Source: a virus. Taken from it: DNA of 56,985 bases. Location of the stretch: positions 1-56,985 of IMG/VR virus record IMGVR_UViG_3300017752_004327; one strand, given 5' to 3'. Positions 1 to 56,985 of the stretch are shown here, in pieces (position 1 is the stretch's first letter; each line of letters starts with the position of its first letter). Made by a program: the position numbers and the translations under genes. Below the pieces are notes generated by a model. It ran no database searches, was not told where the DNA came from, and saw only the letters and a program-made list of their open reading frames with translations.

Positions 1-156
1 AACTGGTGTAAGAGCATCTATCTCAGTCTGTGTAAGTTGCGGTGGACCAATATATACTTCATCAAAGTTTTGATTGATTTTGTTAAAGGCAGTACGTAGA
101 TTATCGCCTGTTCTATCGTTTGCGGATGTTCCAATGTTTACTGTAAGTTTTGCCAT
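1..156 (-). CDS. Fibre/baseplate-type structural protein, N-terminal fragment (runs off window)
   Basis: Only the first 52 codons are in the window; the gene continues past position 1. The protein begins MAKLTVNIGTSANDRTGDN and continues with LRTAFNKINQNFDEVY. The same N-terminal pattern, (G/N)DxTGDxxRxxFxKxNxNFxE(L/V)Y, opens the 2239-residue fibre protein at 8790, and a looser version opens the 634-residue one at 2071. This suggests a common attachment or oligomerisation head for a series of fibre or baseplate proteins. It lies 10 bases downstream of the 167-2071 gene, with a GGAGCGGAT Shine-Dalgarno-like stretch in the gap, so it is the last visible gene of a structural operon. The exact virion role is inferred. 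Confidence 0.75.
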   Translation of the reverse strand, partial: MAKLTVNIGTSANDRTGDNLRTAFNKINQNFDEVYIGPPQLTQTEIDALTPV

Positions 157-166
157 CTATCCGCTC

Positions 167-2071
167 CTATACCCAACCGCCGATTGCAATTTTGCCCCAG
201 CCCGCACTCTTGCGGACATAGACATAATTGTCATCAACTCTAATTTCACCTACAGGTGCTGCTTCTGTTTCTGAAGCCGGAGCCGCTGCACCTGGTGCAA
301 TAGTTCCTAACACTGTACCTTCTTCATTAATAACTACAGATGAGTCATCACTAAACACTGTTCCTATAAATGATCCTCTAATATTGTCTGATTCAACTGG
401 ACCTACAATTTTACTTTCAGCACCATCTACTAGTTTTGTACTGTCATCGCCAAATACTGAACCCGTCATATCACCTGTATGATATCCTAACAAGTTACCA
501 GTTACATTCGCTGCTGTTACATTACCAATGGCAACAATATTTCCACCCATTTCAATGTGCTGCGATAGGAATAAGTTTTTATATTGTAGTGAACTAGATC
601 CTAAATCATATTGATTGTCTTGATCTGCAATAATGTTACTACTTACTGATCCATCTAAGTTAAAAGTACCATCAACAGCGTCAACTAGTTTTGTACTATC
701 ATCAGCAAATACACTACCTGTAACATCACCTGTGTGATATCCTGTTGTGTTTCCTGTAACATCACCTGTTACGTTACCTGTAACATTACCAAATACGTTA
801 GCATAAACATCAGCAACAATTCTACCCATAACACCGTCAACAAGCAACGTACTGTCATCAGCAAAAACACTACCATTAATGTCCACATTAGGATCAAAAG
901 CAAAAGTAATTTTATCATTAACACCGTCTGTACTAATTCCTATTCCGTACCCTGCAACAATTTCTAATGTATCTGAAGTGTTATCAGGTTGTATATCTGA
1001 TTGTCCTTGGACTGCAAATGTTCCAAATGTATTAACTGCCGGAGCAGCATTGGTTACTGTAACAATACCAGTTGCATCATCTCTTGAAAGTGTAATACCA
1101 AATCCGTCATCAAGATCAATGACACCTGTATTTGTCATAGTGACAACACCTGTAGTGTTATCTCTTGCAATACCTGATCCTACTGGAAGTCCTGTAGGTA
1201 GCGTACTAGCATTTCCTAGACTTGTAACACCTGTGTTAGTTAATGTAATATTTCCTGTGCCTGCACTTACACTTATACCTGTGCTACCTGCTAGTTGTGT
1301 TACACCTGTGTTTGTAAATGTTACACTCTCTGCTCCACTGTCTACAGTAAGTTGCATAGCAGTGCCGCTAATTAAATTTAAACTATCAACAAATTCATCT
1401 GCTACAACTGCGTTTCCGTTATCTACTTGCACTTCCTTAAAGAAAGTTTTATCTAGATCAATAATTTTTGTTCCGTCTACAGTCGAATCAACTGGAAGAT
1501 TAATTACAGTTCCGATACCTTCAACTTTAGCAAGTCCTAACCATAAACCATTATTCTCACTGCCTGGTACATCGCTTTTAGGTTCGACGTGTAATTCTTT
1601 CCACTGTTTTGTAAATGAACCTAAATTAAATTTACCTGTTTCTGCAGGGATAATATTATTTCTAAAGTTATCAAAATCTAAATTAGCAAATGGACTGTAT
1701 CCTTGTATTACACCGCCTGACGATGGATAAGCATCGTGTGCAGTACCGTCAACTGCTACAGTTAAATCTGCATCGGTATAAAGTAATACTTCGTCTGTAC
1801 TGCTAATAGTAACATAGTATTGATTAGTATCTAGTTGCGAAACGCCTGAACCTGTAATTGATACTCGTGCTCCTGCTTCTAAGTCGTGACTACCATTTGT
1901 AGTAACTTTAACAGGATTGCTTGCATCAATGTTTATAATAGTAACTGGTCGATACTGTGCAATTGCTGTACCAATTTGTGTAAAGTTAGCATTGATAACA
2001 TCAAAAGAATCTTTAATCTTTTGCCAATTAAGTGGTGGTGTTCCCGGACTAACGTTATTATTAAATGCCAT
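167..2071 (-). CDS. Tail-fibre-type structural protein with ADDST repeats (634 aa)
   Basis: The N-terminus has a degenerate form of the shared fibre head (WQKIKDSFDVINANFTQI). The body is low-complexity, Thr/Asn/Gly/Val-rich beta sequence with several copies of a unit of the form GSVFADDSTKLVDxxxG, joined by GNVTGNVTG-type linkers. The C-terminus ends in a short domain with VRKSAGWGKIAIGGWV. The ADDST unit also occurs in the 488-residue fibre gene at 43325-44791, so the two share domains. Its start codon overlaps the stop of the 2239-residue gene (TAATG), showing translational coupling in one late operon. Most likely a fibre or baseplate-associated protein; which fibre cannot be said. Confidence 0.8.
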   Translation of the reverse strand: MAFNNNVSPGTPPLNWQKIKDSFDVINANFTQIGTAIAQYRPVTIINIDASNPVKVTTNGSHDLEAGARVSITGSGVSQLDTNQYYVTISSTDEVLLYTDADLTVAVDGTAHDAYPSSGGVIQGYSPFANLDFDNFRNNIIPAETGKFNLGSFTKQWKELHVEPKSDVPGSENNGLWLGLAKVEGIGTVINLPVDSTVDGTKIIDLDKTFFKEVQVDNGNAVVADEFVDSLNLISGTAMQLTVDSGAESVTFTNTGVTQLAGSTGISVSAGTGNITLTNTGVTSLGNASTLPTGLPVGSGIARDNTTGVVTMTNTGVIDLDDGFGITLSRDDATGIVTVTNAAPAVNTFGTFAVQGQSDIQPDNTSDTLEIVAGYGIGISTDGVNDKITFAFDPNVDINGSVFADDSTLLVDGVMGRIVADVYANVFGNVTGNVTGDVTGNTTGYHTGDVTGSVFADDSTKLVDAVDGTFNLDGSVSSNIIADQDNQYDLGSSSLQYKNLFLSQHIEMGGNIVAIGNVTAANVTGNLLGYHTGDMTGSVFGDDSTKLVDGAESKIVGPVESDNIRGSFIGTVFSDDSSVVINEEGTVLGTIAPGAAAPASETEAAPVGEIRVDDNYVYVRKSAGWGKIAIGGWV

Positions 2072-5000
2072 TATGATCTCCCTACCGCTACTTCAATTGT
2101 TCCTATATGATCACTATCATATGCTTCAATTGCTTTACCAATAATTGTTCCTGCTTTCGGATCATCTGACACTATTGCAACTCCTTCAATGTGCGAAGTT
2201 ACTAGGGTATCACCTTTTTCAATCTTACCTACTACTTTAACTGGAACTCTACCTTGTAGTGCTACAAGATTTTTAAATCCTGGACAAGCACTGTACATAA
2301 CATATGCTGCTCTATCTGAAACAACACCTGCTACCTTTCTACTCATTTTATCTTTTGTAGTTGTAACTTCCTTGTCACCGCCAAATACTAACACTGTTCC
2401 AACTTCATATTCCTTGTCACCTTCGTAGTATTCTGCAAGGTCAGCAGCATAAGTTGCTTCAAACCTTGATTCATTTGGACTGCTTCCTGTAAGACTCCAT
2501 CTACCTGTTACTGTACCAGTAGTAGTATTTCCGCCTGTTGTTAAAACAAGTGTTTCAACACTACTTGCTGTAATTGGAGCATTACTCAAACCGTCCTGTG
2601 TTTTAAATTCGTGTTTATTATTCCAGTACTGGTTAGTTTTATCAGATGATAGTGAACCATCTTGTAAGTAAATACCACCATTACCACCGTATGTATAAAG
2701 TCTAATAAATCCACCTGATGAAATAGTACCTGTATCAATTGCTGTTTTAGTGTCAATTTTTAATGTACTAAAGTCTGCATTATTTGCAGCAAAGTCACCA
2801 TTACTATCTCTTTGGATTAGTGTATTATTATCACCTGATCCAGTGTATGCTGCAACTGCTTCAATTACTGTATAATCTAAATCAGATGCATTACTTAAAG
2901 CGTTTGTTCTACGTACAAATCCTGTAGTACCGTATTGTGCTTTCTTAAGAGCACCACCGTTATCTACAACAGTTGTAAATGGAACGTCTGCTGCATCGTC
3001 AAGTGTAAGTTGATTGTTACCTATAACACTTCTTGCTGTAACTTGTGCTAATGCACTTCTTGGAGTTCCATTATCTTTAAGTGTAATCCAACCGTTACTT
3101 GCTACAAATTGTGCATCGTCAAAACTAACAACACCACTTGCTGCTTGTTTATCTGCTTGCGTACCTGTTGGCGCTGCTGCCGCAGTACCTGCAAGATTCA
3201 TTAACAGTTTGCTTTGTTCAACACCTGCTGTGCTGTTAATGTCTGCGTTTAAAATTGTGTCTGGATTAATCTGTGCATCAATTGTGTTTGCTGTCGAATC
3301 AATGTTAAAGTCAATGTCTCCAACAACAGTTGCGTTAATCGCTTGTTGTCCAACGCCAGTGAATACAATAAATTCATTTGCTTTAGTGTCAGTAAATCCA
3401 AAGTTTTGAATGTTTTCAAATGTTAAACTTCTTAAGTTAACAGCATCTGTACCATCAGTAGGATCAGCAAGATTAACAATCTTGTTGACCACATTCATAT
3501 CTACTGGACCTTTCATAGGAAGGCCGCCGTCTAGTGCTAAGAAGCCACCGCTTAGTGGCGGTAGTAAGTTACCTTGTGGTACTGCTGCACCATTATGTGT
3601 TTTACCTAAACGTCTTTCAATGTAAACACGAGCAGCGTTTTCTGTTGGAACTGTATCAACAGCGTTATCACTAAACCCTGAGTCTGTACTAAATTCAGCA
3701 ATCGGAACACCACGTTTAAATCCAAGTCCATCCAAGTTACTCAATGCAATCGCTGCTGAGAATGTAACCTGTCCTGTACCTTGGTCAACGCTAAAGAACG
3801 GACCAACTCTAAAGTTACCAAATTGGTCAGTTGTTACGTAGAACACACGTCCCACATCACGTTCATCTGTTTCAGTTGCTGCGTTTACAGAATTAACAGG
3901 TGGCCCGTAAATTTCATTTGGATAGTTAGTATCTGCATACGAACCTGTACCAATGTCTAATAAATCGTGTGATGTAACACGAGTCAACGAAATTCTAATT
4001 GTTAAGTTACCGTCTGCACCTACACTTCTTACTGGTACAGCACTTCTAATTGTATAAGTTGCACCATAGTCTAATACACTTTGTTCTAATGGTCTATCAA
4101 GTGTAATTCTTGCATATGGTCTAACGTTAATATCATCTTCTGATTCGTAACTACTAATTACGTATTCTTCACCTAGGAATAATACTCTTGAACCAGGAAC
4201 CCTTGATCTATCTGCTGGAGCAACCGGAACAACAGCAATTTCAGTATCACCTGCCTTACCTTTTACTTTAGCAAACGTGTGTGTACCTGCTTGTGGAACA
4301 CTTGATTCTGCCTGTGTAGCAGCAGCCAAAGCATACCATTCCGCACTTACTGTAAATGTATCAGGAGTTGGAACACTATAAACAAAATAGTGTATGCTTT
4401 CACTAAGACCTGTTGGCAATTTATCTGTTGTTTGGAATACAATACAATCACCTTGTACTAAACCGTGTCCTACAGCAGTAAAGACTGCCGGAGCAGCAAT
4501 ACTAATTGTAACTGGTGTTTTAGTCCCTTCCGAGAATGTTAACCCTGCACCTGTAGTACCAACAAGTTCACCTGGTTTGTAAAGTGTTAGGTCAATGTAA
4601 TCATAGTTTTCTCTAAGTGTAGTTTTACCTAGTCCTTCAACGTTTGCTGTAATAGTACCAGTACCTGCATCAGTTACACCAATAGCATTTGTTGTTAAAC
4701 TTTCACTAACTTGGAATGATGTTGTAGTTAGTCCTGTTTCTCTAACATAATACTTTTGACCTTCAATAATTCCTGTTGGCAAAGTACCAGTTGAGAGAAA
4801 CGTAAAGATGTAGTTACGCAATTGTTTGTGCGGAATTAAACCTTTAAGTCCTAAACTTGAACCAGTTGTAAGTCCTAATGTAACACCACCTGGTGATGTA
4901 GAAAATATTGCTTGGTCATACTTTGGAACATCTTTAACATAGTAAGTAACACCTGATGTCATTCCTATCTGTGTTGATGTTGGAACAAATGTGTCACCAG

Positions 5001-8000
5001 TTCTTAATCTATGAGGGAATGTAAACGTAGCAATATCTGTTCCGCTATCTGTACTATCAATAATAGCGTACATACGTATAGTTGCAATTGCACCCGGAGT
5101 AAATTCTACTTCAAAATTTCCTCTTGTATCACTATGGTCTTCAAACTGTAGTACACGATAAACATTCTTCGACTCAGCAAGTTTTAAACCTGTAGATGGT
5201 CTTGTAGCAACGTTAACAATATCACCTGTTAAAATAACCTGTGAGTTTGAACGCAACGATAGTTTAGTTCCATCTGGAATCTGTGCAAACAATCCATCAA
5301 AGTTTCCTGTTTCATCTGATGTTAAGTTAAGTCTTGCAACGCCTGCTGGCAAATCTTGTGTTGTTACAGATGTAACTGGATATCTAAATATTAAGTTTCC
5401 GTGATCAACTTCAAGTTCTGAGTTGTTTAATGGTGTGTAATCATAGTTTGTAACGTGAACAAACAATCCGTTTGTAGTTGTAGCAAATGCTGGAGTAGGT
5501 GCATAACAATCTACTCTTTGTGCAAGATCATTATACAATGAAACTGGTGTTGGTACCTCTAAAGGATCTGAACCTTCTGCAACAAGTGCGTAGATACCGT
5601 GTGCGGACGAACCGCCCACTGAACGTATTTGAGCACCGTTGATTGAATAGTATGATGCATAACAGTAATATGTAAACATTGATACTGATTCAGTTAAACC
5701 ACCGTTAGTTGCAATTAAGCCGTAACCCATATCAGCAACTTGTGTAAAGTCGTTTGATAGCATTGATCTGTTACCAGGCATCAACACTTCGTAAATTCTT
5801 TGGTACTGAATTGTTCCACTACCAGTTGTTGTAATCTCAATAGGTACACTTCCGTCAAAGTCTGCTTTGATTTGGAATGTGTTGTTTGTTAAACTATCTT
5901 CAAAAACATAGTAGTCTCTGTCTGCTATTAGTGGTGCTGGCAACCCGCCGCCTACTGATCTAAATCTAACAATAGCACCTGACTGTAGTCTGTGATCGTT
6001 TTTAGTAAACACACCTGGGTTAGCAACTGTTATACCTGTAAGTGTTTGGAAACCTGCAGGTCTTGTAAATGGTGTAGTTTCATCAAGTACAAATGTTGCT
6101 GTAGAACCACTAGGACTATAAACAAAGTCTCTAACATAGTTAATTCTAAACACAGCATCATCAACAATGAATGATGCAGGCAATTGTGGGAATCTTTCTA
6201 GTCCACCAATACCTAATCTTGTATCAGATGTTGATGTTAAGTGTTCAAACTGTAAGTTACCTGCGAAGCCGTCAACAAACATACCACCTGCAAATATTTG
6301 TTTGTTAATTGATCTACTAAATGCAGCACACTCTTGTGCATAAGGTGACTTAGCAAGAATTTGTCCTTCAGGGTCAAGTGTTAATGCAAAACCTCCGTGT
6401 CCTTGCATTGTAATACCTTGCCAACGTACTGCATCGTTTGCTAAGAATACATCTAAGTATTGGTTTTCTTCAGGATAGTTTACACTACCTGAACTACTAA
6501 TTACATCTACAACAGCATCAACTAGATCTGTGAATACAGTTTCTGTTCCAGTTTCTTTGACAAATGCAGTATCAATAATTTGTGGGAAAGTAGTTTGAAA
6601 TGAAGTACCTAACTCAACATTGTTAAGGATAAAACTAGCAAGGTAATCAATACGTCTAATACCTGCGATTGTTTCTGATAACTGTGTTGTAATTGCAAGT
6701 CTAGCACTAGCACTTTCAAAGTATTTTAATGCTGCTGATATAGTTCTGTTGTAACCGCCGTACTTCAAATCAAAGATCATACTATCAACTAGTAGTCCGA
6801 CGTCACGTTTACATAAATTTTTATTATATTGGAATGTAACATCAAACGGTGCAATACTATTTGCAATTTGATTATCAATCCATTCAACTACTTCGTTCTG
6901 AATAAACACTTTGTTTAGTTTTAAAAGTGTTGCAGAATTTTTGTAGTTACCAGCGTTATCAATTTTAGGATAAACAGGTTGTGATGTGTCGTGTAAGTAA
7001 TGATGACCATAAAGTCTATCAGTTACTTGGAGACCATCAATAACTGTATCACGTCTAAATTTACTAAACGCCCAAGGTGAACTTGAAGTTCCTGGCTTAG
7101 GTCGAATAATACAACGTCTAAATTCGTCACCAACAATTGATACGTTCTGTGGAACTTTCAATGGATAGTGTTCTTCGTAAATACCGCTTTCTACTTTAAT
7201 TGTTAAGTTAACTTGATTACTTACATCACCATAAGAAATAACTTCGCCTGGTGTAAAGTCACCAAACTTAATATCAACATCAAAAATTTCATTTCCAAGA
7301 CTATCAAGTTCACCAGTGTGTCCTAAAATCTGTGCAAGTGCACCTGAATCTTCACCACGTAAAAATAAGCCTTCTCTAATATCTCTTGTTCTAAATGCAA
7401 TCGGAGTATCAGTTAATACATCACCTGTAAAGTCTGTTCTTTGACCTTCTGTTGTAAGTAAAAATCTAGGTAAGTCAGCAACAACATTTGGAATAGTTGT
7501 AAAGCCACTACCTTGGTCTGTAATTTCAATACCAGTAATTTCGCCTGATACAACTTGTGCAATACCAAAGCCGCCTTTTGTTTCGCCGCCGCCGTTAATC
7601 CTAACAGATACTAAACTGTATCCGCTACCTGGATTGCTAATTGTTACGCCTGCAACTCTATATGTTATATTAAATGTTGCTCCAGCACCAAACTGTGAGT
7701 CAGATGTTGTAGGAACGTTTGTACTACCTGGAAGAGAACTATAATTACCTGAACTAATTTGTCTAAATGTTACAACAGCACCCGGTGTACTTGCTGTACT
7801 TAATACTTCATACTTTGCAACGGAACCTGCTCCACCATCTAGTGTAATAATATCACCTGGTAAGTAGTTAGCACCTACAGTTGCAATACTAATTGTATCA
7901 ACACTCAATGTAACTGTACCAGCAAATCCTGTACCACTGTCTGGCGAAGTTTCAATAGAGTTTAGTGTAACGTCATTGGCACCATTATTAAATGTTAAAA

Positions 8001-8790
8001 TCTTTTTGTATGGTCCAATTTCTTTTTGTGAATCTAAAACAATTTCTTCTGCACGTTTAAGTGCTGCTTCGATTGATCTATATGCATAAGCAAGAGCTCT
8101 ACCTTGTAGTTCTTCACTCACACCTGGACGTTCGTCTGCACCTGATGTTGCAACATATAAGTTTACACTAGATCCAAAAGATGATTTGTCAACATAACCT
8201 TTAGTTGCAGCAATTAAGCCATCGTATGTTGTATCGTCATCTGGTTCTGGATCTCTTGAAAGTATAAGTGGACCGCCCATAGTACCAAAAGCACTATTTG
8301 TTTGACCCGTCTCTGGATCAACAGCGTCTACACCTTGAACTGAAATCTTTGTATCTACGTAACCTTTGTTAGCACCTTCATCATCGCTAACTGGAGTAGG
8401 TAAATCTTGTATTCTATACTGGTTACCACCTGATCTTGCAGATAAGTTACCACCAAGTTGTGGTGATGTATCACCTGAAATTTCACTGAATTCTGTTGAA
8501 ATACTAATTTCACTTGAATTAGTAGTATCGTCAATAGCAACACCTACGCCACCAACAATATTTTTAAATACAATAGCATCTGTAGTAGGATTAACTGCTA
8601 GAATAGCACCTTCATTACCTAAGTAAGTTGCCGGTGAATCATTAAGTCCAATAAAAGTAAGTCTTTCACCTAAACCTAATGAACTATATAGTTCTCTAAA
8701 GTTATCGTTTACCTTTTGAAACGAATCTCTAATACTATCGCCGGTACCATCATTACCTACTGCGCCTGTATCAATAACTTTTCTTGCCAT
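2071..8790 (-). CDS. Giant fibre/baseplate structural protein (2239 aa)
   Basis: The largest gene in the window. Residues about 1-75 form the fibre head shared with neighbours (GNDGTGDSIRDSFQKVNDNFRELY). A long central part is rich in Gly/Thr/Ser beta sequence and includes an aromatic stretch (NLCKRDVGLLVDSMIFDLKY) that reads like an inserted beta-helix-type domain. The C-terminal 130 residues (ADLAEYYEGDKEYEVGTVLVFGG, then RKVAGVVSD and a KGDTLVTSHIEGVA segment) resemble the C-terminal chaperone/autoprocessing-type domains of phage fibres, so self-cleavage is possible but unproven. It is preceded by a GATAAATA late box and an AGGGGAT Shine-Dalgarno. A distal receptor-binding fibre or a tail-surface protein is the likely role. 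Confidence 0.82.
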   Translation of the reverse strand: MARKVIDTGAVGNDGTGDSIRDSFQKVNDNFRELYSSLGLGERLTFIGLNDSPATYLGNEGAILAVNPTTDAIVFKNIVGGVGVAIDDTTNSSEISISTEFSEISGDTSPQLGGNLSARSGGNQYRIQDLPTPVSDDEGANKGYVDTKISVQGVDAVDPETGQTNSAFGTMGGPLILSRDPEPDDDTTYDGLIAATKGYVDKSSFGSSVNLYVATSGADERPGVSEELQGRALAYAYRSIEAALKRAEEIVLDSQKEIGPYKKILTFNNGANDVTLNSIETSPDSGTGFAGTVTLSVDTISIATVGANYLPGDIITLDGGAGSVAKYEVLSTASTPGAVVTFRQISSGNYSSLPGSTNVPTTSDSQFGAGATFNITYRVAGVTISNPGSGYSLVSVRINGGGETKGGFGIAQVVSGEITGIEITDQGSGFTTIPNVVADLPRFLLTTEGQRTDFTGDVLTDTPIAFRTRDIREGLFLRGEDSGALAQILGHTGELDSLGNEIFDVDIKFGDFTPGEVISYGDVSNQVNLTIKVESGIYEEHYPLKVPQNVSIVGDEFRRCIIRPKPGTSSSPWAFSKFRRDTVIDGLQVTDRLYGHHYLHDTSQPVYPKIDNAGNYKNSATLLKLNKVFIQNEVVEWIDNQIANSIAPFDVTFQYNKNLCKRDVGLLVDSMIFDLKYGGYNRTISAALKYFESASARLAITTQLSETIAGIRRIDYLASFILNNVELGTSFQTTFPQIIDTAFVKETGTETVFTDLVDAVVDVISSSGSVNYPEENQYLDVFLANDAVRWQGITMQGHGGFALTLDPEGQILAKSPYAQECAAFSRSINKQIFAGGMFVDGFAGNLQFEHLTSTSDTRLGIGGLERFPQLPASFIVDDAVFRINYVRDFVYSPSGSTATFVLDETTPFTRPAGFQTLTGITVANPGVFTKNDHRLQSGAIVRFRSVGGGLPAPLIADRDYYVFEDSLTNNTFQIKADFDGSVPIEITTTGSGTIQYQRIYEVLMPGNRSMLSNDFTQVADMGYGLIATNGGLTESVSMFTYYCYASYYSINGAQIRSVGGSSAHGIYALVAEGSDPLEVPTPVSLYNDLAQRVDCYAPTPAFATTTNGLFVHVTNYDYTPLNNSELEVDHGNLIFRYPVTSVTTQDLPAGVARLNLTSDETGNFDGLFAQIPDGTKLSLRSNSQVILTGDIVNVATRPSTGLKLAESKNVYRVLQFEDHSDTRGNFEVEFTPGAIATIRMYAIIDSTDSGTDIATFTFPHRLRTGDTFVPTSTQIGMTSGVTYYVKDVPKYDQAIFSTSPGGVTLGLTTGSSLGLKGLIPHKQLRNYIFTFLSTGTLPTGIIEGQKYYVRETGLTTTSFQVSESLTTNAIGVTDAGTGTITANVEGLGKTTLRENYDYIDLTLYKPGELVGTTGAGLTFSEGTKTPVTISIAAPAVFTAVGHGLVQGDCIVFQTTDKLPTGLSESIHYFVYSVPTPDTFTVSAEWYALAAATQAESSVPQAGTHTFAKVKGKAGDTEIAVVPVAPADRSRVPGSRVLFLGEEYVISSYESEDDINVRPYARITLDRPLEQSVLDYGATYTIRSAVPVRSVGADGNLTIRISLTRVTSHDLLDIGTGSYADTNYPNEIYGPPVNSVNAATETDERDVGRVFYVTTDQFGNFRVGPFFSVDQGTGQVTFSAAIALSNLDGLGFKRGVPIAEFSTDSGFSDNAVDTVPTENAARVYIERRLGKTHNGAAVPQGNLLPPLSGGFLALDGGLPMKGPVDMNVVNKIVNLADPTDGTDAVNLRSLTFENIQNFGFTDTKANEFIVFTGVGQQAINATVVGDIDFNIDSTANTIDAQINPDTILNADINSTAGVEQSKLLMNLAGTAAAAPTGTQADKQAASGVVSFDDAQFVASNGWITLKDNGTPRSALAQVTARSVIGNNQLTLDDAADVPFTTVVDNGGALKKAQYGTTGFVRRTNALSNASDLDYTVIEAVAAYTGSGDNNTLIQRDSNGDFAANNADFSTLKIDTKTAIDTGTISSGGFIRLYTYGGNGGIYLQDGSLSSDKTNQYWNNKHEFKTQDGLSNAPITASSVETLVLTTGGNTTTGTVTGRWSLTGSSPNESRFEATYAADLAEYYEGDKEYEVGTVLVFGGDKEVTTTKDKMSRKVAGVVSDRAAYVMYSACPGFKNLVALQGRVPVKVVGKIEKGDTLVTSHIEGVAIVSDDPKAGTIIGKAIEAYDSDHIGTIEVAVGRS

Positions 8791-8821
8791 TTTATCCCCT
8801 AAACACTCTGTTTCTTATCAA

Positions 8822-8829
8822 TATTTATC
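8822..8829 (-). promoter_or_regulatory. T4-late-type promoter box GATAAATA
   Basis: The minus strand reads GATAAATA 31 bases before the ATG of the 2239-residue structural gene, followed by a leader with AGGGGAT before the start codon. It matches the T4 late consensus TATAAATA except for the first base. Equivalent boxes precede the other structural genes in this window. Confidence 0.6.
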
Positions 8830-8862
8830 TCTAAGTTCTATAAGCCGAATGTAAATACAAGT

Positions 8863-9150
8863 ATGTTTTTAGGCACAGAACAAAAAGAAACTACTCACAA
8901 ACGTAAGAGTAAACACGGTAAAGAGCACGTTTATAAACGTACCAAAACTGTAGTGCAACTCAAGTGTGACAATTGTGACAATGTATTTACCAGGGATTTG
9001 AAAAAGATCAGTCGCACTCGGCTAAACAATAATTATTTTCACGTTTGTACTGAATGTGACAGTAAGAGATTTGCCCAACGCAAAGGTGTTGAGCAAAAAC
9101 AAATGTGGGATATGCCTGTTAGTTCAGACGTTGTAATTGGGAATAATTAA
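8863..9150 (+). CDS. Small zinc-finger-like protein (95 aa)
   Basis: A basic protein with two CxxC pairs, CDNC and CTEC, about 27 residues apart, which can form a zinc ribbon; the N-terminal third is rich in Lys, His and Thr (HKRKSKHGKEH). No known family was recognised. It is a lone plus-strand gene between minus-strand operons, and its 3' end overlaps the 3' end of the Fe-S carrier gene by 4 bases. There is no Shine-Dalgarno, but a TGTAAATA box ends five bases before the ATG. Nucleic-acid binding is a plausible inference from the charge and the zinc ribbon. Confidence 0.65.
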   Translation: MFLGTEQKETTHKRKSKHGKEHVYKRTKTVVQLKCDNCDNVFTRDLKKISRTRLNNNYFHVCTECDSKRFAQRKGVEQKQMWDMPVSSDVVIGNN

Positions 9151-9473
9151 AACCCTACGCTTTCGCCGCAGCCACAACTTGATGTTGAGTTAGGATTTTT
9201 AATAGATAGGTAAGAACCGAACACTTCTTCTACGTAGTCTATCTCGGTCCCTATAAGATATAGTAAACTTGAACTATCAATAGCAAATTCACCACTTGGA
9301 AGTTTTATAATTTCGTCATCTAATTCTTTAGAATCACTCATCTGCCAATCGTATGAAAATCCGGCACACCCACCACCCTTCATTTGAAGTCGGACAATAG
9401 GCTTGCCGGTCTTTTCAATTAAGCCTTCCATATGCTTAATTGCAGAATCTGTAAGATTTACTGCGTCTGGCAT
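9147..9473 (-). CDS. erpA: A-type iron-sulfur carrier protein (ErpA/IscA-like)
   Basis: A full-length 108-residue HesB/IscA-family protein. The three conserved cysteines that bind iron or a transferred Fe-S cluster are present: C36 in GGGCAGFSY, and C100 and C102 in the C-terminal CGCG. Such carriers deliver Fe-S clusters to apo-proteins. Here the obvious clients are the nine radical SAM proteins between 20 and 35 kb. It is the last gene of a run led by superoxide dismutase. ErpA versus IscA cannot be settled by eye; the symbol is the closest match. Confidence 0.85.
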   Translation of the reverse strand: MPDAVNLTDSAIKHMEGLIEKTGKPIVRLQMKGGGCAGFSYDWQMSDSKELDDEIIKLPSGEFAIDSSSLLYLIGTEIDYVEEVFGSYLSIKNPNSTSSCGCGESVGF

Positions 9474-9477
9474 TCAA

Positions 9478-9651
9478 CTATTCGCTTTTCCAAATAGTCC
9501 AAGCGCCATATGCAATAGCAGCATATGCTAATAAACCTGCAAGAGGTTTTGCAATTAACACAATGATACCAAATGCAATTAAAACTGCACCATCCCAAGA
9601 AGTTCTTTCTTGAAATGCTTTTCCTACCCAAGATTTAAATTTATCTAACAT
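9478..9651 (-). CDS. Small membrane protein (57 aa)
   Basis: Translating 9651 down to 9478 gives a 57-residue protein starting MLDKFKSWVGKAF, with a hydrophobic stretch from about residue 22 to 52 (LIAFGIIVLIAKPLAGLLAY) that could form one long or two short membrane segments, and ending WTIWKSE. It fills the gap between the histone-like gene (4 bases away) and the Fe-S carrier gene (4 bases away), which supports it being real. Its amphipathic N-terminus resembles the start of the neighbouring gene product (MLKWLRNLFG). Function unknown. Confidence 0.65.
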   Translation of the reverse strand: MLDKFKSWVGKAFQERTSWDGAVLIAFGIIVLIAKPLAGLLAYAAIAYGAWTIWKSE

Positions 9652-9654
9652 AAT

Positions 9655-9849
9655 TTACTTCTCCTTTTTAGTAGTTTTCTTTTTAGCCGGCGCTTTTTTC
9701 TTTGCAGCAGGCTTCTTTTTAGCCGGTGCTTTTTTAGCAGCAGGCTTTTTAGCAGTAGGAGTCTTAGGTTTTGTTACCTTGACTTCTTCTGTTAAAACTA
9801 GTGGTTCAGTTTGCGCTGACCCGAATAGGTTTCTCAACCATTTTAACAT
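9655..9849 (-). CDS. Histone H1-like basic protein (64 aa)
   Basis: After a short amphipathic N-terminus (MLKWLRNLFGSA) and an acidic patch, residues about 26-64 are almost only Lys, Ala, Pro and Thr in KKPAAKKAPAKK-type repeats, as in histone H1 tails and bacterial Hc1/AlgP-like proteins. This sequence would bind DNA or RNA without specificity, or coat an anionic surface. It sits 1 base downstream of sod and shares its late-box promoter, so it is probably made late. Packaging or nucleoid binding is an inference. Confidence 0.7.
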   Translation of the reverse strand: MLKWLRNLFGSAQTEPLVLTEEVKVTKPKTPTAKKPAAKKAPAKKKPAAKKKAPAKKKTTKKEK

Positions 9850-9850
9850 A

Positions 9851-10408
9851 TTATTCTCCTTGTAGTCTGTCGTTGATTATCGACCAATTAATAACACGCC
9901 ATATATCATTTAGATACTTGTCTTTTGTTTTGTCAAGTAGATAACTGTGTTCCCACATATCAACTAACATAACAATTTCAGTTCCACGTTGGAAGTCTTG
10001 ATTAGCAATTAATCCTAACTTGCCTTTGACATCCATATAGACCCAACCTGATCCTTGTAGACTTTTGGCTTTGTCAATAAATTTCTCTTTGAAATTTTGA
10101 AAAGACCCAAACTTTTTGTCGATTAGTTCGAGCGAGTTTCCTGATGGTGTATTTCCTGAAGTGGGTGGTTGCAGGTGTGCCCAATATAAATTGTGCAGGT
10201 GTGCGCCACCAAAGTTAAATTTATCATCACCTTCTTTTTTGTTATAACGATCAACATATCCTTGAGACAGTTTTCCGTAGTGGAGGTCTACACTTTCTTT
10301 ACTCATTACCGGTTCTAATGCATCACGTGCATACGGTAATTTGTTAAGTACTAGTGTTGGACGCTTTGTGTCCGCTTCAATAACAATATCTTTCAGTTCT
10401 TTTAACAT
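9851..10408 (-). CDS. sodB: Superoxide dismutase, Fe/Mn family
   Basis: A 185-residue protein that aligns along its length with Fe/Mn superoxide dismutases (about 190-205 residues), converting superoxide to peroxide and oxygen. The four metal ligands are all visible: H43 (LHYGK), H72 (LHNLYW), D150 and H154 (DMWEHSY). The second-shell glutamine lies in an NQD motif (Q137), the arrangement typical of Mn-type or cambialistic enzymes rather than classic Fe-SOD, so the metal is uncertain. There is no signal peptide, so it acts in the cytoplasm. It leads an operon with a histone-like protein, a membrane protein and an Fe-S carrier, and a CATAAATA box lies 7 bases before the start with no Shine-Dalgarno. 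Confidence 0.92.
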   Translation of the reverse strand: MLKELKDIVIEADTKRPTLVLNKLPYARDALEPVMSKESVDLHYGKLSQGYVDRYNKKEGDDKFNFGGAHLHNLYWAHLQPPTSGNTPSGNSLELIDKKFGSFQNFKEKFIDKAKSLQGSGWVYMDVKGKLGLIANQDFQRGTEIVMLVDMWEHSYLLDKTKDKYLNDIWRVINWSIINDRLQGE

Positions 10409-10415
10409 CGTAATA

Positions 10416-10423
10416 TATTTATG
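10416..10423 (-). promoter_or_regulatory. Late-type box CATAAATA directly before sod
   Basis: The minus strand reads CATAAATA, then seven bases, then the sod ATG. With T4-like geometry, transcription would begin at or next to the start codon. No Shine-Dalgarno sequence is seen. This makes sod a candidate leaderless late transcript. Confidence 0.5.
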
Positions 10424-10454
10424 TTAAAATTGACAGTTGGAAAGGGAAATGGTG

Positions 10455-11483
10455 CTATATTGATTCGTAAAGAGCTCGACTGGCTAGATTCTTAGCCTTA
10501 CTTTCTACCATTATATCTGCGGAGTCTCTAAAAGACAAAGCCCAATCGTTAACAGCCCTATTCCACATAAAGTCACTATGAGCACGTAGTTTCTGTTTTT
10601 TGAATCCTTGTTCAAGTAATTCTCCCATATTAGGTAAAGTGTCTGGATTATGTCCTACAAGTAGATCTTCACGTGATACAGAATAATGTATCACAGGACG
10701 AACACCACGCCAACTATCAACTATGCGTAGAAATCTATCGTCGGTTGGTTGAATGTATTCACCACTAGCGACCCAGTGATGGTGTATGTCAAGAACGAGG
10801 GCAAGGTCGTTTGCAAGTTCGAGACTTGCGTCGATACCCCACGACATTTCGTCGTTCTCGATCGTAATAATATTTCGCGCCTCTTGAGATAATCTTGGGA
10901 GAGCTCGTTGGATACCGGCTGGACCTTGCCTACCGGATATGTGTACATTGCACTTCGCATCTTGGAAGGACTTGCCGTATCCCATCCAGCGGAAGACATC
11001 GGTGTGATATTCAAATTCTTCTATGCTCCTCTCTACAATTTCGGGTGTGTCACTTGCAAGTACAGTAAACTGACCTGGATGCATAGACACTCTAACATCA
11101 AGTTCTCTTGCACGTTTGCCTACGTTAGCGAAGTTCTTCTCACAGTATGCAACAACGTCAGGCTTGCGCCAGAAGTAAGACCAATCTGCTTGTGTATATA
11201 CCGGAAGTACATCACTTCCCAACCTAACCATTCGTAAGTCATCTTCTAGTCCTCCTACATAACAAATAAGATTCATATACGATTGTATGTTATGAACCAT
11301 AATGTCCCATAGTCGCTGTTCAGCAACTTCACGTGTTTGCCTATTCAACCATTGTACTGTAGTTGAACGTGTGTTCAACGGACGCTGTATCTCCTCTAGA
11401 AGTTTCTTCTTCTGAGTCTGATCAGGGTGCATATATTTGCAAGCAAAACCTATACGTTTATGTTGTGTATTCAATGTCGTCAT
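10455..11483 (-). CDS. uvsE: UV damage endonuclease UvsE
   Basis: A 342-residue TIM-barrel protein of the UvdE/UvsE family, which nicks DNA 5' of UV photoproducts to start light-independent repair. Recognisable motifs are RIGFACKY near the N-terminus, SMHPGQF at 133-139, NVHISGR, the ENDE stretch, and VLDIHHHW, which hold the metal-binding His/Glu/Asp residues. The gene is complete. It overlaps the upstream PMM-like gene by 26 bases and is the last gene of the operon that starts with the pterin-synthase-like gene. Useful to a phage of sunlit water. Confidence 0.93.
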   Translation of the reverse strand: MTTLNTQHKRIGFACKYMHPDQTQKKKLLEEIQRPLNTRSTTVQWLNRQTREVAEQRLWDIMVHNIQSYMNLICYVGGLEDDLRMVRLGSDVLPVYTQADWSYFWRKPDVVAYCEKNFANVGKRARELDVRVSMHPGQFTVLASDTPEIVERSIEEFEYHTDVFRWMGYGKSFQDAKCNVHISGRQGPAGIQRALPRLSQEARNIITIENDEMSWGIDASLELANDLALVLDIHHHWVASGEYIQPTDDRFLRIVDSWRGVRPVIHYSVSREDLLVGHNPDTLPNMGELLEQGFKKQKLRAHSDFMWNRAVNDWALSFRDSADIMVESKAKNLASRALYESI

Positions 11484-12177
11484 TTAGTATTTTCCAAGTG
11501 TCTTCCCAATTTTTAATATTGTAGCACATTCCTAGGTCGTTGTCAATGATTTGTTTCTTTAATGGATAATCATTTCCTTCCGGATGCATTGCATCGCCAA
11601 AGAAGTGTAATTCGTCATTAGGGTCAAAGTCTCTTAGTATTTGTGACTTATCGTTGCCTTTTGGAAAAATATCAATACCTGTTTCGCCACCTACTTTTGC
11701 ATCAATATCTGGAAATATTGTACAAAACGCTTGTGCTATTGTGTTCCTTTCATCGAAACCAGTATCGTGTTTAACATATAGTTTGCGTTGTTCTGTATTA
11801 GCCATTCGACCAACAACACTAAAGTTACACATTCCAGGCCTGTGTTCAAAATGTAAACCTGTGCGTAACTCGAAAAAACTTTCATTCATACATTGTGTTA
11901 AAAAGTCTATTGCAAGATTTGGAAGTTTCCAGTTACTTGTGAAAATATTTTTATCTTGTTGATAAACATCACTGCCACTGCAATTGTAAACTGTGTGTGC
12001 AAAGTTATAAACTTTTGTTCCTACTTGCTCTACAGTCTTAGCACGATCGCTACCTGTAACAAGATAGACAAAATTATGTTCTTGGAAATGAAGGAACCAT
12101 TTTTGAAACTCTGGGTCCATTGGACCTCTGCTTGGTGTAAGTGTTCCGTCTACATCAAAAATAAACCTACGAGTCAT
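11458..12177 (-). CDS. HAD-family phosphatase/phosphomannomutase-like protein
   Basis: The HAD motif I FDVDGTLTPSRG places the nucleophile at D8 with D10. Later segments HRPGMCNFSVVGR (about 112-124) and HFFGDAMHPEGNDYPL (191-206) match the pattern of eukaryotic-type phosphomannomutases (alpha-PMM), which interconvert mannose-6-phosphate and mannose-1-phosphate. At 239 residues it is about the length of that family. It follows a glycosyltransferase and KdsA in the same operon, so sugar-phosphate chemistry for a surface glycan is a reasonable role. It could equally be a general sugar phosphatase. Confidence 0.8.
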   Translation of the reverse strand: MTRRFIFDVDGTLTPSRGPMDPEFQKWFLHFQEHNFVYLVTGSDRAKTVEQVGTKVYNFAHTVYNCSGSDVYQQDKNIFTSNWKLPNLAIDFLTQCMNESFFELRTGLHFEHRPGMCNFSVVGRMANTEQRKLYVKHDTGFDERNTIAQAFCTIFPDIDAKVGGETGIDIFPKGNDKSQILRDFDPNDELHFFGDAMHPEGNDYPLKKQIIDNDLGMCYNIKNWEDTWKILNDDIEYTT

Positions 12178-12745
12178 ATGTATACCACCCAGTAATAATA
12201 TATTTGTAACCGTTGTAAATAGGGTTTCCTCTATGTGGATGAGTATAACCAGTAGGCCAAAATACTAATTTACCTTGTTCTGGTTTTACTTTCACGCCTT
12301 GATAGAGATATTCTGTTTCTCCACCTTCTTCGATATCGTTCAAGTATAGTGTGTAAGCAACTAGTCTATTACAACTTGCTTGTCCACCATCTTCAACGTG
12401 CCATACGTGATATCCTTGTCTAGGACCTGTTCTTTGAATACACATTCCTTTAGGACTGTGTCCTTCGATTGTTTCTAATATATCATACTCAGCGACATAC
12501 TTGTCATAGTATTGATGTACAGTTTGGAAAAAGTGTTGACAAAATGCGTGATCATAATATTGGATACCATTACTAGGTGCCCAGTCATACATAATTCTGT
12601 CATCTTGATTCTTCTTAATATTGTTTTGTTCAATAGTTTGTCGTTGAGACTTCATTGTTTCAAAAACTTCGATTGCTTTTTCACAGTACTCTGCATTAAA
12701 AGCGTTTTTATATTCTCTTATAAATGTGTCTTGTTTCATTTCCAA
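12167..12745 (-). CDS. 2-oxoglutarate/Fe(II) oxygenase, prolyl 4-hydroxylase-like
   Basis: A 192-residue double-stranded beta-helix protein. Probable iron ligands are H116 and E118 in WHVED and H169 in THPHRGNP; K181 in YKYIITGWY is placed to bind 2-oxoglutarate. The C-terminal half (LYLNDIEEGGETEYL, then a KPEQGKLVFWPTGYTHPHRG run) is the standard P4H-like pattern common in marine phages. The substrate is unknown and could be a protein proline or a glycan. It overlaps both neighbours by about 10 bases, in the operon with the glycosyltransferase and the PMM-like gene. Confidence 0.87.
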   Translation of the reverse strand: MEMKQDTFIREYKNAFNAEYCEKAIEVFETMKSQRQTIEQNNIKKNQDDRIMYDWAPSNGIQYYDHAFCQHFFQTVHQYYDKYVAEYDILETIEGHSPKGMCIQRTGPRQGYHVWHVEDGGQASCNRLVAYTLYLNDIEEGGETEYLYQGVKVKPEQGKLVFWPTGYTHPHRGNPIYNGYKYIITGWYTYDS

Positions 12746-13539
12746 TTTTCCACTACAAAACTATCTCGAACCTGTGCTGGGTTAGGATCACCGTGAAATA
12801 CTGCAATACAACATTCCTTATCTGGAACAATATCATCACGTACAGTTTTAAAGTTTCTTACTCCGTGTTGCATTCCTAAGTCGGATCTTGATCTAATTTC
12901 CCATTTGTAACTTTGTATCCACTTGTCAGGCCAAAACTTTAACTGTTTCTTAGCCTGCGCCCAAGTCCAATCTTGATCTCCTTGCATTCGCATAGCATAT
13001 TCCGGATTTTGTTTGAACTTATCAAAGATATAATTTTGACTTCCACTGTTCCACGCCATAACCGAACTATTCAAATACTTGTAACCTGGATGAAACTTCC
13101 TATTGAAATCTCGTATACCAACAAAGTCGTCTCTCCACATAGTTGCAAGTTTGTCTATATTATTATGTATCACAACATCGAGGTCCATATATAAAATTCT
13201 ACCTACAATAGGCATAGTACTTTCAAACATATGTACCTTGTGCCACCAGCCTTTTGCATATCCTCTATTAGGACGTACAATACTGTGTACTCCTTGTAGC
13301 GGAGCAGGATCGTCTGTTAAGCACCAAAACTTGTAAGGAACATTAAGATGTCTCTCAACCATATTCCTTAGTTTTACTACATATTCTTGCCCGTACTTAT
13401 TACCAAATCGAACACAAAGAACATTTATTTCAGGAGCATTACCAGACGCAACGTGTTGTCGGCCTTCTTGTTCTGCCCTGTACTGTGCTTTTCTTGCTTT
13501 TCGTTGTTCTTTAGTTTCTTTTGATTTGTCAAAAGCCAT
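12736..13539 (-). CDS. Glycosyltransferase (GT-A fold, GT8-like)
   Basis: 267 residues with a basic N-terminal extension (about 30 residues, KETKEQRKARKAQYR), then a GT-A-like domain. A DxD-type nucleotide-sugar/metal motif is at D119-L-D121 in RILYMDLDVVI. Further family signs are NSSVMAWNSG, the GDQDW segment and a C-terminal HGDPNP. It would transfer a sugar from a nucleotide donor to an unknown acceptor, probably an envelope or virion glycan given the adjacent KdsA and PMM-like genes. Confidence 0.83.
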   Translation of the reverse strand: MAFDKSKETKEQRKARKAQYRAEQEGRQHVASGNAPEINVLCVRFGNKYGQEYVVKLRNMVERHLNVPYKFWCLTDDPAPLQGVHSIVRPNRGYAKGWWHKVHMFESTMPIVGRILYMDLDVVIHNNIDKLATMWRDDFVGIRDFNRKFHPGYKYLNSSVMAWNSGSQNYIFDKFKQNPEYAMRMQGDQDWTWAQAKKQLKFWPDKWIQSYKWEIRSRSDLGMQHGVRNFKTVRDDIVPDKECCIAVFHGDPNPAQVRDSFVVENWK

Positions 13540-13550
13540 TAACTATCTTC

Positions 13551-14327
13551 CTATCCCTTGTAAGAATATTTAACAATGTCTGCAACAACTGTTTTAAAAT
13601 CTTTTAAATGTAATGCATTAGGTCCATCGCTTGGTGCATTATCTGGATCTGAATGAACCTCTAAAAAGAAGTTTGTTATACCCATTGCAGATGCAGCACG
13701 AGCCAAGCCAGGCACATACTCACGATTACCGCCACTGCTAGTGCCCATACCTCCGGGTTTTTGAACCGAGTGCGTAATGTCATAAACAATGGGAACGTTA
13801 TAATTAGACAGCATAAACTGAAGGCCAGTGAAATCAGTGACCAAAGTATTATATCCAAAACTTGTTCCCCTTTCTGTAATCCAAACTTCTTTAGCACCTT
13901 CCGTTTTAGATAAAATGTTTTCAACGTCCCAAGGTGCAAGGAACTGTCCTTTTTTAATGTTTACAATCTTGTTTGTTTTACAGGCTGCACGTACCAAGTC
14001 AGTTTGTCTACACAAGAATGCAGGTATCTGTAACACATCGATTATATCATCATAGTACGCACCAATTTTTAGAATTTCATTGATGTTATGTACATCTGTA
14101 ATAATTTTTAGACTGGGTATAATCTGCTTAAGACTTTTAAAGTCTTGCATAGTGTCTGCTAATCCTCGGCCTCTAATGCCGTGAATATTCGACCTATTCG
14201 CCTTATCGTAACTTGCTTTAAAAATGTATTCGATACCGTGCTTATCACAAACACGTTTACATTCTTTTGCAATGGCGAGACTTTGTTCTTTTGTTTCGTG
14301 TTGGCAAGGTCCTGCAATTATTCTCAT
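13551..14327 (-). CDS. kdsA: KdsA, 3-deoxy-8-phosphooctulonate synthase
   Basis: A 258-residue DAHP/KDO8P-synthase family protein that condenses phosphoenolpyruvate with arabinose-5-phosphate to make KDO-8-phosphate for lipopolysaccharide core. Motifs: AGPC at 5-8, FKASYDKANRSN at 36-47, ITERG, the DITHSVQKPGG segment and a C-terminal EVHSDPDNAPSDGPN. It is about 20 residues shorter than typical KdsA, mostly at the N-terminus, but no catalytic block is missing. It starts immediately after the pterin-synthase-like gene. KdsB, another enzyme of the same pathway, is encoded 38 kb away at 51732-52400. Confidence 0.93.
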   Translation of the reverse strand: MRIIAGPCQHETKEQSLAIAKECKRVCDKHGIEYIFKASYDKANRSNIHGIRGRGLADTMQDFKSLKQIIPSLKIITDVHNINEILKIGAYYDDIIDVLQIPAFLCRQTDLVRAACKTNKIVNIKKGQFLAPWDVENILSKTEGAKEVWITERGTSFGYNTLVTDFTGLQFMLSNYNVPIVYDITHSVQKPGGMGTSSGGNREYVPGLARAASAMGITNFFLEVHSDPDNAPSDGPNALHLKDFKTVVADIVKYSYKG

Positions 14328-14777
14328 CTATACCTCATATATTGCGGAGTTGGCTCCGTGTTCTGCACATTCTGCTCTTACGCAATAGCAACGATTGTCG
14401 CTCATATCACGTACAAGTTTATCTGCAAAGTTAAATGCGTGTTCTGCAAACTTCTCTGCACCAACACCATCCATTACAACAATCTCTGCTAGGTCAAGTT
14501 CTTGTAGTTCCATAAACTTGTCCAAGTGTGGATCGTTTTTATCAATTGCTGTCTTGTGATCAAAGTGATCTTCTAACCATTTCTTTAGTGGCTTCAATCC
14601 ACCAAAGTCTACAGCCCAGTTTTTGTTGTCTAGTTCATCACAACCAAATGTAAATGTAAATGCTAGACTATATCCGTGTAGCAAATGACAGTGTGAATGA
14701 TCTGCGTTAGGCTGACGGAACACTGCCGATAGTCCAATGTTGTGTCCGTAATGTTTTGTACTTAAATATTTTCCCAT
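14328..14777 (-). CDS. 6-pyruvoyl-tetrahydropterin synthase/QueD-like protein
   Basis: 149 residues of the PTPS/QueD fold. The Cys-x3-His-Gly block reads CHLLHGYS (C30, H34). The usual zinc triad is altered: the AAHRL histidine is replaced by Phe (AVFRQ) and the HGH histidine by Tyr (HGY36). An equivalent FRQ...SHC...HGYA pattern is familiar from cyanobacterial and marine-phage PTPS-like proteins, so it may define a subgroup with a different reaction. DHFDHKTAID and a C-terminal AEHGANSAIYE are also present. It is the first gene after a perfect early promoter, with a GGAG Shine-Dalgarno, and is followed directly by kdsA. Confidence 0.82.
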   Translation of the reverse strand: MGKYLSTKHYGHNIGLSAVFRQPNADHSHCHLLHGYSLAFTFTFGCDELDNKNWAVDFGGLKPLKKWLEDHFDHKTAIDKNDPHLDKFMELQELDLAEIVVMDGVGAEKFAEHAFNFADKLVRDMSDNRCYCVRAECAEHGANSAIYEV

Positions 14778-14856
14778 AATGTTCTCCTACTATAATGTTT
14801 TATGGGCGGCAGAATTAGAAGGGTTGACGCCAAGTCCTTTGTTAAACATACTAATA

Positions 14857-14885
14857 ATTATACGTTCTATTTAGGCAAATGTCAA
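14857..14885 (-). promoter_or_regulatory. Early promoter TTGACA-N17-TATAAT
   Basis: On the minus strand TTGACA (14885-14880) and TATAAT (14862-14857) are separated by exactly 17 bases, a perfect sigma70 match. It drives the operon from the pterin-synthase-like gene through kdsA, the glycosyltransferase, the P4H-like gene, the PMM-like gene and uvsE. The -35 and most of the spacer lie inside the 3' end of the upstream 201-residue gene. Confidence 0.85.
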
Positions 14886-15476
14886 GAGCTGATTAGCAAC
14901 ATTGGGCAGTTTCCATTGTGACGGAATTTGCCAATCTTTTGAATTGATAATATTAAATTGTATTTGTGGATTGTGTACAAAAACTTTTTGTGCTTGATAT
15001 ACCCAATAACTGTAGTCTACAGGCTTATCATCTTTCTTAGCATAGTGTTGTGTGTTTTTGTAAATGTTATTAACTTTGTCGTTTTTGTTATACAGATCAA
15101 ATCCAATAATTCTTACTTCGGACACATCAGGTAAACTTGCGGCAACTAATAAAGCATAAGTACCACTTCCCCAATGCAAGGGTTGATCTATTTTTTTATT
15201 ACCTTCGTACGGTAATTCAGGTAGATGTGTAATTCTTTTGTCCTTCTTAATCTTTCTAAAATATTTGAACCACATATCTCTAACATATATCTTAGTATTA
15301 GAAGTGTTGTTGCTTTTGATTGCTTCATCTACCATACGTCTATCACAACATATCAAGTGATCTACAGATAAATCTCTGTGCAATGCATTGCAACCAACTA
15401 TTGTTTTGTTTTCTGTAAGTTTAGGAAGGTTTAAGAATCTTCGGCTTTCACCATTACCTATTGCATAGGCAATCAT
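14871..15476 (-). CDS. Rossmann-like protein, possibly DUF115/MAF-type (201 aa)
   Basis: Not firmly recognised. The N-terminus MIAYAIGNGESRRFLNL, then IVGCNALHRDLSVDHLICCD and later HWGSGTYALLVAASLP and VRIIGFDLY, follow a GNGxS...GCNA...GT..A...GFD order seen in DUF115/MAF-type proteins linked to flagellin glycosylation, and in phage hypothetical proteins. The C-terminus is shorter than in those families. It lies downstream of a fibre gene, which would fit a role in decorating virion or envelope structures, but this is inference from position. Confidence 0.7.
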   Translation of the reverse strand: MIAYAIGNGESRRFLNLPKLTENKTIVGCNALHRDLSVDHLICCDRRMVDEAIKSNNTSNTKIYVRDMWFKYFRKIKKDKRITHLPELPYEGNKKIDQPLHWGSGTYALLVAASLPDVSEVRIIGFDLYNKNDKVNNIYKNTQHYAKKDDKPVDYSYWVYQAQKVFVHNPQIQFNIINSKDWQIPSQWKLPNVANQLLTFA

Positions 15477-15481
15477 TGTTA

Positions 15482-16315
15482 CTACCTAATGTCGCCGAAT
15501 GGTGCCCAGTTACCAGGATTACCAGCTCTAATACAAACCCATCCAATGTGACCTCTTTGTTGTGGACTTTCGTTCCACACAATATCACCTTGATTGAATT
15601 GTCCGCCTGTTGGTGGAGTATTTCCTGATAAATGTTTTTTATTGTTAAACTTGATAGCGCCTCTAACGTGTAAGTCTACATCGCTATCTGGATTATTAAC
15701 ACCAATAGCAAGTTTACCATTCACTGAAACTTTAACTGGAGAAGCATTTGGATTGCCTAGTGCAATATCGCCGCCTGCTTTGATTGATAATCTTGTAGTG
15801 TTATCTGTTTTAAGTTCTAAATCGTGACTAGCAAATGTACCAACAAACCCTTTAACGTGGTCTTCAGTACCTATCATTACTTCAATACCATCTTCTGCAA
15901 CTGCAAGTGCAGCATTTGGAGATTCAGTACCAACGCCTAGTCTATCGCTGTTTGCATCAAAATAAACATATTGATTAATGCTTACGCTGCCGTCTACAAT
16001 CAGACCTTTTAATCTACCTACTTCACGCAAGTTACTCTTGATAACACTTCTACCAAGTTCTTCTTCAGCAAGTACTTTGTTTCCATTAATTGCTAAATGC
16101 TTGTTACGTGCGATATCAATAGTTTCTGACGAAAATAATCTATCTTCATCAGCAACCATAACGAATTTTTTAGTGTAGTCTGTACCAGCCCAATAGAAAC
16201 CTTTATCATAAATGTTCCCACTGAAACTAACAGAAGAATTAGCAGTAATGCTGCCATCTTCAGTAAGTGCTAGTGTAAGATCTTGTAGTGCTTGTTCAAC
16301 TGCTGTACTGTTCAT
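15482..16315 (-). CDS. Fibre-type structural protein (277 aa)
   Basis: Beta-rich, repetitive protein with coat-fibre features: SISTNSSVSFSG-like segments, LGVGTESPNAALAVAEDG and IGVNNPDSDVDLHVRGAIKF motifs of the kind found in phage fibres before a C-terminal tip domain, and a C-terminal GHIGWVCIRAGNPGNWAPFG. That Trp-rich ending is typical of fibre C-termini in marine phages. It begins 5 bases after an AATAAATA box without a Shine-Dalgarno. A short fibre or fibre-tip protein is the likely role. Confidence 0.78.
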   Translation of the reverse strand: MNSTAVEQALQDLTLALTEDGSITANSSVSFSGNIYDKGFYWAGTDYTKKFVMVADEDRLFSSETIDIARNKHLAINGNKVLAEEELGRSVIKSNLREVGRLKGLIVDGSVSINQYVYFDANSDRLGVGTESPNAALAVAEDGIEVMIGTEDHVKGFVGTFASHDLELKTDNTTRLSIKAGGDIALGNPNASPVKVSVNGKLAIGVNNPDSDVDLHVRGAIKFNNKKHLSGNTPPTGGQFNQGDIVWNESPQQRGHIGWVCIRAGNPGNWAPFGDIR

Positions 16316-16320
16316 AATAG

Positions 16321-16328
16321 TATTTATT
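16321..16328 (-). promoter_or_regulatory. Late-type box AATAAATA directly before fibre gene
   Basis: The minus strand reads AATAAATA-CTATT-ATG. The box ends five bases before the start codon and no Shine-Dalgarno is present, so the transcript is probably leaderless or nearly so. Confidence 0.5.
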
Positions 16329-16360
16329 CTCTTTATGTATATTGCGTCTTTTAGAAACGC

Positions 16361-17653
16361 TTAATATGCTGCTATTAATACAGTTTCAGCGTTTATACGA
16401 CCATTCATTTTTATTGGCGTTGTTGTAAGTTTTGCAAACCAATTCTCGAACTTCTTACGAGTATTTAGCGATTTTACTTCACGTAGTTGTTCTACGGGTT
16501 TTCTCAACGTACAAGCAACACTCTTGTTTTCATCAAAACGCTGTAGCGTAGTACCTTTGAGATCTAGTCCTGTACCATCACGCATACTTCCTAATGGATC
16601 TTCATTGCTTGTATAGTAAATTCCCAGTTTACGTGTTTTGCCATTGAACGTTACTAGACAACTTGCACCTATTAGTTTCCAACTTGGAATACTTGAAATG
16701 CTATATTTGTCATCTGTAATTTTGTACTTTAACTTGCTTACAAGTTGTTCAGGTGACTTTCTGCTTATTTTTCTAGGCTTTCTATTTGCTTTACTTTCTG
16801 CAATAATAGCATCACACGCACCTTGTACTGCAATATAAAATGCATAAATCTTTTTAAGTTGTGACTTGCTTAAATGTGCATAACCTTCTTTTAATTGTTG
16901 TGCATAATCTTTTTCTAAGTCTGTAGCATTTTTACCTAGTTTAGGTGGATTCAACAGTTCATCGTATTCTTTAACAGTACAATCGTAACTTGCTTTAATC
17001 ATTCTAGCGTGTGGTTGTTTACACTCCATACGTCTAAGTTGTGTTGCAGGCTTAATATCTTTGAAGTCGCTAATTTTACCTTCTAAAAAGTCATCGTGTG
17101 CTGCTTCGATAAATTCACACATATCATAAGTTGCTAGTCTAATTCTGTCCTGTATGCTCGGTGTATACTTTTCTTTTATCTCTGCTTTTTTTGCATTTTC
17201 AGCATCTTCTTTTTCTTTTTGTTCTGCTTTGTGGACACCTTCATTAAGTGCCATTGCAATTCTAGTTCTAATAAACTCACTGACAGGCCTCAATTCACCC
17301 ATTGTACCAGGCAAACTTTCCCAATACTCGGCAGCAGGCTTGTAGAAGTCAGGCATACCAGCATTTAACATTTGACAAGTAATTGCGGCAGTATTACTAA
17401 TTGTTGTATCATCTGCTGCTTTTGCTTTTTTAATTTCGTCTTTGCTGAAGCCGTTGGCTTCCATCCAGATCCATACCGCTGGCATAAGGTCTTTGAATGC
17501 AAAGTTAGCATAATACCAAGAGTGAGATCCTTGTTTCTTACGATGGAACTCTTCTCCAGTTAACTTTTCATAACCAGTCCATTCAGGCTCTTGCAATTTA
17601 GCGCCTTTACGGATTCTTGGTGCACCTCTTATTATTTTTTTCTTACCAGCCAA
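16361..17653 (-). CDS. Unknown conserved-style phage protein (430 aa)
   Basis: No family recognised with confidence. The protein is basic and largely helical, with a Lys/Glu-rich coiled-coil-like stretch at about 145-170 (KAEQKEKEDAENAKKAEIKEKY). The N-terminus is MAGKKKIIRGAPRIRKGAK and the C-terminal domain looks alpha/beta (LGIYYTSNEDPLGSMRDGTGLDL). A long basic ORF of this kind is common among T4-like marine phages. It has its own perfect early-type promoter and a GGAGC-like Shine-Dalgarno, so it is expressed separately from the small genes upstream. Nucleic-acid binding is possible from charge only. Confidence 0.75.
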   Translation of the reverse strand: MAGKKKIIRGAPRIRKGAKLQEPEWTGYEKLTGEEFHRKKQGSHSWYYANFAFKDLMPAVWIWMEANGFSKDEIKKAKAADDTTISNTAAITCQMLNAGMPDFYKPAAEYWESLPGTMGELRPVSEFIRTRIAMALNEGVHKAEQKEKEDAENAKKAEIKEKYTPSIQDRIRLATYDMCEFIEAAHDDFLEGKISDFKDIKPATQLRRMECKQPHARMIKASYDCTVKEYDELLNPPKLGKNATDLEKDYAQQLKEGYAHLSKSQLKKIYAFYIAVQGACDAIIAESKANRKPRKISRKSPEQLVSKLKYKITDDKYSISSIPSWKLIGASCLVTFNGKTRKLGIYYTSNEDPLGSMRDGTGLDLKGTTLQRFDENKSVACTLRKPVEQLREVKSLNTRKKFENWFAKLTTTPIKMNGRINAETVLIAAY

Positions 17654-17681
17654 TGTCAGTTTGCTCCTTAAACAAAATTAG

Positions 17682-17710
17682 ATTATATGATGATATATAT
17701 CCTTTGTCAA
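17682..17710 (-). promoter_or_regulatory. Early promoter TTGACA-N17-TATAAT
   Basis: TTGACA (17710-17705) and TATAAT (17687-17682) on the minus strand with a 17-base spacer, a perfect sigma70 match, 29 bases upstream of the ATG of the 430-residue gene. It lies in the short gap after the stop of the 80-residue gene. Confidence 0.85.
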
Positions 17711-17716
17711 GAGAAA

Positions 17717-17959
17717 TTACTTCTTTCCGAGTAATTTTAAATTCAAAACAAAGTTTTCTACCAAAAGTTTAACAATAATTGCTTTGTCTGCAAGCGGTTC
17801 ATTATTCATTTCTAAAACAGTAGCGGCAAACATTTTGTACGCTTCTTCTTCAGAAATGTTTAGTTCACCCCAATCAATAGGATCAGTGATCTCAGCCTCC
17901 ATTGCTATTTCGACCAAGTCCTCAATCATTTGATTTTGATTTTTTAAAAAATCGTTCAT
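17717..17959 (-). CDS. Small acidic helical protein (80 aa)
   Basis: The ATG at 17959 is chosen because it overlaps the stop of the preceding 52-residue gene (TAATG). A longer reading frame exists upstream but would cover that gene. The protein begins MNDFLKNQNQMIEDLVEIAM and is predicted helical and acidic. No known domain. It is the last gene of the thyX operon. Confidence 0.7.
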   Translation of the reverse strand: MNDFLKNQNQMIEDLVEIAMEAEITDPIDWGELNISEEEAYKMFAATVLEMNNEPLADKAIIVKLLVENFVLNLKLLGKK

Positions 17960-18117
17960 TACCAAATTTCTAATGTTCTGCCATTGCCTGCTATAATAGC
18001 AATACAAGTAGCAATGTGCAATATAATCCACAAAGTCCGTAACATAGCAACTCGATCTGCTTTGCTGTCATTATCATAAGCCTTTCTTCCGATTGCTTTA
18101 CACCACATTTCCCACAT
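17959..18117 (-). CDS. Small membrane protein (52 aa)
   Basis: Translation from 18117 gives MWEMWCKAIGRKAYDND, a charged middle, then one hydrophobic helix at about residues 28-43 (RTLWIILHIATCIAIIAG) and a short tail ending LEIW. Similar MWxMWxKAxG openings followed by one membrane helix are familiar from T4-like marine phages. It is framed by the 122-residue gene upstream (5 bases away) and a TAATG overlap downstream, which supports its being translated. Function unknown. Confidence 0.75.
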   Translation of the reverse strand: MWEMWCKAIGRKAYDNDSKADRVAMLRTLWIILHIATCIAIIAGNGRTLEIW

Positions 18118-18122
18118 AGTTT

Positions 18123-18485
18123 TTAGTCCCATAAGTTTTCGTAGTACTCGCCAAACAACTTAAATGCATTTGTAAGACGTTCTTGTGTATCTTTTAAACA
18201 AGCCTGGCAAATAGGATCGCCATAACTTGCACATTTATCACGACACATATCACCTGCGTCTATTTCTTTTGATTTGTGTTTGAATGCCCAAATCATTTCA
18301 TCTAGTATTTCGTTCCATCGTGCTTCTGTCAAGTCTGCAGGATGTCCGTTTTGTGTTGCTTTTAGTTGTACAAGCATAGGATGAATAATCATAGCAAGTG
18401 TATGATCCATACTCCAGGTGTCGTGTGGTTCTATCTCAACTCGTGTGGCACGGTTCTTTCGATAAGGACCTATTCTAACCTTCAT
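18123..18485 (-). CDS. Unknown phage protein with CxxC cluster (120 aa)
   Basis: Starts MKVRIGPYRKN at 18485; the two extra upstream codons sometimes counted begin with TTG and are less likely. Visible features are DTWSMDHTLAMIIHPML, a Cys-rich segment (CRDKCASYGDPICQAC) that could bind a metal, and an aromatic tail LFGEYYENLWD. The RIGPY...DTWSMDHTLA...YYENLWD layout is recurrent in T4-like marine phages, where it is unassigned. It overlaps the upstream 63-residue gene by 11 bases. Confidence 0.75.
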   Translation of the reverse strand: MKVRIGPYRKNRATRVEIEPHDTWSMDHTLAMIIHPMLVQLKATQNGHPADLTEARWNEILDEMIWAFKHKSKEIDAGDMCRDKCASYGDPICQACLKDTQERLTNAFKLFGEYYENLWD

Positions 18486-18666
18486 ATTCAACCACCATTA
18501 CATTTTCTTCCTTTCCAGGTTCAATCCATTGCTCTGCAGCAATAAGTGCTTCGTCGAAATCGTCGAACAGAAGCGGTTGACGAATGAATTGTTTACCAGA
18601 ATCTTCAGTGACAAACATCCAGTCATCATCTCCATCTATGCATACCATTATACCAAATCTTTTCAT
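18475..18666 (-). CDS. Small acidic phage protein (63 aa)
   Basis: MKRFGIMVCIDGDDDWMFVTE is followed by a short alpha/beta sequence. No named family. It has no Shine-Dalgarno of its own; its ATG overlaps the stop of a 13-codon ORF that does have a strong one, so it is probably translated by coupling. Confidence 0.7.
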   Translation of the reverse strand: MKRFGIMVCIDGDDDWMFVTEDSGKQFIRQPLLFDDFDEALIAAEQWIEPGKEENVMVVEYEG

Positions 18667-18704
18667 TCAGTCACACTAAACGTATGATAAAAATTGTATT
18701 TCAT
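18663..18704 (-). CDS. 13-residue leader-type ORF
   Basis: An AAGGAGG Shine-Dalgarno lies seven bases before an ATG at 18704, which opens a 13-codon ORF (MKYNFYHTFSVTE) whose TGA overlaps the ATG of the 63-residue gene (ATGA). It is the best ribosome site in the neighbourhood and may only serve to load ribosomes for the downstream genes. Whether the peptide has a function is unknown. Confidence 0.4.
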   Translation of the reverse strand: MKYNFYHTFSVTE

Positions 18705-18716
18705 TGTTTAGCCTCC

Positions 18717-19379
18717 TTAGACTAAATCTTCTGCTAGTGGAAAAATATCAGCAATGACTTTAGCACAGGCGTGTGCAATATCCATATGCTCTTTTTGTGT
18801 TCCGTTTGCGCCACGTAGTTCAATGTAGTGAATCCACGAACGCAGTGTGCCGTTCATATATAGACGTGTTTTTGTATTACCTTCAGGCAATACAACACGA
18901 GCTTGCTCTTTAGCAATACCGTTGTTAATTGCCCAGTTGTATACTTCGGTTGCCTTATCAATAACTTCTTGTTGCTTTGATGCCCAATCATAGTGAAGTT
19001 CGTTTTCACTATCAAGTTCAATTGAATTTTGTCTGTTCTTAGTATCTTGTAAACGTGCTTCACGTGTTACAAACATTTCACCAAACTCTGCCGGATTAGC
19101 ATAACGTTGGCTAAACTCTTGGAAAGCAAAACTACGGTGCCGCACAACTTGGTGTGCAATATCACGTGTAGTATTAATTTCTAAACAAGCACTTACCATT
19201 TCAAGTGGTGACCAGTGTGCGTGTTTGATTAGATACTTAATTAGTTTTTCACTAGTTTCGCTATTCATTTGATTAGCAGGATTACTTACCCTAGCGCAGT
19301 AAGCAATTAGTTCTTGACAATCGTCTAGTCCTAATCCTTCTGGTGCTTTACTATAAGAAATTAATTTTACATCAGTCAT
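18717..19379 (-). CDS. thyX: Flavin-dependent thymidylate synthase ThyX
   Basis: 220 residues with the ThyX signature RHRx7S at 80-90 (RHRSFAFQEFSQRY), plus an HWSPLE segment and a C-terminal LPEGNTKTRLYMNGTLRSWIHY block for dUMP and FAD binding. It methylates dUMP to dTMP using methylene-tetrahydrofolate and FAD, supplying thymidine for phage DNA. Length is normal. It overlaps the 64-residue gene upstream by 8 bases and belongs to the operon that starts at the early promoter near 20160. Confidence 0.95.
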   Translation of the reverse strand: MTDVKLISYSKAPEGLGLDDCQELIAYCARVSNPANQMNSETSEKLIKYLIKHAHWSPLEMVSACLEINTTRDIAHQVVRHRSFAFQEFSQRYANPAEFGEMFVTREARLQDTKNRQNSIELDSENELHYDWASKQQEVIDKATEVYNWAINNGIAKEQARVVLPEGNTKTRLYMNGTLRSWIHYIELRGANGTQKEHMDIAHACAKVIADIFPLAEDLV

Positions 19380-19566
19380 TAGTTTGTCCTTTAATCTGTC
19401 TTACTCTACTGTTGAGCCACCCAATAGCGGTATTAATGTGGCCAGTGTCTTGCGGCCTTAGTTGTTTAGTTGCATATTCTATCTCATCTTCAAGAATCTC
19501 TATACGCATCATATCTCTAAATAATCTGTTCTTATCCTCAGAACGGGAGTTCTGGTTCTTCGTCAT
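19372..19566 (-). CDS. Small helical phage protein (64 aa)
   Basis: Read from the ATG at 19566 (MTKNQNSRSEDKNRLFRDMM); the longer reading from 19575 starts with GTG. The protein is charged and helical (RIEILEDEIEYATKQL). It overlaps the 3' end of the upstream 128-residue gene by 29 bases and the thyX start by 8 bases. No family recognised. Confidence 0.65.
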   Translation of the reverse strand: MTKNQNSRSEDKNRLFRDMMRIEILEDEIEYATKQLRPQDTGHINTAIGWLNSRVRQIKGQTND

Positions 19567-19924
19567 CAAGTTCACATAACCTTTCTATGCTCTTATAGTG
19601 TTCGTATGCTTTTTGTAACGCTTGAAACTTTTCAAGTTTTGCAGGATCAGGTACTAAAATGTTTAGCCTGTTCTCAATTGCTTCAAGTCGTTTTTTCATA
19701 GCATCATTAGTATATATAGATGAAGGACTAGTAGTAAAACTATCGTCCCAACTGCTTGTGTCTACTGTAATATTGTCATCAGTATAGCACCAGTCTGTAC
19801 CTGTGTCAAGAACATTTCCAGTATCAAATGTAAAATTATTATTTAATGTTATGGTAGAGCCAGAAGCCCCACCATAACTGCAATCGTCTAAAGTGATTGT
19901 ATACTTGTCTGATTCATCATCCAT
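19538..19924 (-). CDS. Unknown phage protein with coiled-coil C-terminus (128 aa)
   Basis: The N-terminal half is acidic and Ser/Thr/Asn-rich with aromatic repeats (TITLDDCSYGGASGSTIT); the C-terminal half is a likely coiled coil (MKKRLEAIENRLNILV, then LEKFQALQKAYEHYKSIERL). The second half resembles short proteins of T4-like marine phages. Function unknown. It overlaps the Hc1-like gene by 8 bases. Confidence 0.7.
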   Translation of the reverse strand: MDDESDKYTITLDDCSYGGASGSTITLNNNFTFDTGNVLDTGTDWCYTDDNITVDTSSWDDSFTTSPSSIYTNDAMKKRLEAIENRLNILVPDPAKLEKFQALQKAYEHYKSIERLCELDDEEPELPF

Positions 19925-20111
19925 TTAACTTAGACTCTTTGCGAGAGTTTTTAGTTTCAGTGATTTCCTTACGTCTTTCTTTGATAGCCTTGCCCATTGC
20001 TTGTAAAGCCTTTCTTGCGCGAGTTCCAGCAGCACCATTGCCTGCTTCAAATTTCTCATCCTCAGCAAGGAAGTCTTCCATTGCTGCTTTGATAGCGTCT
20101 GTATTTGACAT
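19917..20111 (-). CDS. Histone Hc1-like small basic protein (64 aa)
   Basis: MSNTDAIKAAMEDFLAEDEK is followed by AAGTRARKALQAMGKAIKERRKEI. The AGTRARKAL...R(K/R)EI pattern is that of Hc1-type nucleoid proteins. It is the first gene after a perfect early promoter with a TAGGAGA Shine-Dalgarno, so it is made early, unlike the H1-like protein at 9655-9849 that is under a late box. A DNA-binding or host-nucleoid role is inferred. Confidence 0.68.
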   Translation of the reverse strand: MSNTDAIKAAMEDFLAEDEKFEAGNGAAGTRARKALQAMGKAIKERRKEITETKNSRKESKLNG

Positions 20112-20154
20112 ATTATTTTTCTCCTAATAATAAAATGAACCTTATTTGTTCTTT

Positions 20155-20183
20155 ATTATATAAGCCTAGAATGCAATTGTCAA
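20155..20183 (-). promoter_or_regulatory. Early promoter TTGACA-N17-TATAAT
   Basis: TTGACA (20183-20178) and TATAAT (20160-20155) on the minus strand with a 17-base spacer, a perfect sigma70 match. It drives the Hc1-like gene, thyX and the small genes down to 17717. It sits in the gap between this operon and the divergent radical SAM gene. Confidence 0.85.
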
Positions 20184-20210
20184 GTTATATTGTGGTTAAA
20201 TATGCTTATA

Positions 20211-21191
20211 ATGAATGATTTTACACTTATACCGTTTCAAAACATAGTAAGTTTTGGACAGAAAACTATGTTAGACCAGCCTTTATTCAATGTAAGTTGG
20301 ATACTTGGTCGCTTCTGTAATTACAGTTGTAGTTACTGTTGGCCGTATGCTAGAACGGATAAACCGGATCATCAAGGACTAGAAGTCTACAAAAACACGA
20401 TAGATGAAATCAAACGGCAGGCGAGAGAAAATGGTTTTACTGAATTCCATTTTAGTTTTAGTGGAGGCGAGCCTACTGCGTACAAAAACTTTGGAGAGCT
20501 CGTAGAGCATTACTGTAGTGATACAGCAGCACCTTATCAAAGTATTCATATGACCACTAATCTATCGCCAGGTAGCAAATGGTGGGCTAGATGGATAGAG
20601 TCAACTAGCCAACTACAACGTAGAAGTATCACTGCTAGTTTCCATTCTGAGTTTGCCAAAGAGCAAGAGTTTGGAGACAAGTGCTTACAACTTATAAATG
20701 AAGGAGTATTAGTTACTATCAACCAAGTAATGGTTCCTGACCATTTTGATGAATACTACGAAAGATGTCAACGGTTTTCAGATAGGGGTATTAACGTAAC
20801 ACTCAAACCACAAAGTGATCCAACTGCAAGTTTTATTGTTGATGGATACACTATGAACCAACATTTGAAAATGCAAGAACAATTTCCACAACACATCAAA
20901 GGCGAACAAGTAATGCAGATGTATTTTGAAGACCACAAAGGTAATGACTACGGATTGGATCAAGCAGAAAGAATGAATGCTTTTAACTTCAATAAGTTCA
21001 AAGGATGGAAATGCGCAGCAGGGTATCAAAGTTGCGTTATAAGGGGTGGTGAAGTTAAAAGGGCATATAGTTGTGCGGAAGAACCTTTAGGTACGCTACA
21101 AGACGGTTTTACGCTGTTTAAGACACCATCTAAGTGTATAACTAGTACCTGTGTTAGCTCTGCAGACAGTAAGATACCAAAATCGAAATGA
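20211..21191 (+). CDS. Radical SAM protein, lineage A (CNYxCxYC)
   Basis: About 326 residues. The radical SAM Fe-S motif CNYSCSYC gives cysteines C36, C40 and C43 in this numbering, followed by SFSGGEPTAYK, the SAM-binding GGE motif. A C-terminal cysteine cluster (GWKCAAGYQSC, AYSCAEE, then CITSTC) could bind an auxiliary Fe-S cluster as in SPASM/twitch enzymes. Close in style to the genes at 24756 and 31374. The start is uncertain: ATG at 20202, 20211 or 20268, none with a good Shine-Dalgarno. First gene of the plus-strand part of the island; its stop overlaps the methyltransferase-like start. Substrate unknown. Confidence 0.85.
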   Translation: MNDFTLIPFQNIVSFGQKTMLDQPLFNVSWILGRFCNYSCSYCWPYARTDKPDHQGLEVYKNTIDEIKRQARENGFTEFHFSFSGGEPTAYKNFGELVEHYCSDTAAPYQSIHMTTNLSPGSKWWARWIESTSQLQRRSITASFHSEFAKEQEFGDKCLQLINEGVLVTINQVMVPDHFDEYYERCQRFSDRGINVTLKPQSDPTASFIVDGYTMNQHLKMQEQFPQHIKGEQVMQMYFEDHKGNDYGLDQAERMNAFNFNKFKGWKCAAGYQSCVIRGGEVKRAYSCAEEPLGTLQDGFTLFKTPSKCITSTCVSSADSKIPKSK

Positions 21192-21796
21192 ATATAGATA
21201 TACAAGATATAAAATTTTGGATGGATGCAATTCGCAACAGCGATGATAGAAGCCGTACACTTGATAGTTTTTGGGGCGGCCAACTACAATCCAAAGAATG
21301 GTTAATACAAGCCTTAGAAAAGAAATCACGTATTGCCAATGCAAGGATTGTAATATTTGGCGGATGGAATGGTGTACTTGCAAGTATGCTGTTTAACAGT
21401 GACGTAGGTGTTAAGAATATTACTAGTGTAGACATTGATCCTACGTGTGAAGAAATTGCACGAACTATGAATAAGCGACAAGAAATGGAAGGTAAATTTG
21501 TAGCAGTCACAGAAGATATGTGTAACTTTTATTACCATTCAAAACCTGATATCGTAATTAATACTAGTTGTGAACATATGACAAAAGCAAAGTATAAAAA
21601 GTGGTTGCGAAATGTTCCGAAAGACTGTAAAATAGTACTACAAAGTAATGATTACAAAGAACTAGATGAACACATAAATTGTGTATCATCACTTAGTGAA
21701 TTTAAAAAAACAAGTGGTCTTGATTCTATTATGGAAGAAGGCGAATTACAATTACAGAAGTATAAAAGATTTATGCTAATAGGACACAAACATTAA
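21188..21796 (+). CDS. SAM-dependent methyltransferase-like protein (202 aa)
   Basis: A class I methyltransferase fold is suggested by IVIFGGWNGVLASMLF (glycine-rich loop at about 54-69), the acidic ribose-binding end of strand 2 (ITSVDID) and a strand-4 region INTSCEHM. Overlaps the radical SAM gene before it (ATGA) and the one after it (TAATG), so the three are translated together. A methyl transfer acting with the radical SAM enzymes on a shared substrate is plausible but unproven. Confidence 0.8.
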   Translation: MNIDIQDIKFWMDAIRNSDDRSRTLDSFWGGQLQSKEWLIQALEKKSRIANARIVIFGGWNGVLASMLFNSDVGVKNITSVDIDPTCEEIARTMNKRQEMEGKFVAVTEDMCNFYYHSKPDIVINTSCEHMTKAKYKKWLRNVPKDCKIVLQSNDYKELDEHINCVSSLSEFKKTSGLDSIMEEGELQLQKYKRFMLIGHKH

Positions 21797-22794
21797 TGTA
21801 TGCATTAGATGAAATAAGATCAATACATCTTGAAGTTACATCTAAGTGTCAGGCCAAGTGTCCGATGTGTCCACGTAGAATACAAGGTGGTCCATTATTA
21901 GATACGCTTTACCTAGAAGAGATTGATTTAGAAACCTTTGTTAATTGGTTTCCAAAGGACTTCGTAAGGCAGTTAGATGATTTGAATATGTGTGGAAATT
22001 TAGGCGATCCTATTATTGCAAAAGACACACTGGAAATATATAGATATTTAAGAGAAACAAATCCTTCAATGCATTTACAGATGCACACTAATGGAAGTGC
22101 AAGATCTTTTAGTTGGTGGAAAGAACTTGCAAGTTTAAATGTACGGGTAGTATTTGGTATAGATGGATTAGCGGATACACACGCACTATATAGAGTGAAT
22201 ACTGACTTTCTCAAGATTATACAAAATGCGAAAGCATTTATCTCTGCTGGAGGTGATGCACGTTGGGATATGCTAGTGTTCAAACATAATGAACACCAGG
22301 TACACGATTGTGAAACTATGAGTAAAAACTTAGGATTTACACATTTCTACACAAAGCATACTAGTAGATTCAGAGATGGTAAACTAGATGTTATAGATGA
22401 TAATTACAATGTAACGCACACATTGTATCCAACAACTCACAGTGATAAAAACAGTGAAGGTGTTGAACAAGCAAAACAAGATGTGTTACCAAACATTAGT
22501 TGTAAAGCACAAACAAACAATCAAATATATGTTACTGCTAATGGCGGTGTAAGTGCTTGCTGTTGGTTAGACTTAGAATGGGTTCCGCAGCATAGTTTTT
22601 CTCGTATTGATTATATGAGCAAAGTTAAAGAATATCCTAATCTAAATAATAAAAGTCTAAGCGAGATATTTGCAAGTGGCTTTTTTAGTAAAATATCAAG
22701 TTGTTGGACAACAACAGGTTTGAAAGAATGCACCAAGCAGTGCGGCAACTTTGATAAATTAAATAAACAGTTTGTAGAGGTGAAACAACAGTGA
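21796..22794 (+). CDS. Radical SAM/SPASM protein, lineage B
   Basis: 332 residues. The cluster motif CQAKCPMC puts ligands at C18, C22 and C25. The middle shows HTNGSARSFSWWKEL and FGIDGLADTHALYR; the C-terminal SPASM-type cysteines are in NISCKAQ, SACCWLD and KECTKQCGNF. It is a paralogue of the minus-strand gene at 32338-33342, which shares the IDGLxDTxxLYR, SAGGxARWxMLVFxHNxHQ and C-terminal patterns. SPASM enzymes usually modify peptides or proteins; no precursor peptide is visible here. Confidence 0.87.
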   Translation: MYALDEIRSIHLEVTSKCQAKCPMCPRRIQGGPLLDTLYLEEIDLETFVNWFPKDFVRQLDDLNMCGNLGDPIIAKDTLEIYRYLRETNPSMHLQMHTNGSARSFSWWKELASLNVRVVFGIDGLADTHALYRVNTDFLKIIQNAKAFISAGGDARWDMLVFKHNEHQVHDCETMSKNLGFTHFYTKHTSRFRDGKLDVIDDNYNVTHTLYPTTHSDKNSEGVEQAKQDVLPNISCKAQTNNQIYVTANGGVSACCWLDLEWVPQHSFSRIDYMSKVKEYPNLNNKSLSEIFASGFFSKISSCWTTTGLKECTKQCGNFDKLNKQFVEVKQQ

Positions 22795-24113
22795 CTACTA
22801 GTAAAACTTTTTGCCCGTTACCGTGGATACATATGGCTACGAGACCTAACGGTGATGTTAGAGTCTGTTGTACAGCCAATGCTAGTGGTGCAGGAACAAA
22901 AGATAATAAAACAGCAGGCCTTGTAAAGAAAGATGGTATCGCTATGAACTTGCGAGATCATAGTATTGAAGAAGTATGGAATAGCGAACATATGCGTAAT
23001 ACAAGATTGCAAATGTTAAACGGTGAAGTACCTGTAAGTTGTACCAAATGCTTTGAAGAAGAAAGCAATGGAGTAGTAAGTAAAAGACAATGGGAAACAC
23101 GTGAATGGAAAGGAAAAATTAATATGGAAAACCTTGTTGATAAAACACAAGAAGATGGTAGTTTGGAAGTTGACATTCCGTACTTTGATTTACGTTTAGG
23201 AAATGTATGTAACTTGAAGTGTACTATGTGTTCACCGCACGATAGTTCCAGTTGGATCAAAGACTGGAAACTACAACAACCTGAATATAAAGATCCACTG
23301 CTTGCAAGCGATCAAGATTGGGATCAAAACTTTGATTACACTTGGTACAAGAAAGGAAGTTTCCTTGAAAGTATGATGGAACAGGCCGGTAACATTCAAC
23401 AGTTATACTTTGCAGGCGGAGAGCCATTAATGATTCCAGAGCATTGGAAAATTTTACAAGAATTAATTGCAGAAGGTCACGCAAAAAATATTAAGTTAAG
23501 ATACAACACTAATGGACATCCAGACAGTGCTATGAAGGCTGTAAACTATTGGAACCATTTTAAAGAAGTAGTTGTTAATTTTAGTCTTGATGGTACACAA
23601 TATGTAAACTCATACATTAGATATCCTAGTGATTGGCTTCAAACAATAGCATCATTACGATATATGGTTAATCAAGTAGACAAAAAACATCAGGTTAATA
23701 TTGCGTGTGCAGTACAAGCACTTAACGCACTTGATCTTGTAGATCTTGTAGATTGGAGTATAAAGAGAAATGATGTCAATAACAAAAGAACACATATGGC
23801 TGCGCCTTTCATAAACACGCATTTAGTATACTTCCCAAGTTATATGAATATCAAAGTGCTGCCTATGGAAATTAAAAATCAAGTACGAAGAAAGATTGAA
23901 GATTTTATTATACGCAACAGTAAAGACAAATACTTCAACGATCATCCAATGGGCAAACAACGTTGGGAAGGAATTATTAAGTTTATGTATTCAGAAGATT
24001 GGAGTGATAAACTTCCTGCACTAGTTGAGTATCTAGGCAGTTGTGATAAAACAAGAGGAACTAACTGGAGAGAAACATTTCCAGAGTTAGCGGCAGCAAT
24101 TGATGGACAATAA
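22791..24113 (+). CDS. Twitch-domain radical SAM protein, lineage C (440 aa)
   Basis: The N-terminal twitch-type domain carries C8 (FCPLPWIHMATRPNGDVRVCC), C26/C27 and CTKC at 84-87. The radical SAM motif CNLKCTMC follows at C140, C144, C147, then FAGGEPLMIPEHW. This architecture (auxiliary cluster domain before the radical SAM barrel) is that of twitch-domain radical SAM proteins common in marine phages and bacteria. Start is GTG with a GAGGTG site eight bases before it. It has three paralogues in the window: 25641-26726, 29467-30501 and 33375-34670. Substrate unknown. Confidence 0.87.
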   Translation: MTTSKTFCPLPWIHMATRPNGDVRVCCTANASGAGTKDNKTAGLVKKDGIAMNLRDHSIEEVWNSEHMRNTRLQMLNGEVPVSCTKCFEEESNGVVSKRQWETREWKGKINMENLVDKTQEDGSLEVDIPYFDLRLGNVCNLKCTMCSPHDSSSWIKDWKLQQPEYKDPLLASDQDWDQNFDYTWYKKGSFLESMMEQAGNIQQLYFAGGEPLMIPEHWKILQELIAEGHAKNIKLRYNTNGHPDSAMKAVNYWNHFKEVVVNFSLDGTQYVNSYIRYPSDWLQTIASLRYMVNQVDKKHQVNIACAVQALNALDLVDLVDWSIKRNDVNNKRTHMAAPFINTHLVYFPSYMNIKVLPMEIKNQVRRKIEDFIIRNSKDKYFNDHPMGKQRWEGIIKFMYSEDWSDKLPALVEYLGSCDKTRGTNWRETFPELAAAIDGQ

Positions 24114-24759
24114 TGAAATAGAAAGAGCATTGCGTTGGCAAAGTCTAGTAAACTTAGGCAACCAGGTTAAACTGAAATGGAGTATAGACCATTATGCTGT
24201 TGAGAAACAGTTAGAGCAGTTTAACAACAACTGGTGTCCTTACAATGCAAAGAAAGATACACACAACAATCGTTGGGGATTACCTATTACAAGTCATACA
24301 GGCGATGTTATGGACAACTATCATCTTAATAGTTTTGGCCATATGCAAAAGTATCACGATGTAGAAATGAAGGAAGAAAACTTTAATACTCCTACTGAAG
24401 TGTATCATAAGATTCCTGAACTTAAAAAATTAGTTGATCTATTCAATCCAGATATTGGCCGTGTACACCTAGTACGTGTAGACCAAGGAGGATTCTTTCC
24501 TCCACACAGAGATTTCCACGGTACTAGTCCAGAGTATTTTAGACTGTTAGTTGTATTTGGACGTTGTAGTCCTGAAAACTATGTTCAACTTATTGACGGC
24601 AAACCTTTGTATCCCGAAGCAGGTTACGTATACTTTACTAACTTCCAATTAGATCATAGTGTGTTTAGTTTTAGTGATAATTTGTACAGTCTTATTTTAA
24701 CAGTAAAACTTAATGAGCGTACACAACAACTAATATTAGACAACACGATGGCAGAATGA
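24103..24759 (+). CDS. Aspartyl/asparaginyl hydroxylase-like oxygenase (218 aa)
   Basis: Read from the ATG at 24103 (MDNNEIERALRW), which overlaps the radical SAM gene. The beta-helix core has GGFFPPHRDFHG with an HxD iron pair, a distal LDHSVFSF histidine, and strands RLLVVFG and YSLILTV. This is the aspartyl beta-hydroxylase/cupin pattern; the usual RxxHG after the distal His is absent, so it is a divergent member. Embedded among radical SAM genes with ATGA overlaps on both sides. Confidence 0.75.
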   Translation: MDNNEIERALRWQSLVNLGNQVKLKWSIDHYAVEKQLEQFNNNWCPYNAKKDTHNNRWGLPITSHTGDVMDNYHLNSFGHMQKYHDVEMKEENFNTPTEVYHKIPELKKLVDLFNPDIGRVHLVRVDQGGFFPPHRDFHGTSPEYFRLLVVFGRCSPENYVQLIDGKPLYPEAGYVYFTNFQLDHSVFSFSDNLYSLILTVKLNERTQQLILDNTMAE

Positions 24760-25661
24760 AGTTAACATATCAACAAAGTTCAAAAGAAAATTGGTTTTTA
24801 GTTAGTTGGACACTGTCTAACAAGTGTAACTATCGCTGCTCCTATTGTCCTGAACATTTACATAGTGGTAGCACAGGACAGCCTCGTTGGGAAACTGTTG
24901 AAAGATTTGTCAAAAATTTTACAGTACCCGGTAAAGACATATGCTATAGATTAAGCGGTGGCGAACCTACATACTGGAAACACTTTATGGATCTTGCTAA
25001 ACTTGTAAAAGCACAAGGGCATACATTTAGTTTTTTAACAAACGGCAGTAGAACTCCTGAATACTATAAAGAGATATCACAACACACTGATGGTTTTATT
25101 ATTTCTTATCATCCGGAGTATGCAGAAGTAACACATATCAAGGAAGTAATTAATGCAAGCGAGTGTCCTGTGTTTATTAATTTGATGCTGGCTCCTGAAA
25201 ATTTTAATGAGATGTTTGACATTGCAGAAGAACTATATCAATGTAGTGATAACGTAACTGTGTGGCCTAAAATAATTTTAGACAAGTCAAATGTAGATGC
25301 TATTACAAACAAACCTGCAAACTACACACAAGAACAACTAGACACTATTGGCAATTGGCCGTACTTTAGAAACTTACCAGATGTTAATTTACACAGAGGT
25401 GAACTAATGTTAGATGAGGCTCCAGTAACAGCAAACAATTTAATTGCCAACAATCAAAATACATTCTATGGTTGGAAGTGTTGGGCAGGACTACATATGA
25501 TTAATGTTGATATGTGGGGCAACATATATAGAGCTGACTGTAAAGAAGGCGGAGCATTAGGTAATATTGAACGCTATAAGTTGCCTACTGAAACTGTGCA
25601 GTGTGGTAAAGCAGTTTGTGCTTGTCTAAGCGATATCTATCTAAGAAAAGAGACTACTTAA
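24756..25661 (+). CDS. Radical SAM protein, lineage A (301 aa)
   Basis: CNYRCSYC places ligands at C24, C28 and C31; YRLSGGEPTYWKH carries the GGE motif; the C-terminus has GWKCWAGLHMINVDMWGNIY and cysteine pairs CGKAVCAC. Paralogous to the genes at 20211 and 31374, sharing the SYHPE/SFHSE/CHHQR position and the GWKC/GWTC tail. It closes a five-gene plus-strand overlap chain and ends convergently with the next radical SAM gene, overlapping it by 21 bases. Confidence 0.86.
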   Translation: MKLTYQQSSKENWFLVSWTLSNKCNYRCSYCPEHLHSGSTGQPRWETVERFVKNFTVPGKDICYRLSGGEPTYWKHFMDLAKLVKAQGHTFSFLTNGSRTPEYYKEISQHTDGFIISYHPEYAEVTHIKEVINASECPVFINLMLAPENFNEMFDIAEELYQCSDNVTVWPKIILDKSNVDAITNKPANYTQEQLDTIGNWPYFRNLPDVNLHRGELMLDEAPVTANNLIANNQNTFYGWKCWAGLHMINVDMWGNIYRADCKEGGALGNIERYKLPTETVQCGKAVCACLSDIYLRKETT

Positions 25662-26726
25662 TTCAGGACATACATCAAGTATGTCTGTACCACGCAACTC
25701 ATCTACCTTACGTGTAAAGTCGACAAACTGTTCTAGTTGTATAGGACTGTCTTTGTGTCTGTATCCTGTTCCGTCAAGTATATGTTCAGGCAGTATTTGA
25801 GGATTTAGATAAGCCGGTGTTGTAACTACATTGTTTACATACAATTCGTAGTGCGGTTTTTTAATGCTGTAAAACCAATCTACAATATCTTTAACGTGGC
25901 ACACATTGTACGTCATAATAGTACCTGCAAAAATAAGTCTGTCCATTTTGTCTAGTTGCTGTAAGTTATCTACTAGTTGTTCAAACGGAAAGTTGTCGCC
26001 GCCTCTTATATATTCATACAGTTTGCCGGTGCCTTCAATACTAATGTGCCATTTAGTTTCTTTGAACTGATGTGCTAGTTCATCAAATTCTAAATCTACA
26101 ACAGTACCATTAGTGCTTATATCAAGTGTAATATTTTTTGCAAGATCAAGTTCAATTAGTTTTTGCATAATCTGTTTGTTAGCAGGTTCCATATATGGTT
26201 CACCGCCTTTAATATTAACATACTGTAAGTTCTTAAAATATTGAGGATATTCAAATAGTCTATCTACTATGTCAGGACTTAGATTTCTGTAACCAAAGTC
26301 AGGTTCGTGTATGGGTCGTTGTACGCCCATTTTGTCTAGTTTTAAATCTTCTTTGATCCAAGCAGTACTGTTTACACCACTACACATTCTGCACTTGAGA
26401 TTACACAGATTACTCATATTAAATTCTAAGAAATATATGTCATTTCGTAAGTTGCTCTCTGGTTTTAGCATAGGATTTAGAACTTGTTCAAAAAACTTTC
26501 TTCTGCTATGTCCGTTGGTGCTTTCTTTCAGTGTACATTGTGAACAGTTACTAGGAAACTGTCCTGATGCAATTGTACGTTGTGTATGTATCAATCCAGG
26601 ATTTCGTAAAATAGTAGGCAAGTCTTCCTTGAGTAAGTTACCGTGACGTCCTGTATAAACGCAGTCCGGTACAACATCTCCGTTGAATCTAATACTAAGA
26701 GCGTGCCAAGGTGCATAACACTTCAT
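25641..26726 (-). CDS. Twitch-domain radical SAM protein, lineage C (361 aa)
   Basis: N-terminal auxiliary-cluster cysteines C3, C22 and the CSQC pair at 61-64, then radical SAM motif CNLKCRMC (C108, C112, C115) and NIKGGEPYMEPANKQ. The barrel also shows DISTNGTVVD and ISIEGTGKLYEYIRGG. Start codon ATG at 26726. It overlaps the beta-propeller gene upstream by 32 bases. Confidence 0.86.
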   Translation of the reverse strand: MKCYAPWHALSIRFNGDVVPDCVYTGRHGNLLKEDLPTILRNPGLIHTQRTIASGQFPSNCSQCTLKESTNGHSRRKFFEQVLNPMLKPESNLRNDIYFLEFNMSNLCNLKCRMCSGVNSTAWIKEDLKLDKMGVQRPIHEPDFGYRNLSPDIVDRLFEYPQYFKNLQYVNIKGGEPYMEPANKQIMQKLIELDLAKNITLDISTNGTVVDLEFDELAHQFKETKWHISIEGTGKLYEYIRGGDNFPFEQLVDNLQQLDKMDRLIFAGTIMTYNVCHVKDIVDWFYSIKKPHYELYVNNVVTTPAYLNPQILPEHILDGTGYRHKDSPIQLEQFVDFTRKVDELRGTDILDVCPELSSLFS

Positions 26727-27840
26727 ATGTCAAGTCCTCCTTAATATGATACAACTGATGCTGCGAAGAAATAGTGTCGTAACCTATTACACAAAGTTTG
26801 TCATTGTGTATAATTGGTCTTCCAAATAACGTGTGTTCAAAAAATATACTTTGTATTTCATCTCCATCTTTGTTTATTCTAAATATAGGACAACTAGGAG
26901 TTCCGGCTGGCATAAAATACGCATACCCTTTGTATTCAATACCACTGCGATATCTATACTTGCCGCCGTGTGTAATGCCGATATCAAACTGTTTGCTTTC
27001 TTTTGTAACAGTATTAAATACCAGTCCCCAATTACTTTCCCCGTGTTCTGTTCCATAAGGTAGTGCAACTATATTATCGCCTACAAGCACACCACCGTTA
27101 TATTTTTTAGCAAAGTCTACTCCGTTCATATTATGATATGTAGCAGTGTTTGTTTCTGTATCAAACTCTACAATAGTGTTAAGTCCTTTAGTTTCTCCAA
27201 ATGGTAAACTGTATAGTGTTTTATCTTTAACAACAATATCGCTGTATTTTCTAGTAATATTAGGATCAACTTCTAGTTCGTAACTTGCAAACTTTTCTCC
27301 ATCAAAACTTAATAAACTTGTGTATCCTGGTTCGTCACCTCTTGGCATACTCCAGTATCGCCCATTGCAATATACTGTACCCATATGCAGTTTTTTACCT
27401 TGATAGGGTAACGGGTGTATAGATAGTTTTCCGTCTTTGATATAGATAGCATTGTTTGTGCCTTCGTACCCTAATGGAAAACTAAAAGCAGTATTCCATT
27501 CATAGTTTGTTGCTACACTGTAGTATTGTCCTTTGCCTGTAAACGGTAGTTTATGTTTTACAATTGCGCCAGGTTTTATTTCAGTAACAATGTTAAGGTC
27601 ATCATATATTCCGTAGGGTATAAGCCAAGCACTATCTCCTAAGACTGCAACAGCATTTGTTTTACTAGTACTAGGTGGTAAATCTAAATCAACACACTTT
27701 CCATCTATCCATACATCGCTGTAACTTTTACACAAGTTAGTAGCAAACGGAGGACTTAATAACTTGCCGTTATAATTAAAAAGTAATAGATGTTTAATCT
27801 TAGTTTCTTTATAATGATCTTGAAATTCTTTATATGCCAT
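26695..27840 (-). CDS. Beta-propeller-like repeat protein (381 aa)
   Basis: About seven or eight repeats of the form hydrophobic-x-hydrophobic-P-[YFR]-G-[ED], for example WLIPYGIYDDLNIV, YWSMPRGDEPGYTS, LYSLPFGETKGLNTIV and IVALPYGTEHGES, followed by a strand. This spacing (45-55 residues) is that of a beta-propeller blade. No enzyme motif is visible; such folds usually bind a ligand or protein. It is a tandem paralogue of the 27830-29053 protein. No signal peptide, so it acts in the cytoplasm or as a virion part. A substrate or scaffold for the adjacent radical SAM enzymes is one idea, untested. Confidence 0.7.
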   Translation of the reverse strand: MAYKEFQDHYKETKIKHLLLFNYNGKLLSPPFATNLCKSYSDVWIDGKCVDLDLPPSTSKTNAVAVLGDSAWLIPYGIYDDLNIVTEIKPGAIVKHKLPFTGKGQYYSVATNYEWNTAFSFPLGYEGTNNAIYIKDGKLSIHPLPYQGKKLHMGTVYCNGRYWSMPRGDEPGYTSLLSFDGEKFASYELEVDPNITRKYSDIVVKDKTLYSLPFGETKGLNTIVEFDTETNTATYHNMNGVDFAKKYNGGVLVGDNIVALPYGTEHGESNWGLVFNTVTKESKQFDIGITHGGKYRYRSGIEYKGYAYFMPAGTPSCPIFRINKDGDEIQSIFFEHTLFGRPIIHNDKLCVIGYDTISSQHQLYHIKEDLTYEVLCTLARS

Positions 27841-29053
27841 TTAGATCTACCGTTTTAATTACTTGTTCTTTTACTGTATCAAATATTAGCACAGTTTGAA
27901 ATGTATCACTTTCACCATATGGAAATGCAAATATAACATCGTCTTTAATTACACAATTATTATATTTTTCTATTGTTGTACTATCTTTAAAATATTCTTT
28001 TACATCGACTGTATAAAAATCATTTGTATTAGTATCTACAACTAATACTTCTGCAAGATCACCTTGACTTTTCCAAGTGTCTTCAGGCTCGCATACACAG
28101 CCGCCACGTGGTATGTAGTATATTTTACCTTGGCTGTTTTCAACTCCTGCAAAATATTTTTTACTTTCTTTGCCTATACCGAGATCAATAGTTATCCAAG
28201 TATTTGTATCACTGTCAACAACAAGCATTTCGCTCCAATCTTCATCGTGTCCTGCAGGCGGAAAAAATATTTTATTATTGCGTGCTACTGTGTGTGCATA
28301 ATATTTTCTACTGGTTGTTTGCTGTCCTGTTTTATGATACAGCCAACCTGCTTCAGTTTTCATTGCAAGGAAATCAAAAAACTTACTTTCACTGTAAGGT
28401 GGAGCAAAAAGTTTATTACCGACTTTTGCAAGTGTTGTAAACTTTTTATTTGCTGTCCTATCTTTGTCATAGTCTGCCCATACATCACTTAGGTCAACAA
28501 GATTATAATTGTTTTTTAAACAATCATATTCTATTCTGTAAGGAAAAAATGTATCGTGTTTTTCTCCTCTTGGCAATCCGTATATTACACCATCAATCAT
28601 TTGTGTAGTATGCCACATTTTTGTATCTTGTACAGGTATGTCTAGTTGTAATAATTTGTAGGAGTGGTGCGTCATATTAAAGTCTAACACTAGATTATAA
28701 TGTTCGTGTTCGCCATATGGCATAGCAATTATACGGTCTCCGTAAATATGTCCTTGCACATACTTGCCTCGTCCTTTCGCTGCTATCTTAACATATTGTA
28801 CATTATCGTTATTAGTATCCACAATAAGAATACTGCTTTCATTGTAAGGTAAGAAATAAATTAAGTTACGGTGAACTATACCTTTTTGCCATTTTTCTGT
28901 AGAGTCATCTACTTGTAAAGGTATCTTGGTAATCTTATAAGTGTTTGGATCCATCTTTAACATATAGTCGATAGATTCTGTAAGTCCGTAAGGCGGAACA
29001 TATATCATACCGTTGTTTCCAACAGTTGCGTAACTAAATGCTTGCGGGGTCAA
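27830..29053 (-). CDS. Beta-propeller-like repeat protein (407 aa)
   Basis: Repeats such as IYFLPYNESSILIVD, IIAMPYGEHEHYNLVLD, VIYGLPRGEKHDTFFPY, LFAPPYSESKFFDFL, YYIPRGG and VIFAFPYGESDTFQTV form seven to eight likely blades. It shares the P-[YFR]-G-E turn with the neighbouring 381-residue protein, so the pair arose by duplication. Start: no ATG near the 5' end; TTG at 29053 has GGAG six bases upstream, TTG at 29065 is the alternative. It overlaps the kinase-fold gene at its 5' end and the sister gene by 11 bases. Function unknown. Confidence 0.68.
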   Translation of the reverse strand: MTPQAFSYATVGNNGMIYVPPYGLTESIDYMLKMDPNTYKITKIPLQVDDSTEKWQKGIVHRNLIYFLPYNESSILIVDTNNDNVQYVKIAAKGRGKYVQGHIYGDRIIAMPYGEHEHYNLVLDFNMTHHSYKLLQLDIPVQDTKMWHTTQMIDGVIYGLPRGEKHDTFFPYRIEYDCLKNNYNLVDLSDVWADYDKDRTANKKFTTLAKVGNKLFAPPYSESKFFDFLAMKTEAGWLYHKTGQQTTSRKYYAHTVARNNKIFFPPAGHDEDWSEMLVVDSDTNTWITIDLGIGKESKKYFAGVENSQGKIYYIPRGGCVCEPEDTWKSQGDLAEVLVVDTNTNDFYTVDVKEYFKDSTTIEKYNNCVIKDDVIFAFPYGESDTFQTVLIFDTVKEQVIKTVDLNGI

Positions 29054-29480
29054 ATAACTCTCCAAATGCTGATTGCAAGTCTGCTTTTAACTTTGTGTAT
29101 ATAGTTTTGGTATCGTATATACCAACGTTGTCCCAATCAACCATACGCATAGTATTACCGTCAACTATAATATTACTTAGTACCCAATCACCGTGTGCAT
29201 ACGGTAGTGTGCTGTTGATTTGATCTACACAAAATTTACACACCTCATCACGGAACTGCGGAGTATGTTTGAATGTACTTGCAGGCTGTCCTAAATATCT
29301 TGTGAAGTCGATATAGTTTTCTCCAACGTACTTGACATAGCCTGGTTGTACCTTGTTTAGCATTTCAGCGTGTTGTTGCATCCACACAGAATCTTTGTCA
29401 TACCAAAACTTTCTAATCGTGTCGCTATCTTTTAAAAATACAGCACGCTTCTTTTGTTTATTTTCTTTAATTAAGTCCAT
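29034..29480 (-). CDS. Kinase-fold (APH-like) C-lobe protein (148 aa)
   Basis: The motif HGDWVLSNIIVDGNTMRMVDWDN matches the catalytic loop and metal-binding Asp of aminoglycoside/choline kinase-like (APH) proteins: HGDxxxxN then DW. The protein is only 148 residues, so the usual N-lobe with the ATP-binding Lys is missing or very reduced. ATG at 29480 is chosen over a TTG at 29492. It may phosphorylate a small molecule, or be a degenerate binding protein. It sits between a radical SAM gene and the propeller pair, overlapping both. Confidence 0.68.
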   Translation of the reverse strand: MDLIKENKQKKRAVFLKDSDTIRKFWYDKDSVWMQQHAEMLNKVQPGYVKYVGENYIDFTRYLGQPASTFKHTPQFRDEVCKFCVDQINSTLPYAHGDWVLSNIIVDGNTMRMVDWDNVGIYDTKTIYTKLKADLQSAFGELFDPASI

Positions 29481-30501
29481 ATGCTTGTGCAACCTCTGGC
29501 AGGTAATCTTTTATTTTTACGTTTCTAAAATTATCTAGTTTTGTAATATGTTTAACAAACTTTGCCTGTGCAGCAGTATCGGCTTCACCGTCTTTCCATT
29601 CGTCTATATATTTAAATTGTTTTCGCAAACTGTCTGGCGCATTTTTTACGTGTAGCCAATCAGGATATACAAGTAGATTATCCCATACTTTCATATTCAT
29701 TTTGTCTGCATACTCTTTAATCTCATCTTGGTACAGTGCATTAAGCACACTAGTACAAGGTGCAATATCGCACTTGTATAGATCTTTGTATATGTCAATA
29801 TTGCGACTGATGGTTTCCCAATTTGATCCATATCTAATATATTCAATTTTCTTATCTACTGCGTCAAGACTTAGACTCATTATAACACGAGGGAAACGTT
29901 TTAGCAACTGATGTATTTTAGGATTGTATAATGTTGCATTTGTATTAAACCTAACAGTAACACTGCTGTCTAATCTTTCTAAAAACTGTGGTAAGTGTTT
30001 TACCATCATAGGTTCACCACCTGTTAAGTAAACTTCTTGTAACGGTAAGTTTTCAAAGTAGTGTAGGTATCTTTCATCATACCAATTGTAGTTAGGTGTG
30101 TTAAATATTTGATGTACTGGAATAATACCTTGACGATCCATTGCTACTGCTTCTTCTGCAATACTGCTGCTTGCACCACTATGACAACTGATACATTGTA
30201 AATTACAACTGTTACCGAAACGTAAGTCTAAGTGCGACAAGCCTGGACCATAATTATCTTTTAACTGTCTACGACTTTTTAAACCTTTTTCTTCGTGTAG
30301 TTTACACCCTTCACACGCATCAGGCCATTCGTTACGAGCCAACTGCTCTTTTGCTTTTGTAACTGTATCGCTTGCTAGCCATTGCTGCGGTGTATGTGTA
30401 TGCACAGTTTCAGCATTGTTTGGTTCGTTACTAGTACAGCACATACGGTATTGACCGTTTGCTGCAATATAACTATGGCTTTCTAATAGTTTACATCTCA
30501 T
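29467..30501 (-). CDS. Twitch-domain radical SAM protein, lineage C (344 aa)
   Basis: N-terminal C3, C21/C22 and CEGC at 63-66 form the auxiliary-cluster half; the radical SAM motif CNLQCISC is at C99, C103, C106; YLTGGEPMMVKHLPQF follows. A later IMSLSLDAVDKKIEYIRYGSNW block matches the equivalent block in the 440-residue paralogue. It overlaps the 287-residue unknown upstream by 4 bases, so the minus-strand genes from 31361 to 25641 form one chain. Confidence 0.86.
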   Translation of the reverse strand: MRCKLLESHSYIAANGQYRMCCTSNEPNNAETVHTHTPQQWLASDTVTKAKEQLARNEWPDACEGCKLHEEKGLKSRRQLKDNYGPGLSHLDLRFGNSCNLQCISCHSGASSSIAEEAVAMDRQGIIPVHQIFNTPNYNWYDERYLHYFENLPLQEVYLTGGEPMMVKHLPQFLERLDSSVTVRFNTNATLYNPKIHQLLKRFPRVIMSLSLDAVDKKIEYIRYGSNWETISRNIDIYKDLYKCDIAPCTSVLNALYQDEIKEYADKMNMKVWDNLLVYPDWLHVKNAPDSLRKQFKYIDEWKDGEADTAAQAKFVKHITKLDNFRNVKIKDYLPEVAQAYGLN

Positions 30502-31361
30502 AACATTTTTGCCTGTTGCATAAGTTCTTGGGTGTTTTCTTTTACACTAGAAACTTTAACATCAACAATATCTTTATATTCACTTAGGAAGTATGTCCAC
30601 TCATCACGTTGTTGATTGTGCATATTATTCCAATCCAATGGCATAACAAGTTTACCTACTACAATATACCCTAGTGCCATATCTAGTGTAATTGGTTTGT
30701 GGGTATTGCGTTGATACCATTCAACAAAATGTTTACTAACAGTGAACGGAGTTTCGTACCCAGGTCGATATAACATATACCCTTCGCAGTTAATATGCTT
30801 TTGTGGTACAACACTATCAATTTTGTCGGCTTCACCTCTACCTGCAATTTCCAACCAATGCTTGCCTAAAGTATTGTAGCCCATACATAGATCGCCATAC
30901 CCTCTATCCATTTTAAAAAACAATAAATCTTCGTTACTGATATCCAAAGTAGTTGCGCCGTCAAATCTAAAGAAACTGTTTATGCGTGGTGTGCCTCTGT
31001 TGCTCAGATACTGCTCATAAACGTGTATAAGTCTATTAAGTTTATCATAGTCTTCATTAGGTTCTGCTTGCTCAACTAGTTCGTGTAATTCATTCAGTGA
31101 TAGTGATTTATCTAAACCTAACTTATCTATAAGTTGTGCTAACTGCTGAATAAGTTTTTCTTCGTCTTCATTGTCTAATACAAAACTAGTTTCTTGAACC
31201 AAAGGCTTTTGAATGTTTTCTTTAAGTAGTTGTAAAAATTTACAAGCAGGAGGATGATCATACAACACGTATGTCAATGGTAGTAAATCTTTTCCGTTAG
31301 AATACGTAACAGTTATGCTAGGCTTATTCCAATATATACTGTACTCATTTTGTGTACTCAC
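30498..31361 (-). CDS. Unknown protein of radical SAM island (287 aa)
   Basis: No family recognised. Start GTG at 31361 has an ACGGAGT Shine-Dalgarno six bases upstream; a TTG at 31379 would overlap the divergent gene. The first half is mixed alpha/beta with a Leu/Glu-rich helical segment (LIDKLGLDKSLSLNELHELVEQ); the second half includes LLFFKMDRGYGDLCMGYN and GYMLYRPGYETPF. It is the first gene of a minus-strand chain with a radical SAM enzyme, so it may be its partner or substrate. Confidence 0.65.
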   Translation of the reverse strand: MSTQNEYSIYWNKPSITVTYSNGKDLLPLTYVLYDHPPACKFLQLLKENIQKPLVQETSFVLDNEDEEKLIQQLAQLIDKLGLDKSLSLNELHELVEQAEPNEDYDKLNRLIHVYEQYLSNRGTPRINSFFRFDGATTLDISNEDLLFFKMDRGYGDLCMGYNTLGKHWLEIAGRGEADKIDSVVPQKHINCEGYMLYRPGYETPFTVSKHFVEWYQRNTHKPITLDMALGYIVVGKLVMPLDWNNMHNQQRDEWTYFLSEYKDIVDVKVSSVKENTQELMQQAKML

Positions 31362-31373
31362 TAAATACTCCGT

Positions 31374-32357
31374 ATGCAACTTTCTAAATTAACAGACCAT
31401 CATCCAAGCGAATTAGTTAACATAAACTATCAAATGGGCAATACTTGTAATTATGCCTGTTGGTACTGCTTCCCTGGCAGTAATGAAGGAACATTTCGTT
31501 GGCCAGATTACGAATTAGCCAAAAACAATCTGGAACATATTATTGACTGTTACAAGAAAGCAGGAAAGACACGCTTTAACATTGACCTCATAGGAGGAGA
31601 GCCTACACTGTGGCCAGAACTAAGCAAGTTTACCAAATATTTTAGAGAGTTAGGCTGTACCTTTCATTTAAGTACAAATGGCAGTCGCAGTATTAATTGG
31701 TGGAAGAAACACGGTGGCGAGTTTGACACTATCTATATTAGTTGCCACCATCAACGTATTGATGTAGAACACGTGAGAGAACTTGCAGATATGTTATGGG
31801 AAGAACATAACAATGTAATATGTGATGTTTTAATGGATACAAAAGATTGGCAAAAATGTCAGAGTATTGTAGATACACTATTGCAAAGCAAAACTAGTTT
31901 TCCTGTAAATGTAAAACCTATCAAGTTAGGCGAAACTACACAAGATACAAACTATGAACAATCACAGTACTTGATAGATCAAAGAAAACGTAATCCTAAG
32001 CAAGAAGATATTTTCAAACCTAAAAGAAAGAAGCCACCTGTACAACTTACATATCAAGACGGGCATACTCAAGATGTTAGCAAGAACTTTGTACTGATAA
32101 ACAATCTAAATAAGTTTGAAGGTTGGACTTGTAACCTTGGAGTGGATACAATCTTTATAAACTTTGATGGTAGTATAGGAAGTGTCTGCGGTAATAGTTT
32201 ACTTGGATTTAAATCAGGTACTTACAATTTGTATGATGTTGAACTTCCTAAAAAGTTTGATCCTATTATTAAACCAGTTACGTGTGCGCAGAAAAAATGT
32301 ATGTGTCAAGTTGGCTTTCTATTAGAAAAGCACGATCCTACGTACCACACACTTTAG
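31374..32357 (+). CDS. Radical SAM protein, lineage A (327 aa)
   Basis: CNYACWYC gives C25, C29 and C32; DLIGGEPTLWPELSKF is the GGE region; the C-terminus has FEGWTCNLGVDTIFINFDGS, VCGNSLLGF and CAQKKCMCQ as possible auxiliary-cluster ligands. Paralogue of the 20211 and 24756 genes. A CTAAATA box ends six bases before the ATG and there is no Shine-Dalgarno. Only 12 bases separate this start from the divergent GTG start. Its 3' end overlaps the convergent radical SAM gene by 20 bases. Confidence 0.86.
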   Translation: MQLSKLTDHHPSELVNINYQMGNTCNYACWYCFPGSNEGTFRWPDYELAKNNLEHIIDCYKKAGKTRFNIDLIGGEPTLWPELSKFTKYFRELGCTFHLSTNGSRSINWWKKHGGEFDTIYISCHHQRIDVEHVRELADMLWEEHNNVICDVLMDTKDWQKCQSIVDTLLQSKTSFPVNVKPIKLGETTQDTNYEQSQYLIDQRKRNPKQEDIFKPKRKKPPVQLTYQDGHTQDVSKNFVLINNLNKFEGWTCNLGVDTIFINFDGSIGSVCGNSLLGFKSGTYNLYDVELPKKFDPIIKPVTCAQKKCMCQVGFLLEKHDPTYHTL

Positions 32358-33342
32358 AACAAATATCATATCTATTTTCGTTGTTCCAACTTTCAGGCAA
32401 GTAGGTTGCAAACCATTCACTGTTTAGTATATCTTCTAAACTAAGATCATTTACATTTAACCATTCTATACTTGCAACATCTTTAGCAAACGGACTATCA
32501 GGGTTGCGTGGCCATCTATCGCTTAGAAAATAGCAACAAGGAAACACTTCGCCTGTATGACTAACTTGTACCTTACGCTTCACTTGCCATTTGCATTTGA
32601 TAACACTGGTACTAAAATCGTCAATTGCTTTAATACGTTCTACGTTGTCTAAATATTTACTGTCATATTTGATAGTACGTGCTTGTTCTTTTTTATTTGC
32701 ATTAAACTTTTCTATTGCTGCATTGCTTAAACTGTTTAGTGCGCTGAATGTGTGTCCACCATTAATATCAAACTTTTTGAAACCTAAGGTAAACGCAAGT
32801 TCTTCACATTCTTCTATCTGATGTGCATTGTGTTCAAACACAAGCATACGCCATCTAGCAAGACCGCCTGCACCTATGTATGTTTGTGCGTTTGCCATAA
32901 TCTTGTCCCATAGCACTCCACGTCTGTAAAGGTGATTAGTATCTTCTAATCCGTCAATTGAAAATGTAACGTGACTTGGCTCTGGAAACTTTTGCATTAC
33001 TTCTGCTAGTTCTTTCCATTGTGTTCCTAGTCCGCCATTTGTGTGTATAGTAATTACAGGCGGAGTGTCTGCTACTTCCAAAATATATTCTAGTGCAGGA
33101 ACTAAATTTGGATTGAATATTGGATCACCATAACTACCATTGAATATTACTTCTTTAATTTGGTTAGCAACTTCAGGTGTAAACAGTTTTTTCCAAGTTT
33201 CTAAACTCATATGCTCTAAAGGCATTCTAGGATTAACAGTAACTCCGTCAATATTCCTGCTACAATTTCCACACATAGAATTACAGTGACTAGTAAAATC
33301 TATCACAATCGCTTCTAAATCATTCAACTTTAGGTATGGCAT
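32338..33342 (-). CDS. Radical SAM/SPASM protein, lineage B (334 aa)
   Basis: The motif CNSMCGNC puts cluster ligands at C20, C24 and C27. FNGSYGDPIFNP and THTNGG-like ITIHTNGGLGTQW segments, FSIDGLEDTNHLYRR and GAGGLARWRMLVFEHNAHQ match the lineage B gene at 21796. SPASM-type cysteines are in VIKCKWQVKRK, FPCCYF and ICSKVCGT. Start ATG at 33342; the region ahead is a short palindromic gap shared with the divergent 33375 gene. Confidence 0.87.
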   Translation of the reverse strand: MPYLKLNDLEAIVIDFTSHCNSMCGNCSRNIDGVTVNPRMPLEHMSLETWKKLFTPEVANQIKEVIFNGSYGDPIFNPNLVPALEYILEVADTPPVITIHTNGGLGTQWKELAEVMQKFPEPSHVTFSIDGLEDTNHLYRRGVLWDKIMANAQTYIGAGGLARWRMLVFEHNAHQIEECEELAFTLGFKKFDINGGHTFSALNSLSNAAIEKFNANKKEQARTIKYDSKYLDNVERIKAIDDFSTSVIKCKWQVKRKVQVSHTGEVFPCCYFLSDRWPRNPDSPFAKDVASIEWLNVNDLSLEDILNSEWFATYLPESWNNENRYDICSKVCGT

Positions 33343-33354
33343 AAGTATACTTAT
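33341..33354. promoter_or_regulatory. 14-bp perfect palindrome between divergent radical SAM genes
   Basis: ATAAGTATACTTAT is its own reverse complement and sits at the start of the minus-strand gene and 21 bases before the plus-strand one. It contains TATACT on both strands, so it could be a bidirectional -10 region or an operator. Function is inferred. Confidence 0.35.
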
Positions 33355-33374
33355 ACTAGAAAAGTGCTACTATT

Positions 33375-34670
33375 ATGAATCAAGAACCGATTAAATTCGT
33401 CGATGCTGCTAAGGCTGCCAACCTAGATAAAACTCTAGATGGTAGTTCTATGTGCGCTATGAAGTGGATACATTTTTATATTCACCTCAAAGAAGGCATT
33501 GTAAAGAACTGTCACAATGTTCCACATAGGCATATTTCGCAACAAGAACTAGATGAGTATGGCAAAGATGTATTCGTAAATCATCCTTACGAGATTGAAC
33601 GAAGAAAAGAAAAACTTGCAAATATAAAACATACAGACTGTAGTGCGTGTTGGCGTAATGAAGAGAGAGGCATCAGAAGTCCTCGATTACCTAAAGCATA
33701 TTATGACTTTCATAGAAAGAGATTTGACGAACCAATTGATGAATTAAAAGCAATGCCAAGTCAACTAGAATTATATTTTAATAACACTTGTGACTTAAAG
33801 TGTGTGTATTGTAATGAAACTTTCAGCAGTCAATGGGAAATAGAGAATCGTAAGTTTGACATAAAGCCAAGTGAGAAAAACGTAGCACCAGAAGGTTTTC
33901 AAGACTTGTTCTACGAATGGTTAGAACAAGATGCTGTACCTTATATTTTACAGTATTATATACTTGGCGGAGAACCTTTGATACAAAACGAAGTGTATGA
34001 GTTTATTGATAGACTAATACCTATGTTAAAAGCAAAACAGAATAAATTTAAAATTAAACCTGTACTAATTGTTATCAGTAACGGTAACACTCCACAAGCA
34101 TATCTAGACAAGTGGTTACGTAAGGTAAAAGAAATAGAACCTTATGTAACTGTGCAGATGGATATCAGTATGGAAAGTTTTGGACGCAGGGCAGAATTTA
34201 TTAGAACAAATTTAATTTGGGATCGTTTTGCAAAAAACATAGAACGCATTATAGAATTTAGTGCTGATAAAGATATGCGTATTAGATTCAGTACAACTCA
34301 TAATGTTTTAAGTATAACAAGTTGTCTAGACTTAGTAAAATGGCTGCACAGTTTATCAAAGCAGTATAATGTAAAATTAGATTTGATACGTAGTAATGTA
34401 TCATATCCTAAACATCTAAGTCCGTGGATGCTAACTAATCAGTATAACACATTTATTGATAACATAGTATCTTGGATAACTGAACACGCACCTGAGTGGA
34501 AAGACTATGCAGACTTTATGCAATCTATAGGCGACAGTTTTGGTAAGCACACTGAAGCAGATAGAATTGCAGCAGCAGTATGGATAGACACAATGAAAGC
34601 AAGACGTAATTTAGACTTGCTTGAATACTTTCCGGAGATGCGTTCTTGGGAGGAATATGTCAATGGATAG
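33375..34670 (+). CDS. Twitch-domain radical SAM protein, lineage C (431 aa)
   Basis: The N-terminal auxiliary domain has C27, C46 and the CSAC pair at 89-92; the radical SAM motif CDLKCVYC is at C139, C143 and C146, followed by YILGGEPLIQNEVYEF. It is the largest-insert member of lineage C, with Lys-rich segments in the barrel. It opens a tightly overlapped plus-strand chain that continues to 42095. Confidence 0.86.
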   Translation: MNQEPIKFVDAAKAANLDKTLDGSSMCAMKWIHFYIHLKEGIVKNCHNVPHRHISQQELDEYGKDVFVNHPYEIERRKEKLANIKHTDCSACWRNEERGIRSPRLPKAYYDFHRKRFDEPIDELKAMPSQLELYFNNTCDLKCVYCNETFSSQWEIENRKFDIKPSEKNVAPEGFQDLFYEWLEQDAVPYILQYYILGGEPLIQNEVYEFIDRLIPMLKAKQNKFKIKPVLIVISNGNTPQAYLDKWLRKVKEIEPYVTVQMDISMESFGRRAEFIRTNLIWDRFAKNIERIIEFSADKDMRIRFSTTHNVLSITSCLDLVKWLHSLSKQYNVKLDLIRSNVSYPKHLSPWMLTNQYNTFIDNIVSWITEHAPEWKDYADFMQSIGDSFGKHTEADRIAAAVWIDTMKARRNLDLLEYFPEMRSWEEYVNG

Positions 34671-35439
34671 ATATATTGTCGATTATGATCCTGCACAAAT
34701 CACTAGTAGATTTATAGATAGCACATCGTGGGACATAATCGAACTTCCTTGGACTATTGACGTTGTACAGTTACAAGACTGGTACAGCATAGTAGATAGA
34801 GAATACGAAGATTTATATTTTAGTTGGCGCAAGTCGCAATATCTAAAAGACAAGTATCACTTAGAAAACATCGACAATGCGTTTGACGGAGATACAGGAC
34901 AAGCAGGTAGAGGTGTTTATGATCAAGGGTATCATATTGTAGATTATATTAAGAACACACATCTTGCAGAAATACTTGTAATGGAAATAAGTTGGTTTTG
35001 CGAAAAAGATATACCTGGAGTACCTAGTTGGGCTGCACGACAGGATCTTTATCCTGAATGCTGGACTGGCGAAAACAAAAGAATACAAGAAAAGTTTGAT
35101 TTTGGGTTTGTAAAGTTTATGAAAAATACACTGGGTGAAGAAATACTAAAAGACCTTAGCATTAGGAAACATCAGCCTACTGCTTTACTAGGTAAACATA
35201 TTGACGGACCTAATGTGCAAAGACTACACATACCAATTAACACAGATGACGATGCTAAATTTTTATACGGCGAAGACCTGGACAGAGAGTATAACTTGTT
35301 ACCTGGAAAGGCATATATTATTAATGCAGCAGTACCACACGGAACAGTAAATAAGAGTAAAAACAACAGAGCGCACTTACAGTCAAAACCTGTAAATGAA
35401 ACTGTTGTTAAAATAGCAGGAATGCAATGGAACAGTTAG
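34663..35439 (+). CDS. Asp/Asn hydroxylase-like oxygenase of the LQxWY family (258 aa)
   Basis: ATG at 34663 is chosen because GGAGG lies nine bases upstream; an ATG at 34657 is too close to it. The N-terminal segment IDVVQLQDWYSIVDREYEDLYF recurs in three other proteins here. The beta-helix core has GKHIDGPNVQRLHIPINT (HxD iron pair), PGKAYIINAAVPHGTVNKS (distal His) and a final NRAHL Arg, the aspartyl beta-hydroxylase order. Probably an Fe(II)/2-oxoglutarate hydroxylase. Substrate unknown. Confidence 0.78.
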   Translation: MDRYIVDYDPAQITSRFIDSTSWDIIELPWTIDVVQLQDWYSIVDREYEDLYFSWRKSQYLKDKYHLENIDNAFDGDTGQAGRGVYDQGYHIVDYIKNTHLAEILVMEISWFCEKDIPGVPSWAARQDLYPECWTGENKRIQEKFDFGFVKFMKNTLGEEILKDLSIRKHQPTALLGKHIDGPNVQRLHIPINTDDDAKFLYGEDLDREYNLLPGKAYIINAAVPHGTVNKSKNNRAHLQSKPVNETVVKIAGMQWNS

Positions 35440-36122
35440 AAAAATATTGGCAAGAGCATAACAAAGAATACAGTTATGAATATCCAGAACAGTTTGATCC
35501 TAAATGGATTGTAATGGAAAGTGGTTGGCCATTCCTTAGATTAAGTGCTTTGGACAATCAGCCTTGGAAAGAAATGCACAAGGAAGCAGAAGCACTTGCA
35601 GACAAGTTTCACGTGCATAGAGACGACTATGGTAACGGTTGGCGCAGTCTAACATTACACGGACTAGACGAAGATACCCAAACATTAAACAGTTACGGTG
35701 ATAGAGCAAATACTATAAAACAACTAGACTGGACCTGGGTAGCAGACGAATGTCCTATTACTAAAAAGTTTTTAACAGATGTATGGCCTGCGGAGTTTTT
35801 AAATCGTGTAAGATTTATGTATCTTGAACCGGGCGGGTATATACTTCCACATCAAGATAGAGCAGATGAAGAAAAGCGTTTAACTGTTTGCAATATAAGT
35901 TTGAATAATCCGGAAGGTTGTGAATTTGTAATGAAGGATCAAGGTCGTGTACCATTTGATGACAATGGCAGTGCATTCTTAATGGATATTAGCAATGTAC
36001 ACAGCGTATGGAATAGAAGCGATAAGCCACGCATACATATGATTATTCACTACGAACTAGGTAGACGCATTAGAGATTTCTTCTATGTGCTTAGACAAAG
36101 TTATTATACTAATAGAGGTTAA
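35427..36122 (+). CDS. Aspartyl/asparaginyl beta-hydroxylase-like protein (231 aa)
   Basis: The core RFMYLEPGGYILPHQDR carries the HxD pair; LTVCNISLNNPEGCEFVMKDQG, GSAFLMDISNVHSVWNRSDKPRIHMIIH supply the distal His and the Arg that would bind 2-oxoglutarate. Of the six hydroxylase-like proteins in the island this matches the classical Asp/Asn beta-hydroxylase pattern best. It overlaps both neighbours. Expected to hydroxylate Asp/Asn side chains or a small molecule. Confidence 0.84.
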   Translation: MEQLEKYWQEHNKEYSYEYPEQFDPKWIVMESGWPFLRLSALDNQPWKEMHKEAEALADKFHVHRDDYGNGWRSLTLHGLDEDTQTLNSYGDRANTIKQLDWTWVADECPITKKFLTDVWPAEFLNRVRFMYLEPGGYILPHQDRADEEKRLTVCNISLNNPEGCEFVMKDQGRVPFDDNGSAFLMDISNVHSVWNRSDKPRIHMIIHYELGRRIRDFFYVLRQSYYTNRG

Positions 36123-37598
36123 ATGAAAGATTGGAATAGCATAACTGTTGATAGATATTGGGAACAAATTAAAGTTTCCAATGATATTGCTATAGGTATA
36201 CTTGATACACGTAGAGACATAGACAGCGACATTGTAAGTAAGCGTTCATTTGATATGACTTACTTTTATATTAACCGAATGGTCAAGATGGGTTTGAGCA
36301 AGTATGTAGGAAGTGCAATTACTGTACACGAAATACTAGAACGTGCTGTAAAAGAAAATAAAAAGTATTGTATGATTGCTGCACAAGGATGTTTGCTGTA
36401 CAGAGGACCTAGTCTAGTTACACAAAGTTTAGCCTACGCACAAAAGAATCCAGACTTCTTTGTTGTTGGACATATTATGGACAAAAAGAAACAGCACTAT
36501 CTTACTATGGGTGCGTATCCCGGCTTGCATAGACAGTATCTATTTGTTAATATTGCAAAGTGGCAAGAATTAGGTAGTCCAGTGTTTGATGAAATGGGCG
36601 TATTCCAAGATCGTAAACCTATACTACAAAACTATGAATTGAGCGAAAACACAATGAACAGTAACTATACACCTGCGTGGGTACGTAGAGCAGGTGGCGC
36701 AACAGAGTATCCAGTAACCAGTGATGGTAGTAACTGGATTGACATTGCATTACGTAAAGATATTGTTATTGACAACTTAGATAATGATATGCGTGATTGC
36801 AAAGTGTATTTGTACCCATACATTGATACAAAACAGTTAGAAGGAGTATGGTATGAAAAAGATGTGGAAAAAATTGACAAGTTATCTAACCAATCTCAAC
36901 GTGCTTGGATTAGAAAACTCCAATACCAAGAAGACATCGAAAAAGACAGAGTATATGCATTCAACACGGAGACACTTTCATCTGAAGGAGTAAGAACAGG
37001 CGGCAAACACATTGATCATCTGTTTACTGCTGCTGCTGGATTCAAACCTTTAGCAATACTAAATGCTAATGGCTTTCACGAAGGCACTACTGTGCATTAC
37101 TTTGATTGGTGTGAATCAAGTTTAAACTACAAGAAGCATTTATTAGAAACGTGGGACGGTTATGATTTGGATAAATGGCTCTTAGAACACGATTTAACTT
37201 ATAACTTCAGTAGCACTTATCGTGCAAACTATAAAGAGTTTTGGGATCAAGAAGTAGCAGAACACGGTGGTAGTTTAGCATTTCAAAGATTGTGGGCAAG
37301 GTATAGAGAACTAAGACACGAGTTCTATGTAATAGATATTGTAAATGAAAGTGATAAATTGTTTAATGAAATAAACAAGTACCACGGAACCAAAGTACTA
37401 TGGACTACAAATATTTGGTCAAGCGAAATGCTACATTGGAATGTAGAGCCCGAAGTATTAGAAACAAAATGGAAACAGTTTGAAAAACAAATTCCAAATG
37501 ACCTTGTATTATACGGACACGACTATGTTGCAGTAGATATGAATTCAAGAGTTAGGGACGGAGTGCAACTAACACACCCGAGATATAATGACAATTAA
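36123..37598 (+). CDS. Unknown large island protein (491 aa)
   Basis: No family recognised. The first 150 residues look alpha/beta with a segment KKYCMIAAQGCLLYRGPS that could be part of a nucleotide-sugar-binding (GT-A-like) fold; the second half is aromatic-rich (TVHYFDWCESSLNYKKHLLETWDG and LWTTNIWSSEMLHW) and looks like a separate domain. A two-domain enzyme is likely. It starts one base after a hydroxylase-like gene and overlaps hemC by 11 bases, so it is translated with them. Confidence 0.65.
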   Translation: MKDWNSITVDRYWEQIKVSNDIAIGILDTRRDIDSDIVSKRSFDMTYFYINRMVKMGLSKYVGSAITVHEILERAVKENKKYCMIAAQGCLLYRGPSLVTQSLAYAQKNPDFFVVGHIMDKKKQHYLTMGAYPGLHRQYLFVNIAKWQELGSPVFDEMGVFQDRKPILQNYELSENTMNSNYTPAWVRRAGGATEYPVTSDGSNWIDIALRKDIVIDNLDNDMRDCKVYLYPYIDTKQLEGVWYEKDVEKIDKLSNQSQRAWIRKLQYQEDIEKDRVYAFNTETLSSEGVRTGGKHIDHLFTAAAGFKPLAILNANGFHEGTTVHYFDWCESSLNYKKHLLETWDGYDLDKWLLEHDLTYNFSSTYRANYKEFWDQEVAEHGGSLAFQRLWARYRELRHEFYVIDIVNESDKLFNEINKYHGTKVLWTTNIWSSEMLHWNVEPEVLETKWKQFEKQIPNDLVLYGHDYVAVDMNSRVRDGVQLTHPRYNDN

Positions 37599-38334
37599 AA
37601 TAGGCGTAAGGGGAAGTAAACTAGCAATTGCATACGCTGATCGTGTATGTGCAGAACTTAATTGTAGTACTGAGATAATTGCTATTAAAACAGAAGGCGA
37701 TCTAAACCCAGATACTCCAATACACGAAATTGGCGGCAAGGGTGTATTCTGTAGTGCTATTGAAAAAGCATTGTTGGAAGGGTCTATTGATGTTGCTGTA
37801 CACAGTTTAAAAGATATCCCAGGAGATATAGAAACAGAGGGATTGGAAATATCTGCTGTACTAGAACGTAACAGACCTTATGATGTCCTTATAGGTAAAG
37901 TGTTTGATGGATTTGTATTAGGTACAAGCAGTCCAAGGCGCAAGGCACAACTAGAAGAATTGTATGCTGATCAGCACATACAAATAAAACCTATAAGAGG
38001 TAATATAGATACAAGACTTGCAAAACTAGATGCAGGCGAATATGATGCTATTGTCCTTGCAGAAGCAGGATTAGATGCATTAGATATTAAAAGAGACTAT
38101 GAACGCTTATCTATTACACCAGCAGTTGGACAAGGAATCATTGCACTACAAACAAGAACAGGCAGTGATGCAAGTAATATTGTTAAAGAGATAAATCACG
38201 ATCTAACATATAGACAAGCAATGTTAGAAAGAGCATTACTAAAAGGTATAGGCGGTGATTGCACAACTAAGGTTGCAGCATTTGCAAGTGAAGACAATCC
38301 TATTAAACTAGAGGCTGTGTATTACAATGCTTAA
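37588..38334 (+). CDS. hemC: Hydroxymethylbilane synthase HemC
   Basis: 248 residues aligning from GVRGSKLAIAYA to a DCTTKVAAF end. It polymerises four porphobilinogens into hydroxymethylbilane, the precursor of all tetrapyrroles. Visible: VHSLKDIP with D76 (the catalytic Asp), TSSPRRKAQL, RGNIDTRLAKLDAGEYDAIVLAEAGL, and the dipyrromethane-cofactor cysteine C225 in GGDC. It stops about 25 residues after that cysteine, whereas normal HemC is about 300-315 residues, so most of the third domain is trimmed. Overlaps the genes on both sides. Confidence 0.92.
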   Translation: MTIKIGVRGSKLAIAYADRVCAELNCSTEIIAIKTEGDLNPDTPIHEIGGKGVFCSAIEKALLEGSIDVAVHSLKDIPGDIETEGLEISAVLERNRPYDVLIGKVFDGFVLGTSSPRRKAQLEELYADQHIQIKPIRGNIDTRLAKLDAGEYDAIVLAEAGLDALDIKRDYERLSITPAVGQGIIALQTRTGSDASNIVKEINHDLTYRQAMLERALLKGIGGDCTTKVAAFASEDNPIKLEAVYYNA

Positions 38335-38977
38335 ACGCTATTTAGAAAAACACGATCCTATTGATTTAGGTTGGAGATACAAGCGTTGGTTTCCAGTCGA
38401 TGTTGAAAAAATGCAATCGTGGTATAAAGACTTAGAAGATAGTTATAGTGATTGGAAGTTTATTGTTGGGGACAATCAGCATATATGGCAGGAACCTATT
38501 GTTGACCCTGCAGGTATAACAGGACATCGCTTAATGGACGACACATCATATTATACATTGTGTTGGAACAGTGATGAAGCAGGACCAAAACCATTTGAAC
38601 AAGGACAAGCGAAACCAGAGTACAGAGATAATGATGATGACAATCTAAATCCACGCAAATGTTTTAGTGGGTATGCATTAGATATTGTACAGAATTTACC
38701 TGTGCGTAGTAAAAAATGGTTAGTTACAATACATACACCTGGGACTAAATTAATTACTCATCAAGACTCGCCTGATAAAATTAGAGTACACATTCCAATA
38801 TACACAAACAAGGATAGTAATTGGATTATAGATGGTGAAGAAATACATATGGAGCCAGGTTGGGCATACCTAGTAAATACTACATTACCACACAGTGTGG
38901 AAAATAAAGGTACTACAGAAAGAATACACTTATACGGCAAAGTATGGACTAACGATGTTAAGGAACTAGATATATGA
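38327..38977 (+). CDS. Asp/Asn hydroxylase-like oxygenase of the LQxWY family (216 aa)
   Basis: The N-terminal motif appears as FPVDVEKMQSWYKDLEDSYSDW. The core has LVTIHTPGTKLITHQDSPDKIRVHIPIYT (HxD) and GWAYLVNTTLPHSVENKGTTERIHLYG (distal His and Arg). It lies between hemC and the SDR-like gene with overlaps of 8 and 4 bases. A 2-oxoglutarate oxygenase; substrate unknown. Confidence 0.8.
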   Translation: MLKRYLEKHDPIDLGWRYKRWFPVDVEKMQSWYKDLEDSYSDWKFIVGDNQHIWQEPIVDPAGITGHRLMDDTSYYTLCWNSDEAGPKPFEQGQAKPEYRDNDDDNLNPRKCFSGYALDIVQNLPVRSKKWLVTIHTPGTKLITHQDSPDKIRVHIPIYTNKDSNWIIDGEEIHMEPGWAYLVNTTLPHSVENKGTTERIHLYGKVWTNDVKELDI

Positions 38978-39585
38978 AGGTAGTAATTATCGGCGGCAAA
39001 GAAAGTGGTATAGCACCAGGCATTCATAATATGAATAATTGGTTACACGAATATTTTGCACAATATGATCTAGTACAATTGAGCAGAGTTACAGGTTACG
39101 ATCTTGACACCAAGTACGATGAAATAGTTGAGATAGCAAGAACTGCTGATATCTTTATTAACAGTGCGTGTGTAAAAGATTACCAAATAAAACTATTAGA
39201 TGATGTGTACGGACACGTTCCGTTCCTAATATGTTTAGGAAGTATTGCAGGTGATATGTATCCTGCTCCTCAAAACTATCCCAATCATCCTAACTATCCA
39301 GAAGTAAAACATAAATTAAAAGAGCGTTGTAAGTGGATACAGTTAGAGAAACAAGATGCTACTACTAACTTATTGCATCTAAATGTTACAGAAACTGAAG
39401 ATCATAAGTATAACGTAAAAGGGTTACAACAGCCACAGTTGTTTAAAATATTAGATTTTTGGTTTGATAATCCTTACATAGCAAATATGGACTTAAAGTT
39501 TTGGACAGAAAGTTATGTTAAAGAATATAAACAAAAGAAAATAAAAGGAATTATAGATTATTTTAATAATCAGAGGAACAAATGA
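38974..39585 (+). CDS. Rossmann-fold/SDR-like protein (203 aa)
   Basis: An N-terminal MKVVIIGGKESGIAPGI has a Gly-rich dinucleotide-binding turn; ADIFINSACVKDYQI and PFLICLGSIAGDMYP follow in the order expected of short-chain dehydrogenases. The usual YxxxK pair is not obvious, so activity is uncertain. It sits between a hydroxylase-like gene and hemE with 4-base overlaps. Confidence 0.7.
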   Translation: MKVVIIGGKESGIAPGIHNMNNWLHEYFAQYDLVQLSRVTGYDLDTKYDEIVEIARTADIFINSACVKDYQIKLLDDVYGHVPFLICLGSIAGDMYPAPQNYPNHPNYPEVKHKLKERCKWIQLEKQDATTNLLHLNVTETEDHKYNVKGLQQPQLFKILDFWFDNPYIANMDLKFWTESYVKEYKQKKIKGIIDYFNNQRNK

Positions 39586-40517
39586 AAACTATACTACAGA
39601 GAACTATTAAAGATAGAGAAACAAATTTATACCCTGTTTGGTTGATGCGTCAAGCAGGAAGGTATATGCCTGAGTATATGCAAATGAAACAAAACAGTAA
39701 TGGATTTTTAGATATGGCACTTACTCCACACAAGGCCAAAGAAATTACTTTGCAACCTATTAATGCATTTGATATGGATGCAGCAATAATTTTTTCTGAT
39801 ATACTTATTATTCCTTATGCACTTGGACAAGAGTTAGATTATACTCCTTCACCAGTACTTGGACCATTCAACGAAAAAATGTTTGAAACTGATATGTGGA
39901 CGTTTGTGAAAAAATGTCAACCTGTGTACGATGCAATTAAACAGACTAGAGTAAAACTAAATGAAAGTAAAAGTTTAATCGGATTTGCAGGAGCACCTTA
40001 TACACTTTGCAAATATATGACAAAGACTAAAAATCGAAATGTTGTAGATAAACTAGTTCCATACATTGTGGAACACCTATCAAAACAAATTGATGCAGGT
40101 TGTGATACAATACAGATATTTGATAGTTGGGCAGGAGATTTGTCAGATCAAGAACTAGATACTTTATGTTATAAACCAACAGCAAAGATAGTAAATGCTA
40201 TTAGACGTCAATATCCTCAAGTAGGCATCATTGCTTTTCCAAGGTTAATAGGCAAAAACATAAATGAGTTCGCTGACATTGTAAAACCTGATTGTATTAA
40301 TTTAAGTGATGATATTCCTGTTGAAGACGTTACTACTGATGTTGTGTTACAAGGTGGTATTCCTTGGCAAGGATTATTAGTCAATGAAGACATTACTCCT
40401 ATGCTGCAAAAAATGAAAGACAAATCATATATTGTTAATCTAGCACACGGAGTTAATAAAGAAACTCCGGTAGTAAATGTTAAGAACTTTGTACAAACTG
40501 TGAAAGATTTTAGATGA
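39582..40517 (+). CDS. hemE: Uroporphyrinogen decarboxylase HemE
   Basis: 311 residues of the URO-D TIM barrel, which removes four carboxyl groups from uroporphyrinogen to give coproporphyrinogen. PVWLMRQAGRYMPEY at 18-32, FSDILIIPYALGQ with the catalytic-type D73, GFAGAPYTLCKYM, and a C-terminal LAHGVNKETPV are all present. It is 30-40 residues shorter than usual but keeps these active-site motifs. It lies two genes after hemC; no hemD is seen, so the host enzyme, or non-enzymatic ring closure to the type I isomer, must supply its substrate. Confidence 0.93.
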   Translation: MKTILQRTIKDRETNLYPVWLMRQAGRYMPEYMQMKQNSNGFLDMALTPHKAKEITLQPINAFDMDAAIIFSDILIIPYALGQELDYTPSPVLGPFNEKMFETDMWTFVKKCQPVYDAIKQTRVKLNESKSLIGFAGAPYTLCKYMTKTKNRNVVDKLVPYIVEHLSKQIDAGCDTIQIFDSWAGDLSDQELDTLCYKPTAKIVNAIRRQYPQVGIIAFPRLIGKNINEFADIVKPDCINLSDDIPVEDVTTDVVLQGGIPWQGLLVNEDITPMLQKMKDKSYIVNLAHGVNKETPVVNVKNFVQTVKDFR

Positions 40518-41104
40518 TAAGAGAAACAAAAAAACTTAATACAACTGTTGATATTAGTGAACTGCAAAATTACTATGCACAGTTAGAAACAGAATATCAA
40601 CATTTGTGTTGGCGATACCAAGACAACGTTAGCCAAGGTGTAGGCGGACATATATTTGATGATGCATATGGTTGGGCATTGCAAAGTAATTTAGAAGATC
40701 TAACTGTACCTTGCCCTCCATATAATATAACAGAAGAGCGTAAAATGCATCCATACAGAGATACTGAAATGATGTTTGGTGTTGTAAGTAGATTACAAGA
40801 AGCATTTCCTTTTGCACACCAATTCAGTGTTGCTGTACACCCGCCAGGGACATTTATTAATTTTCATAGTGATAGCGATAACTATCTTAAAGTGCATATA
40901 CCTATCTTAACTAACAGTAAAGCATACTTCCAATTTCAGCCTATGCGTAGGTTCGTATTGCCAGCAGACGGAAGTATGTTTCTTGTAAATACTAATATTA
41001 AACACGGTACACACAACGAAGGTGATACTGATAGAATACATCTATACTTCAAAATACCTGTAGACAAGGAAAAAGAAGTGTTAGATAAGGAAGGTAACAT
41101 ATGA
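40514..41104 (+). CDS. Asp/Asn hydroxylase-like oxygenase of the LQxWY family (196 aa)
   Basis: The N-terminus TTVDISELQNYYAQLETEYQHLCW is the family segment. The core has FSVAVHPPGTFINFHSDSDNYLKVHIPILT (HxD) and GSMFLVNTNIKHGTHNEGDTDRIHLYFKI (distal His and Arg). It is the shortest of the four family members. 4-base overlaps with hemE before and the membrane protein after. Confidence 0.8.
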   Translation: MIRETKKLNTTVDISELQNYYAQLETEYQHLCWRYQDNVSQGVGGHIFDDAYGWALQSNLEDLTVPCPPYNITEERKMHPYRDTEMMFGVVSRLQEAFPFAHQFSVAVHPPGTFINFHSDSDNYLKVHIPILTNSKAYFQFQPMRRFVLPADGSMFLVNTNIKHGTHNEGDTDRIHLYFKIPVDKEKEVLDKEGNI

Positions 41105-41391
41105 TATTTTGGATAGGATTTATGGTAATGGTTTTAAACGAAGGGTTTGTAATTATGAGACACGTACACCCTTGGTTCGCTAACAAAAGAGATCATCTTA
41201 TCGCAAAGTATGGTACGAATTGGAAGAAGTTTCACGGTGCATTAGATTATGTTTGGATAGTTGGTATAACATTAGGTATAGCAGTAGACATTGCTAACTG
41301 GAAGTTCTATGCTACAGTATTAGCAACCTTTTGGACTGTTGTGGGCGTTTGCGTATATCTGCCATTACTAATTAAAAGGTTACGAAAATGA
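41101..41391 (+). CDS. Small membrane protein (96 aa)
   Basis: Three likely membrane segments: residues 1-18 (MIFWIGFMVMVLNEGFVI), about 49-66 (VWIVGITLGIAVDIA) and 70-90 (FYATVLATFWTVVGVCVYLPLL), with basic loops. No family recognised. It overlaps hydroxylase-like genes on both sides, so it may anchor their product or the pathway to the membrane; this is inference. Confidence 0.7.
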   Translation: MIFWIGFMVMVLNEGFVIMRHVHPWFANKRDHLIAKYGTNWKKFHGALDYVWIVGITLGIAVDIANWKFYATVLATFWTVVGVCVYLPLLIKRLRK

Positions 41392-42095
41392 GAGTAATAC
41401 AAAACTATGATCCTAAAGATATAACAATGGACTTGTTATACAATGACGATACGTGGGGTGCTATTGAATTAAACGTTGATTTAGATATCGATCAATTACA
41501 AAGTTATTATTTTGATATCAAAAATAAACACAGCCACCAGTATTTTAACTTCCAAGATTTTCCTGAAAGATTATCTATAGAAATTAGTAAACAGTATATG
41601 GAACTAGGATACTGCGGATATTACTGCGGACCTATAGCAGGATATACACTTGCGTGGCCTGTAGAACGTTATGAACCTATACCACCTTCTAGTCAAGCAA
41701 ATGTTGATATGTTTCCAGAAACACTTGATCCAGAATTTTATGAAAAGTGTAATGTGTTGCCTAGGTTTAGATTTGGTTATATGAATACACTATTAGATAT
41801 GTTAGGTGAAGATAGTTTTAAACAGTGTATTATAACAGAACACGGTCCTGAGGCTACAATTCAAACACACAAAGATTCAAATGCTAAAAAGTTACATATA
41901 CCTTTGGCAACTAATGAACAAGCCTTGTTTACATTTGGTGAAAACAGAGAAGTAAAATTTAATATGCGTGTGGGCAAGATATACATTCTGAATACAAGTG
42001 CATTTCACGGAACAGAAAACTACGGCGAATCAACTAGAGCGCATTTTATTACAAGAGTAGATGAAACTCGTATACAAGATGTTATAGCACTATAA
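41388..42095 (+). CDS. Asp/Asn hydroxylase-like oxygenase of the LQxWY family (235 aa)
   Basis: N-terminal LNVDLDIDQLQSYYFDIKNKHSHQYFNF is the shared segment. The core shows HGPEATIQTHKDSNAKKLHIPLAT (HxD) and GKIYILNTSAFHGTENYGESTRAHF (distal His and Arg). It is the last plus-strand gene of the island and overlaps the convergent GNAT-like gene by 6 bases. Confidence 0.8.
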   Translation: MRVIQNYDPKDITMDLLYNDDTWGAIELNVDLDIDQLQSYYFDIKNKHSHQYFNFQDFPERLSIEISKQYMELGYCGYYCGPIAGYTLAWPVERYEPIPPSSQANVDMFPETLDPEFYEKCNVLPRFRFGYMNTLLDMLGEDSFKQCIITEHGPEATIQTHKDSNAKKLHIPLATNEQALFTFGENREVKFNMRVGKIYILNTSAFHGTENYGESTRAHFITRVDETRIQDVIAL

Positions 42096-42638
42096 GCCTA
42101 AAGACTTATTTCTTTCTTCATAATACTTACTAACATTAATACGCCACAAATTTTGTTGAACATTATACAGTTCCATCTGTCTGTCTAATTCCCATATACC
42201 ACGCTTTGCCATTAATGGCATTAGTGTATTATTCATACGTTGACTTTTTCCGCCGTCATCGTTTATGTTTGTACTAATGTATAATTGTGTTAAATGCGGT
42301 ACCCATTCTATTTGCATTTTTAATAAATGTCCTAATTGAATTCCTGTCTTTAACATATCTTTACCTACGCCTAGTGTATATCCAGGTAACTGCGCACCTC
42401 GAAACAAACAACGATATGCATCAGGTCCTAATTCGTCTAACTGATGTACACCTGCAATACTTACAATTTTATCTTCGTGTGTAGCAATAGTCCAAGCACC
42501 TTCTTCTAGTACCCATTCCCATTTCATTTTTTTAAGAGATGTATTATTACTATAGTTTTGTGATTTACAAAATTGTTCTGCTAAAGACTCATCGTCTTGA
42601 GTAGCAAATCTAAACTGTAGTTTTCCAAGTGTCGCCAT
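42090..42638 (-). CDS. GNAT acetyltransferase-like protein (182 aa)
   Basis: The order of segments fits a GNAT fold: LQFRFATQDDESLAEQF, TIATHEDKIVSIAGVH, then CLFRGAQLPGY and LYISTNINDDGGKSQRMNN, which may hold the acetyl/acyl-CoA loop, although the Q/RxxGxG/A signature is not exact. It overlaps the adenylating enzyme by 29 bases, which suggests they act on the same acyl group. Confidence 0.6.
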   Translation of the reverse strand: MATLGKLQFRFATQDDESLAEQFCKSQNYSNNTSLKKMKWEWVLEEGAWTIATHEDKIVSIAGVHQLDELGPDAYRCLFRGAQLPGYTLGVGKDMLKTGIQLGHLLKMQIEWVPHLTQLYISTNINDDGGKSQRMNNTLMPLMAKRGIWELDRQMELYNVQQNLWRINVSKYYEERNKSLGL

Positions 42639-43281
42639 TTAATTTTTTCATCCGTTGTGCAAAGCGACAAGGACCTAATTTAAATAAGTCGCCTGTTGCT
42701 TTTCCGTTTATATAACATTGTTGCAAGTCGCCGCTGTATCCGCCAGCAGGCATAAACATAATATGATACCGGTCTTGATCAACTGTAGATAGGTCAAACT
42801 CTGGTGTGTTGTATCCAACAAATACCGGCGGAGGAACTTCTGTCATACCATACCAGTTAGCAACTGTTTGTACACCCTTGCTTGTAAATGCATCTATAAA
42901 GTCTTGTGTAATAGTACTACTTCCTGTAACCATATAGCGTACACAGCTCATATCTAAATCAGCAAAGCCTTTTGTATTTTTAAGCAGTTCTAGATGTTTT
43001 GGTATAAGTGATAGATATGTAGGTTGGAACTTCTTAAAGTTTTCTATATAACTGTAAGGATTGAAGTTTGCACTTAGTAGTTTCGCACCTGCTAGTTGTG
43101 CAGGATACGCTGTAATAGTATAGTGTGCAATTGTGTTTGCTGGAAACACATCTAATACTCTATCTTGAGATGTAAGTTGTATTTCTTTGATACTGGCTGC
43201 TGCACATTCTTTTATATAATCCCAAGAGTGTGTTACCTGTTTTGGTTCGTCAGTACTACCGGAAGTGAATAAAGTCAGCAT
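42610..43281 (-). CDS. Minimal AMP-dependent ligase/acyl-adenylate synthetase (223 aa)
   Basis: The A3 phosphate-binding motif LFTSGSTDEPKQV lies at residues 4-16, and NWYGMTE, the A5 motif, at about 140. Only the large N-terminal half of a normal (about 500 residue) enzyme is present; the C-terminal lid domain with the catalytic Lys is absent. It might adenylate a carboxylic acid and hand it to the adjacent GNAT-like protein. Its start codon lies inside a strong hairpin and has no Shine-Dalgarno. Confidence 0.75.
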   Translation of the reverse strand: MLTLFTSGSTDEPKQVTHSWDYIKECAAASIKEIQLTSQDRVLDVFPANTIAHYTITAYPAQLAGAKLLSANFNPYSYIENFKKFQPTYLSLIPKHLELLKNTKGFADLDMSCVRYMVTGSSTITQDFIDAFTSKGVQTVANWYGMTEVPPPVFVGYNTPEFDLSTVDQDRYHIMFMPAGGYSGDLQQCYINGKATGDLFKLGPCRFAQRMKKLNGDTWKTTV

Positions 43282-43302
43282 ACTATAATTTATGCTGACT
43301 TT
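43271..43302. terminator. 12-bp hairpin, likely terminator, over the ligase start codon
   Basis: AAAGTCAGCATA and TATGCTGACTTT form a perfect 12-bp stem with an 8-base loop, then T-rich sequence on both strands. It ends the 43325-44791 fibre transcript on the minus strand. The ATG of the next gene is within the stem. Confidence 0.65.
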
Positions 43303-43324
43303 TGTTTATTCTAAGTTAATCTGA

Positions 43325-44791
43325 TTATGCTTGAATTGCTATTTGTACCCAGGCAGTTCCTAAGTAGATAACTGCTTGTTGCTTAGTTGGGTTAGCACCA
43401 CTTGGATCCCAAGTAGCACCGTCTGCAATAGCAATCATACCTGCTGCTGGACTTGTTGGCTCTGCTGTTAAAACAGCAAGTTTTGCGAAACCATTAACAT
43501 CAAGTGTTGCTGCTGCATTTTGCTGATTAATTGCAACTTGGCCTTTTGCATCAAATGTAAAGTATTTAAGATCTGGTGTTGATCCTGTACCGCCATTGTT
43601 TGATAATACAATCTTACCTTTTACAGTATCACTAGCAACTGTTTCGTTTGGATCAATTTGGAAACCAAAAATACTTGTTCCTACATAACTGTTGGCACCT
43701 GTTTCAAATGCTCTTGCGGATAAACTACCAATAAATTCGCCTGCTGCTGGATTAGTTGGTGTTACAATGTTATTGTGTCTTGAACTAAATGTAAATTTAG
43801 TTGTATCTGTAATACTTGTACCACCTAGTGCTACAATTTCAATTGGTTGTGAATAATCAAGGTTTGTAATTTGTAATGTAGGACTCGGTGCAGAATCTGC
43901 AACATCACCAATCTTAATAAGTGTTTCAGGAAGTTGTACTCTTAAAATGTTATCAACAAAGTTTACTGTACCGTTGTTTAAGTTAACAGTTCCGTCCATT
44001 GCATTAACAAGTTGTGTACTGTCATCTGCAAACACGCTACCGTATACATTACCAAATACTGATTCAGCAGTAATGTTTCCGTTGCTACTGTTTACAATAA
44101 CAGTTGAGTCATCACCTACAATATCAACATTTAATGAGCCGCCGCTTCCTGCGCCGCCAATTGGTCCACCGTCAATAGTTGAGTTAGCAGGAATATTAAT
44201 TCCGCCTGCTGCGTTACGTGAAATCTGTGATGTACCTAAGTTTATAGTAGAACCGCTTAGATACAAGTCTTTGAATCTAGCACTAGCACTACCGATATCG
44301 TATACTTCATTACCGTTAGGTATAATATCTGTTCCTACGGTACCATTTAAATTAAAAGAGCCCTTTACTGCATCCAACATAATAGTTGAATCATCTGCAC
44401 TTATAGAACCTTGATAGTCGCCTGTGAAACGTGTAGCGGTTACATTGCCAGTAATATTTACGTTACCGTTTCCTGTAATATCAAAACTGTTCATATCTAC
44501 GTTTTGGCGTAGTTGATCTAATGATACTGTAGCGTCAAGTGTTCCTGCGCTGTCGTTGTAATTAAAACTAATTCCTGCGTGGGTACTTGCTGTACCAAGC
44601 ATATCGCCGATTGCATCTTCTGCATCCTCAGCATTAAATCCCGTAATCGGGGTTAAATCTTTTAATAATGTAGCACCATCGCCGATATACAGTTTCTGAT
44701 CATCTGTAACCCAGATCATCTCACCCATTTGTGGGGGTGATGCAAGTACCTGTCTCTCTGCTTCAGTGCCGCGTCTAATTTGTAATGGCAT
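43325..44791 (-). CDS. Tail-fibre-type structural protein (488 aa)
   Basis: The N-terminus MPLQIRRGTEAERQ followed by IWVTDDQKLYIGDGAT is the head of many phage fibre and tropism proteins. The body carries ADDST repeats (GSISADDSTIMLD, GSVFADDSTQLVN) shared with the 634-residue gene at 167-2071. The C-terminal tip reads AEPTSPAAGMIAIADGATWDPS. It follows a CATAAATA late box and an AGGAG Shine-Dalgarno. Confidence 0.8.
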   Translation of the reverse strand: MPLQIRRGTEAERQVLASPPQMGEMIWVTDDQKLYIGDGATLLKDLTPITGFNAEDAEDAIGDMLGTASTHAGISFNYNDSAGTLDATVSLDQLRQNVDMNSFDITGNGNVNITGNVTATRFTGDYQGSISADDSTIMLDAVKGSFNLNGTVGTDIIPNGNEVYDIGSASARFKDLYLSGSTINLGTSQISRNAAGGINIPANSTIDGGPIGGAGSGGSLNVDIVGDDSTVIVNSSNGNITAESVFGNVYGSVFADDSTQLVNAMDGTVNLNNGTVNFVDNILRVQLPETLIKIGDVADSAPSPTLQITNLDYSQPIEIVALGGTSITDTTKFTFSSRHNNIVTPTNPAAGEFIGSLSARAFETGANSYVGTSIFGFQIDPNETVASDTVKGKIVLSNNGGTGSTPDLKYFTFDAKGQVAINQQNAAATLDVNGFAKLAVLTAEPTSPAAGMIAIADGATWDPSGANPTKQQAVIYLGTAWVQIAIQA

Positions 44792-44834
44792 ATTAATTAA
44801 CTCCTGGCAACATCATATTCGTTCTTATGCTTAG

Positions 44835-44842
44835 TATTTATG
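44835..44842 (-). promoter_or_regulatory. T4-late-type promoter box CATAAATA
   Basis: CATAAATA on the minus strand, 43 bases before the ATG of the 488-residue fibre gene, with a normal leader and AGGAG site between. Matches the late consensus except for the first base. Confidence 0.55.
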
Positions 44843-44868
44843 TCTAAACGTAATATAATGAAATGTTT

Positions 44869-45438
44869 CTAAGACAGCACATCTACATCTGCTGCAATTA
44901 TATAACGGTATTTATCGCTTTGCGGTATGCCCGGACGATGCCAATAACTACTTGGGTATATTAACCAAGTAAAATCGCTAGGTTTTACAAAGAATTTACC
45001 ATCGTTTTCAGGACCATTAGGCGCTATCTCAGTGCCTGCAAGATCTCTGTGTTCTACATCTTCGGGTATGTGTAGATACCATATTCCGCTAAAACTTGTT
45101 GGGGTTGGTTTATGTTGGTGGTTGTGCCAAAGGATATCTCTATCTTCTTGTGTAGCCTTGTTTGTTTTAAAACTCCAAGCCTGCATATTAGCAATTTGCA
45201 CTTCTTTGCCGTGCCACATAAACACACTCATAAGAAAACTCATTCTAAACTTCAACCAGAACGGTTCAGGCCTAGCAAATATGTTTTCTTTAGTTTGATA
45301 CTTGGGACTGTTCTCCCAATAGTTACCTGCATCAATAATGCTATCAATTGTTTGAATAGCACTATTAACATCCTGTTGTCCTATAATAGAACTCCAGTCA
45401 TACTTCTTGAATACTTCAGATTGGTCTATTGTAATCAA
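44869..45438 (-). CDS. 2-oxoglutarate/Fe(II) oxygenase-like protein (189 aa)
   Basis: A cupin-fold oxygenase pattern: LWHNHQHKPTPTSFSGIWYLHIP with His-rich iron site and the distal YPSSYWHRPGIPQSDKYRY (His and Arg/Lys). Similar to the type that appears at 47759-48379. Probably modifies an unknown substrate in the late program. 4-base overlap with the 245-residue gene upstream. Confidence 0.75.
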   Translation of the reverse strand: MITIDQSEVFKKYDWSSIIGQQDVNSAIQTIDSIIDAGNYWENSPKYQTKENIFARPEPFWLKFRMSFLMSVFMWHGKEVQIANMQAWSFKTNKATQEDRDILWHNHQHKPTPTSFSGIWYLHIPEDVEHRDLAGTEIAPNGPENDGKFFVKPSDFTWLIYPSSYWHRPGIPQSDKYRYIIAADVDVLS

Positions 45439-46172
45439 TGTTCTTGTTGCCAGACAGAAGCAGCGTATCCTTTACCGTTAGTGTCACCACCGCAGTTGTC
45501 TAGTTCTTCGTTGTTATACATAATAGTATGTATCACATCTTCACCATTAGGTGCTTCACTATAGGATATCTTTAACTTCTTAGGATCAAAGTCGCCTACA
45601 GTTTCAATGACGCTGTCAAAGAATGTACCTTTTTCCATACTCAACATTTGCACAATGTACGTGCCTTTTTTAGGATATAGATCTTCTGTAGGATTAAGTA
45701 TTTCAACTTCGTAATCTGTGTCTTCACTAATCTTGTTTACAAAGTCATTTATGTCTTGACTTTTTACAATTTCAGCAATATGTTTAGAATCATAGTCCAT
45801 ACTATCTACTTCATCAATAACAATGTTTCCGCTATCAAGAGTTACACTATTAATGTGTTCAAATTCAGTTGGCATCTCAAACCAATTGCTACGCCATTCT
45901 TCTCCGTCACTGCCCGGGCTCATTAAAAAGTCTGCTTCAGGTGGTACACTATCGATGTCTTCGAATTCAAACTCGCCATCTTCTGCATTAAGCATATAGT
46001 TTACTAGGTCACTGTCACCGTGATCATCGTGTACTTTTTTCCAAAAGTCGTATGCTTCTTTTGTAAGCGATCCATAAGCGTGTTCTCCACCGTACCCATA
46101 AATCTGTACGTGATAGTATCGCTTGCCTTTAATATTATCAACAAGTTCTTGCTTTTGTTCTTGAGTAGCCAT
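45435..46172 (-). CDS. Unknown acidic phage protein (245 aa)
   Basis: Acidic (many Asp and Glu), beginning MATQEQKQELVDNIKGKRYYHVQIYGYGG. A DFLMSPGSDGEEWRSNWFEMP segment and a C-terminal half with WQQEH. No family recognised; length and acidity are of a kind seen among unassigned T4-like marine phage proteins. It shares one base with the membrane protein stop (TAATG). Confidence 0.65.
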   Translation of the reverse strand: MATQEQKQELVDNIKGKRYYHVQIYGYGGEHAYGSLTKEAYDFWKKVHDDHGDSDLVNYMLNAEDGEFEFEDIDSVPPEADFLMSPGSDGEEWRSNWFEMPTEFEHINSVTLDSGNIVIDEVDSMDYDSKHIAEIVKSQDINDFVNKISEDTDYEVEILNPTEDLYPKKGTYIVQMLSMEKGTFFDSVIETVGDFDPKKLKISYSEAPNGEDVIHTIMYNNEELDNCGGDTNGKGYAASVWQQEH

Positions 46173-46552
46173 TATTCGTGTTCTCCGCCTGGGTCATTTG
46201 GGTCTAGTGGCACCTTATGAGCAACACCATCTTTGTCACGATAGATAGTATATGTTCTACCTCGACCGTGTGAGTGATATCCGTTCTTAAATTTAAAAGA
46301 TCCTGGATATTTTTCTGCTGCCTTAAACGTTGCTACAGTAATAACAACTGCTCCAACAAAGATAACGTGTCCAATGGCACTGTACATAAATGCTGTTACA
46401 CTGTTTACAATCATAATAGCAAATACGCTTGACCACATAAATGCTAGTATCTGCATAATCATATGCCTAACGTTTAAATCCGGAATATTCCGCAAAGGAT
46501 TATGATTGTGATCCATTACCACATTCCAACTATTAACTACAAACTCTCTCAT
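46172..46552 (-). CDS. Small membrane protein (126 aa)
   Basis: Two membrane segments at about 33-53 (MQILAFMWSSVFAIMIVNSV) and 57-78 (AIGHVIFVGAVVITVATF), with an N-terminal cytoplasmic head and a basic, His-rich C-terminal tail (KNGYHSHGRGRTY). Not recognised. It starts directly after the stop of a 26-residue peptide ORF. Confidence 0.72.
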   Translation of the reverse strand: MREFVVNSWNVVMDHNHNPLRNIPDLNVRHMIMQILAFMWSSVFAIMIVNSVTAFMYSAIGHVIFVGAVVITVATFKAAEKYPGSFKFKNGYHSHGRGRTYTIYRDKDGVAHKVPLDPNDPGGEHE

Positions 46553-46633
46553 CTATTCGCCTTTCCTTGCACTTATCAAGATGTAAAGTACAACTATACT
46601 AAATGGAATTCCTATAAAGAAGAGTCCTATCAA
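46553..46633 (-). CDS. Putative 26-residue membrane peptide (TTG start)
   Basis: The gap between two genes is filled exactly by a short ORF: TTG overlaps the TGA of the upstream gene (TTGA) and its TAG is followed at once by the next ATG. It reads MIGLFFIGIPFSIVVLYILI then SARKGE: one hydrophobic helix and a basic tail. The GAAGAAGGGG preceding it could bind ribosomes weakly. Possibly coupled translation only; no direct proof. Confidence 0.42.
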   Translation of the reverse strand: MIGLFFIGIPFSIVVLYILISARKGE

Positions 46634-47190
46634 AGGACCCCTTCTTCAGTTAAAATTGCAACGGTATCATCCGATAAAGGAATCTCCGTCTTAAAGTTTA
46701 AGTCAAGAGTTTCATCTTGAACTTTTTGCTTTTGCTTGGTAAGATTTTTTACCTCTGCTTTCGCTTGAGCAATTTGATCCTTACCAAGGATTGACGTACT
46801 TACAGCATCTCTACTGTAACCGTCTTTATCGTCTCGATTCTTAATACGCTCAAGACGACCTTTAATAACTTCCATAGAAGTCATTGGCCTTTGACCTGCA
46901 ATAGATCGAAGTTGCTGAATACGCTTTTCAATAAAAGCCGCTTTAGCAAGATTAGTTGAGATACCGCTACTTGCATTTGCAGCCGCAACTAAGGCACGAA
47001 TATTATAAAATGCTTGAAGCAGTTTCTGCCTACGAGCATCATTACCAAAGAAAGTATCATTGGCAACTTGGATTATATCAACGGGGTTTTCAAACTCGTT
47101 GACTTCGATTTGAGAGTCCATCTCAATAGTATTAATAGTATCTTGGATACTATTCTGGAGAGCGTTCGCTTTCCTCAGATTGATATTCAT
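46630..47190 (-). CDS. Unknown helical phage protein (186 aa)
   Basis: Three ATGs in a row follow an AGGAGG site; the third (47190, MNINLRKANALQN) has the right spacing. The protein is mostly helical, Ala/Gln/Lys-rich with a coiled-coil region (LTKQKQKVQDETLDL). It overlaps the 3' end of the rpoZ gene by about 41 bases. No family recognised. Confidence 0.7.
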   Translation of the reverse strand: MNINLRKANALQNSIQDTINTIEMDSQIEVNEFENPVDIIQVANDTFFGNDARRQKLLQAFYNIRALVAAANASSGISTNLAKAAFIEKRIQQLRSIAGQRPMTSMEVIKGRLERIKNRDDKDGYSRDAVSTSILGKDQIAQAKAEVKNLTKQKQKVQDETLDLNFKTEIPLSDDTVAILTEEGVL

Positions 47191-47437
47191 CATCATCCTC
47201 CTGTGATTGTTGATCTAATTCATATTGTGTTTGTTCTACACCGTGGAAATGATCTTGTGTATATTTCCCTTCTTCAATTTCGTGTAGTGCAATTACCCCT
47301 GGCTTAACTGCTGGACTGTCTACTTCAGGCTTTGCACCTTTAGATAGTTGTCGTCCTCGCTTTGCTGCCATCAGTATCAGATCAAATGGACTTGCCTCTG
47401 AAACTTCTAGTGCCTTTTCTACAAATACTCTTGCCAT
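47150..47437 (-). CDS. rpoZ: RNA polymerase omega-subunit-like protein (RpoZ)
   Basis: Read from the ATG at 47437 (95 residues): MARVFVEKALE, FDLILMAAKRGRQLSKGA, then KPGVIALHEIEEGKYT. This matches the bacterial omega subunit, MARVTVEDxxx...RFDLVLLAAKRARQL...KPTVxALREIxEG, at all its usual landmarks. A Glu/Asp/Gln-rich tail of about 35 residues follows. Omega binds beta-prime and stabilises RNA polymerase. A phage copy could replace the host subunit or alter the enzyme. It heads an operon with a near-consensus early promoter 283 bases upstream and a modest AAAGG site. An ORF upstream to 47482 exists but adds nothing of the family. Confidence 0.82.
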   Translation of the reverse strand: MARVFVEKALEVSEASPFDLILMAAKRGRQLSKGAKPEVDSPAVKPGVIALHEIEEGKYTQDHFHGVEQTQYELDQQSQEDDDEYQSEESERSPE

Positions 47438-47720
47438 ATCTTGCCTTTCTAAAAATAAGTTAACAGCACAGTAAAAGGTCAAGTATTGGACAAAACAAAA
47501 TTCAACAGCCCCGTCCAGGCCTTGTACAATCTACACATAAACAAACTGCATAAACTGCTTACCTCCGACTTACAATATACAAGTAAAATAAAGTCGGTTC
47601 ACACAGCACGGATTTTTATATCCTGTTCTATGAGACACTGATTACTCAATATCGTGTCCAACCTAGTCTACCCTCTACTACGCCGGCTACCTTAAAATGC
47701 TGATGCACTTCTTAGTAACA
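47438..47720 (-). ncRNA. Unusually long, structured leader of rpoZ (or embedded small RNA)
   Basis: About 283 bases separate the predicted transcript start from the rpoZ ATG, by far the longest untranslated stretch in the window. On the minus strand I see several helices: an 8-bp pairing CTGTTACT with AGTAATCAG (one bulge) enclosing about 70 bases; an ACAGGAT...ATCC...TGT hairpin; a 7-bp CCGACTT/AAGTCGG hairpin (47565-47597), next to GGAGG before a 6-codon ORF (MQFVYV); and a TGGACGGGG/TTTTGTCCA stem. No known RNA family was recognised (not tmRNA, SRP or RNase P). It could be a regulatory leader or a separate RNA. Confidence 0.4.
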
Positions 47721-47726
47721 GTATAC

Positions 47727-47755
47727 AATATAGCAGGTATTACTGCGAAAGTCAA
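47727..47755 (-). promoter_or_regulatory. Early-type promoter TTGACT-N17-TATATT for rpoZ operon
   Basis: TTGACT (47755-47750) and TATATT (47732-47727) with a 17-base spacer on the minus strand, each one base from consensus. It ends a few bases before the stop of the upstream gene and would give the 283-base rpoZ leader. Confidence 0.72.
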
Positions 47756-47758
47756 GTG

Positions 47759-48379
47759 TTATTTTTCTATTTTGGACATTAATCTTACGTCCCAAGCCAA
47801 AATAGTTCTAGTACCTTCACCTTTCCACGGATATACTGTATGTGGAATATGGCTAGGAAAGATAATCATTTTGAGCGGCTGCGGATGGAATCTCCACTGG
47901 TCTGTAAAAATTAAGTGTGCAGGATTTCTTACTACTGGAAACCTAAATTCTATTTGGGAATCTGAAGATTTTGACTCACTATCTAGATCAGGCACATCAA
48001 TATATATGTTTCCGCTGATATGTGCTTCGTGATTGTGTAATGCTTGATAATCACCTTGTGTTTGCTTAATGGTCCAAGCACTAATCAGTTCAGGATCATA
48101 GCCTGCAAGATCAACAACACCTTGTGTTCTTACTACATTATCAATATATTCTTTACAACGACTTTCAATAAATGTTTTAAGAAAGTCAGTGTCTAGTCCA
48201 AACTCATTAGGGACTAGTTGTACTTGTTGACCACCTCTGATACTAATGTTAGGATTGCCCTCGTCATTATGTTCGTGCTGTTCGTGTGCGTGGTCGACAA
48301 TATGTTTTAGTTGAATATGGACTTCAGACGAAATATCGTCTACTGCCATTACTGTTGGATTAAAATAAGCATACTTCAT
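47759..48379 (-). CDS. 2-oxoglutarate/Fe(II) oxygenase-like protein (206 aa)
   Basis: HNHEAHISGNIYIDVP (iron-binding His), then IIFPSHIPHTVYPWKGEGTRTILAWDV with the distal His and Arg of the cupin oxygenases (TIGR02466-like). It starts MKYAYFNPTVMAVDD without a Shine-Dalgarno, five bases after a CATAAATA box that directly follows the dnaK terminator. It is therefore probably a late, possibly leaderless, transcript of its own. Confidence 0.8.
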   Translation of the reverse strand: MKYAYFNPTVMAVDDISSEVHIQLKHIVDHAHEQHEHNDEGNPNISIRGGQQVQLVPNEFGLDTDFLKTFIESRCKEYIDNVVRTQGVVDLAGYDPELISAWTIKQTQGDYQALHNHEAHISGNIYIDVPDLDSESKSSDSQIEFRFPVVRNPAHLIFTDQWRFHPQPLKMIIFPSHIPHTVYPWKGEGTRTILAWDVRLMSKIEK

Positions 48380-48384
48380 ATCAA

Positions 48385-48392
48385 TATTTATG
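48385..48392 (-). promoter_or_regulatory. Late-type box CATAAATA directly before oxygenase gene
   Basis: CATAAATA-TTGAT-ATG on the minus strand; the CA of the box is also the last part of the hairpin arm of the dnaK terminator. No Shine-Dalgarno is present. Confidence 0.5.
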
Positions 48393-48417
48393 GGGCAGCA
48401 CTATTAGTACTACCCCA
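48391..48417 (-). terminator. dnaK terminator hairpin
   Basis: TGGGGTAGTACT and AGTGCTGCCCCA form a 12-bp stem (two G-U pairs) with a 3-base loop, six bases after the dnaK stop on the minus strand. The run after it is AT-rich rather than pure T. Confidence 0.6.
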
Positions 48418-48423
48418 TTCTGA

Positions 48424-50310
48424 TTACTTCTGTTCTTCGTTGACAACTTCAGCATCAATAACTTCGCCTTCGTCACTGTTACCATTTGCTTCAGGTGCTT
48501 GTTGCGCCTGTGCATCTTTATAAATGGCTTCACCTAACTTTTGGCTTGCTGTAATTAATGCTTCTTGTTTAGTTTTAATATCATCGACATTGTCTTGTTT
48601 AATTGCTTCAGCAAGTTCTTCTTTTGCTTTTACAATACTGTCTTTGATTTCAGCATCAACTTTGTCACCGTGTTCTTCTAAAGTTTTATCTGTTGAATGT
48701 ACAAGTGCATCTGCCTGATTTTTTACATCAATTGCTTCACGCTTGGCTTTGTCTGCTTCTGCATTTGCTTCTGCATCTTTAACCATTTGTTCAATCTCTA
48801 CATCACTTAGTCCACCGTCGGACTTGATTGAGATTGTTTGTGCTTTGCCTGTGCCTTTATCAGTTGCACTTACATTAACAATACCGTTTGCATCAATATC
48901 AAATGTTACTTCAATCTGTGGCATACCTCTTGGTGCAGGAGCAATTCCTTCTAGATTAAAATTACCAAGACGCTTGTTGTCGTTGGCCATTTCTCTTTCA
49001 CCTTGCACAACACTAATTGTAACAGCACTTTGATTGTCGTCTGCTGTTGAGAACACTTGTGACTGCTTAGTTGGAATCGTTGTGTTCTTTTCAATTAGTT
49101 TAGTTGTTACACCACCAAGTGTTTCAATACCTAATGATAATGGAGTTACATCTAGTAACAGCACATCTTTAACATCGCCACTTAGTACACCTGCTTGAAT
49201 AGCAGCACCTAGTGCTACAACTTCATCTGGGTTTACACCTTTGTTAGGTTCTTTACCAAAGTAGTTTTGTACTGCTTCTTGTACTTTAGGCATACGTGTT
49301 TGTCCGCCTACAAGAATTACTTCTGTAATGTCTGACTTACTAACACCTGCATCTTTCATTGCTACTTCACAAGGTTTAATACTGCGTGTCACAAGTTCAT
49401 CTACAAGACTTTCAAACTTTGCTCTAGTAATTTTTAAGTTTAAGTGTTTAGGTCCTGTTGCATCTGCTGTAATAAATGGCAAACTGATATCTGTTTGTGT
49501 TGCACTTGAAAGTTCAATCTTTGCTTTCTCTGCTGCTTCACGCACACGCTGTAGTGCAAGTTTATCGTTTGCTAAGTCTACTGCATCAGACTTTTTAAAT
49601 TCATCGATGATATACTGTGTAAGTGCAGCATCAAAGTCTTCACCACCTAGTGTTGTATCACCATTTGTTGAAAGCACTTCGAATACACCGTCACCTAGTT
49701 CAATGATAGATACATCAAATGTACCACCACCTAAGTCATATACAACAATTTTACCTGCGTCTTTTTTATCAAGACCGTATGCAAGTGCTGCCGCAGTTGG
49801 TTCGTTTACAATACGTAGAACTTCTAGTCCTGCAATCTTACCTGCGTCTTTAGTTGCTTGACGTTGTGCATCATTAAAGTATGCTGGTACTGTAATAACT
49901 GCTTTGTCTACAGTTTCGCCTGAATATTTTTCAGCAGTCTCTTTCATCTTTGTAAGAACTTGTGCTGAGATTTGTTGTGGCGATAGTTCTTTGCCGTTGG
50001 CTTCTACCCACGCATCTCCTGCATTTGATTTTACAATTTTATACGGAAGTGTCTTTGCGTCCTTCTTAACTTCTGGACTATCAAACTTTCTACCAATCAA
50101 ACGTTTGGCAGCGTAAATTGTGTTTTCTGCATTTGTGATTGCTTGACGTTTTGCTGCAACACCAACAAGTGTTTGCTCGTCAGTATACCCTACAATACTT
50201 GGTGTAGTACGTGCGCCTTCTGCATTTTCGATTACTTTTGGGTCTGCGCCGCTTAGAATAGCAACACAAGAATTTGTCGTACCGAGATCGATACCTATTA
50301 CTTTACTCAT
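48424..50310 (-). CDS. dnaK: Chaperone DnaK (Hsp70)
   Basis: A complete 628-residue Hsp70. The nucleotide-binding domain has [11 protein letters not shown] (7-17), [11 protein letters not shown] and [12 protein letters not shown]; the substrate domain has [14 protein letters not shown]; the C-terminal lid ends in an acidic tail with GEVIDAEVV. It is close to the bacterial type and uncut, so likely functional. No dnaJ or grpE is present, so it would need the host co-chaperones. It is preceded by an AT-rich region with a late box, a TATAAT and a 7-bp inverted repeat, and AAAGGAG before the ATG. Confidence 0.96.
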
Positions 50311-50340
50311 CTCTTTTCTCCTTTATTAAGCGAGTTATAT

Positions 50341-50387
50341 TTTGAACCTTTTCAGCGTTCAAATATATTTATCATACACATATTATA
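50341..50387 (-). promoter_or_regulatory. dnaK upstream region: hairpin, GATAAATA box and TATAAT
   Basis: On the minus strand, reading towards dnaK: TATAAT (50387-50382) with a weak -35, GATAAATA (50373-50366), then the inverted repeat TTTGAAC/GTTCAAA (50363-50341) with a 9-base loop. The last could be a leader hairpin. Both an early-type and a late-type signal are present, which would allow expression throughout infection. Confidence 0.45.
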
Positions 50388-50415
50388 TATGCATTTATAT
50401 CTGAATTACAAGAGA

Positions 50416-51477
50416 TTATTTTACCAAATACGGATCAACGTCTATATACTTCCCCCATTCGCTGTAATAATGGCGCATACCTACTTCATCGTGTATTGTT
50501 CCGTTTTCGTGTCTACCGTGTAGTATACGTCTGTTTTCAGTACCTTCACGCATTGTTGTTCCTTGTCCTGCTACACCAATTAGGTCTTCGTGTAGGTTAC
50601 GTCCAAACGGTCCCCATATGCTGTTGTGATGGTTGATACGTGTGCGTCTTTCTTCTGGTGTGTCTTTGCGTAGACCATAACCTCTAAACTCTATAAGCAC
50701 TTTGTTCGGACCTAATGGTGTTACTGAGTCTGAACGATATGCGGAACCCCGTAAGTTAAAATTAAAGCCTGGAAACAAGTCTACCATATACCATTGGTTA
50801 GGTGGTAGATTAGGAAAGGACAGTTCGCCTCTATCTTCGAAGCCTTCATACTCTTCGTAGTTTACAGTAAAACTACTAACGTTAACGTGTCCGTTATCAA
50901 AGGGTATGTTCTTGCGAGCAAAGTATTCATCGTTAAATCCACTTACACGATTGAAGTAGTGCATAAAGTCGTGATAGAACTCACTGTTAGTATCGTGCCA
51001 CAGTTTGTAGTTTGTATCTATAATTGCTTTGTGGTAATGAAATACTTCCATTTCTTCTGTGTCAATAGCATCAGCAATGCAATCAAATGCTCCTGCTGTC
51101 CATTGTTCTACACTTTGCGTTGGATTAGGATCAAGTGTTACCCATACCATACCTCCGTGCTTTACTTCGCAATGTAGTTGTGGTTCAACTGTTACAATAG
51201 GTGCTCCTAGTGTTCCACTAGGTGACCAACTGCCATAGTTACGATATGCTCTAACACCATCGCCTGTGTTGTATGCAATAACATTAATACCTGCTATCTG
51301 TGTTGTACGGTAGTCTAGTTTGTTATACATCTCAGAGATGTGGCACATAGGCACCCATACTTTACTAAAGATACGTTCTTGTTCTTGTGCAAATATTTCT
51401 GGATCGTTGTAGGCTGTGCTACTAATTGATTCTACGTTTGGTTGTGCTAACCAACTCTTATGATTACGTGGCGGCAT
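50416..51477 (-). CDS. Rieske-oxygenase alpha-subunit relative lacking the Rieske cluster (353 aa)
   Basis: The C-terminal catalytic domain of aromatic-ring-hydroxylating oxygenases is recognisable: NYKLWHDTNSEFYHDFMH (156-173) with iron-site H169 and H173, and the late Asp in the LHEDLIG...GQG stretch. The N-terminal part begins as in the family (FAQEQERIFSKVWVPMCHI, VIAYNTGDGVRAYRN) but the CxH...CxxH Rieske segment is missing: the chain goes directly to YGSWSPSGTLGAP, equivalent to the HGWxYDxxGxL region. Without the cluster, electrons would have to come from elsewhere. Promoter TAGACT-N18-TATAAT. Confidence 0.82.
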   Translation of the reverse strand: MPPRNHKSWLAQPNVESISSTAYNDPEIFAQEQERIFSKVWVPMCHISEMYNKLDYRTTQIAGINVIAYNTGDGVRAYRNYGSWSPSGTLGAPIVTVEPQLHCEVKHGGMVWVTLDPNPTQSVEQWTAGAFDCIADAIDTEEMEVFHYHKAIIDTNYKLWHDTNSEFYHDFMHYFNRVSGFNDEYFARKNIPFDNGHVNVSSFTVNYEEYEGFEDRGELSFPNLPPNQWYMVDLFPGFNFNLRGSAYRSDSVTPLGPNKVLIEFRGYGLRKDTPEERRTRINHHNSIWGPFGRNLHEDLIGVAGQGTTMREGTENRRILHGRHENGTIHDEVGMRHYYSEWGKYIDVDPYLVK

Positions 51478-51505
51478 ATAATTCTCCTTATGCTATATTT
51501 AAATT

Positions 51506-51535
51506 ATTATAACAGAGAAAAACGCCTAAGTCTAA
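51506..51535 (-). promoter_or_regulatory. Promoter for the Rieske-like gene, TAGACT-N18-TATAAT
   Basis: TATAAT (51511-51506) with a fair -35 (TAGACT) 18 bases upstream, 28 bases before the ATG, which has a AAGGAG site. It overlaps the terminator hairpin of the tRNA transcript. Confidence 0.5.
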
Positions 51536-51540
51536 TAGGC
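51515..51540 (-). terminator. Intrinsic terminator after the tRNA-Gln gene
   Basis: GCCTA-TTAGACT-TAGGC followed by GTTTTT on the minus strand: a short stem with a T-run, 24 bases downstream of the tRNA-Gln 3' end. It separates the kdsB-tRNA transcript from the Rieske-like gene. Confidence 0.6.
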
Positions 51541-51563
51541 TGTATCTATTACTACATAGACTG

Positions 51564-51638
51564 TGGCTGGAACGATAGGACTCGAACCTATACTCTGCGC
51601 TACCAAAAAGCGATGCATTACCATTATGCTACGTTCCA
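51564..51638 (-). tRNA. tRNA-Gln (UUG)
   Basis: Cloverleaf: acceptor TGGAACG/CGTTCCA, D-stem GCAT/ATGC, T-arm ATAGG-TTCGAGT-CCTAT, encoded CCA after discriminator G. The anticodon loop TTTTGGT has anticodon TTG (UUG), reading CAA. The anticodon stem has one terminal mismatch (27-43). Confidence 0.88.
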
Positions 51639-51649
51639 TTGCCAGTAAC

Positions 51650-51725
51650 TGGTGCCGGCGACAAGATTCGAACTCGTGACCTACTGATTACAAATCAGTT
51701 GCTCTACCAACTGAGCTACGCCGGC
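51650..51725 (-). tRNA. tRNA-Thr (UGU)
   Basis: Acceptor GCCGGCG/CGCCGGC, D-arm GCTCAGTTGGTAGAGC, anticodon stem ACTGA/TCAGT around loop TTTGTAA with anticodon TGT (UGU), T-arm ACGAG-TTCGAAT-CTTGT, discriminator A and encoded CCA. It starts 7 bases after kdsB. Confidence 0.92.
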
Positions 51726-51731
51726 TTCGTA

Positions 51732-52400
51732 TTAATTATTGTAGTTTTCTTCCCACTTAGAAAGATCTGATAGTGTATTGATTTCAATGCCTTTGAATTC
51801 TACTTCAACTACACCAATCTCTATATCATTTTGAATCCAGCGCAACTGTTCTAGTTTTTCAATATCTTCTTCAGGATATTGTACAAGGTCTTTGTAACTA
51901 GTCAGTTCAACATTCTTGTATCCGTAGATACCCAGGTGATGATCACCGTAACCAGTTATGCCTCTACCAAACCATTTGGCTGTTTTGTTGTTGTGTAAAA
52001 TCTTTACACTGTTAGGATCACTACGCTGTTCTTCTGTCATAGTAGTATATGCAGTTGCTACATTATATTCTTCTAATACACTATGCACACTATGAATAAT
52101 ATCAGCAGTAATGTCAGGCATATCGCCTTGTACATTTATAAAGTTTGTATAATTAATGTACTCTGTTGCTAACACACATCTAGCAGTGCCGTTTTCTGCA
52201 TCACCGACTAGTAGTGTGTTGTCTTTGCCTATTACATCTACAATTTCTTTATCTGGTGTAACTACAAATGTATCAAAGCCTGTTTCAATACAGCGATTAT
52301 ATACGTGCTTGATTAAAGGCACACCATTTAGTTCTGCTAACATTTTGTTAGGAAATCTTGTACTGGCTAGTCTAGCCGGTATTGTTATCGCTGTGTTCAA
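51732..52400 (-). CDS. kdsB: KdsB, KDO cytidylyltransferase (CMP-KDO synthetase)
   Basis: 222 residues of the cytidylyltransferase fold: IPARLASTRFPNKMLAELNG at 7-26, NVQGDMPDI with the metal Asp, and HLGIYGYKNVEL. It activates KDO with CTP for transfer to lipid A, so it completes the pathway started by kdsA at 13551-14327, apart from KDO8P phosphatase (which the phage might supply with the HAD enzyme, or the host). About 25 residues shorter than usual. Overlaps the 79-residue gene upstream by 29 bases. Confidence 0.92.
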   Translation of the reverse strand: MNTAITIPARLASTRFPNKMLAELNGVPLIKHVYNRCIETGFDTFVVTPDKEIVDVIGKDNTLLVGDAENGTARCVLATEYINYTNFINVQGDMPDITADIIHSVHSVLEEYNVATAYTTMTEEQRSDPNSVKILHNNKTAKWFGRGITGYGDHHLGIYGYKNVELTSYKDLVQYPEEDIEKLEQLRWIQNDIEIGVVEVEFKGIEINTLSDLSKWEENYNN

Positions 52401-52611
52401 CTTGTTTTCCTTTTTGTAAAAATACTATAAGTTCATCTGACTTTCTTAGAAGGCCATTTGGCTGGACAACAAACACATCACCTGGCTTATATAAATGACT
52501 ACCTTTATAGGTTCCATCTTGATTTAGTCCCATTACTTCGCCTTCCCAGTCGCCTTTGACAGTAAAACTACCATCAGGATAACTCTCAACTAGATAATCC
52601 ATCCATAACAT
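52372..52611 (-). CDS. Small unknown protein (79 aa)
   Basis: An alpha/beta sequence with YKPGDVFVVQPNGLLRK and FTVKGDWEGEV. No family recognised; a small beta-barrel is possible. It has an AAGGAG site and an AATAAATA box 30 bases upstream, and overlaps kdsB. Confidence 0.65.
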   Translation of the reverse strand: MLWMDYLVESYPDGSFTVKGDWEGEVMGLNQDGTYKGSHLYKPGDVFVVQPNGLLRKSDELIVFLQKGKQVEHSDNNTG

Positions 52612-52641
52612 ATAACGTACTCCTTTTATCTGCGTACTTTA

Positions 52642-52649
52642 TATTTATT
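52642..52649 (-). promoter_or_regulatory. Late-type box AATAAATA
   Basis: AATAAATA on the minus strand, 30 bases before the ATG of the 79-residue gene, with a normal leader and AAGGAG. It overlaps the stop of the HD hydrolase gene. It would also transcribe kdsB and the Thr and Gln tRNAs. Confidence 0.45.
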
Positions 52650-53142
52650 AGAATCCGCCTATCTGTTGTTGAGCTATCCTGACAAGTGTTTGATCTGCTT
52701 TAGTTAACACATCAAGCAAAGCAATCTTCTCTTGCTTGTATATTTTCCAGAAGCTCGGATCGTGCCTTTCGATACTGTCCGTATTATGGATCAAGTCAGC
52801 AACCTTTATAGTCTGTGCTTCAGCAGGTGCTTGAGCACTGTGTTCTCTATCAAGAGCCTTCCTTGTCTTTCTATTACCATCTTCCGGTTTACTTACATCA
52901 GTCAACCAACCTACAAGTTCAGCAACCTTGTAACCAAACTTTGCTTCAACTTGTTCAATAGTAACATCAGTATCTTCCACAACATCGTGAAGTAATGCAG
53001 CCGCAACCATTTCGTCCGTATGTTCTACAGTCTTAACAATTTCAGATACAGCAATAGGGTGGACAATATACGGATCTCCCGTGTACTTCCTTTTCTGATC
53101 TATGTGTGCCAATGTGGCAAATTTTAAAACTTCATCTAACAT
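52648..53142 (-). CDS. HD-domain (p)ppGpp hydrolase-like protein (164 aa)
   Basis: A single HD domain of the SpoT/MESH1 type. PYIVHPIAV (H28), LLHDVVEDTD (H52, D53, E56, D57) and IKVADLIHNTD (D116, N120) correspond to the metal and substrate residues of the ppGpp hydrolase. No synthetase or regulatory domain, so it should only degrade the alarmone, which would keep the host in growth mode. Small phage versions of this kind are known. Its SD is inside a hairpin (53147-53161). Confidence 0.85.
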   Translation of the reverse strand: MLDEVLKFATLAHIDQKRKYTGDPYIVHPIAVSEIVKTVEHTDEMVAAALLHDVVEDTDVTIEQVEAKFGYKVAELVGWLTDVSKPEDGNRKTRKALDREHSAQAPAEAQTIKVADLIHNTDSIERHDPSFWKIYKQEKIALLDVLTKADQTLVRIAQQQIGGF

Positions 53143-53146
53143 ACTA

Positions 53147-53161
53147 CACCTCCGTGGTGTT
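53147..53161 (-). promoter_or_regulatory. Hairpin over the SD of the HD hydrolase gene
   Basis: ACACC-ACGGA-GGTGT on the minus strand: a 5-bp stem whose 3' arm and loop hold the GGAGG Shine-Dalgarno. Directly 3' of tRNA-Glu. It may lower translation unless opened. Confidence 0.35.
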
Positions 53162-53236
53162 TGGTAGTCCCTAGGAGAATCGAACTCCTCTTTTCAGGAT
53201 GAAAACCTGATGTCCTAACCGATAGACGAAGGGACC
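53162..53236 (-). tRNA. tRNA-Glu (UUC)
   Basis: Acceptor GGTCCCT/AGGGACT (G1-U72 wobble), anticodon stem TCAGG/CCTGA with loop TTTTCAT and anticodon TTC (UUC), T-arm GAGGAGTTCGATTCTCC and encoded CCA after discriminator A. It closely resembles bacterial tRNA-Glu in the D-arm (TCGTCTATCGG). Confidence 0.9.
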
Positions 53237-53241
53237 ATAAT

Positions 53242-53317
53242 TGGCAGAGGTACACAGATTTGAACTGCGACTTACAGTTTTGGAGACTGTCGTGCTAACC
53301 GTTAACACTATACCCCT
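53242..53317 (-). tRNA. tRNA-Trp (CCA)
   Basis: Acceptor AGGGGTA/TACCTCT, anticodon stem ACAGT/ACTGT with loop CTCCAAA and anticodon CCA, discriminator G and encoded CCA. First of two tRNAs behind a near-consensus promoter. Confidence 0.92.
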
Positions 53318-53332
53318 TTACTTTAAGTTAGT

Positions 53333-53361
53333 ACTATACTGTCTTTGATTTGGTTTGTCAA
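53333..53361 (-). promoter_or_regulatory. Promoter TTGACA-N17-TATAGT for tRNA-Trp/Glu
   Basis: TTGACA (53361-53356) and TATAGT (53338-53333), spacer 17, on the minus strand, 16 bases before tRNA-Trp. The -35 includes the stop codon of the 91-residue gene. Confidence 0.75.
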
Positions 53362-53633
53362 CCATTATCTTCTGGATTATATTGTGTCATTAAGATATTC
53401 TTACCTATCTCAAACAATCCAATGCCAGCAGCAACATCGCCTACATAGCAATGTATTTGTGCATCACCGTGTTTATCTAAACTAGTTGCAACTAGTTCAG
53501 TAATATTGCCTTCTTCAATTTCTTCTTTTATATGTTCAAGGATGTCTAAAAGATTTTGCTTTCGTAATGCAACTCTTTCTTCATTTTCCTGTTCCGGCTT
53601 TTTAATAATGTCGTTTATGCTAATTACTTTCAT
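53358..53633 (-). CDS. Unknown small phage protein (91 aa)
   Basis: Read from the ATG at 53633 (MKVISINDIIKKPEQ), which has GAGG six bases before it; four more codons upstream start with another ATG. A Glu/Lys-rich helix (EERVALRKQNLLDILEHIKEEI) is followed by a small beta part (DAQIHCYVGDVAAGIGLFEIG). No family recognised. Confidence 0.7.
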   Translation of the reverse strand: MKVISINDIIKKPEQENEERVALRKQNLLDILEHIKEEIEEGNITELVATSLDKHGDAQIHCYVGDVAAGIGLFEIGKNILMTQYNPEDNG

Positions 53634-53650
53634 TTTGTGCCTCATATGCT

Positions 53651-54211
53651 TTAAAGTACTTTATCTGCAAGATCCATATCAACCATTTGCTTTGCTGTGT
53701 AATACTGGTCGCTTTTACTATTGAATCTCTCCTTGGCTTCTGATAACGATATGCCTGCGCCATCTTTGATAATGTTTAATGCTCTTGTTTCACAATTAAC
53801 ATTCTCAGCCATTGCCGCTTTCATATCGTGCATTTTACTTTCCCAACTATCAGTATGTTGGTGATTCATAATTCCTGCGTTCTTACCTATATAACGATGT
53901 CCTTTCGTTCCTGAAATAAAAATCAAAAATGCTGCACTCATTACAGCACCTATACCTATTGTACTAATTGTGTGCTTGCTATTTTTCATTGTGTCAATAA
54001 GTGCAAAACACTCGTACAAGTCACCGCCTGTACTATTGACATACAATTTTAATGTCTTTTTAGTAGATTGTAAATCACGTGATACTATAAACTTAATAGC
54101 ATCTGCAATGTTTTCGCTACTAATGTCTCCGCATAGATAATGAATATCATTATCCAAGAGACTTTTGTCAATTGCATCGCTTGCTGTCCAATTATCATAG
54201 TTCTGAGCCAT
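53651..54211 (-). CDS. clpP: ClpP-like serine protease (186 aa)
   Basis: Contains the ClpP fold and its probable triad: S92 in GAVMSAA, H117 in IMNHQH and D168 in KSDQYY. GGDLYECFALIDTM and SEAKERFN follow the ClpP order. Identity to bacterial ClpP looks low (IMNHQH for MIHQP), so it may be a phage-specific version that forms its own ring or mixes with the host's. Cytoplasmic. It follows the 77-residue gene, behind the 54496-54524 promoter. Confidence 0.85.
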   Translation of the reverse strand: MAQNYDNWTASDAIDKSLLDNDIHYLCGDISSENIADAIKFIVSRDLQSTKKTLKLYVNSTGGDLYECFALIDTMKNSKHTISTIGIGAVMSAAFLIFISGTKGHRYIGKNAGIMNHQHTDSWESKMHDMKAAMAENVNCETRALNIIKDGAGISLSEAKERFNSKSDQYYTAKQMVDMDLADKVL

Positions 54212-54224
54212 ACTGTATTATACC

Positions 54225-54458
54225 TTAAACTGTGGTTGTTGTCAACTGTTCTTGTGTTCCAAAATAACTTGCATACTTTAGTGCAAACATAGTTGCATCC
54301 TTATGATCTGCAAAGAAAAATTTGTTACCTCGATTGTAGAATTTAAATTGGCAATTTTTTAGAGCCCACGCTAACATTTCTGCGTTAGCATAATAGTCAT
54401 TTTCTGTGTCTATTTTGTGCCAATTATTTACAACCTTTAATATATTGTCATCTCTCAT
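54225..54458 (-). CDS. Small unknown protein (77 aa)
   Basis: MRDDNILKVVNNWHKIDTEND with a mixed helical/aromatic sequence (MLAWALKNCQFKFYNRGNKFFFADH). No family recognised. First gene behind a perfect early promoter, then the ClpP-like gene; early expression is expected. Confidence 0.7.
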   Translation of the reverse strand: MRDDNILKVVNNWHKIDTENDYYANAEMLAWALKNCQFKFYNRGNKFFFADHKDATMFALKYASYFGTQEQLTTTTV

Positions 54459-54495
54459 ATAATTACTTATCTACTATGTGGTTATAGTAGTACAT

Positions 54496-54524
54496 ATTAT
54501 AACATAGCATATTTCAAGTGTCAA
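54496..54524 (-). promoter_or_regulatory. Early promoter TTGACA-N17-TATAAT
   Basis: TTGACA (54524-54519) and TATAAT (54501-54496) with a 17-base spacer on the minus strand, a perfect match, ahead of the 77-residue gene, the ClpP-like gene and the 91-residue gene. A GCTAAATA late-type box (54527-54534, plus strand) abuts its -35, so this is a divergent early/late region. Confidence 0.85.
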
Positions 54525-54568
54525 GTGCTAAATACAAGCATAGTAAGTTATTACTAGGAGCGAAAATA

Positions 54569-54847
54569 ATGGATTTTTTAACTTTTGTAGGGGAAGTCGG
54601 TTTCCCTATAGCAGGAGCAATAGCCGCGGGCTATTTTGTCTTTCTTACCTTAAAATTTATATTAGCATCTGTTACGGGTAGCGTTAATGGACTCAAGAAC
54701 ATTATCGGTGCTTTAGACAATCGTGTTCAAACTATGAACAACGATCTAATTAAAATTGACGCATTGCTTAGTCACGTTGTTGGAGTAAAACCTAACATCG
54801 ACAGACTTGCAGCCAACGAAGGAAAGGAGGACGCTAGACGTGATTAA
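54569..54847 (+). CDS. Membrane protein with coiled tail, holin-like (92 aa)
   Basis: ATG at 54569 follows an AGGAGC site. One membrane helix (GFPIAGAIAAGYFVFLTLKFIL, about 9-30) is followed by a helical tail (NDLIKIDALLSHVV). The layout is holin-like, and the tail with an end rich in Lys/Arg/Asp resembles several phage holins, but the family is not certain. It is a paralogue in layout of the 54968-55300 protein. Confidence 0.68.
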   Translation: MDFLTFVGEVGFPIAGAIAAGYFVFLTLKFILASVTGSVNGLKNIIGALDNRVQTMNNDLIKIDALLSHVVGVKPNIDRLAANEGKEDARRD

Positions 54848-54968
54848 GACAGGACACAAAACTTCAGACTTATGGATATCTAAACAAGCAATATGGATGG
54901 ATAAAGATATGTTTATCTGTGGTGCAGTTTGTTTAGTTATTGGTTTAGTTATTGGAGTATTAGTATAA
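54840..54968 (+). CDS. Small membrane protein (42 aa, GTG start)
   Basis: GTG at 54840 with GGAGG nine bases before it. It reads VIKTGHKTSDLWISKQAIWM, then a membrane helix (FICGAVCLVIGLVIGVLV). Its TAA overlaps the ATG of the next gene (TAATG). It belongs to a phage lysis/envelope type of small-membrane-protein set; function unknown. Confidence 0.7.
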   Translation: MIKTGHKTSDLWISKQAIWMDKDMFICGAVCLVIGLVIGVLV

Positions 54969-55300
54969 TGACAACAGAACTAGCAACTGCAATTAAAGAC
55001 TTTGGTTTTCCTATTGTCGCAGCAATGGGTCTTGGTTACTTTGTATACTATGTATGGAAATGGGTAACTGTAGAAATTAAACCTGTAATTGGGCAAGCCA
55101 ATTCAACACTTATAAAACTAGTTGATCGTATTAGAATGTTAGATAATGATATGATTAGACTTAACACTAAATTGTCGATGGTGTTAGAACACTATCAACA
55201 AAAGGGTATGCAGAAAGATAAAGACCTAGAAGATATCATTCAGCGATACTCATCAAAAAGTGAATCATTTGATTCATCAGGAGCGAAGAAAGACAAATAG
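54968..55300 (+). CDS. Membrane protein with coiled tail, holin-like (110 aa)
   Basis: Start at 54968 is the TAATG overlap with the preceding small gene. GFPIVAAMGLGYFVYYVWKW is the membrane helix; the tail has LIKLVDRIRMLDNDMIRLNTKL, a helix much like the 54569 product. The ends are charged and Ser/Lys-rich. Possibly a holin or holin-associated pair. Confidence 0.68.
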   Translation: MTTELATAIKDFGFPIVAAMGLGYFVYYVWKWVTVEIKPVIGQANSTLIKLVDRIRMLDNDMIRLNTKLSMVLEHYQQKGMQKDKDLEDIIQRYSSKSESFDSSGAKKDK

Positions 55301-55323
55301 CCAGAGACGAAAGGAGCGATTCG

Positions 55324-55746
55324 ATGAAGGCAGTAATAGCAATAGTAGGGACAGTACTTTTTTGTACAACTATATGGTCCTTTGCAGCACACGCAACACC
55401 CAGCAATGACGCAATGAAACAGTGTCTTGCTAAATTTAATTATACACCAGACCAATTTGATACATTTGATTGGAGTAAAGCCGCAGGCTGCCATTCAGAT
55501 TATAGAACAGCAGTCAACAAAGCAAACCTTGAAGAGTTGAAAGACTTTCTAAAGCATAATCCAAGATACAGAGTGCCAGGACAAAGTATGAACCGTTGTT
55601 GGGGCAAGCCTAGAGAAATGCCATTTGAAAGTGCATACATTGAACGCAATGGTGACGGATTCAAAGCAGGTGTAAGTTACAAAGATACAATGCCAGCAGG
55701 ATGTTATGAAAATGCACCTTGGGACAACAGAGACCTAAATGATTAA
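55324..55746 (+). CDS. Exported cysteine-containing protein (140 aa)
   Basis: MKAVIAIVGTVLFCTTIWSFAAHA is a signal peptide with a likely AHA cleavage site near residue 24. The mature part has five cysteines (MKQCLAK, AAGCHSD, NRCWGK, PAGCYEN among them), typical of disulfide-containing periplasmic proteins. AAAGGAGCG precedes the ATG. Its role may be at the cell envelope, for example lysis or superinfection exclusion; not recognised. Confidence 0.72.
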   Translation: MKAVIAIVGTVLFCTTIWSFAAHATPSNDAMKQCLAKFNYTPDQFDTFDWSKAAGCHSDYRTAVNKANLEELKDFLKHNPRYRVPGQSMNRCWGKPREMPFESAYIERNGDGFKAGVSYKDTMPAGCYENAPWDNRDLND

Positions 55747-55879
55747 AGTTGTAGTATTCATATTAGCTCTAATGTTTTGTGGGTACCTATTCGCAAACAA
55801 TCCTAGCAAAGACTATTGGGAAAATGTTGGACCACGTTGGGACAAGATGCTAAATCCTTGCGACACTAAGCAGTGCTAA
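55739..55879 (+). CDS. Small exported protein (46 aa)
   Basis: Overlaps the previous stop by 8 bases and reads MIKVVVFILALMFCGYLFAN, a signal peptide or anchor, then NPSKDYWENVGPRWDK and a CDTKQC tail. Two terminal cysteines suggest a periplasmic disulfide. Function unknown. Confidence 0.62.
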   Translation: MIKVVVFILALMFCGYLFANNPSKDYWENVGPRWDKMLNPCDTKQC

Positions 55880-55884
55880 ATTTA

Positions 55885-55892
55885 AATAAATA
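55885..55892 (+). promoter_or_regulatory. Late-type box AATAAATA before the DUF3307-like gene
   Basis: AATAAATA ends six bases before the ATG at 55899 (three before a GTG at 55896), with no Shine-Dalgarno. One of six boxes of this placement in the window. Confidence 0.45.
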
Positions 55893-55898
55893 TGTGTG

Positions 55899-56261
55899 AT
55901 GGAACTAGCAACACTAGCAACTTTTGCATATTTACTTACTGTTAAGCACACTGTATGTGATTTAGCATTGCAACGCCTGTATTCTGCAGACAAGAAACGT
56001 TATTTTGATCCAGGTGCGCACACGCATTATTTTCATCACGGACTAGGAAGTTTGCTGTGTGGACTTGTAGTAGGTATAGAGTTTGCATTACTAATCGGAG
56101 TAATAGATTATATTGCACACTGGCATATAGATCATTACAAAACACGCATTAGGATCCACTACAATATGCAGTCTTCAGAAGATAGATACTGGATACTACA
56201 AACACTAGACCAAGCACTGCATTTTTCTACGTATTATATTTTTGTGTTGATGTCTATTTAG
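55899..56261 (+). CDS. DUF3307-like membrane protein (120 aa)
   Basis: Membrane segments at about 1-20 (MELATLATFAYLLTVKHTVC), 45-75 (HHGLGSLLCGLVVGIEFALLIG) and a C-terminal helix, with the HHGLG, DYIAHWHIDHYKTR and TLDQALHF patterns of DUF3307 proteins. Those are small phage/bacterial membrane proteins of unknown role. It converges on the cyclase with an 8-base overlap. Confidence 0.7.
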   Translation: MELATLATFAYLLTVKHTVCDLALQRLYSADKKRYFDPGAHTHYFHHGLGSLLCGLVVGIEFALLIGVIDYIAHWHIDHYKTRIRIHYNMQSSEDRYWILQTLDQALHFSTYYIFVLMSI

Positions 56262-56985
56262 ACTGTGCAATAAACGTACCATTCCAATCATCTGGTAGTT
56301 CTTGCGTTTTCATATACTCGCAACGTTCTATCCACATTGTGTAATAGCCGGACATCTTTGCTTCAAAGTGACGCATTAATTTGTTGCTCAAATCAATTGC
56401 TTCGTCAAACTTTTGATTTCTATATGCTTCGTGCATACGCTTATGCATTTCTTGACTTTTACGTGTAGCAGGTTTAACATTTATATCTAAAACTGTGTAT
56501 ATAGAAACACCTACGCTCTTGCCTTTAACTTGCAAGTCGTCTATCTTTAGATAAAAGAATTCATCTTTAGTTGCTTCATAAGTTGTTTCGCCAACTAGTA
56601 ATAAGCAACCGTACTCTTTACATTTACTTTCTATTCTTGCGGCTGTACTGACGGCATCACCAAGTACATCGTATGAGTGTCTTGCTGTGCTGCCCATTTC
56701 TCCAAGGTACCCAAGTCCGGTATTAATACCCGCTCCCATACCAATGGGCGGTCTGCCTTCGCTTGTAATTTTTTCATTGAACTTCTCTACTGCGTGTAAC
56801 ATATTCAATCCTGTGCGGACTGCACTTTTAGGATGATTAGGATCGTCTATTGGTGCACCGTGAACGTGCATACTAGCATCTCCTATATACTTAATTATCA
56901 TTCCATTTTCGTTTAAAACAGGTAAAGTAATAGCGTCCATATATTGGTTCATAAGTGTTGTCAATCCTTTTACATCATCTCCAAA
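56254..56985 (-). CDS. Class III adenylate/guanylate cyclase, C-terminal part (runs off window)
   Basis: The reading frame is open to the window edge, so at least 243 residues are present and the N-terminal part is missing. Visible: FGDDVKGLTTLMNQY, IIKYIGDASMHVHGAP with the second metal Asp, GAGINTGLGYLGEMGSTARHSYDVLGDAVSTAARIES, the standard cyclase core. The ribose-contact Asn is Ser here (VSTAAR instead of VNxAAR). A Lys/Arg-rich C-terminal tail follows. The product would be cAMP or cGMP; the substrate is not settled by sequence. A phage-made second messenger would change host regulation. Confidence 0.85.
   Translation of the reverse strand, partial: FGDDVKGLTTLMNQYMDAITLPVLNENGMIIKYIGDASMHVHGAPIDDPNHPKSAVRTGLNMLHAVEKFNEKITSEGRPPIGMGAGINTGLGYLGEMGSTARHSYDVLGDAVSTAARIESKCKEYGCLLLVGETTYEATKDEFFYLKIDDLQVKGKSVGVSIYTVLDINVKPATRKSQEMHKRMHEAYRNQKFDEAIDLSNKLMRHFEAKMSGYYTMWIERCEYMKTQELPDDWNGTFIAQSK

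Follow-up and report, generated by a model that had tools for sequence, protein, structure and literature searches.

A conserved island of radical SAM and hydroxylase-like genes in marine phages, with a possible role in multi-step modification

Introduction

The host recognition cluster (HRC) of pelagimyophages, an island located between VrlC and gp14, contains radical SAM cassettes and glycosyltransferases, and in the available part of the same account one pelagimyophage type carries porphobilinogen deaminase and coproporphyrinogen oxidase (PMC7029224). The marine T4-like environmental viral genome TARA_ERS488813_N000010, of about 183 kb, has 12 radical SAM genes, which the accessible passages of that report place under Fe-S metabolism; neither a cluster nor partners nor a gene order is given there (PMC5332604). 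T4-like marine cyanophages (Syn10, Syn9, S-RIM44 and others) encode flavin halogenases of the PF04820 family. Tetrapyrrole genes (AlaS, HemO and PcyX) are carried by aquatic phages (PMC11480375); a word search of the main text of that paper returned no hemC, hemD, porphobilinogen deaminase or hydroxymethylbilane (hemE is indistinguishable there from 'heme').

Here we analyze the 56,985-nt window formed by IMG/VR record IMGVR_UViG_3300017752_004327. Like the HRC, its island belongs to a hypervariable region of T4-like marine phages near tail or receptor genes, with radical SAM and glycan genes; the available part of the HRC account gives the radical SAM cassettes a brief mention and does not describe the ordered cluster of radical SAM, hydroxylase and U491 genes or the HemE of the present island (PMC7029224). 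No gp14 was identified in the 56,985-nt window. Among the relatives described below, genome G027 (185 kb, T4-like, at least eight radical SAM genes) resembles TARA_ERS488813_N000010, the two being compared by description. The cyanophage halogenases differ from this system in that they are ~30% identical to the halogenase found in relatives of the island, and the window has none. The enzymes here are HemC and HemE, with HemF in relatives, rather than those reported for the aquatic phages, although tetrapyrrole synthesis genes are common to both and AlaS occurs on seven of the contigs that carry hem genes. Radical SAM genes of marine phages have received passing mention; the papers that we found contain no description of an ordered cluster, under purifying selection, that combines them with hydroxylases and a halogenase.

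Results

A first-pass annotation, made from the letters of the DNA, had described positions 20211-42095 as an island of overlapping genes with nine radical SAM and six HxD hydroxylase-like proteins. These contents are real, and the nine radical SAM and six HxD...H proteins have intact motifs, but the unit runs on to position 43281, so as to include an AMP-binding fragment and a protein of GNAT fold. Overlaps of 1-50 bases were present at 24 of the 26 gene junctions, and dN/dS values of 0.02-0.22 for nearly every island gene reveal strong purifying selection. ORFs of at least 90 aa occupy 99.86% of the interval 20211-43281, which leaves no space for a precursor peptide; a single small ORF, of 37 aa, is free in this interval. 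When small ORFs were clustered across relatives, neither a family in common nor a RiPP precursor was obtained, which bears out the earlier remark that no precursor peptide was seen. The T4 late promoter TATAAATA had zero matches in the window.

PF04055 matched all nine ORFs assigned to the radical SAM family, RS9 slightly below the Pfam cut-off (28.1 bits, cut-off 29.5). The GGE-type motif attributed to them is found as GGEP in seven, and is replaced in RS2 and RS8. The twitch-domain radical SAM model NF033640 (cut-off 170 bits) was reached by RS3, an N-terminal twitch protein (22791-24113, + strand; 412.9 bits), RS5 (25641-26726, -; 234.2 bits), RS6 (29467-30501, -; 215.6 bits) and RS9 (33375-34670, +; 210.9 bits), and the remaining five scored only 26-49 bits with it. 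These are RS1 (20211-21191, +; PF04055 4e-14, dN/dS 0.06), which has no SPASM match, RS4 (24756-25661, +; PF04055 8e-13), RS7 (31374-32357, +; PF04055 2e-11), and two SPASM proteins, RS2 (21796-22794, +; GNLGDP variant, PF04055 and PF13186 above cut-off) and RS8 (32338-33342, -; GSYGDP variant, PF04055 8e-10, PF13186 1.5e-6). The best NCBIfam match of RS7 was prokaryotic viperin (NF038283), at 60.8 bits; this was the highest score of the island proteins with that model, far under its cut-off of 180 bits. None of the island proteins reached the cut-off of an NCBIfam RiPP radical SAM model, and with the NirJ/Ahb models they scored 16-29 bits (cut-offs 500-650). The CxxxCxxC motifs were kept in the relatives examined.

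Five of the six hydroxylase-like proteins match PF05118 (Asp_Arg_Hydrox), and the sixth, HX0, is recognized by its motif alone. HYD2 (35427-36122, +; 1.7e-14), HYD3 (38327-38977, +; 4e-12), HYD4 (40514-41104, +; 1.3e-7) and HYD5 (41388-42095, +; 6e-8) score above the gathering threshold, with a near-invariant HxD...H triad and Arg, and are members of the Asp/Asn beta-hydroxylase family. HYD1 (34621-35439, +), which is Asp/Asn beta-hydroxylase-like and has a near-invariant HxD...H...R, falls slightly below it (E 0.001; 19.5 bits, cut-off 22.6). HX0 (24100-24759, +) had no Pfam match; it is the most conserved island gene (dN/dS 0.019), and its H136, D138 and H186 are near-invariant in 15 sequences. 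The only solved relative of HYD2, L-proline cis-4-hydroxylase (4p7w), resembles it weakly (E 0.0024). The hydroxylase genes had been described as interleaved with the radical SAM genes, but their spread is uneven, with one at 24.1 kb and five at 34.6-42.1 kb.

A methyltransferase-like gene, two propellers and a kinase fragment had also been reported. Profiles support each of these types, but weakly: MT (21188-21796, +) matches Methyltransf_25 with an E of 0.002; PROP2 (27830-29065, -), which has invariant repeated motifs of the P-[YR]-G-E type, matches Kelch at 1e-5, under the cut-off; PROP1 (26695-27840, -), without a Pfam match, aligns with PROP2 at 20% identity; and the small kinase-like protein APH (29034-29492, -; HGDxxxxN and DWD) matches the APH family with an E of 0.007. 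In the APH sequences of relatives, HGDxxxxN is present in 24 of 31 and D-[WF]-D in all 31. U491 (36123-37598, +) had no match by sequence in Pfam, NCBIfam or PHROG and no credible relative among PDB sequences. Its AlphaFold2 model (pLDDT 79) suggests a weak GT-A-like N-terminal fold and a Rossmann/methyltransferase-like C-terminal fold, with best Foldseek E-values of 2e-3 in the PDB and 2e-31 in BFVD; no DxD motif was recognized by eye. Neither a search of 50,697 phage records nor a pattern scan of 84,980 bacterial and archaeal genomes with two peptide patterns gave a match to U491. U293 (30498-31379, -) is restricted to close relatives of the window (7 of 32 distinct loci), U203 (38974-39585, +) is Rossmann/SDR-like by eye and has no Pfam or NCBIfam match, and TM96 (41101-41391, +), by eye a small membrane protein, matches phrog_31495 (5e-32; function not annotated).

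At the edge of the island, U182 (42090-42638, -) is predicted to be a GNAT-fold acyltransferase-like protein (AlphaFold2 pLDDT 87; Foldseek GNAT matches, best E 7e-6, prob 1.0). AMPb (42610-43281, -; PF00501 3.5e-18) is a short fragment of the adenylate-forming (ANL) type that has the motifs TSGST, YGMTE and TGDL, and its length of ~213-225 aa is conserved in relatives (dN/dS 0.17). In the window, AMPb and U182 lie directly downstream of MtdN (43325-44791, -), a structural protein of the receptor-binding type (Mtd_N, PF18454, 1.5e-6, above cut-off), in the same direction. MtdN varies among relatives, with 27-51% identity in distant ones. Beside the island, relatives have genes for UDP-glucose dehydrogenases as well as glycosyltransferase-like and tail-fibre-like genes. 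A 2239-aa protein at 2071-8790 of the window matched only tail-fibre repeats.

The island genes are not single and scattered in other phages: a further 49 IMG/VR contigs, of which 32 are distinct, carry them in the same order, T4-like genomes among them, and in the relatives examined the catalytic motifs are unbroken. HYD2 is present in all 32 distinct loci, and U491, RS6 and APH in 31 each, with RS6 adjoining APH in 31 of 32; RS6, the small kinase, HYD2 and U491 thus form a near-universal core. MT was found in 12 of 32, many loci ending before it. The propellers, HYD3-5, a flavin halogenase and AMPb form an extension that was wholly present in 14, and wholly absent in 5, of the 19 distinct loci extending as far as the edge gene; since the five loci without the extension are related sequences, this co-occurrence is not statistically independent. 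The flavin halogenase is present in most relatives and absent from the window phage, which has lost it, so that the pathway here is an edited version. HemC, HemE, TM96, U293 and RS7 come and go among loci. Island genomes have five to ten radical SAM genes each, and the hem-only genomes tested have zero. A gp23-type major capsid gene was detected in island genomes G027, G028, G036 and G039 and in hem genomes G005 and G008, in 0 of 14 cellular controls, and nowhere in the 57-kb window. The major capsid protein of one island genome has its closest counterparts in jumbo phages of the T4-like type (71% to Sinorhizobium phage Phosso). No cultured phage record contained the island partners U491 and HYD2. 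The cluster appears to be phage-restricted.

Several genes of the island had been listed as unknowns. That description holds in part, but two of them, which have clear Pfam matches and had been overlooked, are HemC and HemE; since they lie inside the interval, not every gene there is a modification enzyme. HemC, a hydroxymethylbilane synthase (37588-38334, +; TIGR00212 241.7 bits, cut-off 164; PF01379 5e-61), has D76 and the cofactor cysteine C225 conserved across 18 distinct viral relatives. Its C-terminal domain 3 is incomplete, ending at model position 259 of 293, and the viral copies have 245-280 aa. HemE (39582-40517, +) matches the uroporphyrinogen decarboxylase family (PF01208 8.6e-67, 226 bits, cut-off 23.9), and its solved matches are uroporphyrinogen decarboxylases throughout. 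With the equivalog model TIGR01464 it scored 1e-74 and 251.5 bits, below the cut-off of 302.95, and for this reason the same function is probable but not certified. The window HemE falls in a viral clade of 15 members (support 1.0), and its best identity was 45% in 385 genomes (class of an alphaproteobacterial MAG) versus 60-85% among viruses. Host contamination was rejected as the source of these genes, as both sit in overlapping operons with phage genes, and HemE is in the viral clade and has these higher identities to viral copies. The hemC/hemE matches in INPHARED were also set aside: they are at most 38% identical and, judged by annotation alone, look like host sequence in phage entries. 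HemB and HemD were sought in 27 records and detected in none. U203 was considered as a HemD substitute and discarded, as it is retained where HemC is missing and PF02602 matches nothing. HemC and HemE are missing from almost all island loci (HemE is present in 0 of 16 large island contigs). In G001, HemC lies between MT and RS3, and in the sister locus L010 a phosphatase-like ORF takes its place. HemC and HemE are passengers, and come from a broader gene pool of marine phages to which AlaS and HemF belong as well.

Discussion

The earlier proposal of a composite modification pathway that need not be a RiPP gains support, because gene order is fixed in relatives and catalytic motifs are intact, and there is no space for a precursor. 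That the island is one unit is well supported, and it is likely that its enzymes form a single pathway; that the virion is the target is uncertain. Our leading explanation for the whole, held with somewhat less than even confidence, is a phage-specific multi-step system that decorates the phage's own host-recognition apparatus and is encoded in the variable region for host recognition of a T4-like marine phage. The twitch/SPASM radical SAM enzymes would form difficult C-H-derived bonds on a carrier molecule, in a step order that we infer; the Fe(II)/2-oxoglutarate hydroxylases would add a hydroxyl and, in most relatives, the flavin halogenase a halogen. Group activation and transfer could fall to the methyltransferase, the small kinase and the pair of adenylation fragment and GNAT protein, and U491 would pass on the product, whose place may be on the receptor-binding/tail protein or on a glycan that this protein bears. 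The separately acquired HemC and HemE might raise host tetrapyrrole flux together with host HemB and HemD. Conserved order, purifying selection, intact motifs and the position beside a receptor-binding-type gene, all seen above, are in support of this explanation. The more far-reaching form, a virus-specific pathway absent from cells in which hydroxylases, five to ten radical SAM enzymes and, in most cases, a halogenase place a new kind of group on host-recognition structures, is possible but doubtful.

As side observations on decoration of the host-recognition apparatus, the GNAT fold of U182, the GT-A-like fold in part of U491, the neighbouring glycan and tail-fibre genes of relatives, and the radical SAM cassettes and glycosyltransferases in the pelagimyophage clusters (PMC7029224) count for it. 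The glycosyltransferase likeness of U491, weak (PDB E 2e-3) and with no DxD by eye, and the solved relative of HYD2, a free-amino-acid hydroxylase, count against it, and adjacency to a receptor-binding-type gene is circumstantial.

The same resemblance of HYD2 to a free-amino-acid hydroxylase points toward a small molecule. A phage biosynthetic cluster for a diffusible compound, e.g., a hydroxylated or halogenated amino-acid derivative acting on host, metabolism or competitors, would fit the mix of halogenase (in relatives), hydroxylases, adenylation fragment, GNAT protein, methyltransferase and kinase, which is like that of natural-product tailoring, and the likeness of the halogenase to those of cyanophages. 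We regard it as unlikely, though with appreciable weight: no scaffold-building enzyme or carrier protein was seen among the Pfam matches of the 30 window proteins scanned, no NRPS/PKS module or exporter was recognized, the universal core (radical SAM, kinase, hydroxylase, U491) does not consist of scaffold-builders, and the island adjoins host-recognition genes. Rather less probable is the glycan option of the first-pass annotation, i.e., that the pathway alters the host surface glycan or lipopolysaccharide in infection and leads to superinfection exclusion. O-antigen modification does not typically involve radical SAM or flavin halogenase chemistry, and neither a glycan flippase nor a ligase was recognized in the window, even though glycan genes neighbour the island in relatives and U491 is partly GT-A-like. 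A comparable role has been proposed for pelagimyophage glycosyltransferases, in the part of that work available to us (PMC7029224).

The three readings that follow have little weight beside decoration of the host-recognition apparatus. Unrelated auxiliary genes might have gathered in a hypervariable region with no common pathway, as the coming and going of HemC, HemE, TM96, U293 and RS7 and the replacement of HemC in L010 could indicate, but order and pairing fixed over dozens of contigs, block gain and loss, and strong purifying selection make this very unlikely. Twitch/SPASM radical SAM enzymes frequently act on peptides, and many enzymes are densely packed here, as in a RiPP-type maturation of a ribosomal peptide; the 99.86% ORF filling with a sole 37-aa free ORF, the lack of a common small-ORF family and the sub-threshold scores with all NCBIfam RiPP radical SAM models render this highly improbable. 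The slimmest chance is that a tetrapyrrole from HemC and HemE is the substrate of the radical SAM enzymes, which would turn it into a novel haem- or d1-like cofactor. The two genes do lie within the operon here, in G001 HemC sits among island genes, and the SPASM enzymes NirJ, AhbC and AhbD, which act on tetrapyrroles, have matches to island proteins, but these are very weak. This idea is weakened because hem genes are absent from nearly all island loci, and radical SAM genes are lacking in phages that have hem genes but not the island.

If the island encodes one pathway, then a long biosynthetic route belongs to viruses themselves, and the targets of phage halogenases and oxygenases become testable through defined partners (U491, HYD2, RS6 and APH). 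HemC and HemE, and the HemF and AlaS carried by related contigs, indicate that marine phages collectively encode several steps of tetrapyrrole synthesis, beyond the first.

Gene content and limits of the island

Profile searches of the window, a linear IMG/VR virus sequence of 56,985 bases, recovered nine radical SAM ORFs (RS1-RS9), the number that the first-pass annotation had counted between 20211 and 42095. RS3, RS5, RS6 and RS9 score as twitch-domain radical SAM proteins above the NCBIfam cut-off; a C-terminal SPASM domain is present in RS2 and RS8, and RS1, RS4 and RS7 neither pass the twitch-domain cut-off nor have SPASM. The six hydroxylase-like genes were likewise present: four score over the PF05118 cut-off, one falls slightly below it, and HX0 was identified solely through a near-invariant HxD...H pattern. 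The reported methyltransferase, propellers and small kinase were found, as weak profile matches. Overlaps, already noted for many of the genes, occur at 24 of the 26 gene junctions, and ORFs of at least 90 aa cover 99.86% of 20211-43281.

Two genes previously called unknown proved by profile evidence to be tetrapyrrole enzymes: HemC, hydroxymethylbilane synthase (37588-38334; TIGR00212 above the equivalog cut-off, PF01379 5e-61), and HemE, uroporphyrinogen decarboxylase (39582-40517; PF01208 8.6e-67; TIGR01464 was the best NCBIfam model, with a score under its strict cut-off). The right end was also shifted: the unit includes U182 (42090-42638, minus strand) and the AMP-binding fragment AMPb (42610-43281, minus strand), both just beyond the end first given. 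The AlphaFold2 model of U182 showed a clear GNAT fold on structure comparison.

The core protein U491 (36123-37598) was modelled with AlphaFold2 at a mean pLDDT of 79. Weak structural resemblances (best PDB E 2e-3) link its N-terminal part to GT-A glycosyltransferases and a different part to SAM methyltransferases; the structures that match it over its full length belong to unnamed proteins from uncultured Caudovirales (BFVD E 2e-31). Among 50,697 phage records neither U491 nor the hydroxylase-like HYD2 had a relative, and RS6 had a single weak partial match. A scan of 84,980 bacterial and archaeal genomes with two peptide patterns did not find U491.

Conservation of the cluster

In the viral scan U491 matched 49 contigs (63-96% identity), all bearing the island in the same order: HX0 to RS4; on the opposite strand RS5-PROP1-PROP2-APH-RS6; HYD2-U491-HYD3 and further hydroxylases; then U182-AMPb-Mtd_N. 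Dereplication on the U491 sequence left 32 distinct loci. HYD2 is in all 32, and U491, the kinase-like APH and RS6 are each in 31; APH adjoins RS6 in 31 and HYD2 adjoins U491 in 30. The contigs G001 and G002 carry this cluster too (∼44-79% identity), but HemC occupies a different position within it. The CxxxCxxC motif is kept in every distinct relative for all nine radical SAM families, and pairwise dN/dS against the sister contig G007 (IMGVR 3300018420_004001) was 0.02-0.22 for island genes, with U203 (38974-39585) saturated and HemC missing in G007. In related phages, therefore, the genes are not single and scattered, nor are catalytic motifs broken in most copies, the two outcomes that the first-pass annotation had set against its reading.

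Most relatives encode a tryptophan-halogenase-family protein of 365-505 aa between HYD5 and U182 (PF04820, 2.6e-74, for the sister copy), to which cyanophage halogenases are ∼30% identical. It is absent from the window, where HYD5 directly abuts U182. Among the 19 distinct loci reaching the Mtd_N gene, the propellers, HYD3-5, halogenase and AMPb are jointly present in 14 and jointly absent in five; because these five are related sequences, the absence may reflect one or few events. A small ORF of 78-83 aa, missing from the window, lies between RS4 and RS5 in nine island loci (L086, L087, L109 and L122-L124 among them).

Genome context and proposed function

AMPb and U182 lie just downstream of the receptor-binding-type Mtd_N gene (43325-44791, minus strand) and are co-directional with it. 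Two phrog_81 2OG-Fe(II) oxygenases lie outside the island (44869-45438 and 47759-48379, both minus strand), one of them adjoining Mtd_N. Thymidylate synthase (18717-19379, minus strand) is immediately left of the island. Farther right are a full-length DnaK (48424-50310, minus strand; phrog_22485, 4.6e-281), ∼60-68% identical to bacterial DnaK and ∼92% to that of the sister, and four tRNAs (Gln, Thr, Glu and Trp; 51564-53317, minus strand). The largest island contig retrieved, G027 (184,930 bp), is T4-like, with a gp23-type capsid protein 71% identical to that of Sinorhizobium phage Phosso. By eye, the genes adjoining its island resemble those for glycosyltransferases, SGNH hydrolases and a UDP-glucose dehydrogenase, and tail-fibre-like genes follow; the corresponding G001 dehydrogenases were confirmed with Pfam. 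The T4 late promoter word TATAAATA occurs nowhere in the window, versus 7.6 expected from shuffles.

Our preferred reading is that the cluster forms a single modification system belonging to the host-recognition region. Its radical SAM chemistry and Fe(II)/2OG hydroxylation would act toward building or decorating one product, to which halogenation would contribute in most relatives, as would AMPb and U182 as an activation/transfer pair. As for the target, we infer that a virion protein or glycan ranks above a small molecule, and a host glycan third.

Radical SAM cassettes in a pelagimyophage host-recognition cluster, and porphobilinogen deaminase with coproporphyrinogen oxidase in one pelagimyophage type, appear in the consulted parts of PMC7029224 (2020), 12 radical SAM genes in a 183-kb T4-like genome in those of PMC5332604 (2017), and phage AlaS in those of PMC11480375 (2024). 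In these parts, within the open-access literature, no description of the ordered cluster or of phage HemE was found, an absence that is no proof.

Tetrapyrrole genes

D76 and C225 of HemC, the catalytic Asp and the dipyrromethane-cofactor Cys, are kept across 18 distinct viral copies, all short (245-280 aa). Viral scans gave 15 contigs with HemE and 20 with HemC. In marine viral contigs (G014, G022-G026; loci L056, L060) HemE, HemF and HemC follow in that order inside ∼4 kb; AlaS exceeded its cut-off in seven records, and several of these contigs have it elsewhere in the record. Together these genes form a phage set that covers several steps of tetrapyrrole synthesis; neither HemB nor HemD turned up in any of 27 records.

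The HemE tree has three separate viral clades (support 1.0), that of the window with 15 tips. The phages with a HemC 66-76% identical to that of the window have, if they carry HemE at all, one that shares only 29-32% identity with window HemE; the two window genes therefore differ in history. HemE was in 0 of 16 large island contigs, and in the sister (L010, 8289-8755) the HemC spot is held by a short ORF with a phosphatase-like CTHGESR (CxxxxxR) motif. Island genomes have 5-10 radical SAM genes, and hem-bearing genomes without the island have none. Our conclusion is that the island carries HemC and HemE as passengers, which came from a pool of tetrapyrrole genes in marine phages.

Proteins resembling the phosphatase-like ORF (HCMKGESRS) occur in 13 island loci. 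By eye, HemE of L049 (G008, 38001-58000) directly adjoins curlin-repeat-, CsgG-like- and CHASE2-like-looking proteins, and the truncated end gene of the window (56254-56964) is related to the CHASE2-like one. Some phage-collection records with hemE, hemC or dnaK (e.g., OR846837.1, CAKLQF020000018.1, AFYI01000006.1) resemble host chromosome, and their apparent phage hem genes are for that reason probably contamination. The cultured Vibrio jumbo phage K566 (L230, 156844-173500) has three clustered radical SAM genes with a PagP gene near, possibly a cultivable, smaller analogue of the island.
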